Source: Lachnospiraceae bacterium
GTDB lineage: Bacteria > Bacillota > Clostridia > Lachnospirales > Lachnospiraceae
Length of the DNA stretch: 64,000 nt
NCBI GenBank assembly: GCA_910575255.1
Contig: CAJTEM010000001.1
Location: 179,110-243,109, forward strand
Direction: 5' to 3'
Below, in pieces: positions 1-64,000 of the stretch (position 1 is its first letter; each line of letters starts with the position of its first letter). The notes beneath the pieces are model-generated. The model was not told where the DNA came from, made no database searches, and saw only the letters and a list, made by a program, of their open reading frames with translations. Position numbers and translations under genes: made by a program.

Positions 1-143
1 ATTTTCGTTTCAACGCAAAACTCAGAAATTTAAGGACTTCTAAATCTCTGCAAAGTCAACATCCGCAGACCATTTTCCGCTGCGCCCTCCCCTTGTTCCA
101 AGGCGTACCTTCTGGAACCTCACCCCCCCCGTGAACAGTAACC
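1..143. repeat. Long-hairpin repeat, copy A (right half only, cut by window start)
   Basis: Bases 1-60 match the right arm of the complete copy at 32199 (shared blocks ATTTTCGTTTCAACGCAAAA and ACTTCTAAATC), and 61-104 form an outer arm ending in TTCCAAGGCG. The mate of this arm must lie upstream of the window, so the hairpin itself cannot be checked. The outer edge ends CCCCGTGAACAGTAAC, the reverse complement of the sequence flanking copy B at 8912. It lies about 200 bp upstream of an Rpn-type gene, as copy B does. The stretch from 144 to 341 shows nothing else beyond a probable promoter region and the AGGAGG ribosome binding site of the next gene. Confidence 0.75.
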
Positions 144-341
144 CCCGAAACAAAGCCGATGGCACAAAAAATAAAAAATCATTGTAATACCCATTTCCGG
201 ATGATATAATCATATCAAAGCAAAGATTTCTGCGGCCAGAGCGCCGGTTCTGCAGCAAAAGCTGCCTCTGAAAAGATTCTATTCTTTCTAAAATGAAATC
301 CTGCTTTTAAAACCCAGAAAAAATAAAAGCAGGAGGAGAAG

Positions 342-1395
342 ATGCGAAGAGAAGAACGCAGGATGGAATCTGCCAGGACAGTGAGTTCCGAGACAGAAAA
401 AGAAATTTCCACGAAAAATATTCCCGAAAAGGAAGCCTCAGAAATCGCCTATCAGAACAAAGACATAGCCAGCAAGATATTTGCGGAACAGCTAAAAGGA
501 AAAAGCTTCAACGTATACGGAGTGGAGACCGGCAAGATCAAGGCCGTGTTGCCCACCAATATTCCAGCCATAAAGGTAAACGAGCTCCGCCTGGATAATC
601 TGCTGGAATTAGAGGACGGAACGGTAGCTCTGGTGGATTATGAAAGCGAATACAAAAAAGAAAGCAAGGTAAAATACTTAAATTACCTCACCGGAATCGT
701 AAACCGATATGAAAGAAAAGGCAGAAGCTGCCCGGATCTGCGAATGATTGTGGTGTACACTGGAGATATCCGCAGGGAACAAGTATCAGAAAACTATGAT
801 GTAGGAGCGGTGACGGTAACCATAGAGCCGGCCTTTCTGTCCGAAATTGACGGAGAGGGGATATTAAAGCATCTGAAGAAAAAGGTGGAGAAAGGTGAAC
901 CATTAGATGACCAGGAGCAGATGGAACTGATCATTCTCCCCCTGTCATACAGGAGGCAAAAGGAAAAGAAAGAGAAGATTAGCGAGACCGTGGATCTGGC
1001 AGTAAAGCTTCAGGACAGAGAGCAGCAGCTTTTCGTTCTTGCCGGGATCCTTACATTCACGGACAAAATCATAGATGAGGAACATGCAAAGACCATAAGG
1101 GAGGGCGATTCAGATGACCAAGGTAGCCATGATATTTGAGAAGGAGAAGGAAGAAGCGGTAAAAAGGGAAAGAGAGAAAATGGAGCAGATTGCCAGGGAG
1201 GAGAGGGAGAGAATCCAGCAGGCCGCCAAAGAGAAAAGGCGGAAAGCACTGATGGCGGAAAAGAGAAAGATTGCCTTAAAAATGCTTGCGGATGGAGAAC
1301 TGTCGCCGGAAAAGATTGCTCAATATGCCGGAATAAATATAAAAACTGTCAAAAAACTTGCCGGACAGCAGAGCCGGGATATTCCCCTCCAATAG
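342..1395 (+). pseudogene. Rpn-type PD-(D/E)XK nuclease gene, frameshifted
   Basis: The first reading frame (342-1139) gives a 265-residue product whose core resembles the Rpn/PD-(D/E)XK family: a DGTVALVDYESEYKK segment (acidic catalytic-type residues near residues 93-101) followed by helices. The conserved family C-terminus (MTKVAMIFEKEKEEAVKRE...) is in the +1 frame from 1114. Removing one G from the GGG run at 1103-1105 joins them as KTIRE-AIQMTKVAMIF, which restores a continuous protein of about 350 residues ending at 1395. So the gene carries a one-base insertion, or is a site of frameshifting or sequencing error. The start is the ATG at 342 behind AGGAGGAG. Rpn proteins are nucleases linked to recombination and phage defence. 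Full-length activity is probably lost here. Confidence 0.8.
1114..1395 (+). CDS. C-terminal Rpn fragment, possible intragenic antitoxin (RpnS-like)
   Basis: A 93-residue frame begins at ATG 1114 with AAGGGAGGG eight bases upstream, a good Shine-Dalgarno placement inside the larger gene. The protein has a long charged helix rich in Lys, Glu and Arg (residues about 8-50). After it comes a helix-turn-helix-like tail (ALKMLADGELSPEKIAQYAG, then VKKLA), the usual end of Rpn proteins. In E. coli Rpn loci the C-terminal domain is also made separately from an internal start and blocks the full-length toxin. Here the frameshift leaves this part intact and translatable alone. Expression is inferred, not shown. 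Confidence 0.55.
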   Translation: MTKVAMIFEKEKEEAVKREREKMEQIAREERERIQQAAKEKRRKALMAEKRKIALKMLADGELSPEKIAQYAGINIKTVKKLAGQQSRDIPLQ

Positions 1396-1447
1396 GAAAT
1401 CGAAATGCCCCTGCCATACTTTACAAAAGGCGCAGTGTCATATATAC

Positions 1448-1474
1448 TAAAGTGGAAAAAGGATTGGGCGGTAA
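1448..1474 (+). promoter_or_regulatory. Possible sigma-28 promoter for bacteriohemerythrin
   Basis: TAAA, 15 bases, GGCGGTAA. The -35 is canonical for flagellar sigma-28, but the -10 differs from GCCGATAA at two positions. It sits 66 bp upstream of the hemerythrin start and uses the same spacing as the clearer sites elsewhere in the window. Confidence 0.35.
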
Positions 1475-1539
1475 CGACAGGTTACCGGAAATAATCAGTC
1501 CTATGAATTTGATAAAAGTTACAGGAGGCAGGACTTGTT

Positions 1540-2496
1540 ATGGAAAACATAGCATGGAGCGAAAAATTCAATATCGGTGTGGAGGTAGTGGACAAAGCCC
1601 ACGCCAAGCTTTTTCGGATTGTGAAGAAGATGACGGATATGGTGGAAAGTGGGGATACGAATGAGAATACATATAAAGAAGGGATCAAGTACCTGGAAGC
1701 CTATACCATGACGCATTTCGCGGAGGAAGAAGCCTATATGCGCTCCATTCGGTATAGTGAATATGCTGCTCACAAGCGTATCCACGACAATTTCAGGGAC
1801 AAAACCCTGGTTTCTTTAAAAAGAGATCTCGACCTGTCCGCTTATTCCTGTACAGCCGTACAGCGCTTTACAGGAGTCGTGAACAACTGGCTGGCAGAGC
1901 ATATTATGAAAGAGGACCAGGCGATCGTAGGGAAGGCCGGCACGCGGAAGAATTATGACATATCAGCGCAGATCCCGATCATATCCAGGGTTGTGAACCG
2001 GACTATGCTGGAAGTCTTTCAGATAGAGACAAAGCTTGCAAGCGCGAATTATAAGGGACAGAATATCGGCAAGGGTTTTTACAGCCGCCAGTTTTATGAT
2101 ACAGAGAAGGGAGTCAGGGTACAGTTCCTTCTTGGGGTGGAGGAACCTTTGTTTCTCAGAGGAGTCAACCGCATACCAGGAATGCAGATAACGCAGGGAG
2201 AAGAGCTGACAGAAGAATCCATCCTGCATATATTCGGAGAACTTTTTCAGGACGTGAGTAAACTGTTCCGGATCGAGACAGAGTATGAGTTTGGCAAAGA
2301 GAATCTGTTAACCAGAGACGGATTCCGAACGGAATTTATGAAGAATTATCCCTGCAGCCTGCTGTACACAACGAAAAGCGGGTATTTCATTTTCTGCTAC
2401 CGCAGCTGGCGCATCAAGCATCCCAAAGCCCAGGCCGGGACAGCAGAGGGGGAAAGGGCCGGCCAGGGACAGAAGGCTGGAAAAAAGGAAATGTGA
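1540..2496 (+). CDS. Bacteriohemerythrin with C-terminal CheX-like domain
   Basis: A 318-residue cytosolic protein. Residues 1-135 are a bacteriohemerythrin domain with all di-iron ligands visible: H21 (DKAHAKLF), H59 and E63 (MTHFAEEE), H78 and H82 (AHKRIHD), H121 and D126 (AEHIMKED). Such domains bind O2 at a non-heme di-iron centre and often serve in aerotaxis or O2 storage. Residues about 140-285 form a second alpha/beta domain that looks like the CheX/CheC phosphatase-type fold found in chemotaxis; this is a weak inference from overall pattern. The last 30 residues are Lys/Gly-rich and probably disordered. AGGAGG lies 11 bases before the ATG. A hairpin terminator separates it from the convergent dehydrogenase. 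Confidence 0.85.
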   Translation: MENIAWSEKFNIGVEVVDKAHAKLFRIVKKMTDMVESGDTNENTYKEGIKYLEAYTMTHFAEEEAYMRSIRYSEYAAHKRIHDNFRDKTLVSLKRDLDLSAYSCTAVQRFTGVVNNWLAEHIMKEDQAIVGKAGTRKNYDISAQIPIISRVVNRTMLEVFQIETKLASANYKGQNIGKGFYSRQFYDTEKGVRVQFLLGVEEPLFLRGVNRIPGMQITQGEELTEESILHIFGELFQDVSKLFRIETEYEFGKENLLTRDGFRTEFMKNYPCSLLYTTKSGYFIFCYRSWRIKHPKAQAGTAEGERAGQGQKAGKKEM

Positions 2497-2507
2497 AGAA
2501 CAGAGTA

Positions 2508-2542
2508 TCCGACAAAATGCGCCAGTGACGCATTTTGTCGGA
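2508..2542. terminator. Bidirectional hairpin between convergent genes
   Basis: A perfect 14-bp stem (TCCGACAAAATGCG and its complement) around a 7-base loop lies between the hemerythrin stop (2496) and the dehydrogenase stop (2579). The stem's own A/T run may serve as the U-tract, so this is probably a shared terminator. Confidence 0.6.
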
Positions 2543-2578
2543 TTTGAATATAAGGAGACAGCATTGACTGGCCGGATT

Positions 2579-3760
2579 CTACCGGTTTGCCTCACGATAG
2601 ATCTCGTAGATTCTCTTTACATCGAGAACATCAAAGGTTCCGATTGTTCTGGTCTGCTGGAAGGAACACCGATAGGCCAGTTCCCGCAGTACCTCATCCT
2701 TTTGGATACCGATGTCCGGATTCTCCCCGAAGCTGACAGGCATTCCAAGCCCGGCAAAGTATTTAACAGTGGACCGGATTCCGGCCATGGCCAGGTCATT
2801 CACCCCGGCACCATCCAATCCCCAGACATTTCTTGCATAGCGGGCAAAACGCTCCGGTCTGGCGTGGCAGACGGACAGTGCCCAGGAACCCCAGACCGTG
2901 GAAAGAGAGGCGCCGTGGGCAGTGCCGAACATGGCAGATAATTCATGGCCGAGCTGATGCACGGCAAAATCTCCGGGGCCGCCAAGGCCGGTCAGGCCAT
3001 TATGGGACAGGGAACCCGCCCACATCAGTTCACTCATGGCATCATAGTCATGAGAGTCTTTGACAGCAATGCGGCCTTTGGCGATGACAGTGCGAAGAAG
3101 CGCTTCTGCGATGGCATCGGTCAGCTCATTGTCCACCGGATTGAAATATCGATCCAGGGTGTGCATCATAATGTCAGTGACGCCGCAGGCAACCTGATAA
3201 ACAGGAAGCGTGTAAGTCAGCTCAGGATTCATGATGGCAAATCTGGGACGGTTCAGATCCGAGCTGAGGCCCCGTTTGCTTCCGGTGGCAGTACAGGTGA
3301 GGACTGCGGAGTTGCTGGTCTCGCTGCCAGCCGCCGGGATGGTGAGGATGGCTCCGGTTGGGAGGGCATGAGTGGCGGTCGCCTTGCGGCACCAGAAATC
3401 CCAGATATCGGCGGTGGGGTTGGCAGCGCCGATGGCAATAGCCTTGGCCGTGTCGATGACGGATCCGCCTCCCACCCCAAGAAGAAAGTCAGCCTGGAAT
3501 TCCAGAGCGGAACGAATCCCCTTTTTGGCATGTTCCAGTGTGGGATTGGGCTGTACCCCGCCGAATTCCTCACAGGCGAGTCCGGCATCGGCCAGAACCT
3601 GGCGGACCTGTCCTAAAAGCCCGCTGCGGATCACACTTCCGCCGCCGTATACCAGGAGAACGCGGCTGCCGTCATATTTGCGGACACATTCTGCAACTTT
3701 GTTTTGAGTATCCTTTCCGAAGATGACCTCGGTAGGGGAAAGATAGGTAAATGATTGCAT
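2579..3760 (-). CDS. Iron-containing alcohol dehydrogenase (butanol dehydrogenase type)
   Basis: A 393-residue group III (iron-activated) alcohol dehydrogenase of normal family length. It should reduce aldehydes to alcohols, or the reverse, with NAD(P)H in the cytosol. Seen: the dinucleotide-binding motif GGGSVIDTAKAIA near residue 97, the Asp metal ligand in CGVTDIMMHTLDRYF near 196, and His ligands in AVHQLGHELSAMFGTAHGAS near 266-281. Closest in pattern to NADPH-dependent BdhA/YqhD enzymes, though substrate preference cannot be read. ATG is preceded by AAGGAGG. It is monocistronic and divergent from the ABC exporter genes. Confidence 0.9.
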   Translation of the reverse strand: MQSFTYLSPTEVIFGKDTQNKVAECVRKYDGSRVLLVYGGGSVIRSGLLGQVRQVLADAGLACEEFGGVQPNPTLEHAKKGIRSALEFQADFLLGVGGGSVIDTAKAIAIGAANPTADIWDFWCRKATATHALPTGAILTIPAAGSETSNSAVLTCTATGSKRGLSSDLNRPRFAIMNPELTYTLPVYQVACGVTDIMMHTLDRYFNPVDNELTDAIAEALLRTVIAKGRIAVKDSHDYDAMSELMWAGSLSHNGLTGLGGPGDFAVHQLGHELSAMFGTAHGASLSTVWGSWALSVCHARPERFARYARNVWGLDGAGVNDLAMAGIRSTVKYFAGLGMPVSFGENPDIGIQKDEVLRELAYRCSFQQTRTIGTFDVLDVKRIYEIYREANR

Positions 3761-3775
3761 GATGAATTCCTCCTT

Positions 3776-3789
3776 GCTACGATTGTAGC
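3776..3789. promoter_or_regulatory. Short inverted repeat upstream of the dehydrogenase
   Basis: GCTAC-GATT-GTAGC lies 15 bp upstream of the dehydrogenase ATG and overlaps a plausible -10 (TATGCT/TACAAT on the minus strand). It could be an operator or a small leader hairpin. Confidence 0.25.
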
Positions 3790-3846
3790 ATAAACCATTC
3801 AGAGATACCAGAGAAAAAGCACGATTAACAGAAATGAGGCAGAGGA

Positions 3847-5736
3847 TTGAACAGAAAAGGCAGAAAGGCTAAATTAATTTTGCGCTATTTTCACGGTTCC
3901 CGGCGTTATTTTATATGCGCGGCCGCGGCATCACTGCTGACCACGGCGTTAAATGCCGTGACTCCTCAGATCTTCCGTTTCAGCATTGATCAGGTCCTGG
4001 GCGGGAACGAATATGGATTTTTGCGGGAGCGGCTCTGGATACCGGGTCTGGCCGTCGTGGGAGTGGCGGCCTTGTCTGGCATATCCATGTTTGTGAGTCG
4101 GATGTGTACGTCACGTGCCGGGGAGAATTTTGCAAAGAATATGAGAGATTCTTTGTTTGCTCATGTACAGAGACTGCCGATGAGTTGGCATGACAAAAAT
4201 CAGACCGGGGATATCATCCAGCGATGCACTTCGGACGTGGAGGTGATTCGGAATTTTGTGGTGACACAGCTTCTGGAGGTGTTCCGGACAGTATTTTTGA
4301 TAGGGATATCTTTTGCCATGATGTTTGGGATGAATCGAAAAATGTCATTGGTAGTGCTGCTGTTTGTGCCGGTGGTGGCAGGATATTCTGCCGTATTTTA
4401 CCGTCTGATTGCCAGGCGATTTACAAAAGCAGACGAGGCGGAGGGCGAGCTGTCTACCGTGGTACAGGAGAATGCGACCGGCGTGCGGGTGGTACGCGCC
4501 TTTGGGCGGGAGCACTTTGAGATGGAACGTTTCCGGGAAAAGAATGAAGCCTTTGCCAGAATGTGGATCCGTCTGGGAACGCTTTCGGGACTTTACTGGG
4601 GAGTCGGAGATCTGATCACAGGACTGCAGGTGGTGGCTGTGGCAGTGCTCGGAGCGGCAGAGGCAGTTCACGGTAATATGTCTGTGGGGGAATTTGTGGC
4701 CTTTGCCTCCTACAATACGGTGCTGGTATGGCCGGTTCGCGGTCTGGGAAGGATTCTTTCCGATATGAGTAAGGCCGGGGTATCCTTTGAACGGGTGGAT
4801 TATATGATTCAGGGAGAGGAAGAGCGGTATCAGCAATCATGCGTGGCGGGGGAAAAAGGACTGCCGCAGTGTATGGACATTACCTTTTCGCACGTATCCT
4901 TTGCGTATGAGAAAGGGAAGAAGGTATTGGATGATATTTCATTTTCGGTTTCTCAGGGACAGACCTTTGGTATCTTAGGAGGAACCGGCAGCGGGAAATC
5001 TACGATTGTACAGCTTCTGACCAGACTCTATGAGCTGGATGCAGAGGAGAATTCGGGCTGCATTGCCATCGGCGGTATCGATATCCGTGAGCTGCCGCTG
5101 GAATGGCTGCGTCAGAATGTCGGTATGGTGCTTCAGGAACCGTTTCTGTATTCGCGGACGATCCGTGAGAATATCGCAGCCTCTGCTCCGGAGGCTACGA
5201 TGGAAGAAATCCGGCAGGCAGCCCGGATCGCCTGTATCGATGAGGCAATCATGAATTTTCCGGACGGTTATGACACGATGGTCGGAGAGCGTGGGTTGAT
5301 ACTGTCCGGAGGCCAGCGGCAGCGGGTGGCGATTGCCCGGATGCTTTTGCAGAAGGCTCCGGTGATGGTCTTTGATGATTCTTTATCAGCAGTGGATTCT
5401 GAGACAGATTCCATGATTCGCAGGGCGTTGAAGGAACGGATAAAGGATACTGCTGTGATATTGATTTCCCATCGGATTACGACACTGATGGGAGCGGACA
5501 GGATTATGGTGTTAAGAGAGGGCCAGATGGAGGAGATGGGAACGCATGCGCAGCTGGTGCAAAGCCATGGAATCTATCAGCAGATTTATGAAATCCAGAT
5601 GAGCGGAGACGACCGCAGGACATTGGCAGACAGCACGGAAAAAAAGAAAAATGCCGGTCGGGCAGAGAATGCGCCGTCACGGCTGCCTGGCTCGTTGTCC
5701 GCGGAAATAAAGGAGGCAGCGGATGGCCGCATATGA
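3847..5736 (+). CDS. ABC exporter half-transporter, degenerate ATPase subunit
   Basis: A 629-residue type IV ABC exporter subunit: six membrane segments (residues about 15-310), then a nucleotide-binding domain. Walker A is GGTGSGKST and the signature LSGGQRQR is canonical. Walker B ends VMVFDD, with Asp in place of the catalytic Glu, so its own ATP site is expected to be non-hydrolytic. It starts at TTG (GAGG upstream). The next gene overlaps its last 14 bases and encodes the partner, so the pair should form a heterodimeric multidrug- or peptide-type exporter (BmrCD/TM287-288 style). The C-terminal 50 residues are a charged tail. Substrate is unknown. Confidence 0.9.
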   Translation: MNRKGRKAKLILRYFHGSRRYFICAAAASLLTTALNAVTPQIFRFSIDQVLGGNEYGFLRERLWIPGLAVVGVAALSGISMFVSRMCTSRAGENFAKNMRDSLFAHVQRLPMSWHDKNQTGDIIQRCTSDVEVIRNFVVTQLLEVFRTVFLIGISFAMMFGMNRKMSLVVLLFVPVVAGYSAVFYRLIARRFTKADEAEGELSTVVQENATGVRVVRAFGREHFEMERFREKNEAFARMWIRLGTLSGLYWGVGDLITGLQVVAVAVLGAAEAVHGNMSVGEFVAFASYNTVLVWPVRGLGRILSDMSKAGVSFERVDYMIQGEEERYQQSCVAGEKGLPQCMDITFSHVSFAYEKGKKVLDDISFSVSQGQTFGILGGTGSGKSTIVQLLTRLYELDAEENSGCIAIGGIDIRELPLEWLRQNVGMVLQEPFLYSRTIRENIAASAPEATMEEIRQAARIACIDEAIMNFPDGYDTMVGERGLILSGGQRQRVAIARMLLQKAPVMVFDDSLSAVDSETDSMIRRALKERIKDTAVILISHRITTLMGADRIMVLREGQMEEMGTHAQLVQSHGIYQQIYEIQMSGDDRRTLADSTEKKKNAGRAENAPSRLPGSLSAEIKEAADGRI

Positions 5737-7570
5737 AGAACAGGAATACAACAAACCCTTCAGCCTTGGGACCTGGGCGAAAATGCTTCCCTTTTTTAAA
5801 CCCTACCGCCGTTTTTTCCTGATCACCATGGGACTGAATGTTTTTCTGGCAGCAGTGGATGTGCTGACGCCGCTGTTTCAGAGCTATGCGATTGATCACT
5901 TCATTATGAGGAATACCCTGAACGGGCTGCAGCCCTTTGCGGCTGCTTATGTGCTGATGATCGCGGCGCAGACGGCGAGTGTATATGTTTCCGTGCATGC
6001 TGCGACCACGATTGAGATGAATGTGGGGCGGGATTTGAAATGGGCACAGTTTCAACATTTGCAGACCCTGTCATTTTCCTATTATAATACAACGCCGGTG
6101 GGGTATATCCATGCCAGAGTAATGAGCGATACTCTGCGGATTGCCACCATGATTGCCTGGGGACTGGTGGATATGTTCTGGGCGTTCATCTATGTTTTCA
6201 GTGTGTTTGTGATTATGTTCCTGCTGGATGCGGGGCTGGCGCTGATCATTCTTCTGATTGTGCCGGGGATTGCCCTGCTGACCGTATATTTCCAGAACCG
6301 GATCCTGCATTGGAACCGCAGGATGCGCAAGATCAATTCCCAGATCACCAGCGCGTACAATGAAGGGATTACGGGCGTGAAGACCTCAAAGAGCATGGGG
6401 ATAGAGCCGGATAATGACCGGGAATTCTTCTCGCAGACCTGGAAGCTGCATCAGGCATCCGGACGGTCGGCAAAGCTGAATGCCATTTATATTCCCCTGA
6501 TCCTTCTTTGCAGCTCGGCAGCATCCGCAATTGTGTTGATCCGGGGCGGATGGATGGTGCAGGAGCAGGGGATGCAGCTGGGAACCCTGTCTGTATTTAT
6601 CTCCTATGCGGTGATTATTTTTGAGCCGATTCAGCAGCTGGCGAGATTGCTTTCAGAGCTGATTTCCTGCCAGGCTAATATCGAGAGGGTGATGGATCTG
6701 CTGGAGCAGAAGCCGGATGTAACAGATGATGAGGCAGTGATCGCCAGATATGGAGATGCGTTTACAGCCAGGAAGGATAATTGGGAGAAGATCCGGGGAG
6801 ATGTTGTATTCGAGGATGTGTCCTTTCGGTATCCGGACGGCAAGGAATATGTACTGGAGCATTTTGATCTGCACGTGCCGGCGGGAATGAATGTGGCGAT
6901 TGTGGGAGAGACCGGAGCGGGAAAGTCTACCCTGGTGAACCTTTTGGGACGTTTTTTCGAGCCGACAAAGGGGCGGATTCTGATTGACGGCGTGGATTAC
7001 CGGGAACGTTCGCAGCTGTGGCTGCACAGCCAGATCGGCTATGTCCTGCAGAGCCCTCACCTTTTTTCGGGAACCGTGCGGGAAAATATCCGTTACGGAC
7101 GTCTGGATGCCACGGATCAGGAGGTGGAGAACGCAGCCAGGCAGGTATCGGCAGATGTCGTGGCCGCAAAGCTGGAACATGGTTATGAGAGTGATGTCGG
7201 TGAGAGCGGAGGCAGACTCTCTGTGGGAGAAAAGCAGCTGATCTCCTTTGCCCGGGCAATTCTGGCGGATCCGGCGATCTTCGTGCTTGACGAAGCGACC
7301 TCCTCGATTGACACACAGACCGAGCAGCTGATTCAGAGAGCGATCCGCCATATTCTGAAAGGGCACACATCCTTTGTGATCGCGCATCGGCTCTCCACGA
7401 TTCGTCAGTCAGACCTGATTCTGGTGGTTAAGGACGGCAAGATCCTGGAACGCGGCAATCACCAGGAGCTGCTGGCGCAGGAAGGATACTATTATGAGCT
7501 CTATTCCCGGCAGTTCGAAGAGGAATCCGCCACGTTGGTGTTTGCGGGGAGGGAAGAGGGTGAAAAGTAA
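5723..7570 (+). CDS. ABC exporter half-transporter, catalytic subunit
   Basis: A 615-residue partner of the preceding subunit, translated from an ATG behind AAAGGAGG that lies inside the upstream reading frame (14-base overlap). Six membrane segments (about 25-320) precede the ATPase. Walker A is GETGAGKST, Walker B has the catalytic Glu (FVLDEATSSID), and the switch His is in VIAHRLST. Its signature is LSVGEKQ rather than LSGGQ. In a heterodimer the two deviations (Asp in the partner's Walker B, LSVGE here) fall in the same ATP site, leaving one canonical site. This is the pattern known for asymmetric exporters and supports assembly of the two. Confidence 0.9.
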   Translation: MAAYEEQEYNKPFSLGTWAKMLPFFKPYRRFFLITMGLNVFLAAVDVLTPLFQSYAIDHFIMRNTLNGLQPFAAAYVLMIAAQTASVYVSVHAATTIEMNVGRDLKWAQFQHLQTLSFSYYNTTPVGYIHARVMSDTLRIATMIAWGLVDMFWAFIYVFSVFVIMFLLDAGLALIILLIVPGIALLTVYFQNRILHWNRRMRKINSQITSAYNEGITGVKTSKSMGIEPDNDREFFSQTWKLHQASGRSAKLNAIYIPLILLCSSAASAIVLIRGGWMVQEQGMQLGTLSVFISYAVIIFEPIQQLARLLSELISCQANIERVMDLLEQKPDVTDDEAVIARYGDAFTARKDNWEKIRGDVVFEDVSFRYPDGKEYVLEHFDLHVPAGMNVAIVGETGAGKSTLVNLLGRFFEPTKGRILIDGVDYRERSQLWLHSQIGYVLQSPHLFSGTVRENIRYGRLDATDQEVENAARQVSADVVAAKLEHGYESDVGESGGRLSVGEKQLISFARAILADPAIFVLDEATSSIDTQTEQLIQRAIRHILKGHTSFVIAHRLSTIRQSDLILVVKDGKILERGNHQELLAQEGYYYELYSRQFEEESATLVFAGREEGEK

Positions 7571-7705
7571 AGTTTTCATGGCTTGCTTGTGCCCTGAATG
7601 AAGCGAGAGGAATGGGGACAAAGAGGAAAGGAAAGGCACCGGAGGGATAGGGCCGTGCAGCGATAAAAGGAACAGGTAAAAGCAGAAAAGAGGACAGAGA
7701 TAAGA

Positions 7706-8908
7706 ATGACAGCAGGAATGAAAAAGCTAATCATACAGGGAATCGGAATCACATGGCTTCTGGGAAGCCTGGCAGCCCTGGAAAGGGGAGGAGTTTTCCC
7801 GAAGAATTTCCAGGGGGAAGCGCCAGAGATTCGGAAAGATTTCCATATCCATGCACAAAATCCGCCGGACGGATTGACACTGACAGACGGAGGCTCCTAC
7901 TATACCTATCAGTGGGCCCTGAAAAACGTTGGTAATCTTCAGCGGATCTCAGAGGAGGGAGAGAGGAAAATCACAAACAGCGTAGCCGGCGTGGATATTG
8001 CGATAGAGCCGGCATGGACCCTATATGAGCAGAAGCCGGAGCGAAGAACAATCACGGTCGCGCTGATCGATACCGGGGCAGAGATCACCCATCCGGAGCT
8101 GCAGCATGCGATCTGGATCAATGAGGATGAGATCCCGGGCGACGGGATCGACAATGACGGGAACGGTTATGTGGATGATGTGAACGGATGGAATTTCCAT
8201 GCCCAAAATAATCAGCTATTCGTGGGAACCGAGGATGAGCACGGAACCCATGAGGCAGGAATCATTGCCGGCGCCTGGGACGGGAAAGGAATCACAGGGA
8301 TAGCGGACAGCAATTATGTAAAGATTATGGTATTAAAAGCTCTTGGCACGGAACAGGGGACAGGACTTTCCGATGGGGTGAAGCAGGCGATCCGCTATGC
8401 CGTGGACAATGGCGCGGATATCTGCAATCTGAGCATGGGCGCGGAGAATTATGACGAAGAGATGGAACAAATGATGCGGGAATCCCCGATGCTTTTTGTT
8501 GTTTCCGCAGGGAACGGAGACGGTCAGGGGAACGGATATGATATCGATGCCTCTCCGGTGTATCCGGCTGCCTATTCTGGAGAAAATATCATCACGGTTG
8601 CCAATATGATGTTTGACGGAAATCTGGATTCCAGCTCCAATTACGGGGCGTCCGGCGTGGATATCGCAGCGCCCGGAACCTACATTCTCAGCACAGTGCC
8701 CGGCGGCTATGGCTTTCTTAGCGGAACCTCGATGGCAGCGCCGATGGTGACCGGAGCGGCCGCTCTGCTTGCTTCCTGCCGCCCGGAACTGGGACCGGCT
8801 GACATCAAGCGTCTGATTCTGGATTCCGCGACCAAAAGGGACAGCCTGACAGGAAAATGCGCAACCGGCGGAATGCTGAATGTGCAGGGGGCGATGATGG
8901 CGGAGTAA
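7706..8908 (+). CDS. Subtilisin-like serine protease (S8 family), membrane-anchored or secreted
   Basis: A 400-residue S8 peptidase with the full triad: D122 (VALIDTGAEITHP), H179 (EHGTHEAG), S342 (GTSMAAP), and oxyanion N270 (SAGN). A hydrophobic segment at residues 8-24 looks like a signal peptide or anchor without an obvious lipobox. A DGIDNDGNGYVDDVNGWNF insert (about 147-164) is the Ca-binding-like loop common in this subfamily. The region before residue 90 may be a short prodomain. It follows the ABC genes by 135 bp and stops 17 bp before the long-hairpin element, suggesting that element inserted just past the gene. Target proteins are unknown. Confidence 0.9.
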   Translation: MTAGMKKLIIQGIGITWLLGSLAALERGGVFPKNFQGEAPEIRKDFHIHAQNPPDGLTLTDGGSYYTYQWALKNVGNLQRISEEGERKITNSVAGVDIAIEPAWTLYEQKPERRTITVALIDTGAEITHPELQHAIWINEDEIPGDGIDNDGNGYVDDVNGWNFHAQNNQLFVGTEDEHGTHEAGIIAGAWDGKGITGIADSNYVKIMVLKALGTEQGTGLSDGVKQAIRYAVDNGADICNLSMGAENYDEEMEQMMRESPMLFVVSAGNGDGQGNGYDIDASPVYPAAYSGENIITVANMMFDGNLDSSSNYGASGVDIAAPGTYILSTVPGGYGFLSGTSMAAPMVTGAAALLASCRPELGPADIKRLILDSATKRDSLTGKCATGGMLNVQGAMMAE

Positions 8909-8925
8909 GGGTTACTGTTCACGGG

Positions 8926-9234
8926 CAATGTCAGTAAGTTAAGGAATCGCGAAGCACAGCCAGGGAAACGGGGAGAGCAGCCATCAGAAATGGTTTGCGA
9001 ATTTTGACTTTGCAGAGATTTAGAAGTCCTTAAATTTCTGAGTTTTGCGTTGAAACGAAAATTCACACTGTCTGAGCGCAGCGAGTTTGTGAATTTTCGT
9101 TTCGTTTTTAGCAAAAATCGGAAATTTCAGGAATTCTTGATCTCGAAACCGGAAAAAGCAGCAAACCATTTCTGATGGCTGCTCTCCCCGTTTCCTTGGC
9201 GTACCTTTCAGAAACGCTTAACTAACTGACATTG
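8926..9234. repeat. Long-hairpin repeat, copy B (complete, with flanking duplication)
   Basis: Bases 8959-9200 fold into one imperfect hairpin. The outer 40-bp arms (8959-8998 with 9161-9200) pair except for one mismatch. The middle part pairs with bulges, and the inner arms AAAATTCACA/TGTGAATTTT flank a 20-base apex at 9068-9087. Outside this, CAATGTCAGTAAGTTAAG at 8926 is the inverse of the sequence ending at 9234, forming terminal inverted repeats. The 9-mer GTTCACGGG occurs directly on both sides (8917-8925 and 9235-9243), as expected for a target-site duplication. No protein is credibly encoded. The structure resembles a miniature inverted-repeat element. Confidence 0.8.
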
Positions 9235-9330
9235 GTTCACGGGGTGGGGTGAGGTTCCAAGGCTGAACATCCCGTTCTCTATTTTTTCCAGAGCGTACCT
9301 TCCGGAACCCCGCCCCGTGAAAAGAAACGA
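9235..9330. repeat. Short companion inverted repeat next to copy B
   Basis: GTTCACGGGGTGGGGTGAGGTTCC at its left is inverted as GGAACCCCGCCCCGTGAA at its right (9309-9326). The segments TTCCAAGGCTGAACAT and GCGTACCTTCCGGAACC match the outer edges of copies A, C and E. It looks like a core-less derivative of the same family, or the host element into which copy B inserted. The remaining bases to 9415 hold only the promoter region of the next gene. Confidence 0.5.
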
Positions 9331-9415
9331 GTAAGGAGAGGTGCCTTGTCCCACGAAGGCGGCAGGTTGCAAATATAGACTGGGAATGTTATAATTAATA
9401 AAAAAGGAGTCTTGA

Positions 9416-10306
9416 ATGCAAAATGTAAAGCGAAGTTATAAGGACACCGTGTTTTGTGATTTGTTTTCGGATAGAAAGAATGCATTGTCTTTGTACAATG
9501 CTTTAAATAAGACAGACTATACCAATGTGGAGGATTTGGAGATTGTAACTTTATCTGAAGTGATCTATATGCACCAGAAAAACGATGTCTCCATTTTATT
9601 TCAGAATGAGATTACGCTTTGGGAACATCAGAGTACTTTGAATTATAACATGCCGTTACGAGGTCTGATTTACTTTGCTCACAATATTGACGGGGTTTTA
9701 CAGTCCCGAGGTGTGAACTTGTATGGGAAGAAGCTTGTCAAGATTCCGGCGCCGGATTATTATGTGCTGTATAACGGAAAAGAGGATGGCCCTGAGGTTC
9801 AGGAGCTGAGGTTGTCTGATTCATTTCTGACACCCAAGGCAGGATATGAGTGGACTGCTCATATGATAAATATTAATGTAGGGCATAATCCGGAAATACT
9901 GGATAAATGCCCGCCATTAAAAGGCTATGCTGTATTAGTGGGATATGTGCGAGAATATCAGAGACAGGGGTGCAGCCTTCCAAAAGCAGTGGATAAGGCT
10001 ACAGAAAGGTGCATCCAGGAAAATTATCTGAAAACATATCTGTTGAAAAAGAGATCGGAGGTGAATCTGATGCTGCTAACAGAATTTAATGAGGAGGCTT
10101 TTGTTCAGACAATCAAAGAGGAAGGTCGTGAGGAAGGCCGTGAGGAAGGCCGTGAGGAAGGCCGTGAGGAAGGCCGCTATCTTTCCTTGCAAAGCCTGAT
10201 GAAAAAAGCGGTTATGCCATTGGCGGAAGCGATGGATGCTCTTAGCTTTTCTAAGGACGAGAGAGTAGGGTATGAGACGTGGGTGAAAGTCAATAAGAAT
10301 ATCTGA
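9416..10306 (+). CDS. Rpn-type PD-(D/E)XK nuclease (full-length)
   Basis: A 296-residue protein of the Rpn (recombination-promoting nuclease / transposase-31 like) family. The N-terminal half has the nuclease core: NDVSILFQNEITLWEHQST with the Asp near residue 57 and the E-H-Q triplet near 68-71, followed by NMPLRGLIYFA. A C-terminal region contains the tetrapeptide REEG repeated (about residues 234-254) and a short helical tail. Rpn proteins cleave DNA, and in E. coli they act in phage defence, restrained by a separately translated C-terminal fragment. It starts at ATG behind AAAAAGGAG and ends in a strong terminator. It lies 180 bp downstream of copy B. Confidence 0.85.
   Translation: MQNVKRSYKDTVFCDLFSDRKNALSLYNALNKTDYTNVEDLEIVTLSEVIYMHQKNDVSILFQNEITLWEHQSTLNYNMPLRGLIYFAHNIDGVLQSRGVNLYGKKLVKIPAPDYYVLYNGKEDGPEVQELRLSDSFLTPKAGYEWTAHMININVGHNPEILDKCPPLKGYAVLVGYVREYQRQGCSLPKAVDKATERCIQENYLKTYLLKKRSEVNLMLLTEFNEEAFVQTIKEEGREEGREEGREEGREEGRYLSLQSLMKKAVMPLAEAMDALSFSKDERVGYETWVKVNKNI
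10070..10306 (+). CDS. Probable intragenic Rpn antitoxin (RpnS-like)
   Basis: Inside the nuclease gene and in the same frame, ATG 10070 has a near-perfect Shine-Dalgarno GGAGGTG six bases upstream (10057-10063). The resulting 78-residue product (MLLTEFNEEAFVQTIKEEG..., ending WVKVNKNI) would contain the REEG repeats and the C-terminal helix only. This matches the genes-within-genes design known for Rpn systems, where the short form dimerises with and inhibits the long form and carries tetrapeptide repeats of variable number. Separate translation is inferred from the internal ribosome binding site alone. Confidence 0.65.
   Translation: MLLTEFNEEAFVQTIKEEGREEGREEGREEGREEGRYLSLQSLMKKAVMPLAEAMDALSFSKDERVGYETWVKVNKNI
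10118..10177. repeat. 12-bp tandem repeat, five units
   Basis: The unit GAGGAAGGCCGT occurs five times in a row (the first has T for C, the last ends C). It encodes EEGR units inside the Rpn C-terminal helix, so copy-number change keeps the reading frame. Confidence 0.95.
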
Positions 10307-10387
10307 TGATGGGATTCCGGATTTTGGAGAGAAGGTAACCGTTCAAGAGTTATCTGAACTGTTACGAGAGAAATAGCATGGCAGAAG

Positions 10388-10421
10388 AAAAAGCAGCCAT
10401 TGATGTGATGGCTGCTTTTTT
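10388..10421. terminator. Bidirectional intrinsic terminator
   Basis: AAAAGCAGCCAT, a 7-base loop and ATGGCTGC followed by six T. A-tract and T-tract on both sides let it stop the Rpn gene (plus) and the ParA/ComFB operon (minus). The rest of 10307-10559 holds the hairpin at 10418 and GC-rich short inverted repeats such as GAGTCCGGC-TT-GCCGGACTC at 10523-10542. Confidence 0.9.
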
Positions 10422-10454
10422 CTATCATAGAAAAGTGCGTCCTATGATAGAAAA
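10418..10454. repeat. Perfect 13-bp inverted repeat after the terminator
   Basis: TTTTCTATCATAG, 11 bases, CTATGATAGAAAA. It overlaps the T-run of the preceding terminator. It may be a second hairpin or a protein-binding dyad in the convergent intergenic region. Confidence 0.6.
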
Positions 10455-10559
10455 CGCTCCGCGGGGATGCGCACTCCGCGCAGAGGAAGATGGCTGCTGT
10501 CGCAGCCGCGCTCCGGCGCGAGAGTCCGGCTTGCCGGACTCTTTGTTCCAATACCTCTG

Positions 10560-11471
10560 TTAATGACGCGGACTTTCGCGGACCTTGTTGCAGGCCTTGA
10601 TCAGTTCGGTCAGCATGTAAATCTTGAACTTGCTCTCGTAGTAGCCAAGGATCGGAGAAACGGAATCCTTGTTGGTCACTACATATTTGGCAGGGAGGCC
10701 GGTCAGGACCAGTGCACAGACATCAGCCATACAACGGTCGCACGTACATACATTGTACTGCTCCAGGTAGCTGTTCAGATCCTGACGAAGCAGCAGCAGC
10801 TCCATGACATTGACGAAATGATAATCCTTCTGCTCAAAGCGCTCCCCAAGCTGGCTTTTGGGGATAATGGACTGAACGGTTTTTTTCTCGGAAACATCCG
10901 CATCCTGCGAAGCCGCCTGTGCGGAGGAAGTCCCGATGTCAGACGGAGGAACAGGAGCTTCCTGTGCAGCGGCGGGATCCGGGGTCGCCATATCCGGGGC
11001 CTCTGCGGAAGCCGGAGCAGCATCCGCCGTTGCAGCCGGAGCAGTATCGGCCGTTGCAGCCGGAATATCGGATGCGGCAGGAGTGCCGGCAACCGTTGCT
11101 TCCGCGGCGCTCTCCTCAATGGCAGGGGAAGCTTTGGCAGGAGCCTCAGACACGGCTTCCGGCGCAGAGCCGGCTGGCAGAGGCGCCTCGTCAGGAGCCG
11201 GTTCCGGGGTCTGTCCGGCGGCATCCGCCTCCAGCTCCTCGGAAAGCTTATTGAGAATCTCCTGAGAAAGGCGGTCATTGCGGCTGCCCTCATCGACTAC
11301 GGTAACCTTCTTGGGAGAGACGGTATGGGACTGTACGTCCCCCTTCTTCTCCTGTCCGGCGGCTGCATCTGCGGAAACAGCCGCTCCCTCGGCTGCCTCA
11401 TTGGTCTCGCCGGAAGCGCCGTTGGTCAGTAAATCCATTACATGAGATGTTTTATTCGTTTTCTTAGCCAT
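10560..11471 (-). CDS. ComFB-domain protein with long disordered Ala/Pro linker
   Basis: A 303-residue protein with three parts: a short Lys-rich N-terminus (MAKKTNKTSHVMDLLTN), a disordered Ala/Pro/Glu-rich linker (about 20-195), and a C-terminal ComFB domain (about 215-300). The ComFB part contains the zinc-type cysteines C242, C244, C247 and C252 (VCTCDRCMADVC) followed by LVLTGLPAKYVV, the family hallmark. ComFB proteins have been reported as cyclic-dinucleotide receptors affecting motility. The gene overlaps the end of parA by 8 bases, so the two are co-translated and probably act together, with the linker and basic tip perhaps contacting ParA. The partnership is inferred from gene order. 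Confidence 0.8.
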   Translation of the reverse strand: MAKKTNKTSHVMDLLTNGASGETNEAAEGAAVSADAAAGQEKKGDVQSHTVSPKKVTVVDEGSRNDRLSQEILNKLSEELEADAAGQTPEPAPDEAPLPAGSAPEAVSEAPAKASPAIEESAAEATVAGTPAASDIPAATADTAPAATADAAPASAEAPDMATPDPAAAQEAPVPPSDIGTSSAQAASQDADVSEKKTVQSIIPKSQLGERFEQKDYHFVNVMELLLLRQDLNSYLEQYNVCTCDRCMADVCALVLTGLPAKYVVTNKDSVSPILGYYESKFKIYMLTELIKACNKVRESPRH

Positions 11472-12249
11472 TCTTTGACTCCTCCTTTAAGTGGATCTCC
11501 GGTGCGATCTCATCGAGAAACGCCATATAGTCCTTAACCGCTGCTGAGCGGGGATTGTAAGAAAAGATGCTTTCGCCGTGAGCAGGAGCCTCGGCAACCG
11601 CAACTCCCGAGCGGATCTTGGTATGGAACACCTTGGAATTGATCTGCACAGCCAGCTGCTGCGCCATCTCCAGCACGTCACGGGATAAAAGCGTGCGGGC
11701 ATTGAAACGGTTGAGCAGAATGCCAAGCACATTCAGCCCGGGATTGAAGGTACTGCGGACGGTCTCGATCGTCTCCTTCAGCTGAGCCAGTCCGACCAGG
11801 CTTAAAATATCAGATGCCATGGGGATAATCAAAAAGTCCGAAACCGAATAAGCATTGACTGTCAGCAGGTTCAGCGCCGGCGGCGTATCTATGATAATAT
11901 AGTCATACTGATCGACAATCGGCGCAATCGCATTCTTGAGAATGTACTCCCTGCGGGCAGGAATGCTCTCCAGGCCGCTGCTGCTTAAGGTAATGTCCGA
12001 GACAAGAAGATCGCCGTAGTCGCTCTTAAAAAGCGCCTCCTGAACCGGAACCGTACCCTTAAGGACGTCCAGGACCGTATAGCGGTTATCCATACCGGAG
12101 CCCAGGCAGAACCCTAAGTTTCCCTGCGGGTCCAGATCAATGCCAAGAACCTTCTTGCCCCTGAGAAAGATTCCGGAAGCAATGGCCGCGGATGTAGTGG
12201 TTTTGCCGACTCCGCCCTTTTGATTGGAAACTGTAATAGTGATAGACAA
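11464..12249 (-). CDS. ParA/Soj-family ATPase
   Basis: A 261-residue ParA-type ATPase of normal length. The deviant Walker A motif KGGVGKTT is at residues 10-17, Walker A' is near VLGIDLDPQGN, and Walker B is YIIIDTPPALN. Such proteins form ATP-dependent dimers on DNA and position plasmids, chromosomes, chemoreceptor arrays or other cargo. There is no ParB-like gene or parS repeat nearby. Its partner is instead the ComFB-domain protein translated with it, and both lie back to back with fliD. So it is more likely a cargo-positioning ParA (as ParC/PpfA for chemoreceptors) than a chromosome partition protein. It lacks a C-terminal membrane helix like that of FlhG/MinD. Confidence 0.88.
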   Translation of the reverse strand: MSITITVSNQKGGVGKTTTSAAIASGIFLRGKKVLGIDLDPQGNLGFCLGSGMDNRYTVLDVLKGTVPVQEALFKSDYGDLLVSDITLSSSGLESIPARREYILKNAIAPIVDQYDYIIIDTPPALNLLTVNAYSVSDFLIIPMASDILSLVGLAQLKETIETVRSTFNPGLNVLGILLNRFNARTLLSRDVLEMAQQLAVQINSKVFHTKIRSGVAVAEAPAHGESIFSYNPRSAAVKDYMAFLDEIAPEIHLKEESKNG

Positions 12250-12308
12250 AACGGTACCTCCAATGTTAAAATAGTAAGTGATTAAAATGATTTTTTTAGT
12301 TCAGATAT

Positions 12309-12335
12309 TAATTTTATTATAAACCATGTCGATAA
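12309..12335 (+). promoter_or_regulatory. Sigma-28 promoter of fliD operon
   Basis: TAAT, 15 bases, GTCGATAA, located 80 bp upstream of fliD in the divergent parA-fliD interval. It fits the common pattern of eight sites in this window. Confidence 0.75.
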
Positions 12336-12415
12336 ATAAGTATAGATTAAAAATGATTTTTTTCAGAGGATTTCATTTCAGATGAGAAACGAGTGGAAGA
12401 GAAAGGAGCTATAAA

Positions 12416-15400
12416 ATGGCCAGTATATCATCAGCAACCAACAGTCTTGGCAATACTTCTTTGAGAGGCTACGGCGGCATGGCATCCGGCATTGACCGTG
12501 ACGCGATCATTGAGCAGATGACTGCCGGTACAAATGCGCAGATATGGACTCAGGAGAGCGCGATTACCAAGCTGGAGTGGAAGCAGGAGGCGTACAGGGG
12601 AGTCAGTGACAAGATTCTGGATTTGTATGATAACTATTGCAGCTATACCTCATCGACGAGCCTGAAGGATCCGAACAGTTTTGCGAAGAGCCTGATCAAT
12701 GTCCTGGGCAAGGAGGATTCCACCCGGTTTGTCACAGCTTCCGGAGCTTCGGCTCTGGTGGATAACGTGGCGATTCAGGCAGTGAGGCGGCTGGCGTCCG
12801 CCAGTGTACTGATGTCCGGGGACCGGCCGGGCAAGACTTTGAATATAAAGATGGAAGACCTGGGAGGAAGAACCGCATCTTATTCGAATCTGATGGGATC
12901 GGAGCTTCGGCTTGGCAAGTGGAATGGTGCTGACGGCGGGAAGTTTGAGGATCCTCAGACGATTAAATTTGCCAACAGCTATACGGATGCAGACGGCAAG
13001 GTCCATCAGATCGATTATTTTCCGGAGGATGAGGTAGGCTATAAGAAGCTGGCGGAAGACCTGAACAATATGCTGAAGTATAATTACTCCAATACAAAAC
13101 TGGGCAATGGGGATAAGATCAGCGATGCGATTGAGTTCAAGTATAATGAGACCAGTAAGAAAATGGAGATTGATCAGAAAGGCAATATGGATGGATATAC
13201 CATTCAGAGCAACTCCACTGCATTGAAGGGTTTGGGCTATACGGGGAAGACCGGCGGCGTTGAGTCGATCTCAGTGAGTGACTATAACAGCAATCTGGGA
13301 TTGTTTGAGAATTCAGTAACCACAAGGATCAATACCATTGAGTTCTTAAAGAATGAGAAGCTGACCTTTAACTATGACGGCAATTCCAAGGACATTGTAC
13401 TGATTACGGAAGAGGAAGCAAGAGAGCTTCTGAACGTGGCAATGGACGAGACGAAGCTGCAGCAGATCCTCGGATATACGGATGCAGAGTATCAGGCCGC
13501 CAAGGATAAGATCATCGCTGATATCCGGGCGGAAGAGAAGGCGGCGGCAGAGGCCGATGCCAACAAGAAGCTGGAGAACCAGGCTCTGGAGGATCTGACG
13601 AAGGGAGACTTTACCGATTGGCTGAGAGAAAAGGTAAAGAAGGAGAATCCTGATCTGGCAGGCAAGCCGAATGAAGATACAGACCTGATCGCCGCAATGA
13701 ATAAAAAACTTCAGGAGGAAGGCGTCGATTCTCTGATGCGGGATATGCTGGCGGAAGAAGCAGAGAAAAAAGGCGGGAATTACGCTTCTGCTGAAGTCCA
13801 AAAGACAGTGGAAAGAGAACTGGATGAAGAAATAGAAAAAGAGCTGAAAGGCACGCAATTTCCCGATGAAGCTGCCAAGGAGGCAGAAAAAGAGAGGATC
13901 AAAAAGGTTAAGCTGGACCAGAGGTCAATGGAAGACCGGGTAAAGGATAAGCAGGCGGAGCTTGCCATGGAAGACCGGGAGCAGGCTGCGAAAGATAAAG
14001 TGGGAGACGACGGAAAAACAGCTCTTGAAGCCGAAACCGAGAAAGCGCTGCAGGCCAGAGTCGATAAGAAGCTGCAGGAAGAATCCATGACTGCAAGGCT
14101 TACCAAGCTGGGAACCCAGGAGCAGCAGGATCGGATCTCCGATGAGCTGAATGGAGTACGGATGAAGATGATCAAAGATAATCTTCAGAAGCGCCTCAAC
14201 AAAGCATTCGGCACCAATATGGTTGAAGTGGGGATCGGAACCAGAACAGATAAGGACGGCAATCTGATCGAGGAGCTTACCTTTAAGACCAAAAAAGAGG
14301 ATTCCAGCATATCTGTCAGCAGCTCTGACGGAAGTGTCCTGCATGTGCTGGGGATTGAGAACGGAGAATCCAATAAGGTAAACTTAAATGGAAAGTTAAG
14401 TCAGTCTGCATTGGAAATTGACATTAATGACAGCAAATACAGCCAGGGCCTCGTCATCAATGGGGTAACGATCGGCGGGATTGATGCGAATACATCCATA
14501 AACACGATTTTATCGAAGATCAACTCTTCAGACGCCGGGGTAAAGGCGACGTATGTGGCAGCCAGCGGGCAGTTTATGCTGGTATCCAAGGAGACCGGAG
14601 CCGGACGGGAGATCAGCCTGGATTCTGAGCTGGCGAAGGAACTGTTCGACGGCGGAGAATATGTGGAAGGCCAGGATGCCCAGATCGATGTCAGCTACGG
14701 TAATGGTAAAGTCGTTACCATGGAGCGGGCGTCTAATACCTTTAATCTGGAGGGTATGACTGTTACGGTTTCCGGCGTATTCGGAGGCGACTGGAGTGAG
14801 GGCAAAGAGCTGACAGAAGCAGAAGCCGAGGAATATGAGAATGGAACCAAGAAGTTAGGCGATGGCCAGCGGATTGTTGAGCAGGACGGGAAAAAGGTGC
14901 TTCAGGACTGGAAGACCGACACCTCTGCCGGCGTAACCTTCAGCTCCAAAGCCGACGTAGACAAGGTCACGGAAAAGGTCAAGAAGTTCTTCGAGGATTT
15001 CAACGCCATTGTGACAGAGGTCAACAAGCAGGTTACCACCCGCCCGGACAGCTCTTACGGCCCTCTGACGGATGAGCAGAAGGATGAGATGAGCGAAACC
15101 TCCATTGAGAACTGGGAGAATAAGGCAAAGTCCGGATTGCTTTTCAATGATTCAACCATGCGGGATTTGAGCATGGATATCCAGTCGGTATATACCAAGC
15201 TGATGAGTCAGACCGGCCTCAGCTATGAAGATTTAAAGGAGCTGGGGATCAGCTATTCAGATAATGAGAAGGACGGCGGTATTCTGGTGTTTGACGAGAG
15301 CGCCTTCCGCAGTGCGATGGAGAACAAGCCGGAGAAGGTATCGGCTCTCTTTACCGGAGGCAGCGGCATGGGGAACGGCCTGGTCAAGATCGTTGAAGAT

Positions 15401-15670
15401 ACCTTCACGCCCTACGCCACCCGCTACGCTACCAGGAACGGCAACTCCTACGGACGTCTGATCGAGGAGGCCGGTTCCGAGAAGATTCCGACTTCGCTCA
15501 TGAAGAATCAGATTTATAAAGAGATCAAGTCCAAGCAGGAGCGGATCGAATCGCTGCGGGCAAAGTTGAAGACCGAAGAGGATCGTTACATTTCCATGTT
15601 CACTACCATGGAGACGATGATCAATAAGATGAATTCTCAGGCCAGCTATCTGTCGCAGATCACAGGCTGA
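12416..15670 (+). CDS. fliD: Flagellar filament cap FliD (HAP2), unusually large
   Basis: A 1084-residue cap protein, exported by the flagellar secretion system, that sits at the filament tip and guides flagellin folding. The N-terminal FliD domain is at about 16-115 (SGIDRDAIIEQMTAG). The C-terminal domain is at about 670-1080 and ends in a coiled coil (TEEDRYISMFTTMETMINKM). Usual length is 450-700. The excess is a Lys/Glu/Ala-rich, helix-prone insertion at about residues 330-600 (LLNVAMDETKLQQILGYTDA onward) without typical beta-sandwich pattern. Codon use across the insertion looks like the rest. The operon continues with fliS. ATG is behind AAAGGAG. Confidence 0.92.
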   Translation: MASISSATNSLGNTSLRGYGGMASGIDRDAIIEQMTAGTNAQIWTQESAITKLEWKQEAYRGVSDKILDLYDNYCSYTSSTSLKDPNSFAKSLINVLGKEDSTRFVTASGASALVDNVAIQAVRRLASASVLMSGDRPGKTLNIKMEDLGGRTASYSNLMGSELRLGKWNGADGGKFEDPQTIKFANSYTDADGKVHQIDYFPEDEVGYKKLAEDLNNMLKYNYSNTKLGNGDKISDAIEFKYNETSKKMEIDQKGNMDGYTIQSNSTALKGLGYTGKTGGVESISVSDYNSNLGLFENSVTTRINTIEFLKNEKLTFNYDGNSKDIVLITEEEARELLNVAMDETKLQQILGYTDAEYQAAKDKIIADIRAEEKAAAEADANKKLENQALEDLTKGDFTDWLREKVKKENPDLAGKPNEDTDLIAAMNKKLQEEGVDSLMRDMLAEEAEKKGGNYASAEVQKTVERELDEEIEKELKGTQFPDEAAKEAEKERIKKVKLDQRSMEDRVKDKQAELAMEDREQAAKDKVGDDGKTALEAETEKALQARVDKKLQEESMTARLTKLGTQEQQDRISDELNGVRMKMIKDNLQKRLNKAFGTNMVEVGIGTRTDKDGNLIEELTFKTKKEDSSISVSSSDGSVLHVLGIENGESNKVNLNGKLSQSALEIDINDSKYSQGLVINGVTIGGIDANTSINTILSKINSSDAGVKATYVAASGQFMLVSKETGAGREISLDSELAKELFDGGEYVEGQDAQIDVSYGNGKVVTMERASNTFNLEGMTVTVSGVFGGDWSEGKELTEAEAEEYENGTKKLGDGQRIVEQDGKKVLQDWKTDTSAGVTFSSKADVDKVTEKVKKFFEDFNAIVTEVNKQVTTRPDSSYGPLTDEQKDEMSETSIENWENKAKSGLLFNDSTMRDLSMDIQSVYTKLMSQTGLSYEDLKELGISYSDNEKDGGILVFDESAFRSAMENKPEKVSALFTGGSGMGNGLVKIVEDTFTPYATRYATRNGNSYGRLIEEAGSEKIPTSLMKNQIYKEIKSKQERIESLRAKLKTEEDRYISMFTTMETMINKMNSQASYLSQITG

Positions 15671-15690
15671 GGAAGTTAGAAAGGGAATGC

Positions 15691-16095
15691 ATGAACGGAC
15701 ATAGTCGTTACAAGGAAAAGAGTATTTATTCCATGTCGGGTTCAGAGCAGCTGCTTTTGCTCTTTGATGAGGCGATCAGCCGTCTGAATCGGGCGGACTA
15801 TTCGCTGAAGGATAAGAATTATCCCGATTTTGAGGATTGCATTACCAGGGTGAATCGGATTGTGCGTTACCTGATTGAGATCTTGGATATGGAGCAGCCG
15901 ATCAGCAGGGATTTGAGACGGATCTATAATTATCTGGTCTACGATCTCAGCATCATAAAGGCAGGAAGAGAGAGAAGACAGGATGAAATCGGGCGTATCC
16001 GTCACATTCTTTCGGAACTGCGGGGAGCCTTTAACGAGGCAAGCAAGCAGGTCAGCGATATGCATATAGTCAAAGAGACGGAGATTCGCGGATAA
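15691..16095 (+). CDS. fliS: Flagellin export chaperone FliS
   Basis: A 134-residue four-helix protein with the family signature at its start (YKEKSIYSMSGSEQLLLLFDEAISRL, seen at residues 7-31). FliS binds the C-terminus of flagellin in the cytosol, keeps it unfolded for export, and in Bacillus also competes for FliW, feeding into CsrA control. It lies 20 bp after fliD and 16 bp before the next gene, clearly in one operon. Confidence 0.92.
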   Translation: MNGHSRYKEKSIYSMSGSEQLLLLFDEAISRLNRADYSLKDKNYPDFEDCITRVNRIVRYLIEILDMEQPISRDLRRIYNYLVYDLSIIKAGRERRQDEIGRIRHILSELRGAFNEASKQVSDMHIVKETEIRG

Positions 16096-16111
16096 GAGAG
16101 GACGGATAGCA

Positions 16112-16537
16112 ATGGAACTGGATACGGCGAAAGTTATGGTGCTTCTTCAGAGGAAATATAATGCGATCCGGGAGATCAGCCGGCTGACTAAGGATCTGGG
16201 AGAATCTTTTACACGCAATGACGATATTTCGGCAGCCATGCTGCTGGAGATGCGTGCAGATGAGATGGCAAAGGTGGATGCGTGCACAGGTGCGCTGTGG
16301 GAGTTAGGAGAAAGTGACCGCTCTGTCCTGCAAAAGCTGCAGATTCTGCTGACTGCGGATCCGCATACAGCAATGGGCGAGACTCCGGAAGAGAAGAAGA
16401 TCTATGAGATACGCCGGAGAACCCAGATTATGCTGGATGATCTGAAAAGAGAGGACAGGAAACTGAACCGAAGAGTAACGGGAGAGAAATCTTTCTATGG
16501 AAGCGGCAAAGAGGAGAGAAGGCCGGTAAAAGTATAA
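16112..16537 (+). CDS. FliT-like flagellar protein
   Basis: A 141-residue, mostly helical and charged protein directly after fliS. It has no membrane segment or catalytic motif. Its place, size and helical character match the FliT/FlgN class of export chaperones (FliT is the FliD chaperone), but no clear sequence signature is visible, so the name is positional. AGGACGG lies upstream of the ATG. The tail (KSFYGSGKEERRPVKV) is basic and probably disordered. The 134 bp to the next gene contain an imperfect GGTAC/GTACC inverted repeat and no obvious promoter. Confidence 0.55.
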   Translation: MELDTAKVMVLLQRKYNAIREISRLTKDLGESFTRNDDISAAMLLEMRADEMAKVDACTGALWELGESDRSVLQKLQILLTADPHTAMGETPEEKKIYEIRRRTQIMLDDLKREDRKLNRRVTGEKSFYGSGKEERRPVKV

Positions 16538-16671
16538 GATAAGAATCCGTTCAGGATATGCGGGAGAATCTGGTACTTGGGCTGCGTGTGCAGTCCTGGT
16601 ACCTTTCCGCGTTTAACAGAGCGGATCCTTGAAGCGGATATTTTATCATAAAAAGGAAAGAAGGTGTGATT

Positions 16672-18006
16672 ATGTCGATGCGTGTATCGGGAAACAATTC
16701 TTATAATTACGAAAATATGTATCAGATGATGCGGACCCTGCAGGCATCTCAGACTGCAAGAGCGTCAAGAATGAATCAGGGGCAGGCGGTTGCCCCGATT
16801 AACCGGGTTCCGCGTGTGAGTTCCGGCTCGAATGCAGTTCAATATTCAGATACATTGAAATATGTCCAGGCTTATGGAAAGGGAATGGCAGATGTAAAGC
16901 TCAGCGCTTCCCGGCTGCAGTCAGGGAACCGTTCCGGAGTATTTGCCGGCGTTTCCATGTCAAGCTCGGATGATTCGGTGGCAAAGGTTGACCAGGCTTT
17001 TCGTCCCAGACAAGGCACGGATATCGGGGTAGAGGTTCAGTCCTTAGCGCAGGCGCAGCAGAACCGCAGCCAGGCAGTGGCGTCGGGAGAAAAGGCTTCG
17101 GCCGATTCTTCGATGGATTTTGAGGTGGCAGCGGCAAATGGCAGAAAGCTTCGGGTGAATGTCAGCAATACCACGGCAGAAGGGGCGCAGAAAACGAATG
17201 AGCAGATGCTGGAAGAGGCGGCGCAGCAGATCAACAGCAGCCGCGGTCTGGGGGTTCAGGCATCGGTAGTAAAAGAGGACGGTAAGGTATCCCTGGTGAT
17301 GAATTCCGAAAAGACTGGCAAGAGCAATGGTTTTGCCGTACAGGGCAATATGGGAGCAGCTGCCGGTGCAGAGACGGCCGCTGTACAGGGACAGAATGCA
17401 CAATACACCGTGACACAGAACGGCAGAAGTACGAACCGTGAATCCGAGTCGAATCAGATTTCTCTGGATTACGGAAGGATAGAGGCTACGCTGACGGGCA
17501 CAGGTTCCGCGCAGGTAAAGGCCGGGACGGATACGGATGAGGTAGTTTCGGCCGTGAAGGATCTGGTAGACAGCTATAACAATGCAACCGATCTGCTGAA
17601 ATCCAACTCCGGCCGGGGTCGGGGAACGCAGCTTCAGTACGAGAGCTTCCGGCGCGATATCGCAGATGAGAAGACCCTGAAGGCAGTGGGACTCAGCTAC
17701 GATAAGAGCGGCAGATTACAGATGGATGAGACAGCGCTCAGAAAAGCGCTTCAGGATGACTTTGAGGGTACCAAGGAGATTCTGGGAGGACAGCACGGCA
17801 TCGCAGACCGGGTGACACAGCGGGCGGATACAGCGACAGCTGCTTCTTCCGGAAGCCTGGTAGATCAGGATATTTCCATGAGGACTGACCGAAGTCAGGA
17901 AAGTGTCTTTTCTTCGTTCCGCTATCTGGCGAACTTTGCCGGTTCCGGACCTTACAGTCTGGGCAATTACTATACTGTGGGACTGATGCTGAATACTCTG
18001 GTATAA
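16672..18006 (+). CDS. Second FliD-like flagellar protein
   Basis: About 444 residues, starting at ATG 16672 with AAGAAGG seven bases upstream (a GTG six bases earlier is possible). The C-terminal half carries FliD C-domain features: VKDLVDSYNNATDLLKSNSG near residue 300, then GLSYDKSGRLQMDETALRKA and LQDDFEGTKEILGG. A central segment (VEVQSLAQAQQNRSQAV, near 125) resembles the FliD start of domain 2. The N-terminus is low-complexity and lacks the classic FliD start helix. The closing coiled coil of true FliD is also absent, so it cannot be a simple cap duplicate. It may be an alternative cap, a junction protein or an export adaptor. It sits in the fliD-fliS operon. Confidence 0.6.
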   Translation: MSMRVSGNNSYNYENMYQMMRTLQASQTARASRMNQGQAVAPINRVPRVSSGSNAVQYSDTLKYVQAYGKGMADVKLSASRLQSGNRSGVFAGVSMSSSDDSVAKVDQAFRPRQGTDIGVEVQSLAQAQQNRSQAVASGEKASADSSMDFEVAAANGRKLRVNVSNTTAEGAQKTNEQMLEEAAQQINSSRGLGVQASVVKEDGKVSLVMNSEKTGKSNGFAVQGNMGAAAGAETAAVQGQNAQYTVTQNGRSTNRESESNQISLDYGRIEATLTGTGSAQVKAGTDTDEVVSAVKDLVDSYNNATDLLKSNSGRGRGTQLQYESFRRDIADEKTLKAVGLSYDKSGRLQMDETALRKALQDDFEGTKEILGGQHGIADRVTQRADTATAASSGSLVDQDISMRTDRSQESVFSSFRYLANFAGSGPYSLGNYYTVGLMLNTLV

Positions 18007-18034
18007 GAGACCGACCAGTAAAAGAGAGAACTGT

Positions 18035-19213
18035 ATGAATCAATTATTATATGAAGGACGCACCCTGGTGGGGATGGTTTCCTCTATCATCCGCCAGGAT
18101 GCTTTGCGCGTACCATATAACCGGCTGGACTGGGAGCGGATGTTCCGTCTGGCCGACTATCACAGGGTTGCCAATATCATCTATCTCGGTGTTTTGGGAA
18201 AAGGAGATGTGCTGCCGGATCGATGGCGCACACGTTTTTTTGAGCGGTATCAGGAGTCTCTGCTATTTGGCGAGAATTGTCAGGAATCCCTCAGAGAGGT
18301 GCTGACATGGCTGGATATGCGGGAGATATCCTGTACCGTACTCACTTCGGCTTCGATTCGTGAGCTTTATACGATACCGGAGACAGCGGAGAATACCCCG
18401 GTTCAGATCTTGCTGGACGAAGAGCAGTATTATCTGGCCAAGGGATACCTGGTGGATCTGGGTTATGAGACGGATCAGGTCTATAAGGGTTATGGAGAAC
18501 GTATGAGAAAGACTTCCGGTGTTTCCGTGATTCTTTATCAGAAGCTCCCCTTTCGTATTCCCGGATATGTGAAAAGCATACAGAAGCTTTTGGAGACAGC
18601 CAGCCTGGATGAACCGTTCGTCTATGTACGGATGCTGCCTGAGGAGAGCGAGTATATCTACCGTATGGCAAGAGCGGTATATGGTTATGTCACTGACGAG
18701 CTGCGTCTGCGGGAGATACTGGATCTGCAGCTGTGTCATCAGGCCTGGCGGGATGAGATGGACAAGGAAAATGTCCGCAAATGGCTGGAAGAGTTTCAGA
18801 TTGATGAGCTGGGAGATAAGCTGCTTCGGATTGCTTATATGTGGTTTGGAGATAAAAAGGATAAGTATTTTATCGAGAACGACCAGCCGGAAGATATGAG
18901 TGTTTTTGATATTCTGGAGGATCGTCTTCTCACACAGGGAGAGATCAACCGGGAGATTGATGAACAGGCGCTGAAGCTGGAGAAAGCTCTTTTGAAGGAA
19001 CAGGATAAGGAGAGGCGGACAGAGGGGATGCTCATGTTCCGCGATAAACTTATGAATAATCTGGCAGCATTTCAGAAAAAGCTTCGCTGGATGTTCCCGG
19101 ATTATCATTATATGAGTTCCATCTATCCGGCAGTGGAAAAGCTTCCGGTACTGCTGCCGGTATTTTGGGGGATCCGGGCCATCCGGCTTTTGCTGAGAAT
19201 ATTTACCAGATAA
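18035..19213 (+). CDS. Nucleotidyltransferase-like protein
   Basis: A 392-residue protein resembling the uncharacterised nucleotidyltransferase family found in polysaccharide and glycan loci. The N-terminal half has SASIRELY and PVQILLDEEQYYLAKGYLVD, similar to the family's substrate-side strand, but a clean catalytic GS-x-D-x-D motif was not found, so activity is uncertain. A charged coiled coil spans about 300-350 and a hydrophobic C-terminal stretch (LPVLLPVFWGIRAIRLLLRIF) could touch the membrane. It is the last gene of the fliD operon, before a strong terminator. A role in flagellin or wall glycan modification is possible. Confidence 0.5.
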   Translation: MNQLLYEGRTLVGMVSSIIRQDALRVPYNRLDWERMFRLADYHRVANIIYLGVLGKGDVLPDRWRTRFFERYQESLLFGENCQESLREVLTWLDMREISCTVLTSASIRELYTIPETAENTPVQILLDEEQYYLAKGYLVDLGYETDQVYKGYGERMRKTSGVSVILYQKLPFRIPGYVKSIQKLLETASLDEPFVYVRMLPEESEYIYRMARAVYGYVTDELRLREILDLQLCHQAWRDEMDKENVRKWLEEFQIDELGDKLLRIAYMWFGDKKDKYFIENDQPEDMSVFDILEDRLLTQGEINREIDEQALKLEKALLKEQDKERRTEGMLMFRDKLMNNLAAFQKKLRWMFPDYHYMSSIYPAVEKLPVLLPVFWGIRAIRLLLRIFTR

Positions 19214-19216
19214 AAT

Positions 19217-19264
19217 CAAAAAAGAGATAAGAAGCAGAGGATACTGCGTTTCTTATCTCTTTTT
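19217..19264. terminator. Bidirectional terminator between fliD and flgM operons
   Basis: AAAAAAGAGATAAGAA and TTCTTATCTCTTTTT pair around a 17-base loop that has a small GCAG/CTGC stem. A-run and T-run on either side serve both converging operons. Confidence 0.9.
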
Positions 19265-19306
19265 CTCCCATCCAGGGAAGTCATGATTGATTGTGCTCTC
19301 AATGAA

Positions 19307-19591
19307 TCAATGATCTTTCGATTGGTCTTCAGAGCCTGAATCTGCTGCTTCAGCATCCGCTTCTGTCCGCTTTTTGAAAATCGACTGGAACATCCGTATC
19401 GAATTCATATCCGGAGTCAAGGCATTCTTATTGCTTTGCTCTGCTTCCGAAAGCTCCTCCCGCAGGATAGAGACCTGCTTGGGTGCATCAATGGCAAGAC
19501 GGACACCATCGCCCGCGCATTCAATAATCGTTATACGGATATTATCTCCGATCAAAAGGCTTTCATTTTTCTTGCGCCGAAGTATCAGCAT
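19307..19591 (-). CDS. csrA: Carbon storage/flagellin translation regulator CsrA
   Basis: A 94-residue CsrA. The true start is MLILRRKKNESLLIGDNIRI at 19591, inside the end of fliW, with GGGAG upstream; a longer frame to 19657 exists but lacks family sequence. CsrA binds GGA motifs in mRNA leaders, in Bacillus the flagellin leader, and blocks translation. Its C-terminal extension (after about residue 55) is longer than in gamma-proteobacteria and is charged; in Gram-positives this part contacts FliW. The 29-base overlap with fliW is the usual fliW-csrA arrangement. A GGA-rich flagellin leader is present at 34130. Confidence 0.95.
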   Translation of the reverse strand: MLILRRKKNESLLIGDNIRITIIECAGDGVRLAIDAPKQVSILREELSEAEQSNKNALTPDMNSIRMFQSIFKKRTEADAEAADSGSEDQSKDH

Positions 19592-20051
19592 CTTCTTCAC
19601 TCCCATCTGTGGAATCAATAACTGTTGCAAAAGAACGCAGCTCATGGCGATATTCATAAGGAGAATTCTCCAGAATAACCTGAATACCGTGACGCGTCTG
19701 CGGATTAATTACCAGAGGACATTTCAGATTAACCGTGTTCTCCAGATAATTGCTCTTTACAACACAGATGGAGTAGTAGGAAAGCTCACCGCTGTCCTCT
19801 GCCTCGAGACAGGCAAGTTCCTCCGGCGACAACACCGGATTATAATCCGGGCAAAGAAGAAAAGGATTGATCAATACAAATCCTACCTTGCTCTCCTCCA
19901 CTGACAACAGCAACAGCATCGAATCATCATCCTCGTTCAGATATAAAAGGAGATATTTTGTCAGCTTCGGAAAACCGAAAAGACCGTCGGGGAATAGTAA
20001 GAGATCCTCTTTCTGATATTCCACCACACCATAATCTGTTTGTATTGTCAT
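19563..20051 (-). CDS. fliW: Flagellar assembly factor FliW
   Basis: A 162-residue protein with the family pattern (FPDGLFGFPKLTKYLLL, then FVLINPFLLCPDY and LKCPLVINPQTRHGIQ). FliW binds CsrA and releases flagellin mRNA from repression. When flagellin accumulates it sequesters FliW, giving a homeostatic loop. The C-terminal 20 residues are acidic and disordered. It lies 15 bp after the YviE-like gene in the flgM-to-csrA operon. Confidence 0.95.
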   Translation of the reverse strand: MTIQTDYGVVEYQKEDLLLFPDGLFGFPKLTKYLLLYLNEDDDSMLLLLSVEESKVGFVLINPFLLCPDYNPVLSPEELACLEAEDSGELSYYSICVVKSNYLENTVNLKCPLVINPQTRHGIQVILENSPYEYRHELRSFATVIDSTDGSEEDADTSAQEK

Positions 20052-20066
20052 ATCAAATTAACACTC

Positions 20067-20663
20067 CTATGTGAATAGATTGATATTCCCGCCCGGACGG
20101 CTGTCAAGGGGAGGAACATAATTAAAACCACCAAGATATTCTACATGCACCTGGGGTCTCTGGGTAATTACAGTCATCACCAGCGGGGGAAGATAAGTAA
20201 GATCCCCTCTGGCTACCCGCATCTCAAAGGCGCCCCTCTGTGCGGTATAGGATGTGTTGGTCTCCACAGAAATATCCTGGACGGCAGCAGAGGCAGTCAT
20301 CATCGGAACAGAAGCAGCAGAGGAGGCCTGCACTGCATCGAAACGAGGAGTAATCGGTGCCGTCTGCCTGGAAGAAGCCGGAACAGAAGGCTGCGTTATT
20401 TGCCGGGAAGCCATCTGCTGAAACGATTCCGTCTGGACAACCTGCGGTGCCGCATTGCTGCGGGAAAACGTGCGGTTAATCCTTGTAAGCTCTTCAACAG
20501 AGACAGTGGATTGTGTCTGAGGATTGCTGCGCTGTGCTGCGATATGACGCGCAAGTGCTTTTCTCCTCTCCATATCGACAGAATCAGAGCTGACCAGTCT
20601 GGCGTTCTGCGTAAAGCGCACCATTTGCAGCGGTTCAGTGGTAATCTTGATAAGTGGTCCCAT
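20067..20663 (-). CDS. YviE-like flagellar operon protein (DUF6470 type)
   Basis: About 198 residues, starting at MGPLIKITTEPLQMVRF (20663) behind AGGAGG; an upstream in-frame start at 20705 lacks a ribosome site. The start sequence and the position between flgL and fliW match Bacillus YviE, whose function is not established. The middle part (about 45-140) is Ser/Gln/Ala-rich and likely disordered. The C-terminus, TYLPPLVMTVITQRPQVHVE, is a short conserved-looking strand motif. Confidence 0.7.
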   Translation of the reverse strand: MGPLIKITTEPLQMVRFTQNARLVSSDSVDMERRKALARHIAAQRSNPQTQSTVSVEELTRINRTFSRSNAAPQVVQTESFQQMASRQITQPSVPASSRQTAPITPRFDAVQASSAASVPMMTASAAVQDISVETNTSYTAQRGAFEMRVARGDLTYLPPLVMTVITQRPQVHVEYLGGFNYVPPLDSRPGGNINLFT

Positions 20664-20720
20664 AAAAGAAGCCTCCTTTCTGTATATTTTCAATTCAGGA
20701 ATCAATCAAAATAAGATTGC

Positions 20721-21947
20721 TTATCTGACAAAATCAAAGAGTGAAGAAGTCATAAGCTTGGAGCCGACCTGAAGGGCGGCATTATAAGCATACTGGTTAG
20801 TGAACATCTCCATGACGGACGCATAGGGATCCGCACCCAAGACATCTTTGTACTGCTCCATCAGGGAATCCTCGACAGAATCCAGCTTCTTGCCGGTCTC
20901 CTCTAACAACAGGTATTTGTTGCCTAAGTCAGAATAAGCGGTACTGATGGTATGCTCGGTTACTGTCATTTCATCGATGGTTGCGGCAAGACGACCGTCC
21001 AAAAGATCTTTGTCTCCGTTGCTGGGGCTGCTTTCGCTGTTGTAATCATTGATGGAAATGATGGCCTTACTCACAAGAGCAATGGGACTCTGGCTGAGAG
21101 CTTCCATGATTCGATCCGAAGCATTAGTGGTTCCGTTAGCTTGATCTCCTTCGTTGAGGGATCTGACGGCATCGGAATTTAGTCCTGTCAGAATGTTTAA
21201 CCCACCTGTGTAAGTATCAAGAAGGGTATCACGGTTACTGATACTGCCATAACCGATATCAATTCTTCCCTGTTCGGACATGGCCCGGATCAAATCATCC
21301 ATTTTACCTAAATCATTGCCATCAGCATCTTTTCCGGTTAAAAGAGTAGCTTCAAAATTCTCGCCTGTATCGTCATAAGCAAATTGAATCTGGAATTCCG
21401 TTACATTTGTCTCACCCGGGAAGGTATGGCGGTAGGTCAGAGTCACATTCGGCTTTGTAGTATCCGTGGGATCATTGGGATCCGCATAGCTTAATCCCAC
21501 ATTCAGATCAAATGGGGTGGTCTTAACATCATTCCCGCCATAAATATAGAAATCCTGGTATTGGGTATTCAGATCATTGGCAATGGTCCGTACCTTCTGG
21601 ATCAGGTCTTCCTTGATCGTCTGAATATCATGCTCACCGGTAGTGGTTGCAGTCCGGGCGTATTGTACCTGCTTTTTTGCCTTGGAAAGGACATCCTGAA
21701 TATCACGGGCGCCCAGCTCCTGCTGATAAAGGCGGTTCTTGACATCTGTCAGAAGCGTATTCTTGCTCACGGTATCCAGATACTGGTCATCAATCTTCTT
21801 GCCGGTGTAATAAGCGAGAGGATTATCAGCGGCAGTCTCATAGGCAGCTCCGCTGCTGATCTTGTTAAAGCTCTTGATGAGCTTTGAATGTACATCGTTC
21901 ACAGATGATGTATACTTGCGATAGGTTGCGTTCGTTGTTATACGCAT
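20721..21947 (-). CDS. flgL: Hook-filament junction protein FlgL (HAP3)
   Basis: About 408 residues. The chosen start is ATG 21947 (MRITTNATYRKYTSSVNDVH), eight bases after GGAGGG; an ATG six bases earlier is too close. The N-terminal flagellin-like D0/D1 helices (LIKSFNKISSGAAYETAADN) and the C-terminal helix (MFTNQYAYNAALQVGSKLM) frame a beta-rich middle with FYIYGGNDV. It is exported and forms the last junction ring below the filament. It lies 76 bp after flgK. Confidence 0.93.
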   Translation of the reverse strand: MRITTNATYRKYTSSVNDVHSKLIKSFNKISSGAAYETAADNPLAYYTGKKIDDQYLDTVSKNTLLTDVKNRLYQQELGARDIQDVLSKAKKQVQYARTATTTGEHDIQTIKEDLIQKVRTIANDLNTQYQDFYIYGGNDVKTTPFDLNVGLSYADPNDPTDTTKPNVTLTYRHTFPGETNVTEFQIQFAYDDTGENFEATLLTGKDADGNDLGKMDDLIRAMSEQGRIDIGYGSISNRDTLLDTYTGGLNILTGLNSDAVRSLNEGDQANGTTNASDRIMEALSQSPIALVSKAIISINDYNSESSPSNGDKDLLDGRLAATIDEMTVTEHTISTAYSDLGNKYLLLEETGKKLDSVEDSLMEQYKDVLGADPYASVMEMFTNQYAYNAALQVGSKLMTSSLFDFVR

Positions 21948-22023
21948 ATGCATTCCCTCCGTAATAAAATCTTGATAAAATACCCGGCGGCTGTTGTCAG
22001 CCGCTCAGACAGATAATAATCCA

Positions 22024-23826
22024 TTAACGTCCGACCAATCCGGTGTTATTGATCAGGATATTCAGCGCCTCATCCAGTGTCGTCATCAGACGGGAGGCGG
22101 CATTGTAAGCAGACATGTATACCATCATGTTGGAGGCTTCTTCATCCAGGCTGACTCCGGAGATGGAGTCACGGGATTCCTGAATTCCGTTAAGGACAGT
22201 AACATTCGTCTTCAGAGAAACCTGATTGGTGGCGGCATCATTCGCCAGAATCGTGGAAGTGTGGTTCATGAAGTCCGCAAAAGTGTTGCCGTTCAGGTTG
22301 ACATTCTGAAAGGCACCGCCCATGAGGGTATTGTTGGGGTAAGTGGTCTGCAGCGCTTCCAGAAGATTCAGCACCGTGTCATTGGCGCTTTCACCGGACT
22401 TGCCGATGTGGACCGAGCCGTTGCTCCACTGGGTATTGATTCCGATGTTGGCGGCAGTGATGCCATTGACGGAGTTATCCGTTTTGTTGGCCAGTAAATA
22501 CTGAGTGGAATCCGCCTGGCCGTTCGCATCCTTATTACCCTGTATGTTGATTTCGTTCATTACCTCAGCAAAGGACTTTGCCAGATTATTCAACTGGTTC
22601 CTGTAGAATTCATAGCCCCTGACATCAGCAATACCGGCAGTGCTTCCATCTTTCCACAGCATATCCAGACTGGCCTGGATGGAACCGGATCCTTCCGGGA
22701 ACTGATTGCTGAGCGATGCGGTCGGAGGATTGCCGGCAGCAGGAGTCTTGGTAAAGGAGACGGTTTCCGCATTCAGAAGTGCGTCGCTGGCCTTTCCGTC
22801 CTTATAATACTTGCTGCCGGTAAAAGTCATCTCAACCTGGCTGGCGTCAAACGGATCGTTCTGCGCCAGCGACGGGTTGACCTCAACTTTACCGATATTA
22901 TCCGTCCCGGTACCTACCGTGCCTTCCACCAGGGTCAGACGCTGGGTTTTGCCGTCTTTATCCTTGTAAACCATCTCCACCCGCAGGTCATCCGGCCAGT
23001 CTTTCTTGGCAAAGGGATCGCCGTTGCCGTCCAGGTGATAGACTTCGTTAAGAGCGGCCTGACTATCCGTGTCGCCATTTTCATCGATACCGTCATGCGC
23101 CGCATCCTTATAATAGGTAACCTCAATCGGAATATAGCTGGACAGCTCGTCGAGCAGGCGGTTCCGCTCATCCATCAGCTCCAGGGCAGGCTGGCCGAAG
23201 ATCTGGTCGTCCTTGATCAGGCGATTCAGGCTGCTGATCTGATTGAGAATCTCATTGACTTCCTGGACGGCTCCGTTCTCATTGGTGCCGGTGCCGTCGA
23301 GGCGGCTGAATTCATCCTTCTCCGCTTTGGTGATCTGACGGTCGGCGTCATTGAGAAGGTTGGTCAGGGCCTGCATCTTTGTACGGAGCTCGGATTCCAG
23401 AATCGGGTCATTGACCTTGGAGGCATCCTGCATGTCATTAAGAACAGCCTGGATGTCAACAAAAGCAGAGTGAATGCCGTTGATCTTGCTCTCGTCAAGG
23501 AAGCGGGAGAGCTGGGTCAGGGCTGTATTGATCCCGTCCGTGTAACCGGACTTCTGCATCTGATCGCGGTACTTGCCGTCCAAGAAAGGATCCCGGATCT
23601 GGGCGACGGTATCCATACGCACACCGAAACCCACTACGGTTTCTGCGCCGTTCATGTAGTGGGAGACGGGGTGAGTATGGTTCAGGCTGGATGTACGAAG
23701 CTCCTGCCGCGTATATCCGGGGGTATTCATATTAGCAAGGTTCTGGCCGACGATATCCAGCCGCTTCTGATTCGACTGAACCGAAGAAAAAGCGGTGGAA
23801 AAACCGGCGAAAGTTGCTCGTAGCAT
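22024..23826 (-). CDS. flgK: Hook-filament junction protein FlgK (HAP1)
   Basis: About 600 residues, starting at MLRATFAGFSTAFSSVQSNQ (23826) with GGAGG nine bases upstream. The N-terminal rod/hook signature KRLDIVGQNLANMNTPGYTR is at residues 22-41, and the C-terminal signature SGVSLDEEASNMMVYMSAYN is near 545. It is exported and forms the first junction ring on the hook. The middle region (about 190-460) is larger than in compact FlgK and carries surface-type sequence with many Asp and Gly. Confidence 0.95.
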   Translation of the reverse strand: MLRATFAGFSTAFSSVQSNQKRLDIVGQNLANMNTPGYTRQELRTSSLNHTHPVSHYMNGAETVVGFGVRMDTVAQIRDPFLDGKYRDQMQKSGYTDGINTALTQLSRFLDESKINGIHSAFVDIQAVLNDMQDASKVNDPILESELRTKMQALTNLLNDADRQITKAEKDEFSRLDGTGTNENGAVQEVNEILNQISSLNRLIKDDQIFGQPALELMDERNRLLDELSSYIPIEVTYYKDAAHDGIDENGDTDSQAALNEVYHLDGNGDPFAKKDWPDDLRVEMVYKDKDGKTQRLTLVEGTVGTGTDNIGKVEVNPSLAQNDPFDASQVEMTFTGSKYYKDGKASDALLNAETVSFTKTPAAGNPPTASLSNQFPEGSGSIQASLDMLWKDGSTAGIADVRGYEFYRNQLNNLAKSFAEVMNEINIQGNKDANGQADSTQYLLANKTDNSVNGITAANIGINTQWSNGSVHIGKSGESANDTVLNLLEALQTTYPNNTLMGGAFQNVNLNGNTFADFMNHTSTILANDAATNQVSLKTNVTVLNGIQESRDSISGVSLDEEASNMMVYMSAYNAASRLMTTLDEALNILINNTGLVGR

Positions 23827-23880
23827 ATTCTTATCCTCCAAATGTTTTCTCTTTATATGAAGCAAGCCGCCTGGCGGGGG

Positions 23881-24363
23881 CTAAACGTATTTGTCCTGAA
23901 GCTTTGCGCGGGCAGGGGGGCTTAGGTTCACGTTCCCGGTATTATCATAGGAGCTTCCCTGCTGTCTTGCCAGAAGAATCTGTATCTCGTGCAGTCGTGT
24001 ATGAATGATCTGTTCTGCGTTCCCGCGGGCCTGCTCCAGCCGCTTCAGTTGCCGCTCCAGCTCCAGAAGCAGCGGCTGCAGCAGGGTATGTTCTTCCGGT
24101 CCGGCTTTTTCCAAAATCTGGCGGAAGGTAAGGGACTTCCATCCCAATGAGTCTGCCAGCCGCAATCTGCGCTGTTCCAATCCCCGGAGCCTGAGAATCT
24201 GCGCCTGCTCATCCTGAATAAAAGCGTCCATCAGCTGATGGCGCTTCTCTGACGCCGCAACAGCTTTCTGCTCCTCGATATGGGCGATATTCCCTGCCGT
24301 ATCCGTCAGCTCACGGATCACGGAGGCAAACTTATCCAAAGTATCCCGTGTGTTAGAATCCAT
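23881..24363 (-). CDS. flgN: FlgK/FlgL export chaperone FlgN
   Basis: About 160 residues, predominantly helical with long heptad-like stretches (LLLELERQLKRLEQARGNAE). FlgN binds the C-terminal helices of FlgK and FlgL in the cytosol. The tail NVNLSPPARAKLQDKYV is typical of the family. ATG 24363 follows a TTG in the same frame, so the exact start is a little uncertain. Confidence 0.85.
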   Translation of the reverse strand: MDSNTRDTLDKFASVIRELTDTAGNIAHIEEQKAVAASEKRHQLMDAFIQDEQAQILRLRGLEQRRLRLADSLGWKSLTFRQILEKAGPEEHTLLQPLLLELERQLKRLEQARGNAEQIIHTRLHEIQILLARQQGSSYDNTGNVNLSPPARAKLQDKYV

Positions 24364-24412
24364 CAATGTCAGGTAAACTCCCTTCTGTATACGAATGCTG
24401 CAGCGGACGGAT

Positions 24413-24721
24413 TCAGCTCAGGCCAAGCATCCGTCCGGCAATCCGCTGGGCATCTGGCTGATAGGTGCCGTCCGCAATCCTGCGCCCCAGCTCCTGAACC
24501 CGCTCGGGGCTGGCTCCTCCTCCGCCGATCTGCGCAGTGACTTTGCGTGCCAGCAGACGGGCAAAGCTCTCATCGTCATCCTGCGCCGCACGTGTCCTTT
24601 TAATATCTACTGTATCATAATCTGCAGCCTTTGTCATACCGGACTGCGGCGCACGCTTTCGTTGTGCGGGAACCGATGTGCGGTATGCAGGACTGTTCAT
24701 AGTCTTGAATGTAACGTTCAT
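24413..24721 (-). CDS. flgM: Anti-sigma-28 factor FlgM
   Basis: A 102-residue protein whose C-terminal half (VQELGRRIADGTYQPDAQRI) is the sigma-28-binding helix motif. The N-terminus is basic and disordered, as expected for a substrate of the flagellar exporter. FlgM holds sigma-28 until hook completion and is then secreted. GGGAGG precedes the ATG. It is the first gene of an operon running through flgN, flgK, flgL, the YviE-like gene and fliW to csrA, and is itself behind a sigma-28-like site, giving feedback. Confidence 0.93.
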   Translation of the reverse strand: MNVTFKTMNSPAYRTSVPAQRKRAPQSGMTKAADYDTVDIKRTRAAQDDDESFARLLARKVTAQIGGGGASPERVQELGRRIADGTYQPDAQRIAGRMLGLS

Positions 24722-24765
24722 ATGCTACCTCCCTTCTGTAAGACGAAGTAATTTTATATCAATTA

Positions 24766-24792
24766 ATATCGACATTTTCGGGGAAAAGATAA
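24766..24792 (-). promoter_or_regulatory. Sigma-28-like promoter of flgM operon
   Basis: On the minus strand TTAT, 15 bases, GTCGATAT, 45 bp from the flgM ATG. The interval 24722-24999 also holds the divergent site at 24915. Confidence 0.65.
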
Positions 24793-24914
24793 CATTGGTT
24801 TGCAAGTTTTTGAAATATTGTTTTAAAGCATCTTGTGCAAAAGAAGAAAAAATAATATAATGGAGTAAGCCAAAAGACTTTTGGACCGGGAATGGGTTTT
24901 TAACCAGTGGCGGT

Positions 24915-24941
24915 TAATATCCGAATGAAATGTGTCGATAT
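24915..24941 (+). promoter_or_regulatory. Sigma-28-like promoter of the FliK-like operon
   Basis: TAAT, 15 bases, GTCGATAT, about 60 bp before the ATG at 25000. Same -10 as the divergent flgM site. Confidence 0.7.
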
Positions 24942-24999
24942 AATTGAGATAGGCATAATAAGATAGGCATAAAAGAAAGTAACAGAAGCTGGAGGAGAT

Positions 25000-26430
25000 A
25001 TGGCGAATATTTTACAGGTGACAACGCCGAGTCTGAATACTGATAATCGTAATATATTAAATCCGCAGGATCCACGGCAGGCGGGCCAGGCAGTCCATAA
25101 TCCGGTAGATCCCACCCGGGTGGTGCGGGCTGACGGTAAGGACGGCGAGCAGACAGGAGCCAATACGCAGGATGCTTTGCTCAGTGTGCTGGATTATGAC
25201 AGCAACTACGGGGCCTTTGTCAAGGGCCTGGGTGAGAATGGGAATCTGTCAGCAGTCATGGAACGTCTTTTGTTTGGCGATATGGCAGGGCTGCGCGGGG
25301 CGGAACAGGCTGAGGTAAGCGCTCTTGTCGAGAGGTTTTTGATGTCCATGCGTATGGACTCGCCGGAAGACCTGCTGCAATATCTGCAGGGACAGGGAGA
25401 GCTGCAGGCCAGATTTGCGGGAGATTTTTTCAATAAGCTCCGCTCGCTTTTATCACAGAGTCCCTCGGACCGCCTGAAGGAGGCTGTTCTGGCATTTTTG
25501 AAAGGGTACAATGATTTTTCTTCCGGAGCGCACCTGTTGCAGCAGATGCGTTCCCTGACTGAGGATATTGAGCAGCTGCTGCTGCGTGCCTATCGGGAAG
25601 AATTCCGCGGGCTGGCGGATTCTATGAACTGGGATGCCCAGAATGGGGATACAGAAGGGAATGCGGGTATCCTGAACCAGAGGCTGATCCCCTTTTTATC
25701 TTCTTATATTTCGCGTACTCATGATTACGGGGCTGTCCGGGAAGCGACAATGCTCCTGATTTTTCATGCCGTCCGGTATGAGAACGGGGATAAGGGGCGG
25801 CTGTTTGGCCTCTTTGACAATATGCTGGGCAACCGCGATTTCGGCCGCCTGTTTAAGGGGGATGCGGAGGCGGACATGGAACAGCTCTTGATGAACGGGG
25901 CCAGGGAGAGCCATCCCCCGCTTTCGGAGTTTGCGGATAATCTGGCAACCCTGCTTTTAAAGGGGGCCAACGGACACGGAGGCCTGGAGAACGTACAGCA
26001 GTTTTACAATATCATGAACGGTATGCTGATCAATGAAAGCGTTTATATGCCGCTGCTGCATTTTATCCTTCCTTTCCAGTATGAAGAGAATAATGTGATG
26101 TCGGAGATGTGGGTTGATCCGGATGCCAGGAAGGATAATGAGGATGAGGGGAGAAAGATCAAACTGTTTTTGAAGTTTGATATTCAGAATGTAGGGAAGT
26201 TCGAGCTGGTAATGACCTTGCAGAACCGTCAGTCCCGTGTCCAGCTTTTTGTCCCGCCCCAGTTAGCGAAGCAGGAGAAGCAGATCCAGGCCGGGGTGGC
26301 GGATATCCTGAAGAGGAACGGGATCCGTTTCAGCCAGCTGCTGGTAAGGGAGAGAGTCCGGGACCGGAGGGTGGATGAGGTTTTTCCGGAGATTCGGGAG
26401 AAGGAGAGGACAATCAATGTCAGAATTTGA
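25000..26430 (+). CDS. FliK-like (YlqG-type) flagellar protein
   Basis: A 476-residue protein whose C-terminal 110 residues (KIKLFLKFDIQNVGKFELVM, then SRVQLFVPP) resemble the FliK C-domain that talks to FlhB during the export specificity switch. The middle is helical and the first 55 residues are disordered. The next gene encodes a free FlhB C-domain, and the pair copies the Bacillus ylqG-ylqH arrangement. It is a long shot as the real hook-length ruler, since hook genes are not in this window. It is first in a seven-gene operon behind a sigma-28-like site. ATG is behind GGAGG. Confidence 0.6.
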   Translation: MANILQVTTPSLNTDNRNILNPQDPRQAGQAVHNPVDPTRVVRADGKDGEQTGANTQDALLSVLDYDSNYGAFVKGLGENGNLSAVMERLLFGDMAGLRGAEQAEVSALVERFLMSMRMDSPEDLLQYLQGQGELQARFAGDFFNKLRSLLSQSPSDRLKEAVLAFLKGYNDFSSGAHLLQQMRSLTEDIEQLLLRAYREEFRGLADSMNWDAQNGDTEGNAGILNQRLIPFLSSYISRTHDYGAVREATMLLIFHAVRYENGDKGRLFGLFDNMLGNRDFGRLFKGDAEADMEQLLMNGARESHPPLSEFADNLATLLLKGANGHGGLENVQQFYNIMNGMLINESVYMPLLHFILPFQYEENNVMSEMWVDPDARKDNEDEGRKIKLFLKFDIQNVGKFELVMTLQNRQSRVQLFVPPQLAKQEKQIQAGVADILKRNGIRFSQLLVRERVRDRRVDEVFPEIREKERTINVRI

Positions 26431-26764
26431 TGATTTGATGCGGCAGAAGGCGGTTGCCCTGAAGTATAATCCGGAGAAGAACGGGGCGCCGATTATCGTG
26501 GCCTCTGGTATGGGATATCTGGCGGAAAAGATCACAGAGACTGCCATGGAAGCAGGGGTTCCGGTTTATGAGGATAATTCATTGGCGACGCTGCTGACCC
26601 AGCTGCAGCTGGGGGCGGAGATTCCCCAGGAGCTGTATCAGGCAATTGTAGATATTTACATCTATTTCCTGGGGTATGTGCCGGGACAGGAACCGGAGGA
26701 GGCCGGGGCTGAGGAAGAACCTGCGGAAGTGGGGGGAGAGCCGGAGGCGCCGGCTGGGAACTGA
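26417..26764 (+). CDS. FlhB C-terminal-domain homolog (YlqH-type)
   Basis: A 115-residue soluble protein, starting at ATG 26417 behind GGAGAGG and overlapping the previous gene by 14 bases. It matches the cytoplasmic domain of the export-gate protein FlhB without the membrane part: AVALKYNPEKNGAPIIVASG, then LAEKITETAMEAGVPVYEDN. The NPTH autocleavage motif of FlhB is absent, consistent with free FlhB-C proteins. The last 30 residues are Glu/Pro-rich. It probably binds the FliK-like partner or modulates export. Confidence 0.85.
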   Translation: MSEFDDLMRQKAVALKYNPEKNGAPIIVASGMGYLAEKITETAMEAGVPVYEDNSLATLLTQLQLGAEIPQELYQAIVDIYIYFLGYVPGQEPEEAGAEEEPAEVGGEPEAPAGN

Positions 26765-26830
26765 GGCCGGGATACAAGGCTTTTGCCTTTCCCGGCAGGA
26801 GATTGCTGGTTCAGGATACAGGAGGTTTTT

Positions 26831-28207
26831 ATGATTTACAGAATAAAGAAAAGTGCGGCGCTGTTGTTGGCGGTATTATGTCTTCTGGCGGCAGTGCCTC
26901 TGGAGGCTTTGGCTGCCACGAAGCCGATCAACTCGGTGAGTGTGAAGGTTTCTTCCAAGATGGAACCGGGAAGCCATCTTCCGGATATTCAGATTGGCAG
27001 CGGTTCCGCCGCTGACGGAGGAGTTACGGTGGGAGCCAGCGGCCGTTATACGGTGACAGCGGCCGAGTGGGTGGATAAGAATTCCAAGGAGATCACGGCG
27101 GGGGACGAGCCGCGGATGAAGGTAACGCTGACGCCAAGCGATGTCAGCGAGTATTATTTCCTCGCCAGCTATAAGTCCTCGAATGTGAAGATCAGCGGAG
27201 GATCCTTTGTCTCAGCCAGGAGGGATGGCGATTCCCTGGTCGTTACCCTGCGGGTAAAGGCGATCAAAGGCGATTACGATCCGCCGAAAGATGCCTACTG
27301 GAATGAGAAAAATCTTGGCGAGGCGCGCTGGGATAAGCCAGAGAATGATTCCGGCTATTATGAGCTTCAGCTCCTTCGGGATGAGAAGAACGTACATAAG
27401 GTGGCAAAGGTGTCCGGCAAGAGCTATAATTTTTACCCGTATATGACAAAAGAGGGAGAATATACCTTTAAGGTGCGTACGATTCCGGGAAATGAGGAAC
27501 AGACGAAATACGGAAAAAAGAGCGACTGGGTGGAGTCCGGAGAACTGGAGATCACAGATCGCTATGTTTCCGACGGGAAGGGACAGCAGTCGAAGGATTC
27601 TTCTGTGGTCAAAGGCACCACGGGCAAGGTCGGCTGGTTCGAGGAAGGCGGCGTATGGGGATATCGTTATCCGGACGGCCGCCTGTACCAGGACTGCTGG
27701 CAGGAGATCGACGGCTACTGGTATTATTTCAATGCGGACGGGAACATGCTTACAGGCTGGCAGTCGATCGGAGGAAAGCGCTTTTACCTGCATGGCAGCG
27801 GGCAGATGGCGCTTGGCTGGGTGCGGATCTCTGACCTCTGGTATTATTTCCGGCCGGAGACCGAGGGAGAGGAGCCGAAGGGTTCCCTGGTATCTCCGGG
27901 CTGGCGGGTGATCGGACCCTATTATTATTACTTTAATGAGGATGGAAGCCTGTATACGGGCTGGCTGCGGGAGGGAGATAAGCTTTATTACCTGAACACG
28001 GTGGACAACAGCCTTCAGGGCGCGATGTTTACCGGCTGGATCCGCAGGGACGAGAAGACTTATTTTGCAGACTCGAACGGGGAGATCCTGGAGGGCTGGA
28101 ACCAGATTGACGGTTCCTGGCATTATTTTTATCCAGGCACCGGAGAGATGGCGCATGATACGACAATAGACAGTTTTTATATTGATTCGGACGGGATATG
28201 GAGATAG
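26831..28207 (+). CDS. Secreted protein with choline-binding-type wall repeats
   Basis: About 458 residues, starting at ATG 26831 behind AGGAGG. A clear signal peptide spans residues 1-28 (SAALLLAVLCLLAAVPLEAL, cleavage after ALA). Residues about 30-245 form a beta-rich region without a recognised enzyme. From about 265 to the end there are repeats of the GWxxxxGxWYYF type (YWYYFNADGNMLTGWQSIGG), the cell-wall/choline or glucan-binding family. Several units are imperfect. It is followed by a paralogue after 3 bp, and the operon also has a lytic transglycosylase, suggesting work in the wall around the flagellum or at the surface. Confidence 0.85.
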   Translation: MIYRIKKSAALLLAVLCLLAAVPLEALAATKPINSVSVKVSSKMEPGSHLPDIQIGSGSAADGGVTVGASGRYTVTAAEWVDKNSKEITAGDEPRMKVTLTPSDVSEYYFLASYKSSNVKISGGSFVSARRDGDSLVVTLRVKAIKGDYDPPKDAYWNEKNLGEARWDKPENDSGYYELQLLRDEKNVHKVAKVSGKSYNFYPYMTKEGEYTFKVRTIPGNEEQTKYGKKSDWVESGELEITDRYVSDGKGQQSKDSSVVKGTTGKVGWFEEGGVWGYRYPDGRLYQDCWQEIDGYWYYFNADGNMLTGWQSIGGKRFYLHGSGQMALGWVRISDLWYYFRPETEGEEPKGSLVSPGWRVIGPYYYYFNEDGSLYTGWLREGDKLYYLNTVDNSLQGAMFTGWIRRDEKTYFADSNGEILEGWNQIDGSWHYFYPGTGEMAHDTTIDSFYIDSDGIWR

Positions 28208-28210
28208 GCG

Positions 28211-29533
28211 ATGTCTGACAGAAGTGAGGTAGGGCAGAGAATGCAGGGAAGGAACAGGTTAGAGCCGGGACGGCTTGGAAGAGCGGCAAAAGCGGGGATG
28301 AGCCTGTTTGCGGCGTTGGCCATGGCTGCAGGGATGGCGGTCTCGGGCTATGGAGCGGAGTCCAGTGTCATCGAAAGTCTTTCGGTTACGTTCAAGACGA
28401 CATACGGGGAACCGGAGGAGATTCCGGATCCGGAGATCAGCATCAGCGGAGGCGGGTGCACTCTGGGAGACATCCAGTTCCGCACGGATTATGACAGGTG
28501 GAAGCCGGGGAAGAAGGTTCGGGTAGAGCTGACGGTTCATGCTGACGAGGGAAAGATCTTTCCTGCCTCGATCAGCCGTTCCAAATGTAAGGTCAAGGGC
28601 GCGGAGTTTGTATCAGCGAAGGCTCTGGATAACGATACTTTGCAGGTGAAGGTGGATTATCGTCCGGTAACGGTTCTGGGCAACACTGCGGAGGCAGGCT
28701 GGAGTTCTTCCCGGCGGAGGGCTGTCTGGAAGCCGGTGGACTATGCGCCGGGATATTCGCTGGTACTGTACGGCAATGACAAGGCGGTCAAGCGCATGAC
28801 TGTGACGGGCGCCAATTCCGTGAATCTGACAGAATTTATGGACGATGTGGATAAGACCTATTATTATGAAGTGAAGGCGATCCCGGTGACTTCTGACGAG
28901 AAGAAATATCTGAAAGAAGGAGAGTTTGTCACTTCCACGGACCAGGAATTCGATGCGGATGATCTGGAGAGCTGGAACAACAGCAGTTCTTCTGGCAGCG
29001 GCGGGCCCGGAGGAAGCAGCAGCGGCAGCAGTGCGGGACCGGGCGGCGGCCCGGGGGACGGCGGAGCCATCCGCGGAAACAATTATATCCTGCCCGACGG
29101 GAGAAAAGATACCAGCACCTGGAAGAAGGTGTCGAACCGCTGGTACTATTTCGACCAGAATGGGAATATGACAAAGGGCTGGCAGAATATCAACGGATTC
29201 TGGTATTACATGAATGATAACGGTGAGATGCAGACCGGATGGGTCAATCCGTCCGGGGATTCCTGGTATTATATGAACGAGAACGGCGGTATGAGTACGG
29301 GCTGGATCCAGCCGCATCCGGGAGAGTGGTATTATCTGGACGGATCCGGCAATATGCAGCGCGGTTGGGTTCTGCTTGACGGCAAATGGTACTATCTGGA
29401 CGGAAGCGGACGGATGCAGCGGGGCTGGGTTCAGGTATCCGGCAAGCGGTATTATCTGAACAGCGACGGGAGTATGGCAAGCAATACTACGGTGGACGGC
29501 CGCAGGCTGGGAGCCGACGGAGCAGAGGAATAG
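28211..29533 (+). CDS. Second secreted wall-repeat protein
   Basis: A 440-residue paralogue of the preceding gene. ATG 28211 is 3 bp after its stop; ATG 28241 is an alternative. A signal peptide lies at about residues 25-49 (MSLFAALAMAAGMAVSGYGA). A beta-rich domain (50-255) is followed by a Gly/Ser linker (about 257-290), then about six wall-binding repeats of 19-22 residues (NRWYYFDQNGNMTKGWQNIN). The repeats are more regular than in the neighbour. No catalytic domain is visible. Co-transcription suggests a shared surface or wall-anchoring role. Confidence 0.85.
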   Translation: MSDRSEVGQRMQGRNRLEPGRLGRAAKAGMSLFAALAMAAGMAVSGYGAESSVIESLSVTFKTTYGEPEEIPDPEISISGGGCTLGDIQFRTDYDRWKPGKKVRVELTVHADEGKIFPASISRSKCKVKGAEFVSAKALDNDTLQVKVDYRPVTVLGNTAEAGWSSSRRRAVWKPVDYAPGYSLVLYGNDKAVKRMTVTGANSVNLTEFMDDVDKTYYYEVKAIPVTSDEKKYLKEGEFVTSTDQEFDADDLESWNNSSSSGSGGPGGSSSGSSAGPGGGPGDGGAIRGNNYILPDGRKDTSTWKKVSNRWYYFDQNGNMTKGWQNINGFWYYMNDNGEMQTGWVNPSGDSWYYMNENGGMSTGWIQPHPGEWYYLDGSGNMQRGWVLLDGKWYYLDGSGRMQRGWVQVSGKRYYLNSDGSMASNTTVDGRRLGADGAEE

Positions 29534-29590
29534 GGACTCTTTGTTCAGGAGTCATGAGGATAAAATAAGGAAGAAAGAGGACAGGATATC

Positions 29591-30430
29591 ATGGGTTTGG
29601 TAACTTCGGTAGCGCCGCTGGAGGCATTACAGGTACAGAAGGTACAGGATACACAGAATCAATATACAACACAGTCTGCCGGGGCAGAGAAAACCAATGG
29701 AAGTTTTCAGAATATATTCAGGAATGTGAGCCAGGGCATTTCCGAGAGCATGGATTCCATTTTTGAGGAGGCTGCTTTGCGGTATCAGGTTCCTTTGAAT
29801 CTGATTAAGGCAGTGGCCAAGGCGGAGTCTGATTTCAATACCAATGCGGTCTCTAAGGCAGGGGCAATCGGGGTGATGCAGCTGATGCCGTCGACTGCCC
29901 GGTCACTGGGAGTTACGGATCCCTATGACGCACGTCAGAACATTATGGGGGGGACGAAGTATCTGAAGGAGAATCTGGAACGGTTCGGAGGGGACGTCAG
30001 TCTGGCTCTTGCCGCTTATAATGCAGGGCCGAACAGTGTTCAGAAATATGGCGGTATCCCGCCTTACAAAGAGACGCAGAATTATGTCAGAAAGGTTACC
30101 TCTTATATGGGGGGAGAACCGATTTATTCGGGAAAGATGGTCAACAGCGGGACGAATCGTATGGGAAGCCTTTACGGAGATACTTACGGACAGCTGGCCG
30201 GACTCTATGGGGGAAGCCTTTATGGAACATCCGCCTATAATCCTCTGGCCGGCTTATACGGAATGTCTATGGCCGGAGGGATGGATCTTACCGGACTTCT
30301 TGGCAGTGCAACCGAGGGGGAAGGGGATACCATAACGATGGATAAGGCGAGCTATGCCAGCCTGATTCAGCTATTGCGGATGCAGATGATGATGAATGCC
30401 AGCAGAGAGGTCGGCTCGATTACATTATAA
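29591..30430 (+). CDS. Lytic transglycosylase (SLT domain)
   Basis: A 279-residue protein with a Slt70-like catalytic domain at about 55-180: the catalytic Glu is in [11 protein letters not shown], followed by [16 protein letters not shown] and [13 protein letters not shown], the hallmark set. The enzyme cleaves peptidoglycan glycan strands non-hydrolytically. There is no N-terminal signal peptide. The first 40 residues are polar and flagellar-secretion-like, so export through the flagellar apparatus is possible. The C-terminal 80 residues are Gly/Tyr/Leu/Met-rich. It lies in the operon with two wall-binding proteins. Confidence 0.92.
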
Positions 30431-30451
30431 CAGGGAAGGGTGGGCTGTGTC

Positions 30452-31075
30452 ATGAGATTAAGGGATTGTGAGCGCTGCCTGGTATATGGAACCGATAACC
30501 GGCCATTGTCCAGAGCCAGAGTGGAGATCGATAACGAGATGGGAATCCGGCTGTTTTTCCGGAATCCGAAGCTCCGCAGTGTCCGGTTCCGGACAACGAT
30601 TGATTTTTATGACCGCTCTCAGGGGGTGGTGCGCTGCCGCTGTGAGCTGGTGATTCAGAGGAATTCCTATCCGAACAGGATGAAGGAACCCTGGATGGCG
30701 GATTGTGAAATTCTGGATATCGAGGAGATATTCCAGCGGCAGAAGGATCTGCGGGTAGATGTCCAGCTGTGGATGGAATTTCAGACAGAGTCGGGCTGGT
30801 TCTTTTCCGGCACGATCCGCAATATCAGTGCGGGAGGGATTCTTTTATCTACTCCTCAGGTGCTGAAAAAGGATGATCTTCTGTCATTCCGTTACCGGTT
30901 TGGTACAGAGGACTGTGAGGTAAAGGCAAAGGTGCTGCGGCCGGGGGGACTGGTACGTGGAGAATATACGTATGGATGTCAGTTTCAGAGGCTGTCTCTG
31001 GAATCAGAGGCTGCCATAAGAAAGTTCGTTTTTGCCAAACAGGTAGAAAAGCAGAATAAGAAGGGAAGAGAATAG
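30452..31075 (+). CDS. PilZ-domain protein (YcgR-like)
   Basis: About 207 residues, starting at ATG 30452 (a GTG at 30440 is possible). The N-terminal YcgR-type region (1-95) is followed by a PilZ domain (about 100-190). The NxSxxG motif is present as RNISAGG. The upstream Arg motif appears as RQKDLRVDV, with one residue more between the two Arg than the usual RxxxR. PilZ proteins bind c-di-GMP and, as YcgR/DgrA, slow the flagellar motor. Being in this flagellar operon supports a motor-brake or wall-related effector role. Confidence 0.85.
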   Translation: MRLRDCERCLVYGTDNRPLSRARVEIDNEMGIRLFFRNPKLRSVRFRTTIDFYDRSQGVVRCRCELVIQRNSYPNRMKEPWMADCEILDIEEIFQRQKDLRVDVQLWMEFQTESGWFFSGTIRNISAGGILLSTPQVLKKDDLLSFRYRFGTEDCEVKAKVLRPGGLVRGEYTYGCQFQRLSLESEAAIRKFVFAKQVEKQNKKGRE

Positions 31076-31082
31076 AAGCGAG

Positions 31083-32162
31083 ATGAAGATCAATCTGGTA
31101 ATGATTGTCAGGAATGAGGAGCGTTCTCTGGAACGCTGTCTGCGGACGGTAGAGGGACTGGTGGACAAAAAAATTGTGGTGGATACCGGTTCGACGGACA
31201 GGACAGCGGAGATTGCAAAGGAAATGGGGGCAGAGGTGCATTCCTTTACTTGGGCGGATGATTTTTCCGCTGCCCGCAATTATGCCCTGGATCAGTCGGA
31301 TGGTGACTGGAATCTGGTTCTGGACGGTGACGAGTACCTCAGGGCAACCACCCGTGACAGGCTGGAGGAGGCGCTGTCCGGCAGGGAGGGAAGATGGCTG
31401 GGCTGTATCACGAGATATGATTCCTTCCGGAATGAGGACGGAATCAGTATGAGCACGGCTATTCTTCCAAGACTGCTCCCGAAGGGGATCCGTTATGAAG
31501 GCGAGATCCATGAACAGCCGGCAGGAGATTATCCATGCTATATGATTCCGCTGCAGGCGGATCACGACGGTTATCTTTATGCCGATAAGGGGGAGAGGAA
31601 TCTTCCTTATCTGAGGCGGGCAGTTGAGCAGCATCCCCAGGATGCATATTATATATTTCAGCTGGCTGATACCTTGCGGAATCTGAAGAGGCAGGAGGAG
31701 AGCCTGCCTTATTTCCGTGAGTTTTACCGTCTGTCTGGGAAGAACGACGGTTATCGGCCAAACGGCGTGGTGCTTTATCTCTATACTCTTCTGGATCTGG
31801 CGGCGAATGAACATCTGGATGAAGCGGCTGCGGTTATTGAGAAGGAAGGGCCTGTCCTGGGAGAATGGTCGGATTTCTGTTTTGTGTGCGGACTCTTCTA
31901 TATGAAGCGTGTAATGTCAGATGTGGGGCGCTACATTGACCTGCTCCCGAATATTGAGCGGTGTTATCTGAAGTGCCTGGAGCTGGGTGAGCAGCCGGAG
32001 GCCGGCGGTGTTGTAGGCACCGGTTCCTTCCGGGCAGCATACAATCTGGGAGCCTGGTATGAAGTCTCCGGCCAGATGGACCGGGCGGCCCGCTCGTATC
32101 TGATGGCAGCGAAAGAAGGGTTTGCGCCTGCGGTGAAGAGAATCAAAAGAGGGTGGAATTGA
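31083..32162 (+). CDS. Family 2 glycosyltransferase with C-terminal helical repeats
   Basis: A 359-residue GT2 enzyme. The GT-A fold begins NLVMIVRNEERSLERCLRTV; the sugar-nucleotide motifs are VDTGSTDRT and the metal-binding LDGDEYL near residue 83. Residues about 180-355 look like TPR-type helical repeats, the layout of SunS-like and flagellin-modifying glycosyltransferases. It closes the seven-gene operon and lies next to both flagellin genes, with two related enzymes following the flagellins. Flagellin is therefore the favoured acceptor, by context only. Copy C starts about 35 bp after its stop. Confidence 0.85.
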   Translation: MKINLVMIVRNEERSLERCLRTVEGLVDKKIVVDTGSTDRTAEIAKEMGAEVHSFTWADDFSAARNYALDQSDGDWNLVLDGDEYLRATTRDRLEEALSGREGRWLGCITRYDSFRNEDGISMSTAILPRLLPKGIRYEGEIHEQPAGDYPCYMIPLQADHDGYLYADKGERNLPYLRRAVEQHPQDAYYIFQLADTLRNLKRQEESLPYFREFYRLSGKNDGYRPNGVVLYLYTLLDLAANEHLDEAAAVIEKEGPVLGEWSDFCFVCGLFYMKRVMSDVGRYIDLLPNIERCYLKCLELGEQPEAGGVVGTGSFRAAYNLGAWYEVSGQMDRAARSYLMAAKEGFAPAVKRIKRGWN

Positions 32163-32198
32163 ACCGGCTGGAGGTGAGAAAGATGGCTGGAAATGATC

Positions 32199-32504
32199 CA
32201 ATGTTTAGTTAAACTTTGCCGAAAGGTACGCCTTGGAAAAAGAGGGGAGAGGCGCTCTGAAGTGGTCTGTTGTTTTTTCCGGTTTCGGGATCAAGAATTC
32301 CTAAAACCCCTGATTTTTGCTAAGAACGAAACGAAAATCCCCGAACTCGCTTCGCTCAGACAGCGGGGATTTTCGTTTCAACGCAAAACTCAGGGATTTA
32401 AGGACTTCTAAATCCCTGCAAAGTCAAAAACAGTAGACCACTTCGGAGCGCCTCTCCCCTCTTTTTCCAAGGCTGAATATTCTCAGAGTTAAACCAAATG
32501 ATGT
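32199..32504. repeat. Long-hairpin repeat, copy C (complete, opposite orientation to B)
   Basis: Bases 32230-32473 form a 244-base hairpin. The outer arms (32230-32268 with 32435-32473) pair at 38 of 39 positions. The inner arms AAAATCCCCG/CGGGGATTTT enclose the apex AACTCGCTTCGCTCAGACAG at 32344-32363. Outer-arm sequence is unrelated to that of B, D or E, yet complementarity holds. Degenerate terminal repeats (CAATGTTTAGTTAAAC, and its rough inverse near 32486-32504) bracket it. The stretch 32505-32697 holds nothing recognised apart from an AT-rich region before the flagellin promoter. Confidence 0.85.
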
Positions 32505-32697
32505 TGGATTATTTTCAGTTGTTTTTCTCTGCCCTTTCAAGGCTAAATATTGTCAATGGCTAATAAACAAAAACTTGCGTTTATCGTTTGTCAGATGTTC
32601 TTATCTGAAAACGGAAGGGTTTTATACCCTTCCGGAATGAATGTTGACAGGCAGATGTGAAAGAAAAGTGAAAACTGAAAAAAATGCAAATACACTC

Positions 32698-32725
32698 TTA
32701 TGTAAGCCGGAAATCCTGCCGATAT
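32698..32725 (+). promoter_or_regulatory. Sigma-28 promoter of first flagellin
   Basis: TTAT, 16 bases, GCCGATAT. The -10 is consensus. Downstream at 32754-32780 a 7-bp hairpin (TGCGGCT/AGCCGCA) sits in the leader, ahead of the GGAAGGTGG ribosome site. Confidence 0.75.
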
Positions 32726-32815
32726 TATAATCAACAGATAAAAATATAAGAGTTGCGGCTTTGCACGGCCAACAGCCGCATGATGAACTGTATTGATGGA
32801 AGGTGGTTGGTTAAT

Positions 32816-33664
32816 ATGGTCATACAGAATAATATAGCAGGATTTAACGCTTCCAGGAACAAGGGGATTACAGAGGGCAAGATGCGGAAGTCTCTGGAGA
32901 AGCTTTCCTCCGGATACCGTATCAACCGGGCCGGTGACGATGCTGCCGGGCTGGCGATTTCAGAGCTGATGCGGAATCAGATCACGGCTCTCGATCAGGC
33001 AATGCGGAATGTGAATGACGGGATCAGTATGACTTCGACCGGCGAGGGTGCGCTGTCCGAGGTGCACTCCATGCTGGGAAGGCTGAAGACTCTGGCCATC
33101 CAGTCAGCGAACGGCACCTATACCACTCTGGCACGCGAGAATCTGGATGCCGAGCGGATGCAGCTTCTGGATGAGATTGACCGGATTGGACAGACGTCGG
33201 ATTTTGACGAGATTCCTTTGTTTGACGCAACTTCGGCGCTGCCTACGGATTATGTTCCGCCGGAGAAAAAGGATGACATTACCTTGCAGATCGGTGCGTC
33301 CGGAGACGAGATTCTTGATGTTCCGCGGTATTATATGAGCAGTAAGGCGTTGCTGCTGGATGATACGGATTTTACCAGCCTTACGGCGTCGAATGAAGCA
33401 GTGACCAAGATCGATGAGGCGATCGAAGCGGTGGCTGATATCCGTGCCAGTTTTGGCGCGGCGCAGAATCATCTGGAGCATACTCACAACAATCTGAGCG
33501 TTACCTCTGAGAATATGACCGTATCGGAGAGCCAGATCCGCGATACGAATATGGCGGAAGAGTTCACCTCATATACGAAGGACAATATCGTCTACCAGGC
33601 TTCCAATTCGATGGTAGCGCAGGCGAACTCGGTTCCGGAGCTGATCCTGCGGTTGCTGCAGTGA
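32816..33664 (+). CDS. Flagellin (short form)
   Basis: A 282-residue flagellin starting at MVIQNNIAGFNASRNKGI (32816) behind GGAAGGTGG; the upstream extension is not flagellin-like. The N-terminal D0/D1 block (LEKLSSGYRINRAGDDAAGL) and the C-terminal block (ASNSMVAQANSVPELILRLL) are complete. The variable region is only about 100 residues, so the protein is nearly all core. It differs clearly from the second flagellin (for example MRKSLEKL, FTSYTKDNIVYQ), so it is a diverged paralogue, perhaps a minor or proximal filament subunit. Confidence 0.93.
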   Translation: MVIQNNIAGFNASRNKGITEGKMRKSLEKLSSGYRINRAGDDAAGLAISELMRNQITALDQAMRNVNDGISMTSTGEGALSEVHSMLGRLKTLAIQSANGTYTTLARENLDAERMQLLDEIDRIGQTSDFDEIPLFDATSALPTDYVPPEKKDDITLQIGASGDEILDVPRYYMSSKALLLDDTDFTSLTASNEAVTKIDEAIEAVADIRASFGAAQNHLEHTHNNLSVTSENMTVSESQIRDTNMAEEFTSYTKDNIVYQASNSMVAQANSVPELILRLLQ

Positions 33665-33762
33665 TGATGTGTTTTGGGTTATAAGCTCTGGGCTTTTTTG
33701 TCAGGCATTGACGGAAGAGGAAAAAATGGGGTCAGAGCGGCGAATAAGATAAGAGACAGAGG

Positions 33763-33805
33763 AGCAGGGGAAGGCCGCAGAGTCGGATATTTCACCCTGC
33801 TTTTT
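33763..33805 (+). terminator. Probable terminator of first flagellin
   Basis: AGCAGGG and CCCTGCT separated by 25 bases, then TTTT. The loop is long, so confidence is moderate. Confidence 0.4.
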
Positions 33806-33961
33806 GTATGGACTCTAATATTTTGTTGCTTTGCAGCGCAGCAAATCTGATGTCCTGTTGTTTAGCGGGGGAGGTGCTGATTTGGTTATATATGGATTCT
33901 GTGCATATGTATCACATGATTTTCATAAGGATTTCAGTAACTTTTTTGTTTCGGGTGGCAA

Positions 33962-34008
33962 TACCCTCAGTGGATAAAGGGCGTGTGTCCCCTTGCCCAC
34001 TGAGGGTA
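33962..34008. repeat. Hairpin abutting a family terminal-repeat remnant
   Basis: TACCCTCAGTGG pairs perfectly with CCACTGAGGGTA, and an inner AAGGG/CCCCTT extends the stem. The repeat remnant starts at its last base. The earlier stretch 33806-33961 shows no supported gene. Confidence 0.6.
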
Positions 34009-34063
34009 ATGTCAGTTGATTAAGGAAACGAGAAACACAGCCAAGGAAGCGCTTAACTTACTA
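34008..34063. repeat. Solo end of the long-hairpin family (remnant)
   Basis: AATGTCAGTTGATTAAGG, then ACACAGCCAAGGAAGCG, align with the left end of copy B (8927 onward), followed directly by CTTAAC as at B's right end. The hairpin core is missing, as after internal deletion. It lies just upstream of the second flagellin promoter. Confidence 0.55.
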
Positions 34064-34096
34064 TAGAATTTTTTGAAAAAAGAATGAAAATTATCC

Positions 34097-34123
34097 TTAA
34101 CCTTTTCTCAAAATTGACGATAT
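34097..34123 (+). promoter_or_regulatory. Sigma-28 promoter of main flagellin
   Basis: TTAA, 15 bases, GACGATAT, 135 bp upstream of the flagellin start. Confidence 0.75.
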
Positions 34124-34129
34124 ACATTC

Positions 34130-34257
34130 ATATAGGGTGAGAGGACATCAATTAACGATAGACTTTTACCGACTCTCCGGTGCAAGGGCCCGCATGGGAG
34201 GGGATTCGGGGACAGGGAGGTTCCCGGAGCACTGATCAAGGACAGGAGGAGCGATTT
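34130..34257 (+). promoter_or_regulatory. Flagellin mRNA leader rich in GGA (candidate CsrA target)
   Basis: About 128 bases of leader contain about nine GGA triplets, including AAGGACAGGAGG over the ribosome binding site. A stem CTCCGG/CCGGAG (34174-34179 with 34224-34229) would place several GGA in its loop. In Bacillus, CsrA represses flagellin by binding such GGA sites and FliW relieves it. Both proteins are encoded in this window. Direct binding is inferred. Confidence 0.5.
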
Positions 34258-35328
34258 ATGATTATTCAACACAACATAGCAGCGATCAACTCTTACAGGA
34301 ACTTAGGTGTCAACCAGAGCGGATTGAACAAAAACTTAGAGAAGCTGTCATCCGGTTACAAGATCAACCGTGCCGGTGATGACGCAGCAGGACTGGCGAT
34401 TTCCGAGAGCATGAGATCTCAGATCAATGGCCTGAACCAGGCGGCAAAGAACGCACAGGATGCGATCGGTTTGATTCAGACGGCTGAAGGTGCTCTGACC
34501 GAGGTGCACTCCATGTTGCAGCGTCTTACCACTCTGGCTTCCCAGTCTGCAAACGGCACCTACAATACCGTAGCGAGAGGCAACCTGCAGAGCGAGGTTT
34601 CCGAGCTGCTGAAGGAAATCGACCGTATCGCTAACAACACCGATTTCAACGGCATTAAGCCGCTGGCAAACGAAGGTAGCGCTGGAAAGATGACCTTCCA
34701 GATCGGCCCGAGCGGAAAAGAAACGATCGTTGTAAACAGCCAGGCTATGACCGTAAGCGGTATCCAGGCAGCTATTTGGGATAGCATGACCGGTTTTGAT
34801 AGGGATAAGCAGGCAGAGGGCAAGACGCAAAATCTTACTAATGCAACTGTTAAGTTTGATAAAGCATCTAGCGGTGGTACAGTGCAGGTTACTGGACAGC
34901 AAAATGGATATATTACTTCAAGCGGAATGGTGAATTCGTCTGCATATACTACTCAGAAGGCTGCTTATTCTGCAGCAAAGTTTGCAGGTGGCAGCACCGG
35001 TGTATCTGCACTGCTTCCGACCCTGAACATTTCCGGCAGCAGCACCGTAGTTGCTAACGCAGCAATCGACACCATCAATGCCGCTATCAACGCAGTATCC
35101 AGCTACCGTGCGAAACTCGGTGCCGCTCAGAACAGACTTGAGCATACGGTTAACAACCTGAAAGTTACTTCTGAGAATATCACCTCTGCCGAGAGCCGTA
35201 TCCGTGATACCGATATGGCAGACGAGATCACCGCATTCACGAAGAACAACATTCTTCTGCAGGCATCTCAGTCCATGCTGGCACAGTCCAACTCCGTACC
35301 GCAGAGCATCCTGAGCCTGCTGCAGTAA
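34258..35328 (+). CDS. Flagellin (main form)
   Basis: A 356-residue flagellin starting at MIIQHNIAAINSYRNLG (34258) behind AGGAGG. D0/D1 ends are canonical (LEKLSSGYKINRAGDDAAGL; ASQSMLAQSNSVPQSILSLL). The variable domain spans about residues 140-260 and is Ser/Thr-rich, giving many possible O-glycosylation sites. The bases from 34800 to 34980 (variable domain) use more A/T-rich codons than the flanks, which use strongly biased codons as in a highly expressed gene. It has its own promoter, a regulated-looking leader and a strong terminator, and is probably the major filament protein. Confidence 0.95.
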   Translation: MIIQHNIAAINSYRNLGVNQSGLNKNLEKLSSGYKINRAGDDAAGLAISESMRSQINGLNQAAKNAQDAIGLIQTAEGALTEVHSMLQRLTTLASQSANGTYNTVARGNLQSEVSELLKEIDRIANNTDFNGIKPLANEGSAGKMTFQIGPSGKETIVVNSQAMTVSGIQAAIWDSMTGFDRDKQAEGKTQNLTNATVKFDKASSGGTVQVTGQQNGYITSSGMVNSSAYTTQKAAYSAAKFAGGSTGVSALLPTLNISGSSTVVANAAIDTINAAINAVSSYRAKLGAAQNRLEHTVNNLKVTSENITSAESRIRDTDMADEITAFTKNNILLQASQSMLAQSNSVPQSILSLLQ

Positions 35329-35401
35329 TAGCTGCATAGGAACCGGTTGTGATTCGGTTACGTAAGATTGACTGAACCGATTGTTTTAAGATAGTGTTAT
35401 G

Positions 35402-35429
35402 GCCCGCCGGGTAAAACCGGCGGGCTTTT
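35402..35429 (+). terminator. Flagellin terminator
   Basis: GCCCGCCGG, 6-base loop, CCGGCGGGC, then TTTTAT. The following interval to 35540 holds nothing else recognised. Confidence 0.92.
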
Positions 35430-35540
35430 ATCGTTATTTTGACAATCAGCAACCTTCATACCCTCTCTTCGGTTGCGTACCTCTCACGAAAAGAAATGCT
35501 TCTTTTATCAGCCTCCGTTGGTTCTAAAAGCAACTCCCCC

Positions 35541-35567
35541 TTAATTTTCCTCTAAAAAAGCCGATAT
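35541..35567 (+). promoter_or_regulatory. Sigma-28 promoter of tandem glycosyltransferases
   Basis: TTAA, 15 bases, GCCGATAT (consensus -10), 120 bp before the chosen start of the glycosyltransferase. This is the strongest sequence link of these enzymes to the flagellar regulon. Confidence 0.75.
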
Positions 35568-35687
35568 ATAATCTATATAATAATCTGATAAGCCCATCTG
35601 CCACACCTCCGATCCAGCTATTTTCTGTCAGGCTGCCGGGAGATGGCTTTTTTCATTAAGGACTCCAAACAGAAAGAGGACAAAGAC

Positions 35688-37013
35688 ATGAAGACAGCAA
35701 ACCATGTACGGATTTCCCAATGCATGATCGTAAAAAATGAAGAAAGGAATATCGAGCGTGCCCTGTCCTGGGGGAAGCCGCTGATGTGGGAGCAGATCGT
35801 GGTCGATACCGGCTCCACTGACCATACAGTGGAGATAGCGCAGAGATTGGGAGCGCAGGTCTATCATTTCCCCTGGATTCATGACTTTGCGGCTGCGAAG
35901 AATTATGCCATTGAGCAGGCCAAAGGGGACTGGATTGCGTTTCTGGATGCGGATGAGTATATGATGCCGGAGGATGCCGGGAAGCTGGCGGCAGTCATAG
36001 AAAGCCTGGAACCGGATCGGTTTGACGGGATCTCCACGGGTTGGCAGCAGCTGGATGGGGAGGGAAGGATCTTTGCTTCCGGAACCCAGATTCGTTTTTT
36101 TCGGAATCGTCCGGATATTCGTTACCGCAGAAGGATCCATGAGCAGTTGGAATCGATCGAGGGAAGAAAGCTGCGAATCGGGGATGTGGTAGCTTCCCTT
36201 TCTATCTTTCATACCGGATATCAGGGAGAGGCGTATGCAAAGAAGACGAAAAGCGGCAGGAACCGACTGCTGATACTGGAAGAACTTAAGGAGCATCCGG
36301 AAGATTATGAGATGATGGGCTATATGGGGGATGAATGTCTGGATGACGGAGAGCGGGAAGAGGCCAGGGCCTGGTATCAGCGTGCCATCCTTCATATGCC
36401 GTCCTGTCTGTCTGAGGAGGATCAGCGGAGCGCTGCCACTTATACCCGGCTTTTGATTCTTCTGACAGAGAGGGAAGACGCTTCCTGGGATTCGGCAGAA
36501 GAAATCTATCTTCAGGCAGCAGAACGTCTGCCGAAGGAAGCAGATTTTGATTATATTGCCGGAAGGTTTTTTGCGGCCAGCGGGAATGCCAGGCAGGCGG
36601 TCCATTATCTGGAGGGAGCGCTGGGAAAACTGAATGCATATGGCTGCTCGAACCGGGCGCTTATACTGGCAGGGAATCTGATGGAGGCTTATGAGCTTCT
36701 GGTGCGCTGCTGCTACGAGGCAGGGGAGAGCCAGAAATGTGTGAGTTATGCGGTGGCCTGTCTGCGTGCAGACCGCTATGCGATGCCTGTGCTCTCGCGC
36801 CTGCTGCTGGTTCTTGCATCGGATAATGGGAGCGGGAGTCAGGAATATCCCAGGGTGCTGGAATTCTTTGCCGGACTCTATGATTTTTCTGCACTCAAGG
36901 ATCGGCTGTTCCTGATAAAGGCAGCACAACGGACAGAATGTAAAGGCTTTGCTGCTTTTGCGGCGGATCGGCTTTTGAACCAGCAGGAGAGAGCCGCAAT
37001 GGGCCTTGACTGA
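35688..37013 (+). CDS. Family 2 glycosyltransferase with TPR-like tail (probable flagellin glycosyltransferase 1)
   Basis: About 441 residues, starting at ATG 35688 with AGAGGAC upstream (ATG 35643 sits on top of its only GGGAG). The GT-A domain (1-230) begins RISQCMIVKNEERNIERALS; DTGSTDHTVEIA and FLDADEYM are the nucleotide-sugar and metal motifs. Residues 235-440 are TPR-like helices. The following gene is a close paralogue (ISQCMIVKNEERNIERALSW in both), so they arose by tandem duplication. With a sigma-28 promoter and flagellin next door, they most likely add sugars to flagellin, possibly sequentially. Confidence 0.85.
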   Translation: MKTANHVRISQCMIVKNEERNIERALSWGKPLMWEQIVVDTGSTDHTVEIAQRLGAQVYHFPWIHDFAAAKNYAIEQAKGDWIAFLDADEYMMPEDAGKLAAVIESLEPDRFDGISTGWQQLDGEGRIFASGTQIRFFRNRPDIRYRRRIHEQLESIEGRKLRIGDVVASLSIFHTGYQGEAYAKKTKSGRNRLLILEELKEHPEDYEMMGYMGDECLDDGEREEARAWYQRAILHMPSCLSEEDQRSAATYTRLLILLTEREDASWDSAEEIYLQAAERLPKEADFDYIAGRFFAASGNARQAVHYLEGALGKLNAYGCSNRALILAGNLMEAYELLVRCCYEAGESQKCVSYAVACLRADRYAMPVLSRLLLVLASDNGSGSQEYPRVLEFFAGLYDFSALKDRLFLIKAAQRTECKGFAAFAADRLLNQQERAAMGLD

Positions 37014-37097
37014 GGGAGAAGCAACAAAATACAGAGGATAGAAAGAGAGAACAGGTTTCCGAAAGCGAATGGAGACGGGAAGAGAGGAGACAGTGGT

Positions 37098-38459
37098 ATG
37101 AAGAGCCGCAGCAGGGCAAAGATTTCTCAGTGTATGATTGTTAAAAACGAGGAGAGGAATATCGAGCGTGCGCTTTCCTGGGGAAAGGGTGTGGTAGCCG
37201 AGCAGATTGTCGTGGATACCGGTTCGACAGACCGGACGGTAGAGATTGCAGAGCAGATGGGGGCAAAGGTCTATCATTTTGAATGGATTGATGATTTTGC
37301 GGCAGCGAAGAATTTTGCGATCAGCAAAGCGAAGTATGAGTGGATTGCACTGTTGGATGCGGATGAATATTTTTCAGAAGAGGATGCCAAAAAGGTCTTA
37401 TTTTATGTGAGACAGCTGCAGGACAAGCGTTATGACGCGATTCTCTCTGCCTGGGTGCATCTGACGGATGAGGGAAAGGTGGTGGCAGTGGGAACCCAGT
37501 CCCGGGTATTCAGAAATGCCAAAGGCTTGCGGTATGTGGGGAGAATCCATGAATATATCACCTCTGTGGATGGCTCGGACTTCCGGTTTGTGGATGCGAC
37601 CAAGGAGCTCTCGATCTATCACACCGGTTATGGAGAGATCGGACATCAGCATAAGGTGTCAAGCGGCCGGAATCTGAGGATCATTTTGAAGGAGCTGGAG
37701 GAACATCCGGACAGCCATCGGATGCTGGGATATCTGGGAGATGAATATTATTCCGCGAATGATCTGGAGAAGGCGGAGGAGGCATTTCGTAAGTCGATCT
37801 CTCTGATGCCGGATACGGTTGAGACGTTGGATCCCATCCGCACGGCAATGACATTTACCAAGCTGATGGAGATCCTTTATGCACATATGGATACCACGGA
37901 AGACAACTTTATGGAGATCTATCACAAAGCGATTCGGCGTCTGCCGGAGGAGGGGGACTTTGATTTTTATGCCGGAAAGTATTTCTCGCGGCATGGGAAT
38001 TATCAGGCGGCGGAGCGCCATCTGAAACGGGCTCTTTCGCAGCTGGAAAAGTATGGGACAGCCTTTAAATCGATGTTTTTGTCCGGGGATATCCGTCAGG
38101 CTTATGAGATGCTTGCGACCTGCTGCTTTAATAACCGGAATCTGATGGAATGTATCAATTATTCTACGGTTTTACTGAAAGCGGATCGCTATCTGATGAG
38201 CACATTGTTTTTGATGCTGACGGCATTCTTCCTCGATGAGAGCAGTGGGAGAGCAGAGGCGGCTTCGGCATCGGCGGTAGCAGCATTTCTGGGGCAGAAT
38301 CTTTATGACTTTTCCACGCTCAAGGATCGGCTGTTTGTCCTGAAGGCGGCCATGAAAGCGAATTATGGAAGTATGATTACCGTGATCCGGGGAATGTTTA
38401 GTCCGGAGGAGCTGCTGGTGGTGGATCAGGCTCTGGCAGGAGAGGAAAGCAGGGAATGA
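37098..38459 (+). CDS. Family 2 glycosyltransferase with TPR-like tail (probable flagellin glycosyltransferase 2)
   Basis: A 453-residue tandem paralogue of the previous gene, 84 bp downstream, ATG behind AGAGGAG. It has the same domain order: GT-A core with VDTGSTDRTVEIAEQ and LLDADEYF, then an HTGYGEIGHQHKVSSGRN segment also seen in its neighbour (HTGYQGEAYAKKTKSGRN), then TPR-like helices. Sequence divergence in the acceptor-side half suggests different linkages or sites. A 15-bp-stem hairpin follows. Confidence 0.85.
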   Translation: MKSRSRAKISQCMIVKNEERNIERALSWGKGVVAEQIVVDTGSTDRTVEIAEQMGAKVYHFEWIDDFAAAKNFAISKAKYEWIALLDADEYFSEEDAKKVLFYVRQLQDKRYDAILSAWVHLTDEGKVVAVGTQSRVFRNAKGLRYVGRIHEYITSVDGSDFRFVDATKELSIYHTGYGEIGHQHKVSSGRNLRIILKELEEHPDSHRMLGYLGDEYYSANDLEKAEEAFRKSISLMPDTVETLDPIRTAMTFTKLMEILYAHMDTTEDNFMEIYHKAIRRLPEEGDFDFYAGKYFSRHGNYQAAERHLKRALSQLEKYGTAFKSMFLSGDIRQAYEMLATCCFNNRNLMECINYSTVLLKADRYLMSTLFLMLTAFFLDESSGRAEAASASAVAAFLGQNLYDFSTLKDRLFVLKAAMKANYGSMITVIRGMFSPEELLVVDQALAGEESRE

Positions 38460-38474
38460 GGTCAGTACAACAGT

Positions 38475-38511
38475 CAGAGCCTGCCATGGGGACAGTCCAT
38501 GGCAGGCTCTG
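38475..38511. terminator. Strong hairpin between convergent genes
   Basis: A perfect 15-bp stem (CAGAGCCTGCCATGG and complement) with a 7-base loop, but no clear T-run on either side. It lies between the glycosyltransferase stop and the convergent Rpn-type gene. Confidence 0.55.
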
Positions 38512-38550
38512 GTTATGAGGTGTTTTTCCGGCTTTGCTATAGGGAAGAAC

Positions 38551-39582
38551 TCATTTTCGACTCTGTATATCCCTGGATTCCAGCAGTTGTATTGTCCTTT
38601 TGAACTCTTCTACCGTTATCCCTTGCATCTGGGCAGCATTTTCTATCGTCAGGGTATTATTCTTTACCAGTCGGTTCAGCATAATGAATTCTCCAGTGGT
38701 TATGCCCTCAGCCAATCCTTCGGCCTTTCCCTCAGCCAATCCTTCGGCCTTTCCCTCAGCCAGTCCTTCGGCCTTTCCCTCAGCCAGTCCTTCGGCCTTT
38801 CCCTCAGCCAATCCTTCGGCCTTTCCCTCAGCCAATCCTTCGGCCTTTCCTTCAGCCAATCCTTTCGCTTTTCCCTCAGCCAGTCCCTCTTCCCTGCTTT
38901 GTTCTTGCACATAGGCACGCCAGGCTCTGTCATCTCGTAACTTTTTCATATAAGCCTCATACCAAAGCCTTAGAGGATTGCTCAGACTCATTCGCTGCAG
39001 AGTCTGGATAGCCGTCAGGATTCCGGGATTTTTCGTTCTTGATTTCAGCATTTTTATGTCCCCCTCTGTTTCAATATTAAAGAATCGGATCCAGTCGTCA
39101 ACATGATTCTGACCGGTCAGTTGCTTTTTCAGTTCCAGTACATGGATTTCCAGTGCATCAGAAAATTCGTTTCCTGCACTGTCGCGGAGCCGGTATATGC
39201 TGTGATATTCCTCTCGTTCACTTAGGTTGAAGTCCAGGAGACTGATGCCAATACATCTGCACAGGCGGGAATAATCCTGTCCTGTAAGAAGATCCTCGGT
39301 AAATAATTTACAGAGATAAAATAATTGCCTCTTATCCCAGGCTTTAAAAAACCTGATCTGCATCTCAATATTGAGTTTCGTATTATCATTTAAGTCAGCC
39401 ACAATATCCAGGATGCCCAGTTTTTTCTTTCTGTGACTTCTTCTTAAAAATGTATTTCTTAATCTCACAGAACGAACCTGCTCCATGGAAAGGGAAAGAA
39501 TATCCTGAATAAAATAACGCAATACGATTTCTTCATGGAACAATTCTTTAATAAAATAATCATATTTTGGTGAAAGGATCAT
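38551..39582 (-). CDS. Rpn/PDDEXK_2-family nuclease with octapeptide repeats
   Basis: A 343-residue Rpn-type protein of a different subfamily from the other two. The core motif is [20 protein letters not shown] near residue 58 (Asp, then E-x-Q). Residues about 236-300 consist of eight LAEGKAEG-type octapeptides, six identical, forming a long helix. A short helical tail ([20 protein letters not shown]) follows. An internal ATG at 38949 ([13 protein letters not shown]) has GAGG five bases upstream and could start a 132-residue antitoxin-like form. AGGAGG precedes the main ATG. Confidence 0.8.
38705..38893. repeat. 24-bp tandem repeat, about eight units
   Basis: The unit (plus strand) is CCCTCAGCCAATCCTTCGGC plus CTTT, with A/G variation at one site. 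The seventh unit is diverged and the eighth partial. It encodes the octapeptide repeat of the Rpn-type protein and keeps frame on expansion or loss. Confidence 0.95.
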
Positions 39583-39751
39583 TCGCCTGTTCCTCCTTTT
39601 TGTGATAAGAGATACCGAAAAATATGGAAGAAATAACGAATGATATAATTACCTGTTCTTATTATATTCATTTTTTCGGTATAATTCAATGGTTTTTGAA
39701 ATAATCCTGAGAATATTCTTTCAGCTATTAATTTCCATGGCATATCTTTTT

Positions 39752-39766
39752 ACTTAACTGACATTG
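39752..39766. repeat. Short fragment matching a long-hairpin end
   Basis: ACTTAACTGACATTG matches the right terminal repeat of copy B (CTTAACTAACTGACATTG) apart from a 4-base gap. It lies alone in the AT-rich 39583-39882 interval, which otherwise holds no recognised feature besides the Rpn promoter region. Confidence 0.3.
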
Positions 39767-39882
39767 CCCTGGAAACGTATTGTTATTTGCATATTAGTGG
39801 GTAAAATTAAGAAAAATGAAATCTGTAAAAGCGAGTAAAGGAATAAAGGATAAAAGAATAAAAGAAAACAATTCTGCCGGTC

Positions 39883-39916
39883 AGGAGCCAGTCTGCCAAG
39901 AGGCAGGAAGGCTCCT
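39883..39916. terminator. Hairpin after the C39-like peptidase gene
   Basis: AGGAGCC/GGCTCCT with inner CTGCC/GGCAG, ending two bases before the stop codon of the minus-strand gene. It lacks a T-run in the minus direction, so termination is likely but not certain. Confidence 0.45.
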
Positions 39917-39917
39917 T

Positions 39918-40970
39918 TTAAGATTCCGGCAGGGAAACGGCCCACAGGGGTCCGCCGCTGTCATAGGCATCCTTCAGCTCATCCATCAGCTGCTGCAGAT
40001 CCCACTCCTTGGTACAGTTCACATAGTTGGCGGGATCGGCAATGGAGACATTTCCATTGTCATAAAGCTGGGTAATTACAATAAAATGGCCATTCTGAGT
40101 CAGCGTACCGCGGCCCATCAGAGCGACCAGGATATGTCCGCTGCGGAGGAGTCCTGCGGCATTCTCGGCCGAGCGGTCACTGACACTTTCTACCTGGAGA
40201 CCAAAGGCAGAGATGCTGTCCGGAATCAGGCTGTGATAGGAACCGCTGTGGCGGGCATAGCCGTTGTTGGCAGCGGACCATTCAGCCATATCGATGGGAG
40301 TGACACCGGAGGAACCAAAGCTGTTGATTACCATTGCCACACAGACAGGGCCGCAGCCATATCGGCTGATGGGATCCAGGCCTCCATAGAGGTAATCCTT
40401 CCAGCGGATATCCCCCTGGCTGTAATAGAGCATAGGGCCTAAGGCAGTGTCTATCATAAAGGAATAGACAGCATCCTCCTGGGGTAAAAATACGGGCTCC
40501 GCATGAAGGCCGGAGACCTCTCCGAGGTCGGAAGAGCGGTCGATATAGGGGACAGATTCCGAATTCTCTGACATAGAAGAGAGGGGCGTGGGAGCCCCGC
40601 CTTCAATAGAGACGGTCTTGTCCGTCCTGCCCGATTCTTTAGCGGCAAGCCGTTTTTGCTGCCAGGCATTTTTCCATTCCTGACGGATCGCGGCCTGGCG
40701 TTCCAGCAGGTCAGAAGCCTGCCTGGCTACATAGGTTGTCAGGTTGTTGGCAGTATCCAACACGTCCTCCAGGGTAAAAGGCCGGAAATAAAAGAATAAG
40801 CTGGCGATGATGGCCAGAAAAGTGACAGCAATCGCAGTGGTCACCAGATATTCGGCCGGACTCTTGCGTATTCGGGATTTTTTTTGAACGGAACGTTTCC
40901 GAACGGTATCTGGCAGTTCGGAAGAAACAGGATAAGGGATACGATTTTGCATATGGGATAATGTTTGCAT
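39918..40970 (-). CDS. Membrane-anchored C39-like cysteine peptidase
   Basis: A 350-residue protein: cytoplasmic basic N-terminus, one membrane helix (about 43-63, TTAIAVTFLAIIASLFFYF), a coiled-coil stretch, then an external papain-like C39 domain at about 195-345. The catalytic Cys is in YGCGPVCVAMVI, His in NGHFIVI and Asp in SIADPANY. There is no ABC transporter domain, unlike bacteriocin-processing C39 proteins. Similar stand-alone domains are thought to act on wall peptides or secreted proteins. It lies downstream of cheB but across a 166-bp gap, so it is probably separate. Substrate is unknown. Confidence 0.8.
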   Translation of the reverse strand: MQTLSHMQNRIPYPVSSELPDTVRKRSVQKKSRIRKSPAEYLVTTAIAVTFLAIIASLFFYFRPFTLEDVLDTANNLTTYVARQASDLLERQAAIRQEWKNAWQQKRLAAKESGRTDKTVSIEGGAPTPLSSMSENSESVPYIDRSSDLGEVSGLHAEPVFLPQEDAVYSFMIDTALGPMLYYSQGDIRWKDYLYGGLDPISRYGCGPVCVAMVINSFGSSGVTPIDMAEWSAANNGYARHSGSYHSLIPDSISAFGLQVESVSDRSAENAAGLLRSGHILVALMGRGTLTQNGHFIVITQLYDNGNVSIADPANYVNCTKEWDLQQLMDELKDAYDSGGPLWAVSLPES

Positions 40971-41058
40971 AAGAATAACGGTTCGAAATGCTCCGCAAGG
41001 CGCTGAGTACCGATGGAACTCGTTTTGCAGCGAACGAAGCAGAATACAGGCAACATTT

Positions 41059-41110
41059 CGCGCAAAAGAAAGCAGAAAACGGCGGACCGGATCCCCTATC
41101 CTTTTGCGCG
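41059..41110. other. Inverted repeat downstream of cheB
   Basis: CGCGCAAAAG and CTTTTGCGCG, 32 bases apart, lie between cheB and the C39-like gene. It could be a weak terminator or a processing hairpin. Confidence 0.35.
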
Positions 41111-41136
41111 AGAATAAGCTAATACGAAAATCTCTC

Positions 41137-42258
41137 TCAGGATTGTTTGGAAAGCCTTGCCATAACCACCTGAGGGATAGAGGTTAAGGCAGATTGGACG
41201 CAGACAGCTCCGGCCCGGTAAGCCTCCATAGGCATTCCATAGACCACGCAGGTCTCCCGGTTCTGGCCGATGGTGTAGGCTCCGGCCTTACGCATACGCA
41301 AAAGGCCTGCGGCGCCGTCGGATCCCATACCGGTCAGGATGATGCCGATGGCACGGTTCCGTACGCTGGAAGCTACGGAGTCGAAAAGTACATCTACAGA
41401 TGGCCGGTGACCGCTGACCTTGGCTTCGTTGGTACAGCTGACGGAGTAACCGGATCCCATCCGGACAACCCGCATCTGCAGGCCGCCGGGAGCCAGAAGA
41501 ATCTGTCCGGGCTGAATCTTATCACCGTGGCTGGCTTCTTTTACCTTGAGCTGGCAGATACGGTTCAGACGTTCGGAATACATGGCAGTAAAGCCAGGCG
41601 GCATATGCTGAGTAATGACAATCCCTGGCATCCGGGAAGGAAACTGTCGGACAACTTCAAGAATTGCCTCGGTTCCTCCTGTGGAGGCGCCGATGGCAAT
41701 CACGTCAATATTGCCGAAGTTTGCCGGTAATCGGGTGGAGGAGACCGGAGAATGTGTTGCAACGGCGGAAGAAGCTCCCAGATCAGCAGCCGAAAGAGGA
41801 GCATGTGCAGCGCTTCCGGTGACCGTCCTGGGGGCAGGAGCCTCCGGGATAGAGCCGGGAAGCCGAACCCTGGCATCCACACCGGCACATAACTTGGATT
41901 TCAGGGTTGCTAAAAAGGCTTCCTTCCCGCCCTCCATATTCATATCCGGTTTACGCACGAAATCAACGGCACCCGCCGCCAGGGCATCAAATACCCGTAC
42001 ATTGAGAGAAGATACCAGAATAATGGGAAGCGGATGTACCGGAAGCACTTCTCTCAGGAAATCAATCCCGGTCATACCTGGCATCTCAATATCCAGAGTC
42101 AGGATATCCGGCTTGAGCTGCGGAAGCTTATTCTTGGCTTCTATAGCATTAACCGCATATCCGACGACCTCAAAACGAGGATCCGATCCCAGGTTTTGAA
42201 CCATCCAGTTGCGGAACAGCATGGAATCATCAACGATCATCAGACGGATCTTACGCAT
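41137..42258 (-). CDS. cheB: Chemotaxis methylesterase/glutamine deamidase CheB
   Basis: About 373 residues, starting at ATG 42258 (a TTG nine bases upstream extends the frame). It has an N-terminal receiver domain with phospho-acceptor D56 (LTLDIEMPG), an Ala/Pro/Ser-rich linker (about 130-175), then the esterase domain with Ser in GASTGGTEAI, His in ITQHMPPGF and Asp in ILTGMGSDG. It removes methyl groups from chemoreceptors when phosphorylated by CheA. Last gene of the che operon. Confidence 0.95.
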   Translation of the reverse strand: MRKIRLMIVDDSMLFRNWMVQNLGSDPRFEVVGYAVNAIEAKNKLPQLKPDILTLDIEMPGMTGIDFLREVLPVHPLPIILVSSLNVRVFDALAAGAVDFVRKPDMNMEGGKEAFLATLKSKLCAGVDARVRLPGSIPEAPAPRTVTGSAAHAPLSAADLGASSAVATHSPVSSTRLPANFGNIDVIAIGASTGGTEAILEVVRQFPSRMPGIVITQHMPPGFTAMYSERLNRICQLKVKEASHGDKIQPGQILLAPGGLQMRVVRMGSGYSVSCTNEAKVSGHRPSVDVLFDSVASSVRNRAIGIILTGMGSDGAAGLLRMRKAGAYTIGQNRETCVVYGMPMEAYRAGAVCVQSALTSIPQVVMARLSKQS

Positions 42259-42286
42259 GGTAATCAAACCTTCTTTCTAATCAAGA

Positions 42287-43105
42287 CTACTTTCCCGACT
42301 TGCGGTAGATAGCGGGCTTGATATATTCATAAGGGCAGGTTGCTTTGGTCAGTCCTTCGGAATGGCCGATGAAAAGGTGGCCGCCGGGAACCGTAGCGTT
42401 ATAAAAACGCCGTACCAGGGCATCCTTGGTATCCTGGTCGAAATAGATCATGACGTTACGACAGAAAATCAAATCGAATTTCCGTTTAAAATTGATGGGA
42501 TCCATCAGATTGAAAGGACGAAAAATCACATTCTGCTTAAGCGCCGGGGACACCGTACAGTGGCCGGGCTTTGTCCTGACAAAATATTTCTTTTTCCAGG
42601 AATCCGGAAGAGGAGTAATACTTTCCTCATTGTAGGAGGCAGCAATCGCCGTATTCAGAATCTTCTGGGAAATATCCGTTGCGAGGATTCTGGTATCCCA
42701 TTGGCTTGCCTGGGCGCCGAAAAATTCCTTTAGGTAGATGGAGATGGTATAGGGCTCCTCGCCGGAGGAACAGCCGGCACTCCAGATGGAAAGCACCTTG
42801 TCGCGGGAATGCTTGGCAGCAAGATCCGGAAGCACAACACTCTGAAAATACTTAAAATGCTCTTCCTCCCGCAGAAAATAGGTGTAATTGGTAGTCAGCT
42901 TATTGAGCATGGCGGTAACCATCTCAGAGTCACGGCCGGAGATGATCTCATCCACATAGGCAGAAAAATTCTGGAAACCCTGAGCTGCCAGTGTGTTGGA
43001 AAGCCGACTGACAATAAGCTGCTTTTTCTTGCTCAAATCAATACCATAATTTTTCTTAATATAAGTGTATAAGCGGTGGAAATCATTGTCGGTTAAGGTC
43101 AGCAT
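42287..43105 (-). CDS. cheR: Chemoreceptor methyltransferase CheR
   Basis: A 272-residue SAM-dependent enzyme. The N-terminal helical domain precedes the Rossmann part, with LSIWSAGCSSGEEPYTISIY as the SAM-binding segment and FDLIFCRNVMIYFD as the catalytic-domain motif. It methylates Glu residues on the receptor bundle. No C-terminal NWETF-like receptor tail was seen on the two receptors in this window. It lies between cheW and cheB with short gaps. Confidence 0.95.
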   Translation of the reverse strand: MLTLTDNDFHRLYTYIKKNYGIDLSKKKQLIVSRLSNTLAAQGFQNFSAYVDEIISGRDSEMVTAMLNKLTTNYTYFLREEEHFKYFQSVVLPDLAAKHSRDKVLSIWSAGCSSGEEPYTISIYLKEFFGAQASQWDTRILATDISQKILNTAIAASYNEESITPLPDSWKKKYFVRTKPGHCTVSPALKQNVIFRPFNLMDPINFKRKFDLIFCRNVMIYFDQDTKDALVRRFYNATVPGGHLFIGHSEGLTKATCPYEYIKPAIYRKSGK

Positions 43106-43135
43106 CAGATTACTCCTGTTTCTTTATATCATGAA

Positions 43136-43624
43136 TTATTCATCAGTGCTGGAAAGCGCCTGGCAGTCAATGGACATAAAGACGCTTCCGTCATCCATAA
43201 TTACCATTCCGTCAAGCAGCTTCTGCTGCCTTTTCAAAGGAATGGGGCGTACATTCTTCAGGTTAATGTCAACAACCTGCCGTACGGAATCAACAAGAAT
43301 TCCCAACGAGACAGAATTAATGTCCAGTATGATAATGCAGGTCTTTTCATCGGAATTGATACAACCCTTTCCCATACGAAGTTCCAGGTCTATGACCGGA
43401 AGAACCTGCCCCCGCAGGTTGATAATTCCTTTAATATAGGGAGCCACCAGCGGCAGGGTGGTGATGGTATGGTTGTTAATGATTTCGATGACATGCTTGG
43501 TGCTGATATATAAAATGAGGTCTCCGGACTCAAAGGTGAGGCAACGCTCCACGGTGGAATTCTCATTGGAATCCGTTGAATCATACATATCCAGGTTCTC
43601 CTGGTCATTCATTAGCTCAGACAT
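43136..43624 (-). CDS. cheW: Chemotaxis coupling protein CheW
   Basis: A 162-residue CheW: an acidic 25-residue N-terminus, then the double-SH3-like fold with VAPYIKGIINLRGQVLPVID and LRMGKG, the usual hallmark. It links receptors to CheA. It lies 18 bp after cheA. Confidence 0.93.
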   Translation of the reverse strand: MSELMNDQENLDMYDSTDSNENSTVERCLTFESGDLILYISTKHVIEIINNHTITTLPLVAPYIKGIINLRGQVLPVIDLELRMGKGCINSDEKTCIIILDINSVSLGILVDSVRQVVDINLKNVRPIPLKRQQKLLDGMVIMDDGSVFMSIDCQALSSTDE

Positions 43625-43642
43625 GATTAATTCCTCCCTTCT

Positions 43643-45763
43643 TTATATGTTCTCCAGGGTCGCTGTATAGAGGCTCGGGACATCCAGAATAATGCTGATA
43701 TTCCCGTCGCCCAGGATGGTACAGCCGCCCACACCGTAATTCTTAAGCTCAAAGGAGTTTAAGAAGACGGGCAGAGGCTTGACGACTACCTGCTGTTCTC
43801 CGATTAGGTCATCCACAAACAGACAGAAGGACCGGTCACTGGATTCGATCCACATCAAAATGCCGTCTTCCAGATTCGTGATTTCAGTGTCGATGTTATA
43901 GAACCGGTGAAGCCTTACTATGGGGTAGAAGCTGCCCATACGCTCTACCATCTCACTGCCGTTCTCATCCCGGATGATCTCGTCGGTCTGAATCTTAAAG
44001 GATTGACGGATATTTGCAATGGGGATCGTGAATATGGAGGAACCTACGGTTACCTTCATGCCATCCATGATCGCCAGAGTCAGCGGAATCTTCATCAGGA
44101 AGGTAGTGCCTTTACCAAGCTCACTGGAGAGGGAGACTACGCCGCCTACGGATTCCACGTTCTTCTTTACCACATCCATCCCCACGCCTCTGCCGGAGAA
44201 CTCCGTGACCGTCTGGTTGGTGGAAAAGCCTGGCAACATAACTAACCCTAAGGCTTCCTTACGGGAATATTCGCTTTCCGGCTTGGTGAGGATGCCCCGC
44301 TCTCTGGCTTTGGCCAGAAGCTTGTCAGGATCCATACCCTGGCCGTCATCGGAAATGGTAATCATCACTTCCCCGCTGGTGTGGGAGGCGGAGAGGACAA
44401 TCTCGCCCTGGGCATTCTTTCCTGCCCGGATACGGTCATTGACGTCGTCTTCAATCCCGTGGTCCATGGCATTGCGGACCATATGCATGATCGGATCCTG
44501 AATGCTGTCAACGATGGTCTTGTCAATCTCAGTATCCTCGCCAATGAGAGTCAGGCGGACATCCTTGCCCAGCTTCTGTTTCATATCCCGGACAATCCGG
44601 TTCATCTTCTGGAACACACCGGAGATGGGAACCATCCGCAGAGACATGGCAATGTCCTGCAGGTCATCTGTCAGCTTGCGGAGCTGACGGGCGGATTTCA
44701 TAAAGTTGTCATAGGCATCCCGGCTCAGCTGATTCAGCTCGGGGGCAGAGGTAACCATGGATTCCGTGATTACGATCTCTCCCACGATAGCCTGCAGATC
44801 ATCCAGCTTCATAAGGTTCACACTGATCAGATTCTGCTTGACCGGAGTGGCCGGAGCCTGTTTGGCTGGGGTCGGGGCCTTCGGAGCCGGTTCAGGGTGG
44901 GGAGCAGGGGCAGGCTGCCCGGCCGTGTCCGCAACCGGAGCAGGCGCGGGAGCAACCGGAGCCGGTTCCGGTTCCGGTCCGGAAGCAGTCATCAGCTCAT
45001 AAGAACGGATATGATTCTGAGTCCGGAGAAGATCTCCGGCTTTTGCGGCGGTATCCTCCGAATCGAAAGCCATATAGAAGCCATCTTCGATAATCGTGGC
45101 GCAGGAGTCAGGATTCGATTCCATATGCTCCGGATAGTAGCGGAAGTCCAGTTCGCATTCCTTTAGTGCATTGATGATCATAAAGGCGCGCAAATTCTCC
45201 ATCCCGATTCCTTCGTCGAGGAAAATATGAATGAAGCACACAGCGCCGGGATCCTCAGGAAGATTGCCCTCTGAGGATGGAGCAGAGGCAGAAGAGTCTG
45301 TCTTCGCTGTATCCGCCAAAGCTTTTGCATCAGCAGATGCATCAGTCGGAGCATTGCTGATCTTTTTTAAGAAATTGTTGATCTCGGAAGCAAACGCATC
45401 CATGTTTGTATCCAGAGGCTCCCCGCTCTCCACCTTTTCCACCTGTCCGCGCAGACAGTCTTCGGAACGGAACATCAGGTTAAACAGTTCCTTTTTGTGC
45501 TGGGAACTTAAGGAGTCAATCCCTTTGTCACGGATATAGAAGAACAAATCTTCTATATGATGCGCAATACTGGAGAGAGAGCCGAATTCCATCATGGCAG
45601 AGGAACCCTTGATGGTGTGCATGATACGAAAAATCTCATTGACGTCGTCGGATGAGAAATCGCCCAGCTTTTCATCTTTCACCAACATCTCATCCAGATT
45701 GTCCAACAGGGAGTTCGTCTCAAAAAGATATGTATCAAGCATACTTTCCATACCGTTATCCAT
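43643..45763 (-). CDS. cheA: Chemotaxis histidine kinase CheA
   Basis: About 706 residues, starting at ATG 45763 eight bases after AGGTGG; two upstream GTG codons are in frame. P1 Hpt with H49 (IMHTIKGSSAMM); P2-like region about 165-255; Ala/Pro linker about 260-310; P3 dimerisation helices (MVTSAPELNQLSRDAYDNFM); P4 kinase with N-box (HMVRNAMDHGIE), G1 (DDGQGMD) and GRGVGMDVV; P5 CheW-like end. Phosphorylates CheB here and presumably a CheY encoded elsewhere. It heads the cheA-W-R-B operon from a sigma-28-like site. Confidence 0.96.
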   Translation of the reverse strand: MDNGMESMLDTYLFETNSLLDNLDEMLVKDEKLGDFSSDDVNEIFRIMHTIKGSSAMMEFGSLSSIAHHIEDLFFYIRDKGIDSLSSQHKKELFNLMFRSEDCLRGQVEKVESGEPLDTNMDAFASEINNFLKKISNAPTDASADAKALADTAKTDSSASAPSSEGNLPEDPGAVCFIHIFLDEGIGMENLRAFMIINALKECELDFRYYPEHMESNPDSCATIIEDGFYMAFDSEDTAAKAGDLLRTQNHIRSYELMTASGPEPEPAPVAPAPAPVADTAGQPAPAPHPEPAPKAPTPAKQAPATPVKQNLISVNLMKLDDLQAIVGEIVITESMVTSAPELNQLSRDAYDNFMKSARQLRKLTDDLQDIAMSLRMVPISGVFQKMNRIVRDMKQKLGKDVRLTLIGEDTEIDKTIVDSIQDPIMHMVRNAMDHGIEDDVNDRIRAGKNAQGEIVLSASHTSGEVMITISDDGQGMDPDKLLAKARERGILTKPESEYSRKEALGLVMLPGFSTNQTVTEFSGRGVGMDVVKKNVESVGGVVSLSSELGKGTTFLMKIPLTLAIMDGMKVTVGSSIFTIPIANIRQSFKIQTDEIIRDENGSEMVERMGSFYPIVRLHRFYNIDTEITNLEDGILMWIESSDRSFCLFVDDLIGEQQVVVKPLPVFLNSFELKNYGVGGCTILGDGNISIILDVPSLYTATLENI

Positions 45764-45859
45764 TCGATACACCACCTATCCTTTTTAATGTTTTGCATGA
45801 AAATAAAACAGTCTTGTACCAATAAAAGAAGTATACCAGACCATAACATACTGATAACA

Positions 45860-45886
45860 ATATCGACGGAAAACACAGATTATTAA
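45860..45886 (-). promoter_or_regulatory. Sigma-28 promoter of cheA operon
   Basis: On the minus strand TTAA, 15 bases, GTCGATAT, 97 bp from the cheA ATG. It is divergent from the receptor promoter at 45925. Confidence 0.75.
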
Positions 45887-45924
45887 GGGAAATGCAAATT
45901 TTTTAAAAAAATTTGTGATTTGTA

Positions 45925-45951
45925 TTATATAATGGGAAAATGTGCCGAAAT
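45925..45951 (+). promoter_or_regulatory. Sigma-28-like promoter of chemoreceptor gene
   Basis: TTAT, 15 bases, GCCGAAAT, about 80 bp before the receptor start. Confidence 0.6.
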
Positions 45952-46033
45952 AGTATAAAAGAGTGTGGTAGTGGCAGCCCTCAAAATTCAGTCGGCGGCC
46001 GAGAAATGAAGGCTCAACAAGGAGGAGCAACGA

Positions 46034-47833
46034 ATGAAGAATTTAAAGGTGGGTAAGAAGTTTCTTGTGTCTTTCGGCATTATTCTGACATTGTTTCTTG
46101 TGTCGGTCGTAGCGGCAGGCATAGGGATCTCCAAGACAAAGGCAAGCTATGAGAAATTCTATGAGGAAGATTATCATGCGATGGCGAATATTTACGAGAT
46201 GCGGATCAGCCTTCAGCGGGCGTTGAAGGAGCTGCTGCTCAGCGTGGTGACTACGGATTCCTCGCAGACTGAGCAGCGGATAGCAACCGTGGATCAGCAT
46301 GTGAGTAATATTCATGAAAAGCTGCAGTGGATTTATACCAATTATTCCGGCGATGTATCTTTGCTGAAGGATTTTGAGACAAAGATGAATGACGCTAAGG
46401 GCCTGCGTCTCCAGATTTATGAGTATGCCCGCATGAACAGTGAAGAGGGCGACCGTCTGGCTCAGGAGATACTTTTGAATGAGTATAATCCGAAGACGGA
46501 GGAATTCGCCAATATTCTCCAGACGGCATTTAATAACATGGAGGCCAGCTGTCAGAAGACGTATGATACTGCCATGGCATTGGACAACGCCCTTCTGGCG
46601 CTTGCGATTGTGATTGCGGCAGTTGCATTTGTCATTACGTGTGTGATTGCGGTTGCTTTGACGAACAATATCCTGAATCCGGTGAAGAAGATAGAGAATG
46701 CCATGGAAGAGATGGTCAAAGGTCATCTTTCCGTGGAAGTTAACTATGAGGCGGGGGATGAGTTTGGTGATATGTCCGGGAATATGCATAAGGTAGCTCA
46801 GGGTGTGGCGACGATCATTCGGGATATTGAGACCGTGCTGAGCGCCATGGCGAACGGGGACTTTACGGTTCATTCCACAGCGCCGGAGATTTATATCGGG
46901 GATTACCAGAAGATCTTCCATTCCATGAAAAAGATCAAGGACAGCTTCAATAATACACTGGCTACTCTGAATCGTTCCGCAGATCAGGTGTCTTCCGGTT
47001 CGGATCAGGTATCCTCCGGGGCGCAGGCTTTGTCTCAGGGAGCCACAGAGCAGGCATCGTCAGTCGAAGAGCTGGCAGCATCCATCAACGAGATTTCCGG
47101 TAATATCAACCGTAATGCCGAGAATGCCCAGGTGGCAGGACAGAAGGCACAGATGGTCGGAAATGTGGCCGGAGAGAGCAACCGCAGGATGCAGGATATG
47201 CTGAGCGCCATGTCAGATATCAACAATGCTTCCGGCGAGATCGGTAAGATCATTAAGACCATTGAGGATATTGCTTTCCAGACCAATATCCTGGCCTTGA
47301 ATGCAGCAGTCGAGGCGGCAAGGGCCGGTGCGGCAGGCAAGGGATTTGCTGTAGTGGCGGATGAGGTGAGGAATCTTGCCAGCAAGAGTGCAGAGGCATC
47401 CAAGAACACAGCGGTATTAATTGAGAACTCTCTGCATGCGGTTGAGAACGGAAAGCGGATCGCGGACGAGACTGCCAAGTCTCTGGAGCAAGTGATGAAC
47501 GGGATTACCGATGCCACCAGCATGATGGATTCCATTGCCAAGGCATCCAAGGAGCAGGCAGAGGGAATTACGCAGATTACCATCGGTATTGATCAGATAT
47601 CCAGTGTGGTTCAGACGAACTCTGCGACAGCAGAGCAGAGTGCGGCAGCCAGTGAAGAGCTGTCCGGCCAGGCACAGATTCTGAAGGAGCTGGTGAAAAA
47701 GTTCCGCCTGGAAGGCCAGGGCAGTGTGAGTGCAATGCCGGAAACTGTGCAGTATGACTCTCATGAAGATGAGGATTATGTAGACTTATCTTCTTATACC
47801 AGCAGCAACTATGGCGGCAACGATAAGTATTGA
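46034..47833 (+). CDS. Methyl-accepting chemotaxis protein with 4-helix-bundle sensor
   Basis: A 599-residue transmembrane receptor: TM1 at about 11-31, an external all-helical domain (32-187) of four-helix-bundle type, TM2 about 190-211, HAMP, and a cytoplasmic signalling domain with the hairpin tip [20 protein letters not shown] and [20 protein letters not shown]. Residues 580-599 are an acidic tail ([19 protein letters not shown]). Ligand unknown. ATG follows AGGAGG at 46020. Confidence 0.93.
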
Positions 47834-47962
47834 GGATTAAGGAAGCGATTTTGGCTGTATAAGTGAAAAAGACAGTGTTGGTGTACAAGGGGCTTTGTCC
47901 TCTTGATACACTGATGCTGATTTGTCGTTACAGTCCTTTAATAAAAAGATGAGGTGAAGAGA

Positions 47963-49618
47963 ATGAGGCATAGTATTAAACAGGATGTGGTGGTACGCAT
48001 CGCTCTTATTTTTCTTATGGTGATTATCAGTGGGATTGTGACGGTCACCGGTATGGGAAAGGTGAAAAGACTCAGTCAGTCCACAGAAGAATGGACAGAG
48101 ATTCATGCATTGGTGCTGACCGCGGAGAAGGCCCATTATGGCTGGGTTGAGAATCTGTGTTCGGCAGCCGTCATCGGAACGGAGTTTACCGGGAGCAAGG
48201 ATTATAAGACCTGTGTGCTTGGCAAGTGGTTCTACGATCCGAGTTCTTCCAAGATTCCGAATGATCAGATTTTACAGCTGGTCGAGCAGATGAAGCCCAT
48301 TCATCAGGCGATCCATGAGTCGGCTCAGACGGTTTTGGACTTGAGCAAGACGGATCAGAAGGCTGCGAATGACATGTATCTGAATACCACTAAGGCGAAT
48401 GTGGAAAAGCTGGTGGGACTTTTGGATCAGGTGGCGGAGATTACCGATAAGCAGGTAACAGATAATCAGGCAGGGCTGCTTCGTGCAGTAGCCACAACGA
48501 AACTCGTCTCATTGCTATCTGTTCTTGTTACATTGGTTGTCAGTGTTTTGCTGGTGGTTTATGTGATGAACCGAATCGTAAAACCGCTGCAGATTGTCAC
48601 GGAGTCCAGCCGGAGTCTGTCTGAGGGCAACCTTAACTTCCAGATCGATATTAACAGCAAGGATGAGATCGGTGTGTTGGCAGACAGTTTGAACAGCTCT
48701 GTCAAGACTCTGAAATCCTATATTTCCGATATTACTGCTGTGCTGAATGATATGGCAGGAGGAAATCTTGCCAGTGAGAGTAAGATTCAGTACATTGGTG
48801 ATTTTGTAGAGATCCAGAAAGCAATCGGAATGATCAGCCGTGAACTGAGCGAGACCATGGATCAGATCCACTCTTCTGCCAGTCAGGTAGATGCCGGTTC
48901 GAATCAGGTGGCAGACGGTGCCCAGAATCTGGCCCAGGGAGCTACTGAGCAGGCATCAGAGGTGGATAACCTGATGCATATGATCGAGCAGGTTACCGAG
49001 CAGATCAATAAGAATGCGGAGAGTGCTGCGATTACCACAAAAGAAGCCGATCAGGTGGGGGAAAAGATTAATGTCTGTAACGGGCAGATGCAGGAAATGG
49101 CCGAGGCTATGCGTCAGATCAGTTTCTGTTCCGGAGAGATTCAGCATATTATCAAGACCATCGATGATATTGCCTTCCAGACGAATATTCTGGCATTGAA
49201 TGCAGCCGTAGAGGCAGCAAGAGCGGGAAGCGCCGGCAAAGGATTTGCTGTGGTGGCAGATGAGGTGCGCAATCTGGCGGCAAAGAGTGCGGATGCGGCC
49301 AAGGATACGACAGAGCTGATCGAGAAGACTCTGCATATGGTGGATAATGGTTCCAAGCTGACGGATATGACCCAGGAATCTCTGCATTCCGTGGTGGACG
49401 GAGCGGTGATCGTAACAGATCAGATCAAGTCGATTTCAGCGGCATCTGCGGAACAGGAAGTGGCAATCAATCGGATTAAAGACAGTATTACTCAGATATC
49501 TACAGTCATTCAGTCTAATTCGGCAACATCAGAGGAAAGCGCGGCAGCCAGTGAGGAGCTGGCAGGCCAGGCACAGATTCTCAAACGGCTGATCAGTAAA
49601 TTTCAGCTGCGAAGATAA
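47963..49618 (+). CDS. Chemoreceptor with extracytoplasmic CZB-like zinc domain
   Basis: About 551 residues, starting at ATG 47963 behind GAGGTG. TM1 is at 9-30 and TM2 near 180-203, followed by HAMP and a signalling domain ([20 protein letters not shown]). The domain between the membrane segments has the chemoreceptor zinc-binding pattern: H58 (AHYGW), C84 in CVLGKW, and H114/H118 in HQAIH, with normal spacing. CZB domains are usually cytoplasmic and report zinc or hypochlorous acid. An outside CZB-like domain would sense external zinc or oxidants. It is 120 bp after the other receptor and ends in a strong terminator. Confidence 0.9.
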
Positions 49619-49639
49619 GTCGGTTAAAGGGTTCTGAAA

Positions 49640-49662
49640 AAGCGGGCATAAAGCCCGCTTTT
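49640..49662. terminator. Terminator between receptor and YprB-like gene
   Basis: AAGCGGGC, 5-base loop, GCCCGCTT, then TT. A-rich on the other side, so it may serve both convergent genes. Confidence 0.85.
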
Positions 49663-50757
49663 CTAGTTGGTCAGATACTTTAGGATCTGAATGAGATAAC
49701 GTTGGAAGCATTCCGGATCGTTCAGATTCATATCAGAGAGAGCAGCATAGATGATTTTATCTTTTGGCTCTTTCTTCATTACCGGCTCCCAGATCGGTCC
49801 GGGCTGAGGAACAAAGCAGCCGGTTTTTTTTGTGTAGCAGTTTCTGGCAGTGGCTTTTGTCCGGACATTACGGTCAACATATTCTCCAATGCTTTTATGT
49901 ATGGCAGTATCTTCATAGATGAGATAGTAATAATCCTTGTAGTTGGGATAAAAGTGTTTGAGAGTGCCGTCAAAGAGATCAATGGACAGCAGCAGGCGGT
50001 TTCCCTCTGCATAGCATCGAAAGGGAGGATTTGCGGCGGTGAAAGGAACCGGAATGGTGTAATCACTTTCACAGATCAGGTCAAGGGAATGCAGGCTTTC
50101 TCCGTTCTCATCCGTTTTCTGACGGTTCTTGTGGCTGGTAAGACAAAAAGCATGTTCCAGAAAGTCCGGATAACAGAGAATGGGGAGAATGGCAGGCATT
50201 CCCTTCAGGTCATCTTCATTGTGTAAGATCAGAAGGTCATACAGATGGCGTTTATGTGTGAAAAGATATTCTTCATAGACAGCGATCAGCTCCCCTCCGG
50301 AACAGACATCGCTTCGGGAGATTCCAAGAAAGATCTCGATGGATTTCTGCTTCAGACTGTCCAGCCCCAGAAGCTTTCGGTAGGGCTTGATCCGTTGGTA
50401 AATATCGATACTTTTCAATCCGGAAAAATCGCAGGAGAGACCCAGAGAAAAACAGCGTTTCTTCAGATAGGGAATATCGAAACGGTCTCCGTTGAAATGA
50501 ACCAGGATTCTGAATTGATTTAAAAAATCAAAAAAAGCATGTAAGAGATCTTCCTCGGATTCCGGAGTGTCCGCGAACCATTGCCGAAGATGCCAGCAGT
50601 TGTTCCGGTAAAAACTGCAGCCGATCAGGTAAAGACGAGAATGATCGCCGGAGAACCCGGTGGTTTCGATATCAAAAAAGAGGATCTCCTCCCGATTTCC
50701 AATCCGCTCCAAAGGATAGGTATCCGGGAGGGACAGGGGTTTCTCTATGGTAATCAT
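49663..50757 (-). CDS. Ribonuclease H-like exonuclease, YprB type
   Basis: About 364 residues, starting at MITIEKPLSLPDTYPLER (50757) behind AAGGAG; the upstream extension lacks a site. The DEDD exonuclease fold is visible: ILFFDIETTGFSG (first D and E), LVHFNGDRFDIPYL (second D), and HNEDDLKGM near residue 190. Bacterial YprB-like proteins have this single domain plus a C-terminal extension and are thought to trim nucleic acids; substrate is not established. It is convergent with the receptor and divergent from ruvA. Confidence 0.8.
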   Translation of the reverse strand: MITIEKPLSLPDTYPLERIGNREEILFFDIETTGFSGDHSRLYLIGCSFYRNNCWHLRQWFADTPESEEDLLHAFFDFLNQFRILVHFNGDRFDIPYLKKRCFSLGLSCDFSGLKSIDIYQRIKPYRKLLGLDSLKQKSIEIFLGISRSDVCSGGELIAVYEEYLFTHKRHLYDLLILHNEDDLKGMPAILPILCYPDFLEHAFCLTSHKNRQKTDENGESLHSLDLICESDYTIPVPFTAANPPFRCYAEGNRLLLSIDLFDGTLKHFYPNYKDYYYLIYEDTAIHKSIGEYVDRNVRTKATARNCYTKKTGCFVPQPGPIWEPVMKKEPKDKIIYAALSDMNLNDPECFQRYLIQILKYLTN

Positions 50758-50910
50758 GTTCGAACTCCTTTTACTGAAAAAGATTATGGAATGATTATAG
50801 CGGGGCGGAAACAGGAAGTCAACAAAAAGTAAGACAGCCCTTGATACTTGCACTTGTTATTGTGATATGTTATGATGGGCAAAGACAGTTTGAATGGGAG
50901 GAGTATGTCA

Positions 50911-51534
50911 TTGTTTTCTTATATAAAAGGTCCTTTGACAGAAGTTTATGAGGATGTGGTTGTGGTAGAGGCAGGGAATATCGGTTGGAATATCCATGTT
51001 CCTTTATCCATGCTGGAGCACCTGCCGCATATTGGTGAGGAAGTGAAGCTTTATACGGCTTTTCAGGTTCGGGAGGACGCCATGACACTTTATGGCTTTT
51101 TGGGACGGCAGGATTTGCAGATGTTCCGGATGCTTTTGGGAGTCAATGGGATCGGACCGAAGGCTGCTTTGGGGATTCTGTCAGTCATGCGCCCGGAAGC
51201 TCTTCGGATCGCTATCATATCTGAAGATGCGAAAAGCATAGCCAGAGCACCGGGGATCGGACCGAAGACGGCAAAGCGGGTGATCCTGGATCTGAAGGAT
51301 CGAATCAAGACAGAGGACCTTCTTTCGGGGGAAATATCAGGTGAAAGGCAGATGGTGGGGGAGGAATTCGTTTCTTTGCCGGCTGCAGACGGAGCAGCGA
51401 AGGAGGCTGTCGAAGCATTGGTTGCATTGGGGTATTCTTTGTCAGAGGCATCCAGAGCGGTGCGTCAGGTGGCTGCAGATGGGAGTATGACAACAGAGGC
51501 AGTATTAAAGGCGTCGCTCAAGTATCTGATATAG
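50911..51534 (+). CDS. ruvA: Holliday junction helicase subunit RuvA
   Basis: 207 residues if the start is TTG 50911 (MFSYIKGPLTEVYEDV matches the family's first residues, and GGAGG is 9 bases away); ATG 50905 is only three bases from the same site. The N-terminal OB fold is followed by helix-hairpin-helix motifs (LGVNGIGPKAALGIL and APGIGPKTAKRVILDL) and the C-terminal domain III (VALGYSLSEASRAV) that contacts RuvB. RuvA holds the four-way junction during branch migration. Confidence 0.95.
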   Translation: MFSYIKGPLTEVYEDVVVVEAGNIGWNIHVPLSMLEHLPHIGEEVKLYTAFQVREDAMTLYGFLGRQDLQMFRMLLGVNGIGPKAALGILSVMRPEALRIAIISEDAKSIARAPGIGPKTAKRVILDLKDRIKTEDLLSGEISGERQMVGEEFVSLPAADGAAKEAVEALVALGYSLSEASRAVRQVAADGSMTTEAVLKASLKYLI

Positions 51535-51577
51535 AGAAAAGCAGCAGGAATGGAGCATGGGATAGTTGGAGTGAAGA

Positions 51578-52576
51578 ATGGAACGAAGAATAATTACAAC
51601 GGAAATAACGGAAGAGGATAAGGTGATAGAACCGAATCTCCGTCCGCAGATGCTGAAGGACTATATCGGGCAGGAGAAGATCAAGACGAATCTGAAGGTT
51701 TATATTGATGCCGCTAAGGTGCGGGGAGAGGCTCTGGATCATGTGCTGTTTTACGGACCGCCGGGACTTGGCAAGACAACACTTTCCGGAATCATTGCCA
51801 ATGAGATGGGAGTGCACATGAAGGTTACCTCTGGGCCGGCTATTGAAAAGCCAGGGGAGATGGCAGCGATTCTCAATAATCTTCAGGAGGGAGATGTACT
51901 TTTTGTGGATGAGATCCACCGGCTGAACCGGCAGGTGGAGGAGGTGTTATATCCGGCGATGGAGGATTTTGCGATTGACATTATGCTGGGAAAGGAGTCC
52001 TCGGCCAGATCGATCCGTCTGGATCTGCCGCATTTTACTTTGATAGGCGCCACGACCCGGGCAGGGCTTCTGACGGCGCCTCTGAGGGATCGTTTCGGGG
52101 TGATACAGAAGCTGGAATTCTATTCCCCGGAGGAGCTGACAAAGATTGTCGGGAGGTCGGCCCATGTGCTGGGGGTGGAGATTGACGAGGAGGGCGCAGC
52201 AGAGATTGCCCGCCGTTCCCGGGGGACTCCGCGGCTTGCCAACCGGCTGCTGAAGCGGGTAAGAGATTTTGCCCAGGTGAAGTACAATGGCGCGGTCACA
52301 AAAGAGGTGGCAGACTTTGCCCTGGATATTCTGGATGTGGACAAGCTGGGACTGGACAACAATGACAGGAATATCCTTCTGACGATTATCGATAAGTTTG
52401 ACGGCGGTCCGGTTGGTCTGGATACGCTGGCAGCGGCTCTCGGGGAGGATGCAGGAACGTTGGAGGACGTGTACGAGCCTTATCTGCTGATGAATGGCTT
52501 CCTGAACCGGACTCCCAGAGGAAGGGTGGCGACAAGACATGCCTATCGGCATCTGGATCTGCCATTCATCGGATAA
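51578..52576 (+). CDS. ruvB: Holliday junction helicase motor RuvB
   Basis: A 332-residue AAA+ ATPase: Walker [10 protein letters not shown] near residue 62, Walker [11 protein letters not shown], sensor motif [10 protein letters not shown] and Arg finger region LRDRFG. The C-terminal winged helix includes [12 protein letters not shown] and [12 protein letters not shown]. It drives branch migration on RuvA-bound junctions. It follows ruvA by 43 bp. Confidence 0.97.
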
Positions 52577-52595
52577 AGGGGCAGGAAAGGAGAGC

Positions 52596-53123
52596 ATGTC
52601 GGCAGCTATGCTGCAGGGAAAGAAACTAAAAGAAAAAGCCAGGAAAGATCAGAGGTCAGAGAACGTGAATCAGAAGAACCAGATGGAAGTTTTGATTGAT
52701 GGAAAGATATATAAGTTAAGCGGGGCTGAGGAGGAGATGTATCTGCAAAAGGTTGCCGCGTATCTGAATGGAAAGATTGGAAAGCTGAGGGATGAGGAAG
52801 GGTTTTCACGCTTGAGTTCCGATTATCAGGCAGTACTTTTGCAGTTGAATATCGCAGATGACTATTTCAAGGAAGAGGAGCGGGCAAACCGGCTCGAGAA
52901 CGAGAAATCAGAGCTGGAAAAGGAGATCTACAGTCTGAAGCATGAATTGATTACCACTCAGCTGAAGATGGAAAAGCTGGAAAAGGAACCGTTGGAGAAA
53001 GAACGGCCGGAACTGTCGGGACAGCCAGAGAAGATTGCGGAGAAGCAGAGCCGTCCGAAAAGAGAGCGGACAACTGCCAGTCAGAAAAGGGCGGATACGG
53101 AGAACAGGGCGATGCGCCTTTGA
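52596..53123 (+). CDS. zapA: Cell division protein ZapA
   Basis: A ZapA domain at MEVLIDGKIYKLSGAEEEMY, preceded by about 30 charged residues if the ATG at 52596 is used. GTG 52665, nine bases after AGAGG, would give a more typical 152-residue protein. A coiled coil follows (NRLENEKSELEKEIYSLKHE), then a Lys/Glu/Arg-rich tail. ZapA bundles FtsZ filaments at midcell. It lies directly after ruvB and its stop overlaps the U32 gene region, an order common in Clostridia. Confidence 0.82.
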   Translation: MSAAMLQGKKLKEKARKDQRSENVNQKNQMEVLIDGKIYKLSGAEEEMYLQKVAAYLNGKIGKLRDEEGFSRLSSDYQAVLLQLNIADDYFKEEERANRLENEKSELEKEIYSLKHELITTQLKMEKLEKEPLEKERPELSGQPEKIAEKQSRPKRERTTASQKRADTENRAMRL

Positions 53124-53140
53124 GCGGAGGAGGAAGGGGA

Positions 53141-55651
53141 TTGAGACCGCAGGTAGAGATTTTGGCTCCGGCAGGATCAACGGAAAGTATGGTTGCGGCG
53201 ATTAATGCCGGTGCGGATGCCGTATATATGGGCGGAAGTCGTTTCGGCGCCCGGGCTTATGCAGATAATCCGGCGGAGGATGGATTTTTGCAGGCGATTG
53301 ATTATGTGCATCTGCATGGCCGCAGGCTGTATATGACAGTGAATACGTTGGTGAAGGAAGAAGAGATGGAGCAGCTTCCGGATTTTCTGGATCCCTATTA
53401 CCGGAGAGGGCTGGATGCGGCAATCGTGCAGGATCTGGGGGTGCTGTCACTGATCCGGGAGCGTTTTCCGAAACTTCCGGTGCATATCAGTACACAGGCG
53501 ACGGTTACGGGGCGCTGGTCGGCCAGGCTGTTTAAGGAGCTGGGGGCTGCAAGAGTGGTGACGGCCAGAGAGCTGTCTCTGGAGGAGATTGCCGGGATTC
53601 GGGATGAGGTGGATCTGGAGATTGAGAGCTTTGTCCACGGGGCTTTGTGTTATTGCTATTCGGGCCAATGTCTGCTCAGCAGCCTGATCGGCGGCCGCAG
53701 CGGAAACCGTGGGCGCTGTGCGCAGCCGTGCCGTCTTCCCTATACTGTGGAAGAAGCAGGTACAGGGCGGCATCCGGGCCGGAAAAAGGCTCGCCAGTCT
53801 GATGTGGGCAGGAAGAACGGCCACGCGGACGGAGAATATCTCCTGAACCTGAAGGATCTGTGCACGCTGGATCTTTTGCCGGATATTGTGGAGGCAGGAG
53901 TCTTTTCGCTCAAGATAGAAGGAAGGATGAAGAGTCCCCGCTATACGGCAGGTGTGGTGAGCATATACCGTAAGTATGCGGACCAGTATCTGGAGAAAGG
54001 CCGGGACGGCTATCGGGTAGATCCGGCAGATAAACAGATGCTTCTGGAGCTGTTTGACCGCGGAGGCTTTACAGATGGCTATTACCGACAGCAGAATGGC
54101 AGAAGGATGCTTTCTTTGGGAAAAAGGCCAGGTTTCCGGGAGGTGGATCAGGAGTTATATGAGTATCTGGATCAGAAATATGTAAATGCGAAATTACAGG
54201 AGCCGGTGGATGCAGTTCTGACGGTACGGGAAGGCGAGACGATGTCCCTGACGTTGCATATGTCCGGAAACAGTGGGAAAGAGCCTGCGTTTGGAGTAAC
54301 CGGAGGCGTGGTGCAGAAAGCGCAGAATCAGCCAATGACAGAGGAGCGTCTGCGCAGACAGATGAATAAGACAGGCGAAAGCCCGTTTTTCTTCCGGCAG
54401 CTGCGGGTGGAGCTGAAAGGAGCCTGCTTTGTTCCGGTACAGGAGTTAAATGACCTGCGCCGGCGGGGACTGGAGGAATTGGAGCGGAGAATTCTGGAGG
54501 GGTACCGCAGGGAGGTGCCGCGGGAGGCATCCGGGAAGCGGGAGTCTGGCAGTGCGGAATCCGGGAAACAGGAGCCTGGCAGCGCGGGGTCCGGGAAGCA
54601 AGGGCCTGGCAGCGCGGAGTCCGGGAAGCAAGGGCCTGGCAGCGCAGAGTCCGGGAAGCAAGGGAATGGCAGCGCGGAGTCCGGGAAGCAAGGGCATGGC
54701 AGCGCGGAGTCCGGGAAGCAAGGGCATGGCAGCGCGGAGTCCGGGAAGCAAGGGCATGGCAGCGCGGAACCTGGGAAGCGGGAGCATGACGGCGCGGAGT
54801 CCGAAAGCATCGGGATAGGTGGCACATGGGAAACAGGGGAAATAAAGCTGCACGCTTCTCTGGAAGATCCGGGAGGGCTGGCAGTAGTGGCTGCACATCC
54901 GGATATCTCTGAGATCTATCTGGACTGCTGTGGCTTTTCTCACAGGGACTGGCAGTCTGCGGTCAGAGCCTGCCATGAGGCAGGAAAGAAGTGCGCATTG
55001 ATTTTGCCGCATATTTTTCGGAAAAAGGCAGAACAATATTTCAGGGAACACAGGGAGGAACTGAAGGACTCAGGGTTTGACGAACTGGTTCTGCGTTCCC
55101 TGGAGGAGATCGTATTTCTGAGAGAGCAGGGGATAGAACTGCCGATGGTATTGGATGCGAATCTCTACGGGATGAACCAAAGAGCCTGCGAAGTGATGAA
55201 AAAAGCGGGGGCAGCAAGGCTGACCTTGCCTCTGGAGCTGAACCGACAGGAGCTTGAAAGACTGGGATGCCAGGGGAAGGAACTGGTGGGATATGGACAT
55301 TTGCCCGCCATGGTATCGGCACAGTGTGTCCGACGTACCCTGACAGGCTGCATCAAAGAACCAGAGGTGCTGTTTTTGAGGGATCGCACCGGAAAAAGGC
55401 TTCCGGTGAAGAATCACTGCCGGTTCTGTTACAATACCGTATATAATCCGGATCCCCTGTCTCTTCTGGGACTGGAGAGGCAGGTGAGACAGCTTGCACC
55501 TTCGGTGCTGCGTCTGGCCTTTACCATTGAGGGCAGGCAAACGATGCAGCAGGTGCTGGATGCGTACGGCGATCATTTCCGGAGAGGAAAGAATGATACG
55601 GTACCTGCGGGAGAATTTACCCGGGGACATTTTAAGCGTGGTGTGGAGTAG
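53141..55651 (+). CDS. U32-family protein (RlhA-like RNA hydroxylase/peptidase family) with repeat insert
   Basis: About 836 residues, starting at TTG 53141 (LRPQVEILAPAGSTESMV) behind GGAGGAGG. The U32 core spans about 1-310 with the signature IESFVHGALCYCYSGQCLLS and the following CAQPCR, the cysteines that hold an iron-sulfur cluster in RlhA/TrhP enzymes acting in RNA hydroxylation. A second half (about 350-470 and 560-830) matches the DUF3656-type part, ending NHCRFCYNTVYNPDPLSL. Between them, residues about 470-550 are a decapeptide repeat (GSAESGKQGH type) not seen in typical family members. Molecular role is assigned by family only. Confidence 0.85.
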   Translation: MRPQVEILAPAGSTESMVAAINAGADAVYMGGSRFGARAYADNPAEDGFLQAIDYVHLHGRRLYMTVNTLVKEEEMEQLPDFLDPYYRRGLDAAIVQDLGVLSLIRERFPKLPVHISTQATVTGRWSARLFKELGAARVVTARELSLEEIAGIRDEVDLEIESFVHGALCYCYSGQCLLSSLIGGRSGNRGRCAQPCRLPYTVEEAGTGRHPGRKKARQSDVGRKNGHADGEYLLNLKDLCTLDLLPDIVEAGVFSLKIEGRMKSPRYTAGVVSIYRKYADQYLEKGRDGYRVDPADKQMLLELFDRGGFTDGYYRQQNGRRMLSLGKRPGFREVDQELYEYLDQKYVNAKLQEPVDAVLTVREGETMSLTLHMSGNSGKEPAFGVTGGVVQKAQNQPMTEERLRRQMNKTGESPFFFRQLRVELKGACFVPVQELNDLRRRGLEELERRILEGYRREVPREASGKRESGSAESGKQEPGSAGSGKQGPGSAESGKQGPGSAESGKQGNGSAESGKQGHGSAESGKQGHGSAESGKQGHGSAEPGKREHDGAESESIGIGGTWETGEIKLHASLEDPGGLAVVAAHPDISEIYLDCCGFSHRDWQSAVRACHEAGKKCALILPHIFRKKAEQYFREHREELKDSGFDELVLRSLEEIVFLREQGIELPMVLDANLYGMNQRACEVMKKAGAARLTLPLELNRQELERLGCQGKELVGYGHLPAMVSAQCVRRTLTGCIKEPEVLFLRDRTGKRLPVKNHCRFCYNTVYNPDPLSLLGLERQVRQLAPSVLRLAFTIEGRQTMQQVLDAYGDHFRRGKNDTVPAGEFTRGHFKRGVE
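54548..54787. repeat. 30-bp tandem repeat, eight units, in frame
   Basis: The unit is GGCAGCGCGGAGTCCGGGAA followed by GCAAGGGCAT, with small differences at its last bases. It encodes the decapeptide repeat in the U32-family protein. All units keep frame. The partly related 54788-54817 looks like a ninth decayed unit. Confidence 0.95.
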
Positions 55652-55683
55652 AACCTGCTTCATTTCAGACAGACAGGGGAAAT

Positions 55684-57012
55684 ATGATTAATGTAATGAT
55701 TGAGGTATCAAAGTATCTGATGATACTGTTGATTGCCGTTTATACGTATCTGAATTTCAGCTATTTTCGCTTTCATGAGGAGCGGAAGCAGAAAAGTGTA
55801 TGCAGGAAACAGAATGCGGCAATGTTTCTGCTGCATTTTGTGGCGAATCTGATTCTGTACCTGAAATCAGAGGATGAACGGGTGATGCTGTTCTATCTGG
55901 CGCAGATGGTATTCCTGGCTGCTTATATCGGGCTGTACCAGATGTTTTACCGCAATCTGACCCGGATTCTGGTCAATAATATGTGCATGCTTCTGTGTGT
56001 GGGCTGGATCGTATTGACAAGGCTTTCCTTTGAGAAGGCAGTGCGGCAGTTTATCATTGTGGCAGTGGCGGCACTGGTAACCTGGATCATTCCGCTTATT
56101 ATGGATCGGGTATGGCAGTTGTCGAGGATTCCCTGGGTGTATGGAACCCTGGGACTGGCCCTGCTGGCGGTAGTGTGGATGGTGGGCAATAACAGCTATG
56201 GAGCCCAGCTTTCTATCAGCATGGGCAGTTTTTCCCTGCAGCCGTCGGAGTTTGTCAAGATCAGCTTTGTATTTTTTGTTGCCACGATGTTTTATCGTTC
56301 TACAGACTGGATTTCTGTTGCAGTGACGACAGCAGTGGCGGCAGCACATGTACTGGTACTGGTGCTGTCGAGGGATCTCGGCAGTGCCCTGATCTTCTTT
56401 GTGACCTATCTGGTTATGCTGTTTGTGGCAACGGGAAGCTGGCTATACTTTCTGACGGGGATTCTGGGCGGGTGCGGCGCAGCTGTGCTGGCTTATCGAT
56501 GGTTTGCCCATGTGAGAGTCCGGGTGTCTGCCTGGAAAAATCCCTGGGCAGATATCGATAACCGTGGCTATCAGATCACGCAGTCCCTGTTCGCGATCGG
56601 GACCGGAGGATGGTTTGGCATGGGACTTTACCAGGGAATGCCTTATAAGATTCCCGTGGTGGAAAAAGATTTTGTGTTTGCGGCGATTTCCGAGGAGCTG
56701 GGCGGGATATTCGCGCTCTGTGTGCTGCTGATCTGCCTGGGATGTTTTTTGCAGTTCATGATGGTGGCAGTGCGGATGCAGGCCAGCTTTTATAAGCTGA
56801 TTGCTGTCGGACTGGGAATGGAATATCTGATTCAGGTATTTCTTACTGTGGGGGGAGTGATCAAATTTATTCCATCCACAGGAGTAACCCTGCCTCTGGT
56901 CAGCTATGGGGGAAGCTCGGTGCTTAGTACTTTCATTCTGTTTGGAGTGATTCAGGGACTATACATCCTGAAGAAGAATGATGAGGAGGACTATGAAGAA
57001 GACGAAGCCTGA
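55684..57012 (+). CDS. SEDS peptidoglycan polymerase (FtsW/RodA family)
   Basis: A 442-residue polytopic membrane protein with about ten helices. SEDS hallmarks: GSFSLQPSEFVKISF, SRDLGSALIFF (catalytic-type Asp), and GVTLPLVSYGGSSVL near the end. SEDS proteins polymerise glycan from lipid II together with a class B PBP, and the next gene is exactly such a PBP, overlapping by about 20 bases. The N-terminus has two extra helices compared with RodA. It could serve elongation, division or sporulation; FtsW versus RodA cannot be decided from sequence alone. Confidence 0.9.
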   Translation: MINVMIEVSKYLMILLIAVYTYLNFSYFRFHEERKQKSVCRKQNAAMFLLHFVANLILYLKSEDERVMLFYLAQMVFLAAYIGLYQMFYRNLTRILVNNMCMLLCVGWIVLTRLSFEKAVRQFIIVAVAALVTWIIPLIMDRVWQLSRIPWVYGTLGLALLAVVWMVGNNSYGAQLSISMGSFSLQPSEFVKISFVFFVATMFYRSTDWISVAVTTAVAAAHVLVLVLSRDLGSALIFFVTYLVMLFVATGSWLYFLTGILGGCGAAVLAYRWFAHVRVRVSAWKNPWADIDNRGYQITQSLFAIGTGGWFGMGLYQGMPYKIPVVEKDFVFAAISEELGGIFALCVLLICLGCFLQFMMVAVRMQASFYKLIAVGLGMEYLIQVFLTVGGVIKFIPSTGVTLPLVSYGGSSVLSTFILFGVIQGLYILKKNDEEDYEEDEA

Positions 57013-58420
57013 TTCCCATACCAACAGGAATATTCTGCTGATTACGTATCTGATGGTGGGGCTGTTTATCAGTATGATCGGCTATTTTGGATATTTCCTG
57101 CAGGTGCGGGGAGAAACCGTGATCAACAATTCGTATAATGCACGTCTGGATCGTTTTTCAGATCGGATTATCCGGGGAGAGCTGCTGAGTCATGACGGCC
57201 GGATATTGGCCAGGACTGAGGCGGATGAGGATGGGAGCGAGCGGCGTGTGTATCCTTACGGCCCTCTTTTTGCCCACAGTGTCGGATATTCGGATCACGG
57301 AAAGACGGGGCTGGAGGCACTGGCGAATTTTTATCTCCTGTCTTCTCACATGAATCTGATCGAGCAGACAGTCAATGAATTCTCGGGAGTGAAAAATATC
57401 GGTGACAATGTTATTACTACATTGGATGTGGATCTGCAGCAGACGGCATCGGATGCGCTGGGAGGAAGGCGGGGAGCCGTGATTGTCATGGAGCCGGATA
57501 CCGGGAAGATACTGGCGATGATATCCCGGCCGGAGTATGATCCCAATACGCTGGGAGCAGACTGGGATTTCCTGATTTCCGGAGAGAATACGGAGGCACA
57601 GCTTTTAAACCGGTCCACACAGGGACTGTATCCTCCGGGGTCGACCTTTAAGATTCTGACGATACTGGAATATATCCGCGAGCACCCGGATACCTGGCGG
57701 GAGTATACCTTTGACTGTGACGGAATTTATGAATGTGGGGACTATACGATCTCCTGTTATCATGGAAATGTTCACGGGCATCAGACACTGGAGCAGGCAT
57801 TTGCCAATTCCTGCAATGGAGCTTTCGCGGCTCTGGGGCAGGAATTGGATGCAGGCGCCATGCATGATCTGGCAGAGCAGCTTCTTTTCAACCAGGAGCT
57901 TCCGCTCTCACTTGCCTACAGCAAGGGTTCTTTTACAATGAATACCGGAGCCGATACCTGGGAGATCCTTCAGACCTCCATCGGGCAGGGCAACACTCAG
58001 ATCACTCCCATGCACAATGCTATGATCACAGCTGCCATTGCCAACGGAGGGATCCTTATGAAGCCTTATCTTCTGGAACGGGTGGAGAGTTCCGCAGGGG
58101 AGGAAGTGAAGCAGTTTCTGCCGGAATCGGCCGGCAGCCTGATGACTGCTGACGAGGCCGAGGCCCTGTCTGGGCTGATGCGTCTGGTGGTCACAGAGGG
58201 CACCGGCTCTGCTGTACGCACCGATGCCTACAGCGTCGCAGGTAAGACAGGTTCTGCCGAATTTGAAACCGGGCGCGAGACGCATGCCTGGTTCACGGGC
58301 TTTGCGCCTGCAGAGAATCCCCGTCTGGCAGTCACGGTAGTGGTGGAGGAGGCCGGATCCGGAGGACAGGTTGCCGCCCCCATTGCCCGCAGCATTTTCG
58401 ACCGGTATTTTTCCCGGTGA
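56993..58420 (+). CDS. Class B penicillin-binding protein (transpeptidase)
   Basis: About 475 residues, starting at ATG 56993 within the end of the SEDS gene, behind AGGAGG (short spacing). One membrane anchor (about 15-37), a short pedestal, then a transpeptidase domain: the nucleophile Ser is in PPGSTFK, SxN is ANSCNGAF, and KTG is GKTGSAEF. This is the short PBP type that pairs with SEDS proteins. Transcription probably ends in the hairpin region starting 21 bp after the stop. Confidence 0.92.
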   Translation: MKKTKPDSHTNRNILLITYLMVGLFISMIGYFGYFLQVRGETVINNSYNARLDRFSDRIIRGELLSHDGRILARTEADEDGSERRVYPYGPLFAHSVGYSDHGKTGLEALANFYLLSSHMNLIEQTVNEFSGVKNIGDNVITTLDVDLQQTASDALGGRRGAVIVMEPDTGKILAMISRPEYDPNTLGADWDFLISGENTEAQLLNRSTQGLYPPGSTFKILTILEYIREHPDTWREYTFDCDGIYECGDYTISCYHGNVHGHQTLEQAFANSCNGAFAALGQELDAGAMHDLAEQLLFNQELPLSLAYSKGSFTMNTGADTWEILQTSIGQGNTQITPMHNAMITAAIANGGILMKPYLLERVESSAGEEVKQFLPESAGSLMTADEAEALSGLMRLVVTEGTGSAVRTDAYSVAGKTGSAEFETGRETHAWFTGFAPAENPRLAVTVVVEEAGSGGQVAAPIARSIFDRYFSR

Positions 58421-58440
58421 GATAATGTTGTGAGAGGTAC

Positions 58441-58736
58441 GCCATGGGAAAAGGGAGCGCGGCGGTCAGAACAGGTCTGCGGATATCCGCTCCGGAAAAA
58501 GGGTTCCCCGGATCTCGGGTTTCGGATGCGGAAACTCTAAGCTTGCAGAAATCTGCTAAGAGCAGGAACAAAAATACAGAACTCGCTACGCTCAGACAGC
58601 TGTATTTTTGTTCCTAACGCAGATTCCTGCGAGCTAAGAGTTTCTACGCATCCTGCAAACGCAATCCGGGGAACCCTTTTTCCGGGGCGGATATCCGCAG
58701 ACCCGTTCTGACCGCCGTGCTCCCTTTTCCCATGGC
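58441..58736. repeat. Long-hairpin repeat, copy D (most diverged, longest stem)
   Basis: A 296-base hairpin in which the outer 71-bp arms pair at 68 positions (58441-58511 with 58666-58736). The inner arms GGAACAAAAATACAG and CTGTATTTTTGTTCC flank the apex AACTCGCTACGCTCAGACAG (58580-58599). Both arms and inner stem differ completely from copies B, C and E. Only the apex and the outer TACGCC/ATGGCTGAGTATTCTC edges are shared. It begins 21 bp after the PBP stop. Bases 58737-58904 hold family edge sequence (CTAAGCTTAATGACATGG) and no gene. Confidence 0.85.
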
Positions 58737-58904
58737 TGAGTATTCTCGGTGCTAAGCTTAATGACATGGTTTACGAATTCTTTGCAAACATGTTACTTTT
58801 TTCAGAGTTGATATGTGTCGGCTACAAAAAAGTCCCCATGAAAAGCAAGGGTAATTATTATTGTTCACACCCGATGTCATTCCGTTCAGTATTATGAATA
58901 TTCA

Positions 58905-59148
58905 GCCATGGAACAAGGGGAGGGAGGCATCCCGGAATGGTCGGTTGCTTTTGACTTTGCAGAGATTTAGAAGTCCTTAAATTCCCGAGTTTTGCGTTGA
59001 AACGAAAATTCACACTGTCTGAGCGAAGCGAGTTTGTGAATTTTCGTTTCGCTTTTAGCAAAAATCGGGAATTTTAGGAATTCTTAATCTCGAAACCGGA
59101 AAAAGCAACCGACCATTCCGGGATGCCTCCCTCCCCTTGTTCCATGGC
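58905..59148. repeat. Long-hairpin repeat, copy E
   Basis: A 244-base hairpin in the same orientation as copy B. The outer 48 bases of each arm pair without a mismatch. The middle is imperfect in the same places as in B and C. The apex CTGTCTGAGCGAAGCGAGTT is at 59015-59034. The edge after 59148 (GTACCTTCCGGAACC) is shared with copy A and 9302-9316. The interval to 59316 otherwise holds only the NUDIX gene's promoter region. Confidence 0.88.
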
Positions 59149-59316
59149 GTACCTTCCGGAACCCCACTCCTCATGAGAAGCAGCACGAACACAGCATCCT
59201 GTGTTTTTCCAAAGATTTTTTCCTTGCATCTTCCTGGGAAACGATGTATACTAAAGTCAGTCTTGTGACACACCATAGCGGTATTTTCGGGTACCGCCGA
59301 TACAGGAGGGATTGCA

Positions 59317-59769
59317 GTGATTGAGGCAACGAGCTGTGGAGGTGTGGTTATTTTTCGGGGCAAGATCCTGGTCCTGTACAAGAATTATAAGAACAAGTAC
59401 GAGGGCTGGGTACTGCCGAAGGGAACTGTAGAAGCAGGAGAGGAATATAAGGAGACGGCGCTTCGGGAAGTGAAAGAGGAAACCGGTGTCAGTGCCTCTA
59501 TCATCAAGTATATCGGGAAGAGCTCTTATTCTTTCACGACTCCCCAGGATATGGTGGAGAAGGATGTTCATTGGTATCTGATGATGGCTGACAGCTATTA
59601 CAGCAAACCACAACGAGAGGAGCATTTTATGGATTCCGGCTATTATAAGTTTTATGAAGCATATCATCTGCTGAAGTTCTCCAATGAGAAGCAGATTCTG
59701 GAAAAAGCTTATAATGAGTATCTGGACCTGAAAAAGGCCAACCTCTGGGGCAGCAAAAAGTATTTTTAG
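59317..59769 (+). CDS. NUDIX hydrolase
   Basis: A 150-residue enzyme starting at GTG 59317 seven bases after AGGAGG. The NUDIX box is complete: G-x5-E-x7-REVKEETG at residues about 38-60, in a short alpha/beta fold. It hydrolyses a nucleoside diphosphate linked to another group; the actual substrate (oxidised NTP, Ap4A, capped RNA) cannot be read. It is monocistronic with its own terminator. Confidence 0.93.
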   Translation: MIEATSCGGVVIFRGKILVLYKNYKNKYEGWVLPKGTVEAGEEYKETALREVKEETGVSASIIKYIGKSSYSFTTPQDMVEKDVHWYLMMADSYYSKPQREEHFMDSGYYKFYEAYHLLKFSNEKQILEKAYNEYLDLKKANLWGSKKYF

Positions 59770-59779
59770 TCTCGCAGGG

Positions 59780-59815
59780 AAAAGCGTTTATGAAAAGGAA
59801 CATAAGCGCTTTTTT
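59780..59815 (+). terminator. Terminator of NUDIX gene
   Basis: AAAAGCGTTTATG and CATAAGCGCTTTT pair (one G-T) around 8-10 bases, followed by T-run. Confidence 0.88.
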
Positions 59816-59929
59816 GTTGTTCGCCCTTGTAAAATGCAGGGTTTTAGGCTATAATTGTTGCAGCATGTCAACTGTGAAGCGATAGGACAGTTGTTCAACG
59901 TGTAAAATACCGTCAGGGGAGAAGACATT

Positions 59930-61306
59930 ATGAGTTTATTCTGGAAAAAGGAAGAGCCGATGGCAATGGAAGATGCCAAGCGGCTGGCGGCAGAGCAGGC
60001 GTTGATGGAGAATAAAAAGCAGAGTGACAGCAAGACCTGCTATAACCATCTGGAGGCACAGTTTCTGCTGGGATACCACGGTGTCGTATTAAAGGTATAT
60101 CTTGAGAATTTCAAACGGATGAATGAGCTGTTCGGATTTGAATATTGTGAGGAATTGCTGGACAATATTTTGGACTTTCTGGAACAGAAGACGCGTTGCA
60201 AGGTTTACCGCTATGTAGGTGTGGAGTTTATTATCATTCTTCGGGATCGCACGATGGGGGAGGCTTCCCGTCTGGCGGAGCAGCTGATCGACCGGTTTGA
60301 ATACAGCTGGACAGTCGGAGATACGGATTGTCTGTGTTCGATCCGTCTGGGGCTGTGCGCTTATCCCGGATATCCGACGAATGCCGGTGAGATGCTGAAG
60401 TGTCTGGATCTGGCGGTTTCTCATGCCGCGGAGATGGAGGGAAGCCAGTATGCGGTCTACGATATGAAGCTACATACCCGTTTCCAGAGACGTCAGGCAA
60501 TTACGCGCTATCTGAGCACTGCCTTTGCCAACAATGAAGTAGAGGTGCGTTACCGTCCCACTTACGATCTTGGGAAGGGACGATTTACGAGGGCGGAATT
60601 TTATATGCGGATTTTTGTGAAGGATATCGGCATGGTGGGAAGCTCGGAGTTTTTGCCTATCGCGGAAGATACGGGACAGATTCGTACCGTGGAGTACTAT
60701 GCGCTTGACCGGGTGGCTTCCATGATTCATCAGCTGATTGAGCAGGGCAGGGAGTTTGACTCGATTGCGATTATGATTTCTCCGGTATTGCTTTTACAGG
60801 GAGATTTCCTGGATGAGGTAGGACGGGTCATCCGTACTTATGATATTCCTGCCGGCAAGCTTGCCATTGAGATCGAGGAATACGCGGTCAGCATGGCGTA
60901 TGTCAATATCATGGTGCTGATGCAGGAGCTGGCGGAGCTGGGTGTAGAGCTGATTTTGAATAATTTTGGTTCCGGATATTCCGGACTGGCACGGATTCTG
61001 GAACTTCCGGTGGATACGCTGAAGTTTGACCGGATGTTTGTATGGCAGTTAGAGACGGATCCGCAGTCAGCTCCGGTGTTGGAAGGCCTGGCTCAGATCG
61101 CCAGAAAGATCGGCAAGAAGTTGATTGCCGAGGGTGTGGAGACTCAGAACCAGACTGATATTTTACAGCAGTTTGGCTGTTATATGCAGCAGGGTTTTTA
61201 TTTTGCTCCGACTTTGCCGGAGAAGGATGTCTTCACTGTGCTGGGAAGTTCTCTGGACAGCACCCGGGGAATCGTAGATCATGAGAAAGAAGTTCTGAAG
61301 CGGTAA
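59930..61306 (+). CDS. Degenerate GGDEF-EAL protein
   Basis: A 458-residue soluble protein with a GGDEF-like domain (about 35-185) and an EAL-like domain (about 190-445). In the first, the GGDEF signature is VGVEF, so no cyclase activity is expected. In the second, EAL is replaced by AEFYM, the usual metal-binding Asp pair (DDFG) reads NNFGSGYSGL, and the SVNLS Asn is missing (MISPVLL). The closing AEGVETQ and QGF remain. It is therefore probably a catalytically dead sensor or scaffold that may still bind c-di-GMP or GTP. It is not obviously in an operon and has its own terminator. Confidence 0.88.
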   Translation: MSLFWKKEEPMAMEDAKRLAAEQALMENKKQSDSKTCYNHLEAQFLLGYHGVVLKVYLENFKRMNELFGFEYCEELLDNILDFLEQKTRCKVYRYVGVEFIIILRDRTMGEASRLAEQLIDRFEYSWTVGDTDCLCSIRLGLCAYPGYPTNAGEMLKCLDLAVSHAAEMEGSQYAVYDMKLHTRFQRRQAITRYLSTAFANNEVEVRYRPTYDLGKGRFTRAEFYMRIFVKDIGMVGSSEFLPIAEDTGQIRTVEYYALDRVASMIHQLIEQGREFDSIAIMISPVLLLQGDFLDEVGRVIRTYDIPAGKLAIEIEEYAVSMAYVNIMVLMQELAELGVELILNNFGSGYSGLARILELPVDTLKFDRMFVWQLETDPQSAPVLEGLAQIARKIGKKLIAEGVETQNQTDILQQFGCYMQQGFYFAPTLPEKDVFTVLGSSLDSTRGIVDHEKEVLKR

Positions 61307-61395
61307 GGGATTCAGGACGGGAACCTGACAGGATATTGGATAAGAGGATGGATACGGGATGGTCTGTATGAGAGTTTCGTATGAAATCCATAAGT

Positions 61396-61432
61396 TTCGG
61401 GGACACTGGCAGAGAGGTGTTCCCGAATTTTT
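61396..61432 (+). terminator. Terminator of GGDEF-EAL gene
   Basis: TTCGGGGACAC and GTGTTCCCGAA around a 10-base loop, then TTTTTA. Confidence 0.88.
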
Positions 61433-61471
61433 ATTCCATAGGGTGGGGCGGGACTTGACGGAAGGAGAGAA

Positions 61472-63025
61472 ATGAAGATGAAGCAGGAACAAAAGGAAAA
61501 CAGCAGGAAAAACAGTGCCTATGAGCAGCTTCAGCCTTATCTGGAGCGGGCGATGGCGCTTCAGACAGCGAATATCCTGTTTGAGTGGGACAATGAGACT
61601 CTGGCGCCCAGACAGGCGGGGGCCTGCACGGCAAGGGTGCAGGGGGCGCTGGCAGCGGCATATCAGGAACTGATGACAGGGGAAGAGGTCAGAGGCTTAT
61701 TGGAGAAGTGTGAAAAGGAGAGCGGATTTACGGAAAAGGAGCTGGCCATTATCCGGGAGGCAAAGGAGGAACAAAGGGAGCTTTCCTGCATTCCGCCAGA
61801 GGAGTACCGGGCCTTTCAGGAACTGGTGGCAGAATCTACGCGAATATGGACGCAGGCAAGGAAGGATCAGGATTTCGAGGCATTTGCCCCAACACTGGAA
61901 AAGATCATCGATTATCAGAAACGGTTTGCCGGTTATCAGGCTAGAGAAGGACAGCGTCTCTATGATGTGATGCTCGATCATTACGAGAAAGGCTTTTCTA
62001 TGGAGAAGCTGGATGAATTTTTTGCGCTTCTAAAGGCAGAGCTGGTACCGTTTTTGCATCAGGTGACAGACAAGGGCACAGAGATCCGTGACGATTTTCT
62101 GGAAGGAGATTATCCGCAGGAAAAGCAGAGGAGGCTGGCAGAGGAGTTGGCAGAGTATGTGGGATTTGATTTTGAAAAGGGCGTGCTGGCAGAAAGCGCC
62201 CATCCCTTTACTACGAATCTGCACAACCGTGATGTGAGAATCACCACTCATTATAAGGATCGGATGGACAGCTCTCTGTTTTCCGTGATCCACGAGGCAG
62301 GGCACGCGGTCTATGAGCAGGGAGTGGCGGATGAACTGACACAGACTCTGGTGGGACAGGGGGCGTCAATGGGAATGCATGAATCGCAATCCCGTTTTTT
62401 TGAGAATATCATCGGGCGTGACGAGGCGTTCTGGGAGCCGATATATCCAAAACTGCAGAGGATGTTTCCGGAAAAGCTGGGAAAGATTTCCCGGGAGGAT
62501 TTTGTGCGGGCAGTGAATAAGGTGCAGCCTGGACTGATCCGGACGGAAGCAGATGAGCTGACCTACAGTCTTCATGTTCTGGTTCGCTATGAGTTGGAAA
62601 AGATGCTGATTGAGGAGAACCTGAGTGTGAAGGAGCTGCCAAAGCTGTGGGCGGATAAATATGAAGAATACTTAGGCGTGCGTCCGAGGAATGCGGCAGA
62701 GGGCGTACTGCAGGATATTCACTGGGCGCAGGGATCCTTTGGGTATTTCCCGTCCTATGCCCTGGGAAGTGCGTTTGCAGCTCAGATGGCGGCTTTTATG
62801 AAGCAAAGCCTGGATTTTGGAGAGCTGCTGCGTAAAGGGGAGCCGGGGGTGATCCGGGAGGTTTTAAGAAGACATATTCATCAGTATGGGAAGCTGAGAG
62901 ACAGCCGCCGGCTGCTAAAGGATATGACCGGAGAGGATTTTAAGCCGCAGTATTATGTGGATTATCTGAAGGAAAAGTACGGGAAGCTGTATCACATAGA
63001 GGGGTGTGAACAGAGAAATGCATGA
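61472..63025 (+). CDS. M32 family zinc carboxypeptidase
   Basis: A 517-residue all-helical metallopeptidase of the Taq/Pfu carboxypeptidase family and of normal length. The zinc site HEAGH is near residue 273 (SVIHEAGHAVYEQ), with GMHESQSRFFENIIGR nearby as the conserved second block (third ligand Glu) and the late TDELTYSLHVLVRYE-like segment (EADELTYSLHVLVRYELE). It removes C-terminal residues from peptides in the cytosol. AGGAG precedes ATG; a second ATG six bases on is equally possible. Confidence 0.94.
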   Translation: MKMKQEQKENSRKNSAYEQLQPYLERAMALQTANILFEWDNETLAPRQAGACTARVQGALAAAYQELMTGEEVRGLLEKCEKESGFTEKELAIIREAKEEQRELSCIPPEEYRAFQELVAESTRIWTQARKDQDFEAFAPTLEKIIDYQKRFAGYQAREGQRLYDVMLDHYEKGFSMEKLDEFFALLKAELVPFLHQVTDKGTEIRDDFLEGDYPQEKQRRLAEELAEYVGFDFEKGVLAESAHPFTTNLHNRDVRITTHYKDRMDSSLFSVIHEAGHAVYEQGVADELTQTLVGQGASMGMHESQSRFFENIIGRDEAFWEPIYPKLQRMFPEKLGKISREDFVRAVNKVQPGLIRTEADELTYSLHVLVRYELEKMLIEENLSVKELPKLWADKYEEYLGVRPRNAAEGVLQDIHWAQGSFGYFPSYALGSAFAAQMAAFMKQSLDFGELLRKGEPGVIREVLRRHIHQYGKLRDSRRLLKDMTGEDFKPQYYVDYLKEKYGKLYHIEGCEQRNA

Positions 63026-63162
63026 AAGAAGAAATGCGTGAAAAAAGGAAGCGCATGAAAGAAGAAATGCATGATAAAGAGAGCTGTTGGAAGAGAAATG
63101 CAGGAAAAGAGAAGTGTATGAAGAGGGAAATACAGGAAAAGAAAACAGTTTGCCAGAGATGA
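63022..63162 (+). CDS. Possible 46-residue charged ORF, ATGA overlap
   Basis: A short frame starts at ATG 63022, overlapping the M32 stop as ATGA, and reads MKEEMREKRKRMKEEM with Lys, Glu and Arg at more than half the positions, ending at TGA 63160. The DNA of 63010-63140 is itself a decayed GAAATGCATGAAAGAA-like repeat. No ribosome site is needed if coupled, but coding is unproven and a repeat artefact is as likely. No other feature was seen in 63026-63267. Confidence 0.2.
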   Translation: MKEEMREKRKRMKEEMHDKESCWKRNAGKEKCMKREIQEKKTVCQR

Positions 63163-63267
63163 TCCGAGGAGAATGCTGCCTGGAGAGAGAATATATCCGA
63201 TAAAAGAATGATATGGAAAAAGAGTGTCATACAATATTAGGAATATTGGATACCAGGAGAGCAGGAT

Positions 63268-64000
63268 ATGCCGAATCAGAAGCTGGAAAATCTGTTAAAT
63301 CTGTCATTGGAGGTTTCCCCTGAGGAACGGGCGCGTTCTCAGGCACTGGAGATGGGATACCGTCCGGAGGAGAAGACGTGGGAGTTGATTGTAAAATATT
63401 CAGGGAGCCTGGATGCTGTGCGGGAAATGGGCGTGCGGGTGGAGGAGATGAGAAATGAGTATGCGATTCTGATCGTGCCGGAGGATCGGATTGAAGAGGT
63501 CAGCGCATTACCGCAGATCGAGTATGTGGAGAAACCAAAGAGGCTGTTCTTTGCCGTGAACCGGGCAAGGGCAGCCTCTTGTATCAATATTCTTCAGGAA
63601 CCGCCTCGGAATCTGACCGGACGGGGGATCCTGGTGGCGGTGCTGGATTCGGGAATTGACTATTTTCATGAGGATTTCCGCAACCGCGACGGTACGACCC
63701 GGATTGCAGCTTTATGGGATCAGACTCTGGACCGGGTGTTTACCAGAGAGGAGATCAATGAGGCGCTGGAGACCGGAAGCCGGAGCGGGGCCAGGGAGCT
63801 GCTGCCTTCGGTGGACGGCAGCGGACATGGTACCTCGGTGGCGGGAATTGCGGCAGGAAACGGACGCGAGTCGGACGGAGCCTATCGGGGAGTGGCATAT
63901 GAGAGTGATCTTCTGGTGGTGAAGCTGGGCAACGCCAGAGAGGAGGGCTTCCCACGAACCACGGAGCTGATGCGGGCAGTGGATTTTGCAGTGGGGAGGG
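63268..64000 (+). CDS. Subtilisin-like protease, Csp type (5' part; runs off window)
   Basis: 244 codons without a stop from ATG 63268, behind AGGAGA. After an N-terminal prodomain-like part (about 1-95: LEVSPEERARSQALEMG, ELIVKYSGSLDAV) comes an S8 core with Asp in VAVLDSGIDYFHEDF and His in GSGHGTSVAGIAAGNG. The Ser lies beyond the window. The prodomain and spacing resemble CspB-like germination subtilases of Clostridia, some of which process spore or surface proteins. It is the second S8 protease of the window and not closely similar to the first. Confidence 0.88.
   Translation, partial: MPNQKLENLLNLSLEVSPEERARSQALEMGYRPEEKTWELIVKYSGSLDAVREMGVRVEEMRNEYAILIVPEDRIEEVSALPQIEYVEKPKRLFFAVNRARAASCINILQEPPRNLTGRGILVAVLDSGIDYFHEDFRNRDGTTRIAALWDQTLDRVFTREEINEALETGSRSGARELLPSVDGSGHGTSVAGIAAGNGRESDGAYRGVAYESDLLVVKLGNAREEGFPRTTELMRAVDFAVGR

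Follow-up and report, generated by a model that had tools for sequence, protein, structure and literature searches.

Long hairpins with a constant apex, whose outer arms pair almost perfectly within a copy, recur along a 64,000-nucleotide stretch of a Lachnospiraceae genome (contig CAJTEM010000001.1; this whole stretch is hereafter the window) and raise the question of what kind of element they are and of what keeps their arms complementary. The first-pass annotation knew of no named element that fits, and offered two causes for the matched arms, selection on the hairpin or rewriting by template switching.

Results and discussion

Hairpin copies in the window

The four complete hairpins announced for the window (copies A to D) are indeed in place and fold far beyond shuffled sequence, the regions around A, C, D and B giving z values of -16.2, -15.0, -29.2 and -20.1 against dinucleotide shuffles, of which 0 out of 100 folded equally well for any of them. 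The apex CTGTCTGAGCGNAGCGAGTT is exact in 4/4 complete copies, copies D and B are arranged head-to-head, and copy A is a nested insertion, one unit within another. The truncation of the half copy at position 1 may be an effect of the assembly, since a contig N directly precedes this position. The features are as follows.

1..142, (-), half copy, with one arm in part and the remainder absent
102-109, foot GGCGTACC of the half copy
131-142, terminal repeat GTGAACAGTAAC of the half copy
8903..8910, left copy of the 8-bp target-site duplication GAGTAAGG, which contains the stop codon closing a frame at 8908
8911..9328, (+), host MITE around copy A, 418 bp with the insert counted in
8911-8922 and 9317-9328, terminal repeats GTTACTGTTCAC and GTGAAAAGAAAC of the host MITE
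8917..8925 and 9235-9243, GTTCACGGG, left and right copies of the 9-bp target-site duplication that belongs to the inner unit (copy A)
8926..9234, (+), copy A, 309-bp hairpin unit inside the host MITE, with terminal repeats CAATGTCA / TGACATTG and main stem at 8959-9200
9068..9087, (+), apex of copy A, CTGTCTGAGCGCAGCGAGTT
9329..9336, right copy of the 8-bp target-site duplication GAGTAAGG
32230..32473, (-), copy C, 244-base hairpin, apex 32344-32363, inner stem form AAAATCCCCG/CGGGGATTTT
58441..58736, (-), copy D, second-subtype hairpin of 296 bases, apex 58580-58599, inner form CAAAAATACAG/CTGTATTTTTG
58905..59148, (+), copy B, first-subtype hairpin of 244 bases, apex 59015-59034, with GTACCTTCCGGAACCCC after it

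A fixed core and paired outer arms

The repeat has a unit size of about 240-340 bases, and stems traced past the second loop measure 196-376 bases. Its core combines inner and middle stems with two internal loops of fixed sequence and a tip, likewise fixed, of 19-20 bases. The inner stem occurs as AAAATTCACA, as AAAATCCCCG or in the form of copy D, its two sides switching together as had been proposed, and the imperfections described in the middle stem proved to be single mismatches fixed in 62 copies. The foot of the stem in Lachnospiraceae copies is GGCGTACC (GGTACGCC on one strand). In eight copies of the source genome the 3' arm bears additional side hairpins, confined to two constant positions; one copy (L075) has them at both.

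These eight carriers were omitted from the alignment, which holds 62 of the 70 first-subtype copies with complete flanks. Standard pairs make up 97.5% of its 5,745 pair cells (shuffling lowers this to 85.0%, and a slide of one column to 54%) and both-side changes occur in 64 of 93 pairs (34 when shuffled), so that the covariation of arms within a copy lies far above chance. The outer arms were further held to be unrelated between copies. This nearly stands in the sister genome G004, where their identity between copies is 0.574 (shuffled, 0.516 +/- 0.05) and 0.951 of the positions match within one copy (local alignment); it does not stand in the source genome, where the arms form subfamilies with a mean identity of 0.654 (shuffled, 0.486). 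Between copies at least 90% identical, 91 single-arm changes were counted beside 104 double changes. Change in one arm without the other, which the first-pass annotation had named as evidence against its reading, is thus found in part, nearly as often as double change, and counts against the explanation that we favour below.

Mismatches distinguish two regimes along the same stem. The core stems hold 146 G-T against 15 A-C cells; 85 of the 146 lie in two columns whose most frequent pair is T-G, leaving 61 against 15 without them, and counted by column the figures are 22 against 11 (p = 0.08). The core excess is therefore inherited in part. Among distinct contexts, G-T exceeds A-C across phyla (78 against 45, p = 0.004) and in the source genome with 45-base arms (37 against 17, p = 0.009), not significantly with 110-base arms (91 against 70, p = 0.12), and by 6 to 3 in Ralstonia. 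Double changes are 8 transitions and 1 transversion in the middle stem and mixed in the inner stem (3 and 4). In the outer arms, mismatches are symmetric (34 G-T, 41 A-C) and double changes mixed (32 transitions, 36 transversions). One of the comparisons behind these regimes started from 99 source-genome copies, of which 3 have no loop motif and 12 of the remaining 96 yield an outer arm of zero length. Since G·T is tolerated more than A·C, the core (inner and middle stems) behaves as if one folded strand matters; the outer arms, which have no strand preference and where matched changes are transversions as often as transitions, behave as if one arm were copied from the other. Each of the two causes first offered thus finds support in a domain of its own, hairpin selection in the core and template-switch rewriting in the outer arms.

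Distribution within and beyond the phylum

The source genome (5.14 Mb) holds 147 apex matches at up to 2 mismatches, against 5 for the reversed control, and the family is multi-copy and dispersed through it. Copies are extragenic, often in head-to-head or tail-to-tail pairs. Absence of further copies from related genomes had been named as an argument against the family; apex matches are found in other phyla and, counting the source genome, in 10 of 24 genomes in the genus. The distribution is patchy in the genus, with 144, 66 and 20 matches in three genomes and 0-4 in the remaining 21, and also in the phylum, where the apex occurs in 14 of 398 genomes (own included), usually in several copies.

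A cross-phylum search gave at least 111 apex loci, 80 of which are listed with names, and the exact 20-base tip was present in Bacillota, Pseudomonadota, Bacteroidota and Nitrospirota (phyla taken from record names). In Ralstonia, Parabacteroides, Nitrospira, Selenomonas and others this tip sits on hairpins whose arms are unrelated, and in 80 of 115 cross-phylum copies the pairing between the two arms of the copy surpasses that of every one of the 115 arm-swapped controls. The 23 genomes reached through these loci each contain 2-72 matches at up to 1 mismatch (control, 0), the highest number being that of Noviherbaspirillum suwonense (72); as these genomes were picked for having the apex, only their copy numbers are informative. 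In Ralstonia, Parabacteroides and others, wider head-to-head pairs enclose genes that by eye seem ordinary.

A viral or plasmid home was considered and rejected. Two stretches are located in viral contigs; copy B had one partial match in phage sequences (54% covered, 75.7% identity) and none in plasmid records, and a Ralstonia unit matched in part (13-24% covered) three plasmid records typed as non-mobilizable.

No Rfam match reached the gathering score in the window, and across 18 of the 111 cross-phylum loci the sole one was a bacterial small SRP RNA (at L132), which ends 169 bases before the apex. All matches from Rfam searches by E-value on two stretches fell far below the gathering scores, and most were to microRNA-type hairpin models. 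Searches of the open literature and of Rfam returned no description of the hairpin family, and the letters of the tip, of a kind seldom printed in papers, were found in none of the texts searched.

Signatures of mobility

Terminal repeats and duplications were counted on copies with both terminal repeats. Ends of the CAATGTCA type bound 30 of 99 copies in the source genome (G000) and 8 of 23 in genome G013, and GTTACTKTTCAY ends bound 8 of the 99; the 17 copies of G004 have neither. A 7-8 bp duplication (up to 1 mismatch) flanks 14 of 21 stretches bounded by terminal inverted repeats, with the apex present or absent, and 5 of 8 single-apex units with GTTACTKTTCAY at both ends (cross-paired control, 1/56). 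Single-apex CAATGTCA units are flanked by a 9-10 bp duplication in 3 of 8 cases in G013 (control, 0/56) and 9 of 30 in the source genome (control, 57/870), where the sequence they usually target is a repeat as well; the remaining 5 and 21 have no recognisable duplication. No plausible gene was found within the units read, and the frames between neighbouring copies resemble host genes by eye. The units therefore look mobile and non-coding, and the family in its own genome fits a known kind of element, the MITE. These signatures, like the presence of the apex in other phyla, had escaped the first-pass annotation.

Search for a mover

Y1 and IS66 profiles, terminal-repeat patterns and the regions read yielded no autonomous element with either end, and no transposase flanked by the terminal repeats was seen in these regions. 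The source assembly breaks at these repeats, which weakens the search for an autonomous partner. Y1 matches, 42 in all, occur in 13 of the 23 apex-bearing genomes and are missing from the other 10. None of 30 of these Y1 loci, fetched with flanks of up to 1.5 kb, carries the apex at up to 4 mismatches, and it is likewise missing from the source genome's three Y1 loci, so that a RAYT/Y1 transposase is not supported as the mover. A gene travelling with the hairpins in other phyla was not apparent either. When the 1,408 frames near the 111 apex loci were clustered, the largest cluster spanned at most 8 loci, and 13 of 20 cluster representatives matched Pfam families (ABC transporters, tRNA synthetase, AMP-binding enzyme, regulators, MnmE, RlmN and MFS among them), none a mobility gene, and the 7 others matched no family and are mostly frames over hairpins; no recurring mobility gene was found near apex copies in other genomes.

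The source genome also contains an IS66-like insertion sequence (L107) whose two ends carry TTGTAACAGTTCAGCCTT as an inverted repeat and which, judged by eye, has an 8-bp duplication, AATTTTTT. Its ends are loosely like the GTTACTGTTCAC of the host MITE, similar and not identical. An IS66 element might supply the transposase for these units in trans.

Competing explanations

We consider it likely that the hairpins are a non-autonomous, non-coding mobile repeat with a folded core, outer arms copied one from the other, and an old tip module. In the core, conservation would concern the folded form of one strand only, probably through recognition by a protein. The duplicated target sites seen in the source genome and in G013 speak for a cut-and-paste-type (DDE) insertion whose enzyme acts in trans on two end types, CAATGTCA with 9-10-bp duplications and, in the source genome, also GTTACTKTTCAY with 7-8-bp ones. 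The outer arms would diverge between copies yet stay paired because one arm is copied from the other, complementarity being kept mainly at the DNA level by replication template switching or arm conversion. As the same tip caps similar hairpins in other phyla, the core may be an old, patchily spread module found with different ends in different lineages. Besides the single-arm changes, several results weigh against this explanation: no autonomous element turned up in the searches and regions covered, the G004 copies have neither end type, most CAATGTCA units show no duplication, mobility genes do not recur near the apex in other genomes, and the core G-T excess is inherited in part, with mixed double changes in the inner stem and no significance for 110-base arms.

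Such a repeat shares with Type II MITEs, as presented in the part of PMC10969869 consulted, its non-coding nature, multiple copies, terminal inverted repeats and duplications (in a subset) and nested insertions, and differs by outer arms rewritten in pairs, a fixed core structure, a tip found in other phyla, the G004 copies devoid of these ends and a search that returned no related autonomous element. Could the hairpins nevertheless be ordinary MITEs, with arms alike only by quasipalindrome correction and a core conserved through recent descent, the hairpin itself being under no selection? Terminal repeats, duplications, symmetric outer-arm mismatches and transversional double changes agree with this, and template switching has a precedent in PMC8794818, which in the portion consulted treats RNA genes with matched multi-base changes in both stem arms. 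Here switching would apply to the outer arms of a mobile element, the fixed core mismatches escaping it; correction would erase such middle-stem mismatches, found at fixed places in 62 copies, and together with the core G-T excess and the same tip on unrelated arms in other phyla this makes the ordinary-MITE reading improbable. The opposite emphasis, a structured non-coding RNA or cis-acting RNA element, transcribed from the hairpin, whose fold (tip, fixed loops and side arms) would bind a protein or be cut by an RNase and whose mobility would be incidental, also strikes us as unlikely. It would account for the one-strand core G-T excess (78 against 45 across phyla), the fixed loops and mismatches, the side hairpins at two fixed 3'-arm places in eight source-genome copies, and a second hairpin beside the main one, which 43 of 115 cross-phylum copies have on the 3' side and 11 on the 5' side. 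Against it, outer arms lack strand-specific pairing, no Rfam family matched, two Selenomonas copies run opposite to the surrounding hypothetical genes, and orientation to flanking genes is unbiased, with 11 copies in the same and 15 in the opposite direction between tandem genes (56 copies classed; 44 of 100 were left unclassed, a called gene missing on one side).

The scatter of extragenic hairpins, paired head-to-head or tail-to-tail, with one strand tolerant of G-T and a short fixed foot at the stem base (GGTACGCC on one strand in Lachnospiraceae copies), recalls REP/BIME-like elements, which a tyrosine (HUH, RAYT-type) transposase mobilises by recognising their hairpin in single-stranded form. 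We judge this origin very unlikely: only 13 of the 23 apex genomes have a Y1 match, the Y1 loci examined are devoid of the apex, and the source genome and G013 have duplications, which Y1 elements are not known to make. The sources consulted in part (PMC3733652, PMC6006769) agree with the present family in extragenic hairpins, often in opposite-orientation pairs, with multiple copies in several phyla; REPs, however, measure 20-40 bp and for the most part have one end marked by GTAG or CGTC (PMC3733652), whereas the hairpins described here have stems of 196-376 bases, far beyond REP length, a fixed tip and the foot GGCGTACC. A site defined by structure with unrelated arms could also suggest integron-like recombination sites acting like attC in gene-cassette arrays, and Desulfosarcina does have same-orientation copies 1.1-1.4 kb apart, one group lying beside a HigBA-like frame pair (names by eye). 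The attC sites are recognised by their fold, their arms being free in sequence, whereas here the tip is fixed in sequence; elsewhere copies are solitary or in opposed pairs among ordinary genes, generally outside cassette arrays, and no integrase was found among the 20 representative frames near the 111 loci, which makes this origin extremely improbable.

Beyond the non-autonomous repeat that we favour, a bolder proposal, in our view doubtful, is a phylum-spanning mobile hairpin forming a class apart from MITEs, REPs and integron cassettes: a protein that many bacterial phyla carry or have in common would read the fixed 19-base tip and the internal loops of one folded strand and thereby copy or move the element, the outer arms would serve as a handle rewritten again and again, and transposon ends would be borrowed in each host.

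Conclusions

The family accounts for some of the breaks in assemblies of such genomes, as several contigs end inside these elements. Its many copies per genome allow two processes to be told apart on one molecule, symmetric copying between strands in the outer arms and compensatory evolution of a folded strand in the core, a question raised for RNA genes in the part of PMC8794818 consulted, and make it a natural assay of how long DNA stems remain paired. That the exact 20-base tip is shared across phyla, on arms that vary from lineage to lineage, suggests an old and widespread reader of the tip, whose discovery would give access to a new system of recombination or RNA binding.

A large family of hairpins with a constant tip

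The four long hairpins and the half copy placed in the window by the first-pass annotation were confirmed at their positions:

8926-9234 (+): hairpin copy A
32230-32473 (-): hairpin copy C
58441-58736 (-): hairpin copy D
58905-59148 (+): hairpin copy B
1-142 (-): half copy

They belong to a family that is genuine, large and mobile-looking. The four hairpin regions fold at -176, -163, -239 and -175 kcal/mol, lower than their dinucleotide shuffles by 15 to 29 standard deviations, and the constant apex (or tip) CTGTCTGAGCGNAGCGAGTT has 147 matches in the genome at ≤2 mismatches, compared with 5 for the reversed pattern. Head-to-head pairs are common, with a spacing of 285-435 bp (11 pairs among the matches listed), and copies show no preferred orientation with respect to the genes around them (11 same, 15 opposite, genes being called by a simple ORF rule). 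Contigs end inside hairpins in the window's genome, G000, and in its sister G013 (e.g. L044, L084, L085, L301 and L309), indicating that assemblies break there and that true copy numbers may be higher.

The family anatomy was read from 99 apex-aligned copies. Next to the tip lies an inner stem of 16 pairs, followed outwards by a first internal loop, where GCGT.. faces ..TTTTAGC, then by a middle stem interrupted by single mismatches at fixed places and a second internal loop, in which TGACTTTGCAG, invariant in 62 copies, faces CGAAACCGGA (each base invariant or ≥90%). The outer stem (about 40-70 pairs) frequently has GCC/GGC at its end, and GTACC stands directly outside its 3' foot. The second subtype, represented by copy D, follows the same plan as the first, B-like subtype with different stems. 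Among 104 copies examined, sister-genome loci included, 8 of the window's genome have one additional small hairpin on the 3' arm, located at the inner internal loop (5) or at a middle-stem mismatch (3); a copy of another genome, G019 (L075), has extra hairpins at both sites.

Covariation of the arms

The within-copy covariation of the arms reported from the first reading was borne out by the pair analysis of 62 first-subtype copies (47 outer pairs and 46 middle or inner pairs), where 97.5% of pair cells are standard and 64 of the 93 pairs have changed on both sides, both values being higher than in any of the 500 shuffles or of the slid versions. The outer arms had also been described as unrelated between copies, which goes too far for the window's genome and is nearly so in a sister genome, G004: there their identity between copies (0.574) is barely above that of shuffled arms (0.516 +/- 0.05), and reaches 0.951 within a copy.

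Selection on a DNA or RNA hairpin and rewriting of arms by template switching had both been proposed as causes, and the proposal is partly supported, the mismatches differing between parts of the hairpin. In the outer pairs G·T and A·C are equal (34 vs 41, p = 0.49; 28 and 22 in a separate arm-alignment count), and double changes comprise 36 transversion and 32 transition types. Outer arms at least 90% alike display 104 double changes, slightly more than the 91 single ones; 54 of them are transversions, which are impossible through a single G·T step. Template switching reportedly produces matched changes of this kind in hairpins (PMC8794818). The middle and inner pairs contain 146 G·T vs 15 A·C. 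Two columns with T·G as commonest pair provide 85 of these G·T cells (61 vs 15 without them) and the count by column is 22 vs 11 (p = 0.08), so that the direction of this excess is firmer than its size. Double changes there are 8 transitions and 1 transversion in the middle stem, and 3 and 4 in the inner stem; cross-phylum copies have 78 distinct contexts with G·T and 45 with A·C (p = 0.004). On these sequence patterns, we read the evolution of the arms as two processes: the core would be kept as one folded strand with fixed polarity, and the outer arms would be re-copied from one another at the DNA level.

Distribution of the tip

Within the genus, three genomes have 144, 66 and 20 tip matches and the remaining 21 have 0 to 4. 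Of 398 evenly sampled genomes of the phylum, 14 have the tip, the window's own among them, and 11 of the 13 others have it at least twice. The reversed control matched in the window's genome only.

The exact tip occurs in at least 111 stretches of genome contigs (257 billion bases, both strands), for which we estimate about 2 chance matches to 19 specified bases. The 80 named matches listed include Ralstonia, Variovorax, Polaromonas, Noviherbaspirillum, Sphingobacterium, Parabacteroides, Nitrospira, Desulfosarcina, Thioalkalivibrio, Selenomonas and Lachnospiraceae. Viral contigs are nearly devoid of it (2 stretches only). The 23 genomes reached through 23 loci have 2 to 72 matches each, more than 45 in three of them, and none for the reversed control.

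At many listed loci the tip caps an imperfect hairpin whose arms differ by lineage. The own arm pairs better than all 115 arm-swapped controls in 80 of 115 copies, the best control being unbeaten in 35. In many of the 29 loci folded singly, a short A-rich bulge is seen by eye on the 5' side, next to an inner stem of about 9-10 pairs and outward of it. A second short hairpin occurs on the 3' side in 43 of the 115 copies, starting 60-81 bases past the tip in 35 and often resembling GTTACTTTTGGG..CCAAAAGTAAC, and on the 5' side in 11 (copies with <120 bases there skipped). The Ralstonia unit is directional and its two ends resemble each other in sequence; Noviherbaspirillum has tail-to-tail pairs about 464 bp apart.

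Some loci have particular surroundings. Variable GTTGCC/GTTGCA-type hexamer arrays stand on both sides of hairpin pairs in Noviherbaspirillum G034 (L264, L268, L272 and others). Similar hairpin triplets occur twice, about 12 kb apart, in Parabacteroides G029 (L252), surrounding frames that by eye resemble polysaccharide export genes. Three Desulfosarcina hairpins (L249 / L150), in the same orientation and 1.3-1.4 kb apart, lie amid small frames, including a pair reading like HigBA.

Terminal repeats and candidate movers

A subset of copies sits in units with terminal inverted repeats at both ends. Among 21 stretches between GTTACTGTTCAC-like ends (≤2 mismatches in each end), whether or not they contain an apex, 14 are flanked by duplications of 7-8 bp with ≤1 mismatch. 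Duplications of 7-8 bp also flank 5 of 8 single-apex units with GTTACTKTTCAY ends (control 1/56). Single-apex units with CAATGTCA ends have 9-10-bp duplications in 9 of 30 cases in the window's genome (control 57/870, raised because the usual target CCCGTGAAM itself belongs to a repeat); in G013 the figure is 3 of 8 (control 0/56). Copy A is nested, both unit kinds being present at one site:

8926-9234: copy A unit, 309 bp, duplication GTTCACGGG
8911-9328: larger MITE around copy A, duplication GAGTAAGG, which includes the stop codon of the frame before it

Neither kind of terminal repeat was found in the 17 G004 copies, and the pattern GTTACTKTTCAYNG has no match in G004 and only 2 in G013, indicating that the conserved core does not include these ends.

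Small apex-free elements (144-195 bp) whose ends are GTTACTGTTCAC-like were also observed (L049 333-476, L087 676-819 and L087 907-1101), both L087 elements having 8-bp duplications with one mismatch. One site, with 97-98% identity in its flanks, is occupied by different hairpins, in opposite orientations, in L016 (G000) and L075 (G019), with nearly the same left end GTAACAGTTCAGAAGGCAATGTCAGT.

A RAYT-type tyrosine (HUH, Y1) transposase is not supported as mover: 10 of the 23 apex-bearing genomes lack a Y1 match, and the apex lies beside none of the 30 Y1 loci fetched from 42 matches. No recurrent mobility gene was found beside the copies when frames near cross-phylum loci were clustered and representatives checked. 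An insertion sequence of the window's genome has ends somewhat similar to those of the hairpin units:

L107 (G000:C37) 652-2467: IS66-like insertion sequence, about 1.8 kb, 18-base inverted repeats TTGTAACAGTTCAGCCTT

It shows by eye an apparent 8-bp duplication, AATTTTTT, and from this resemblance might be a source of mobility, as a lead only.

At window position 10335 (+) lies a 31-base palindrome, GTAACCGTTCAAGAGTTATCTGAACTGTTAC, with ends resembling the IS66-like terminal repeat GTAACAGTTCAG; L062 has a similar one. An N immediately precedes the window start (L332), after sequence that by eye resembles the end of a DDE transposase gene.

Relation to known elements

The family is absent from Rfam, searched with the window and 18 of the 111 cross-phylum loci, and was not found in literature searches (subscription papers and supplements being outside their scope). 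The nearest known kinds are MITEs and REPs, from which it is set apart by a fixed tip carried on free arms across phyla. The tip would be read by a putative factor, on which the function of the family would depend.
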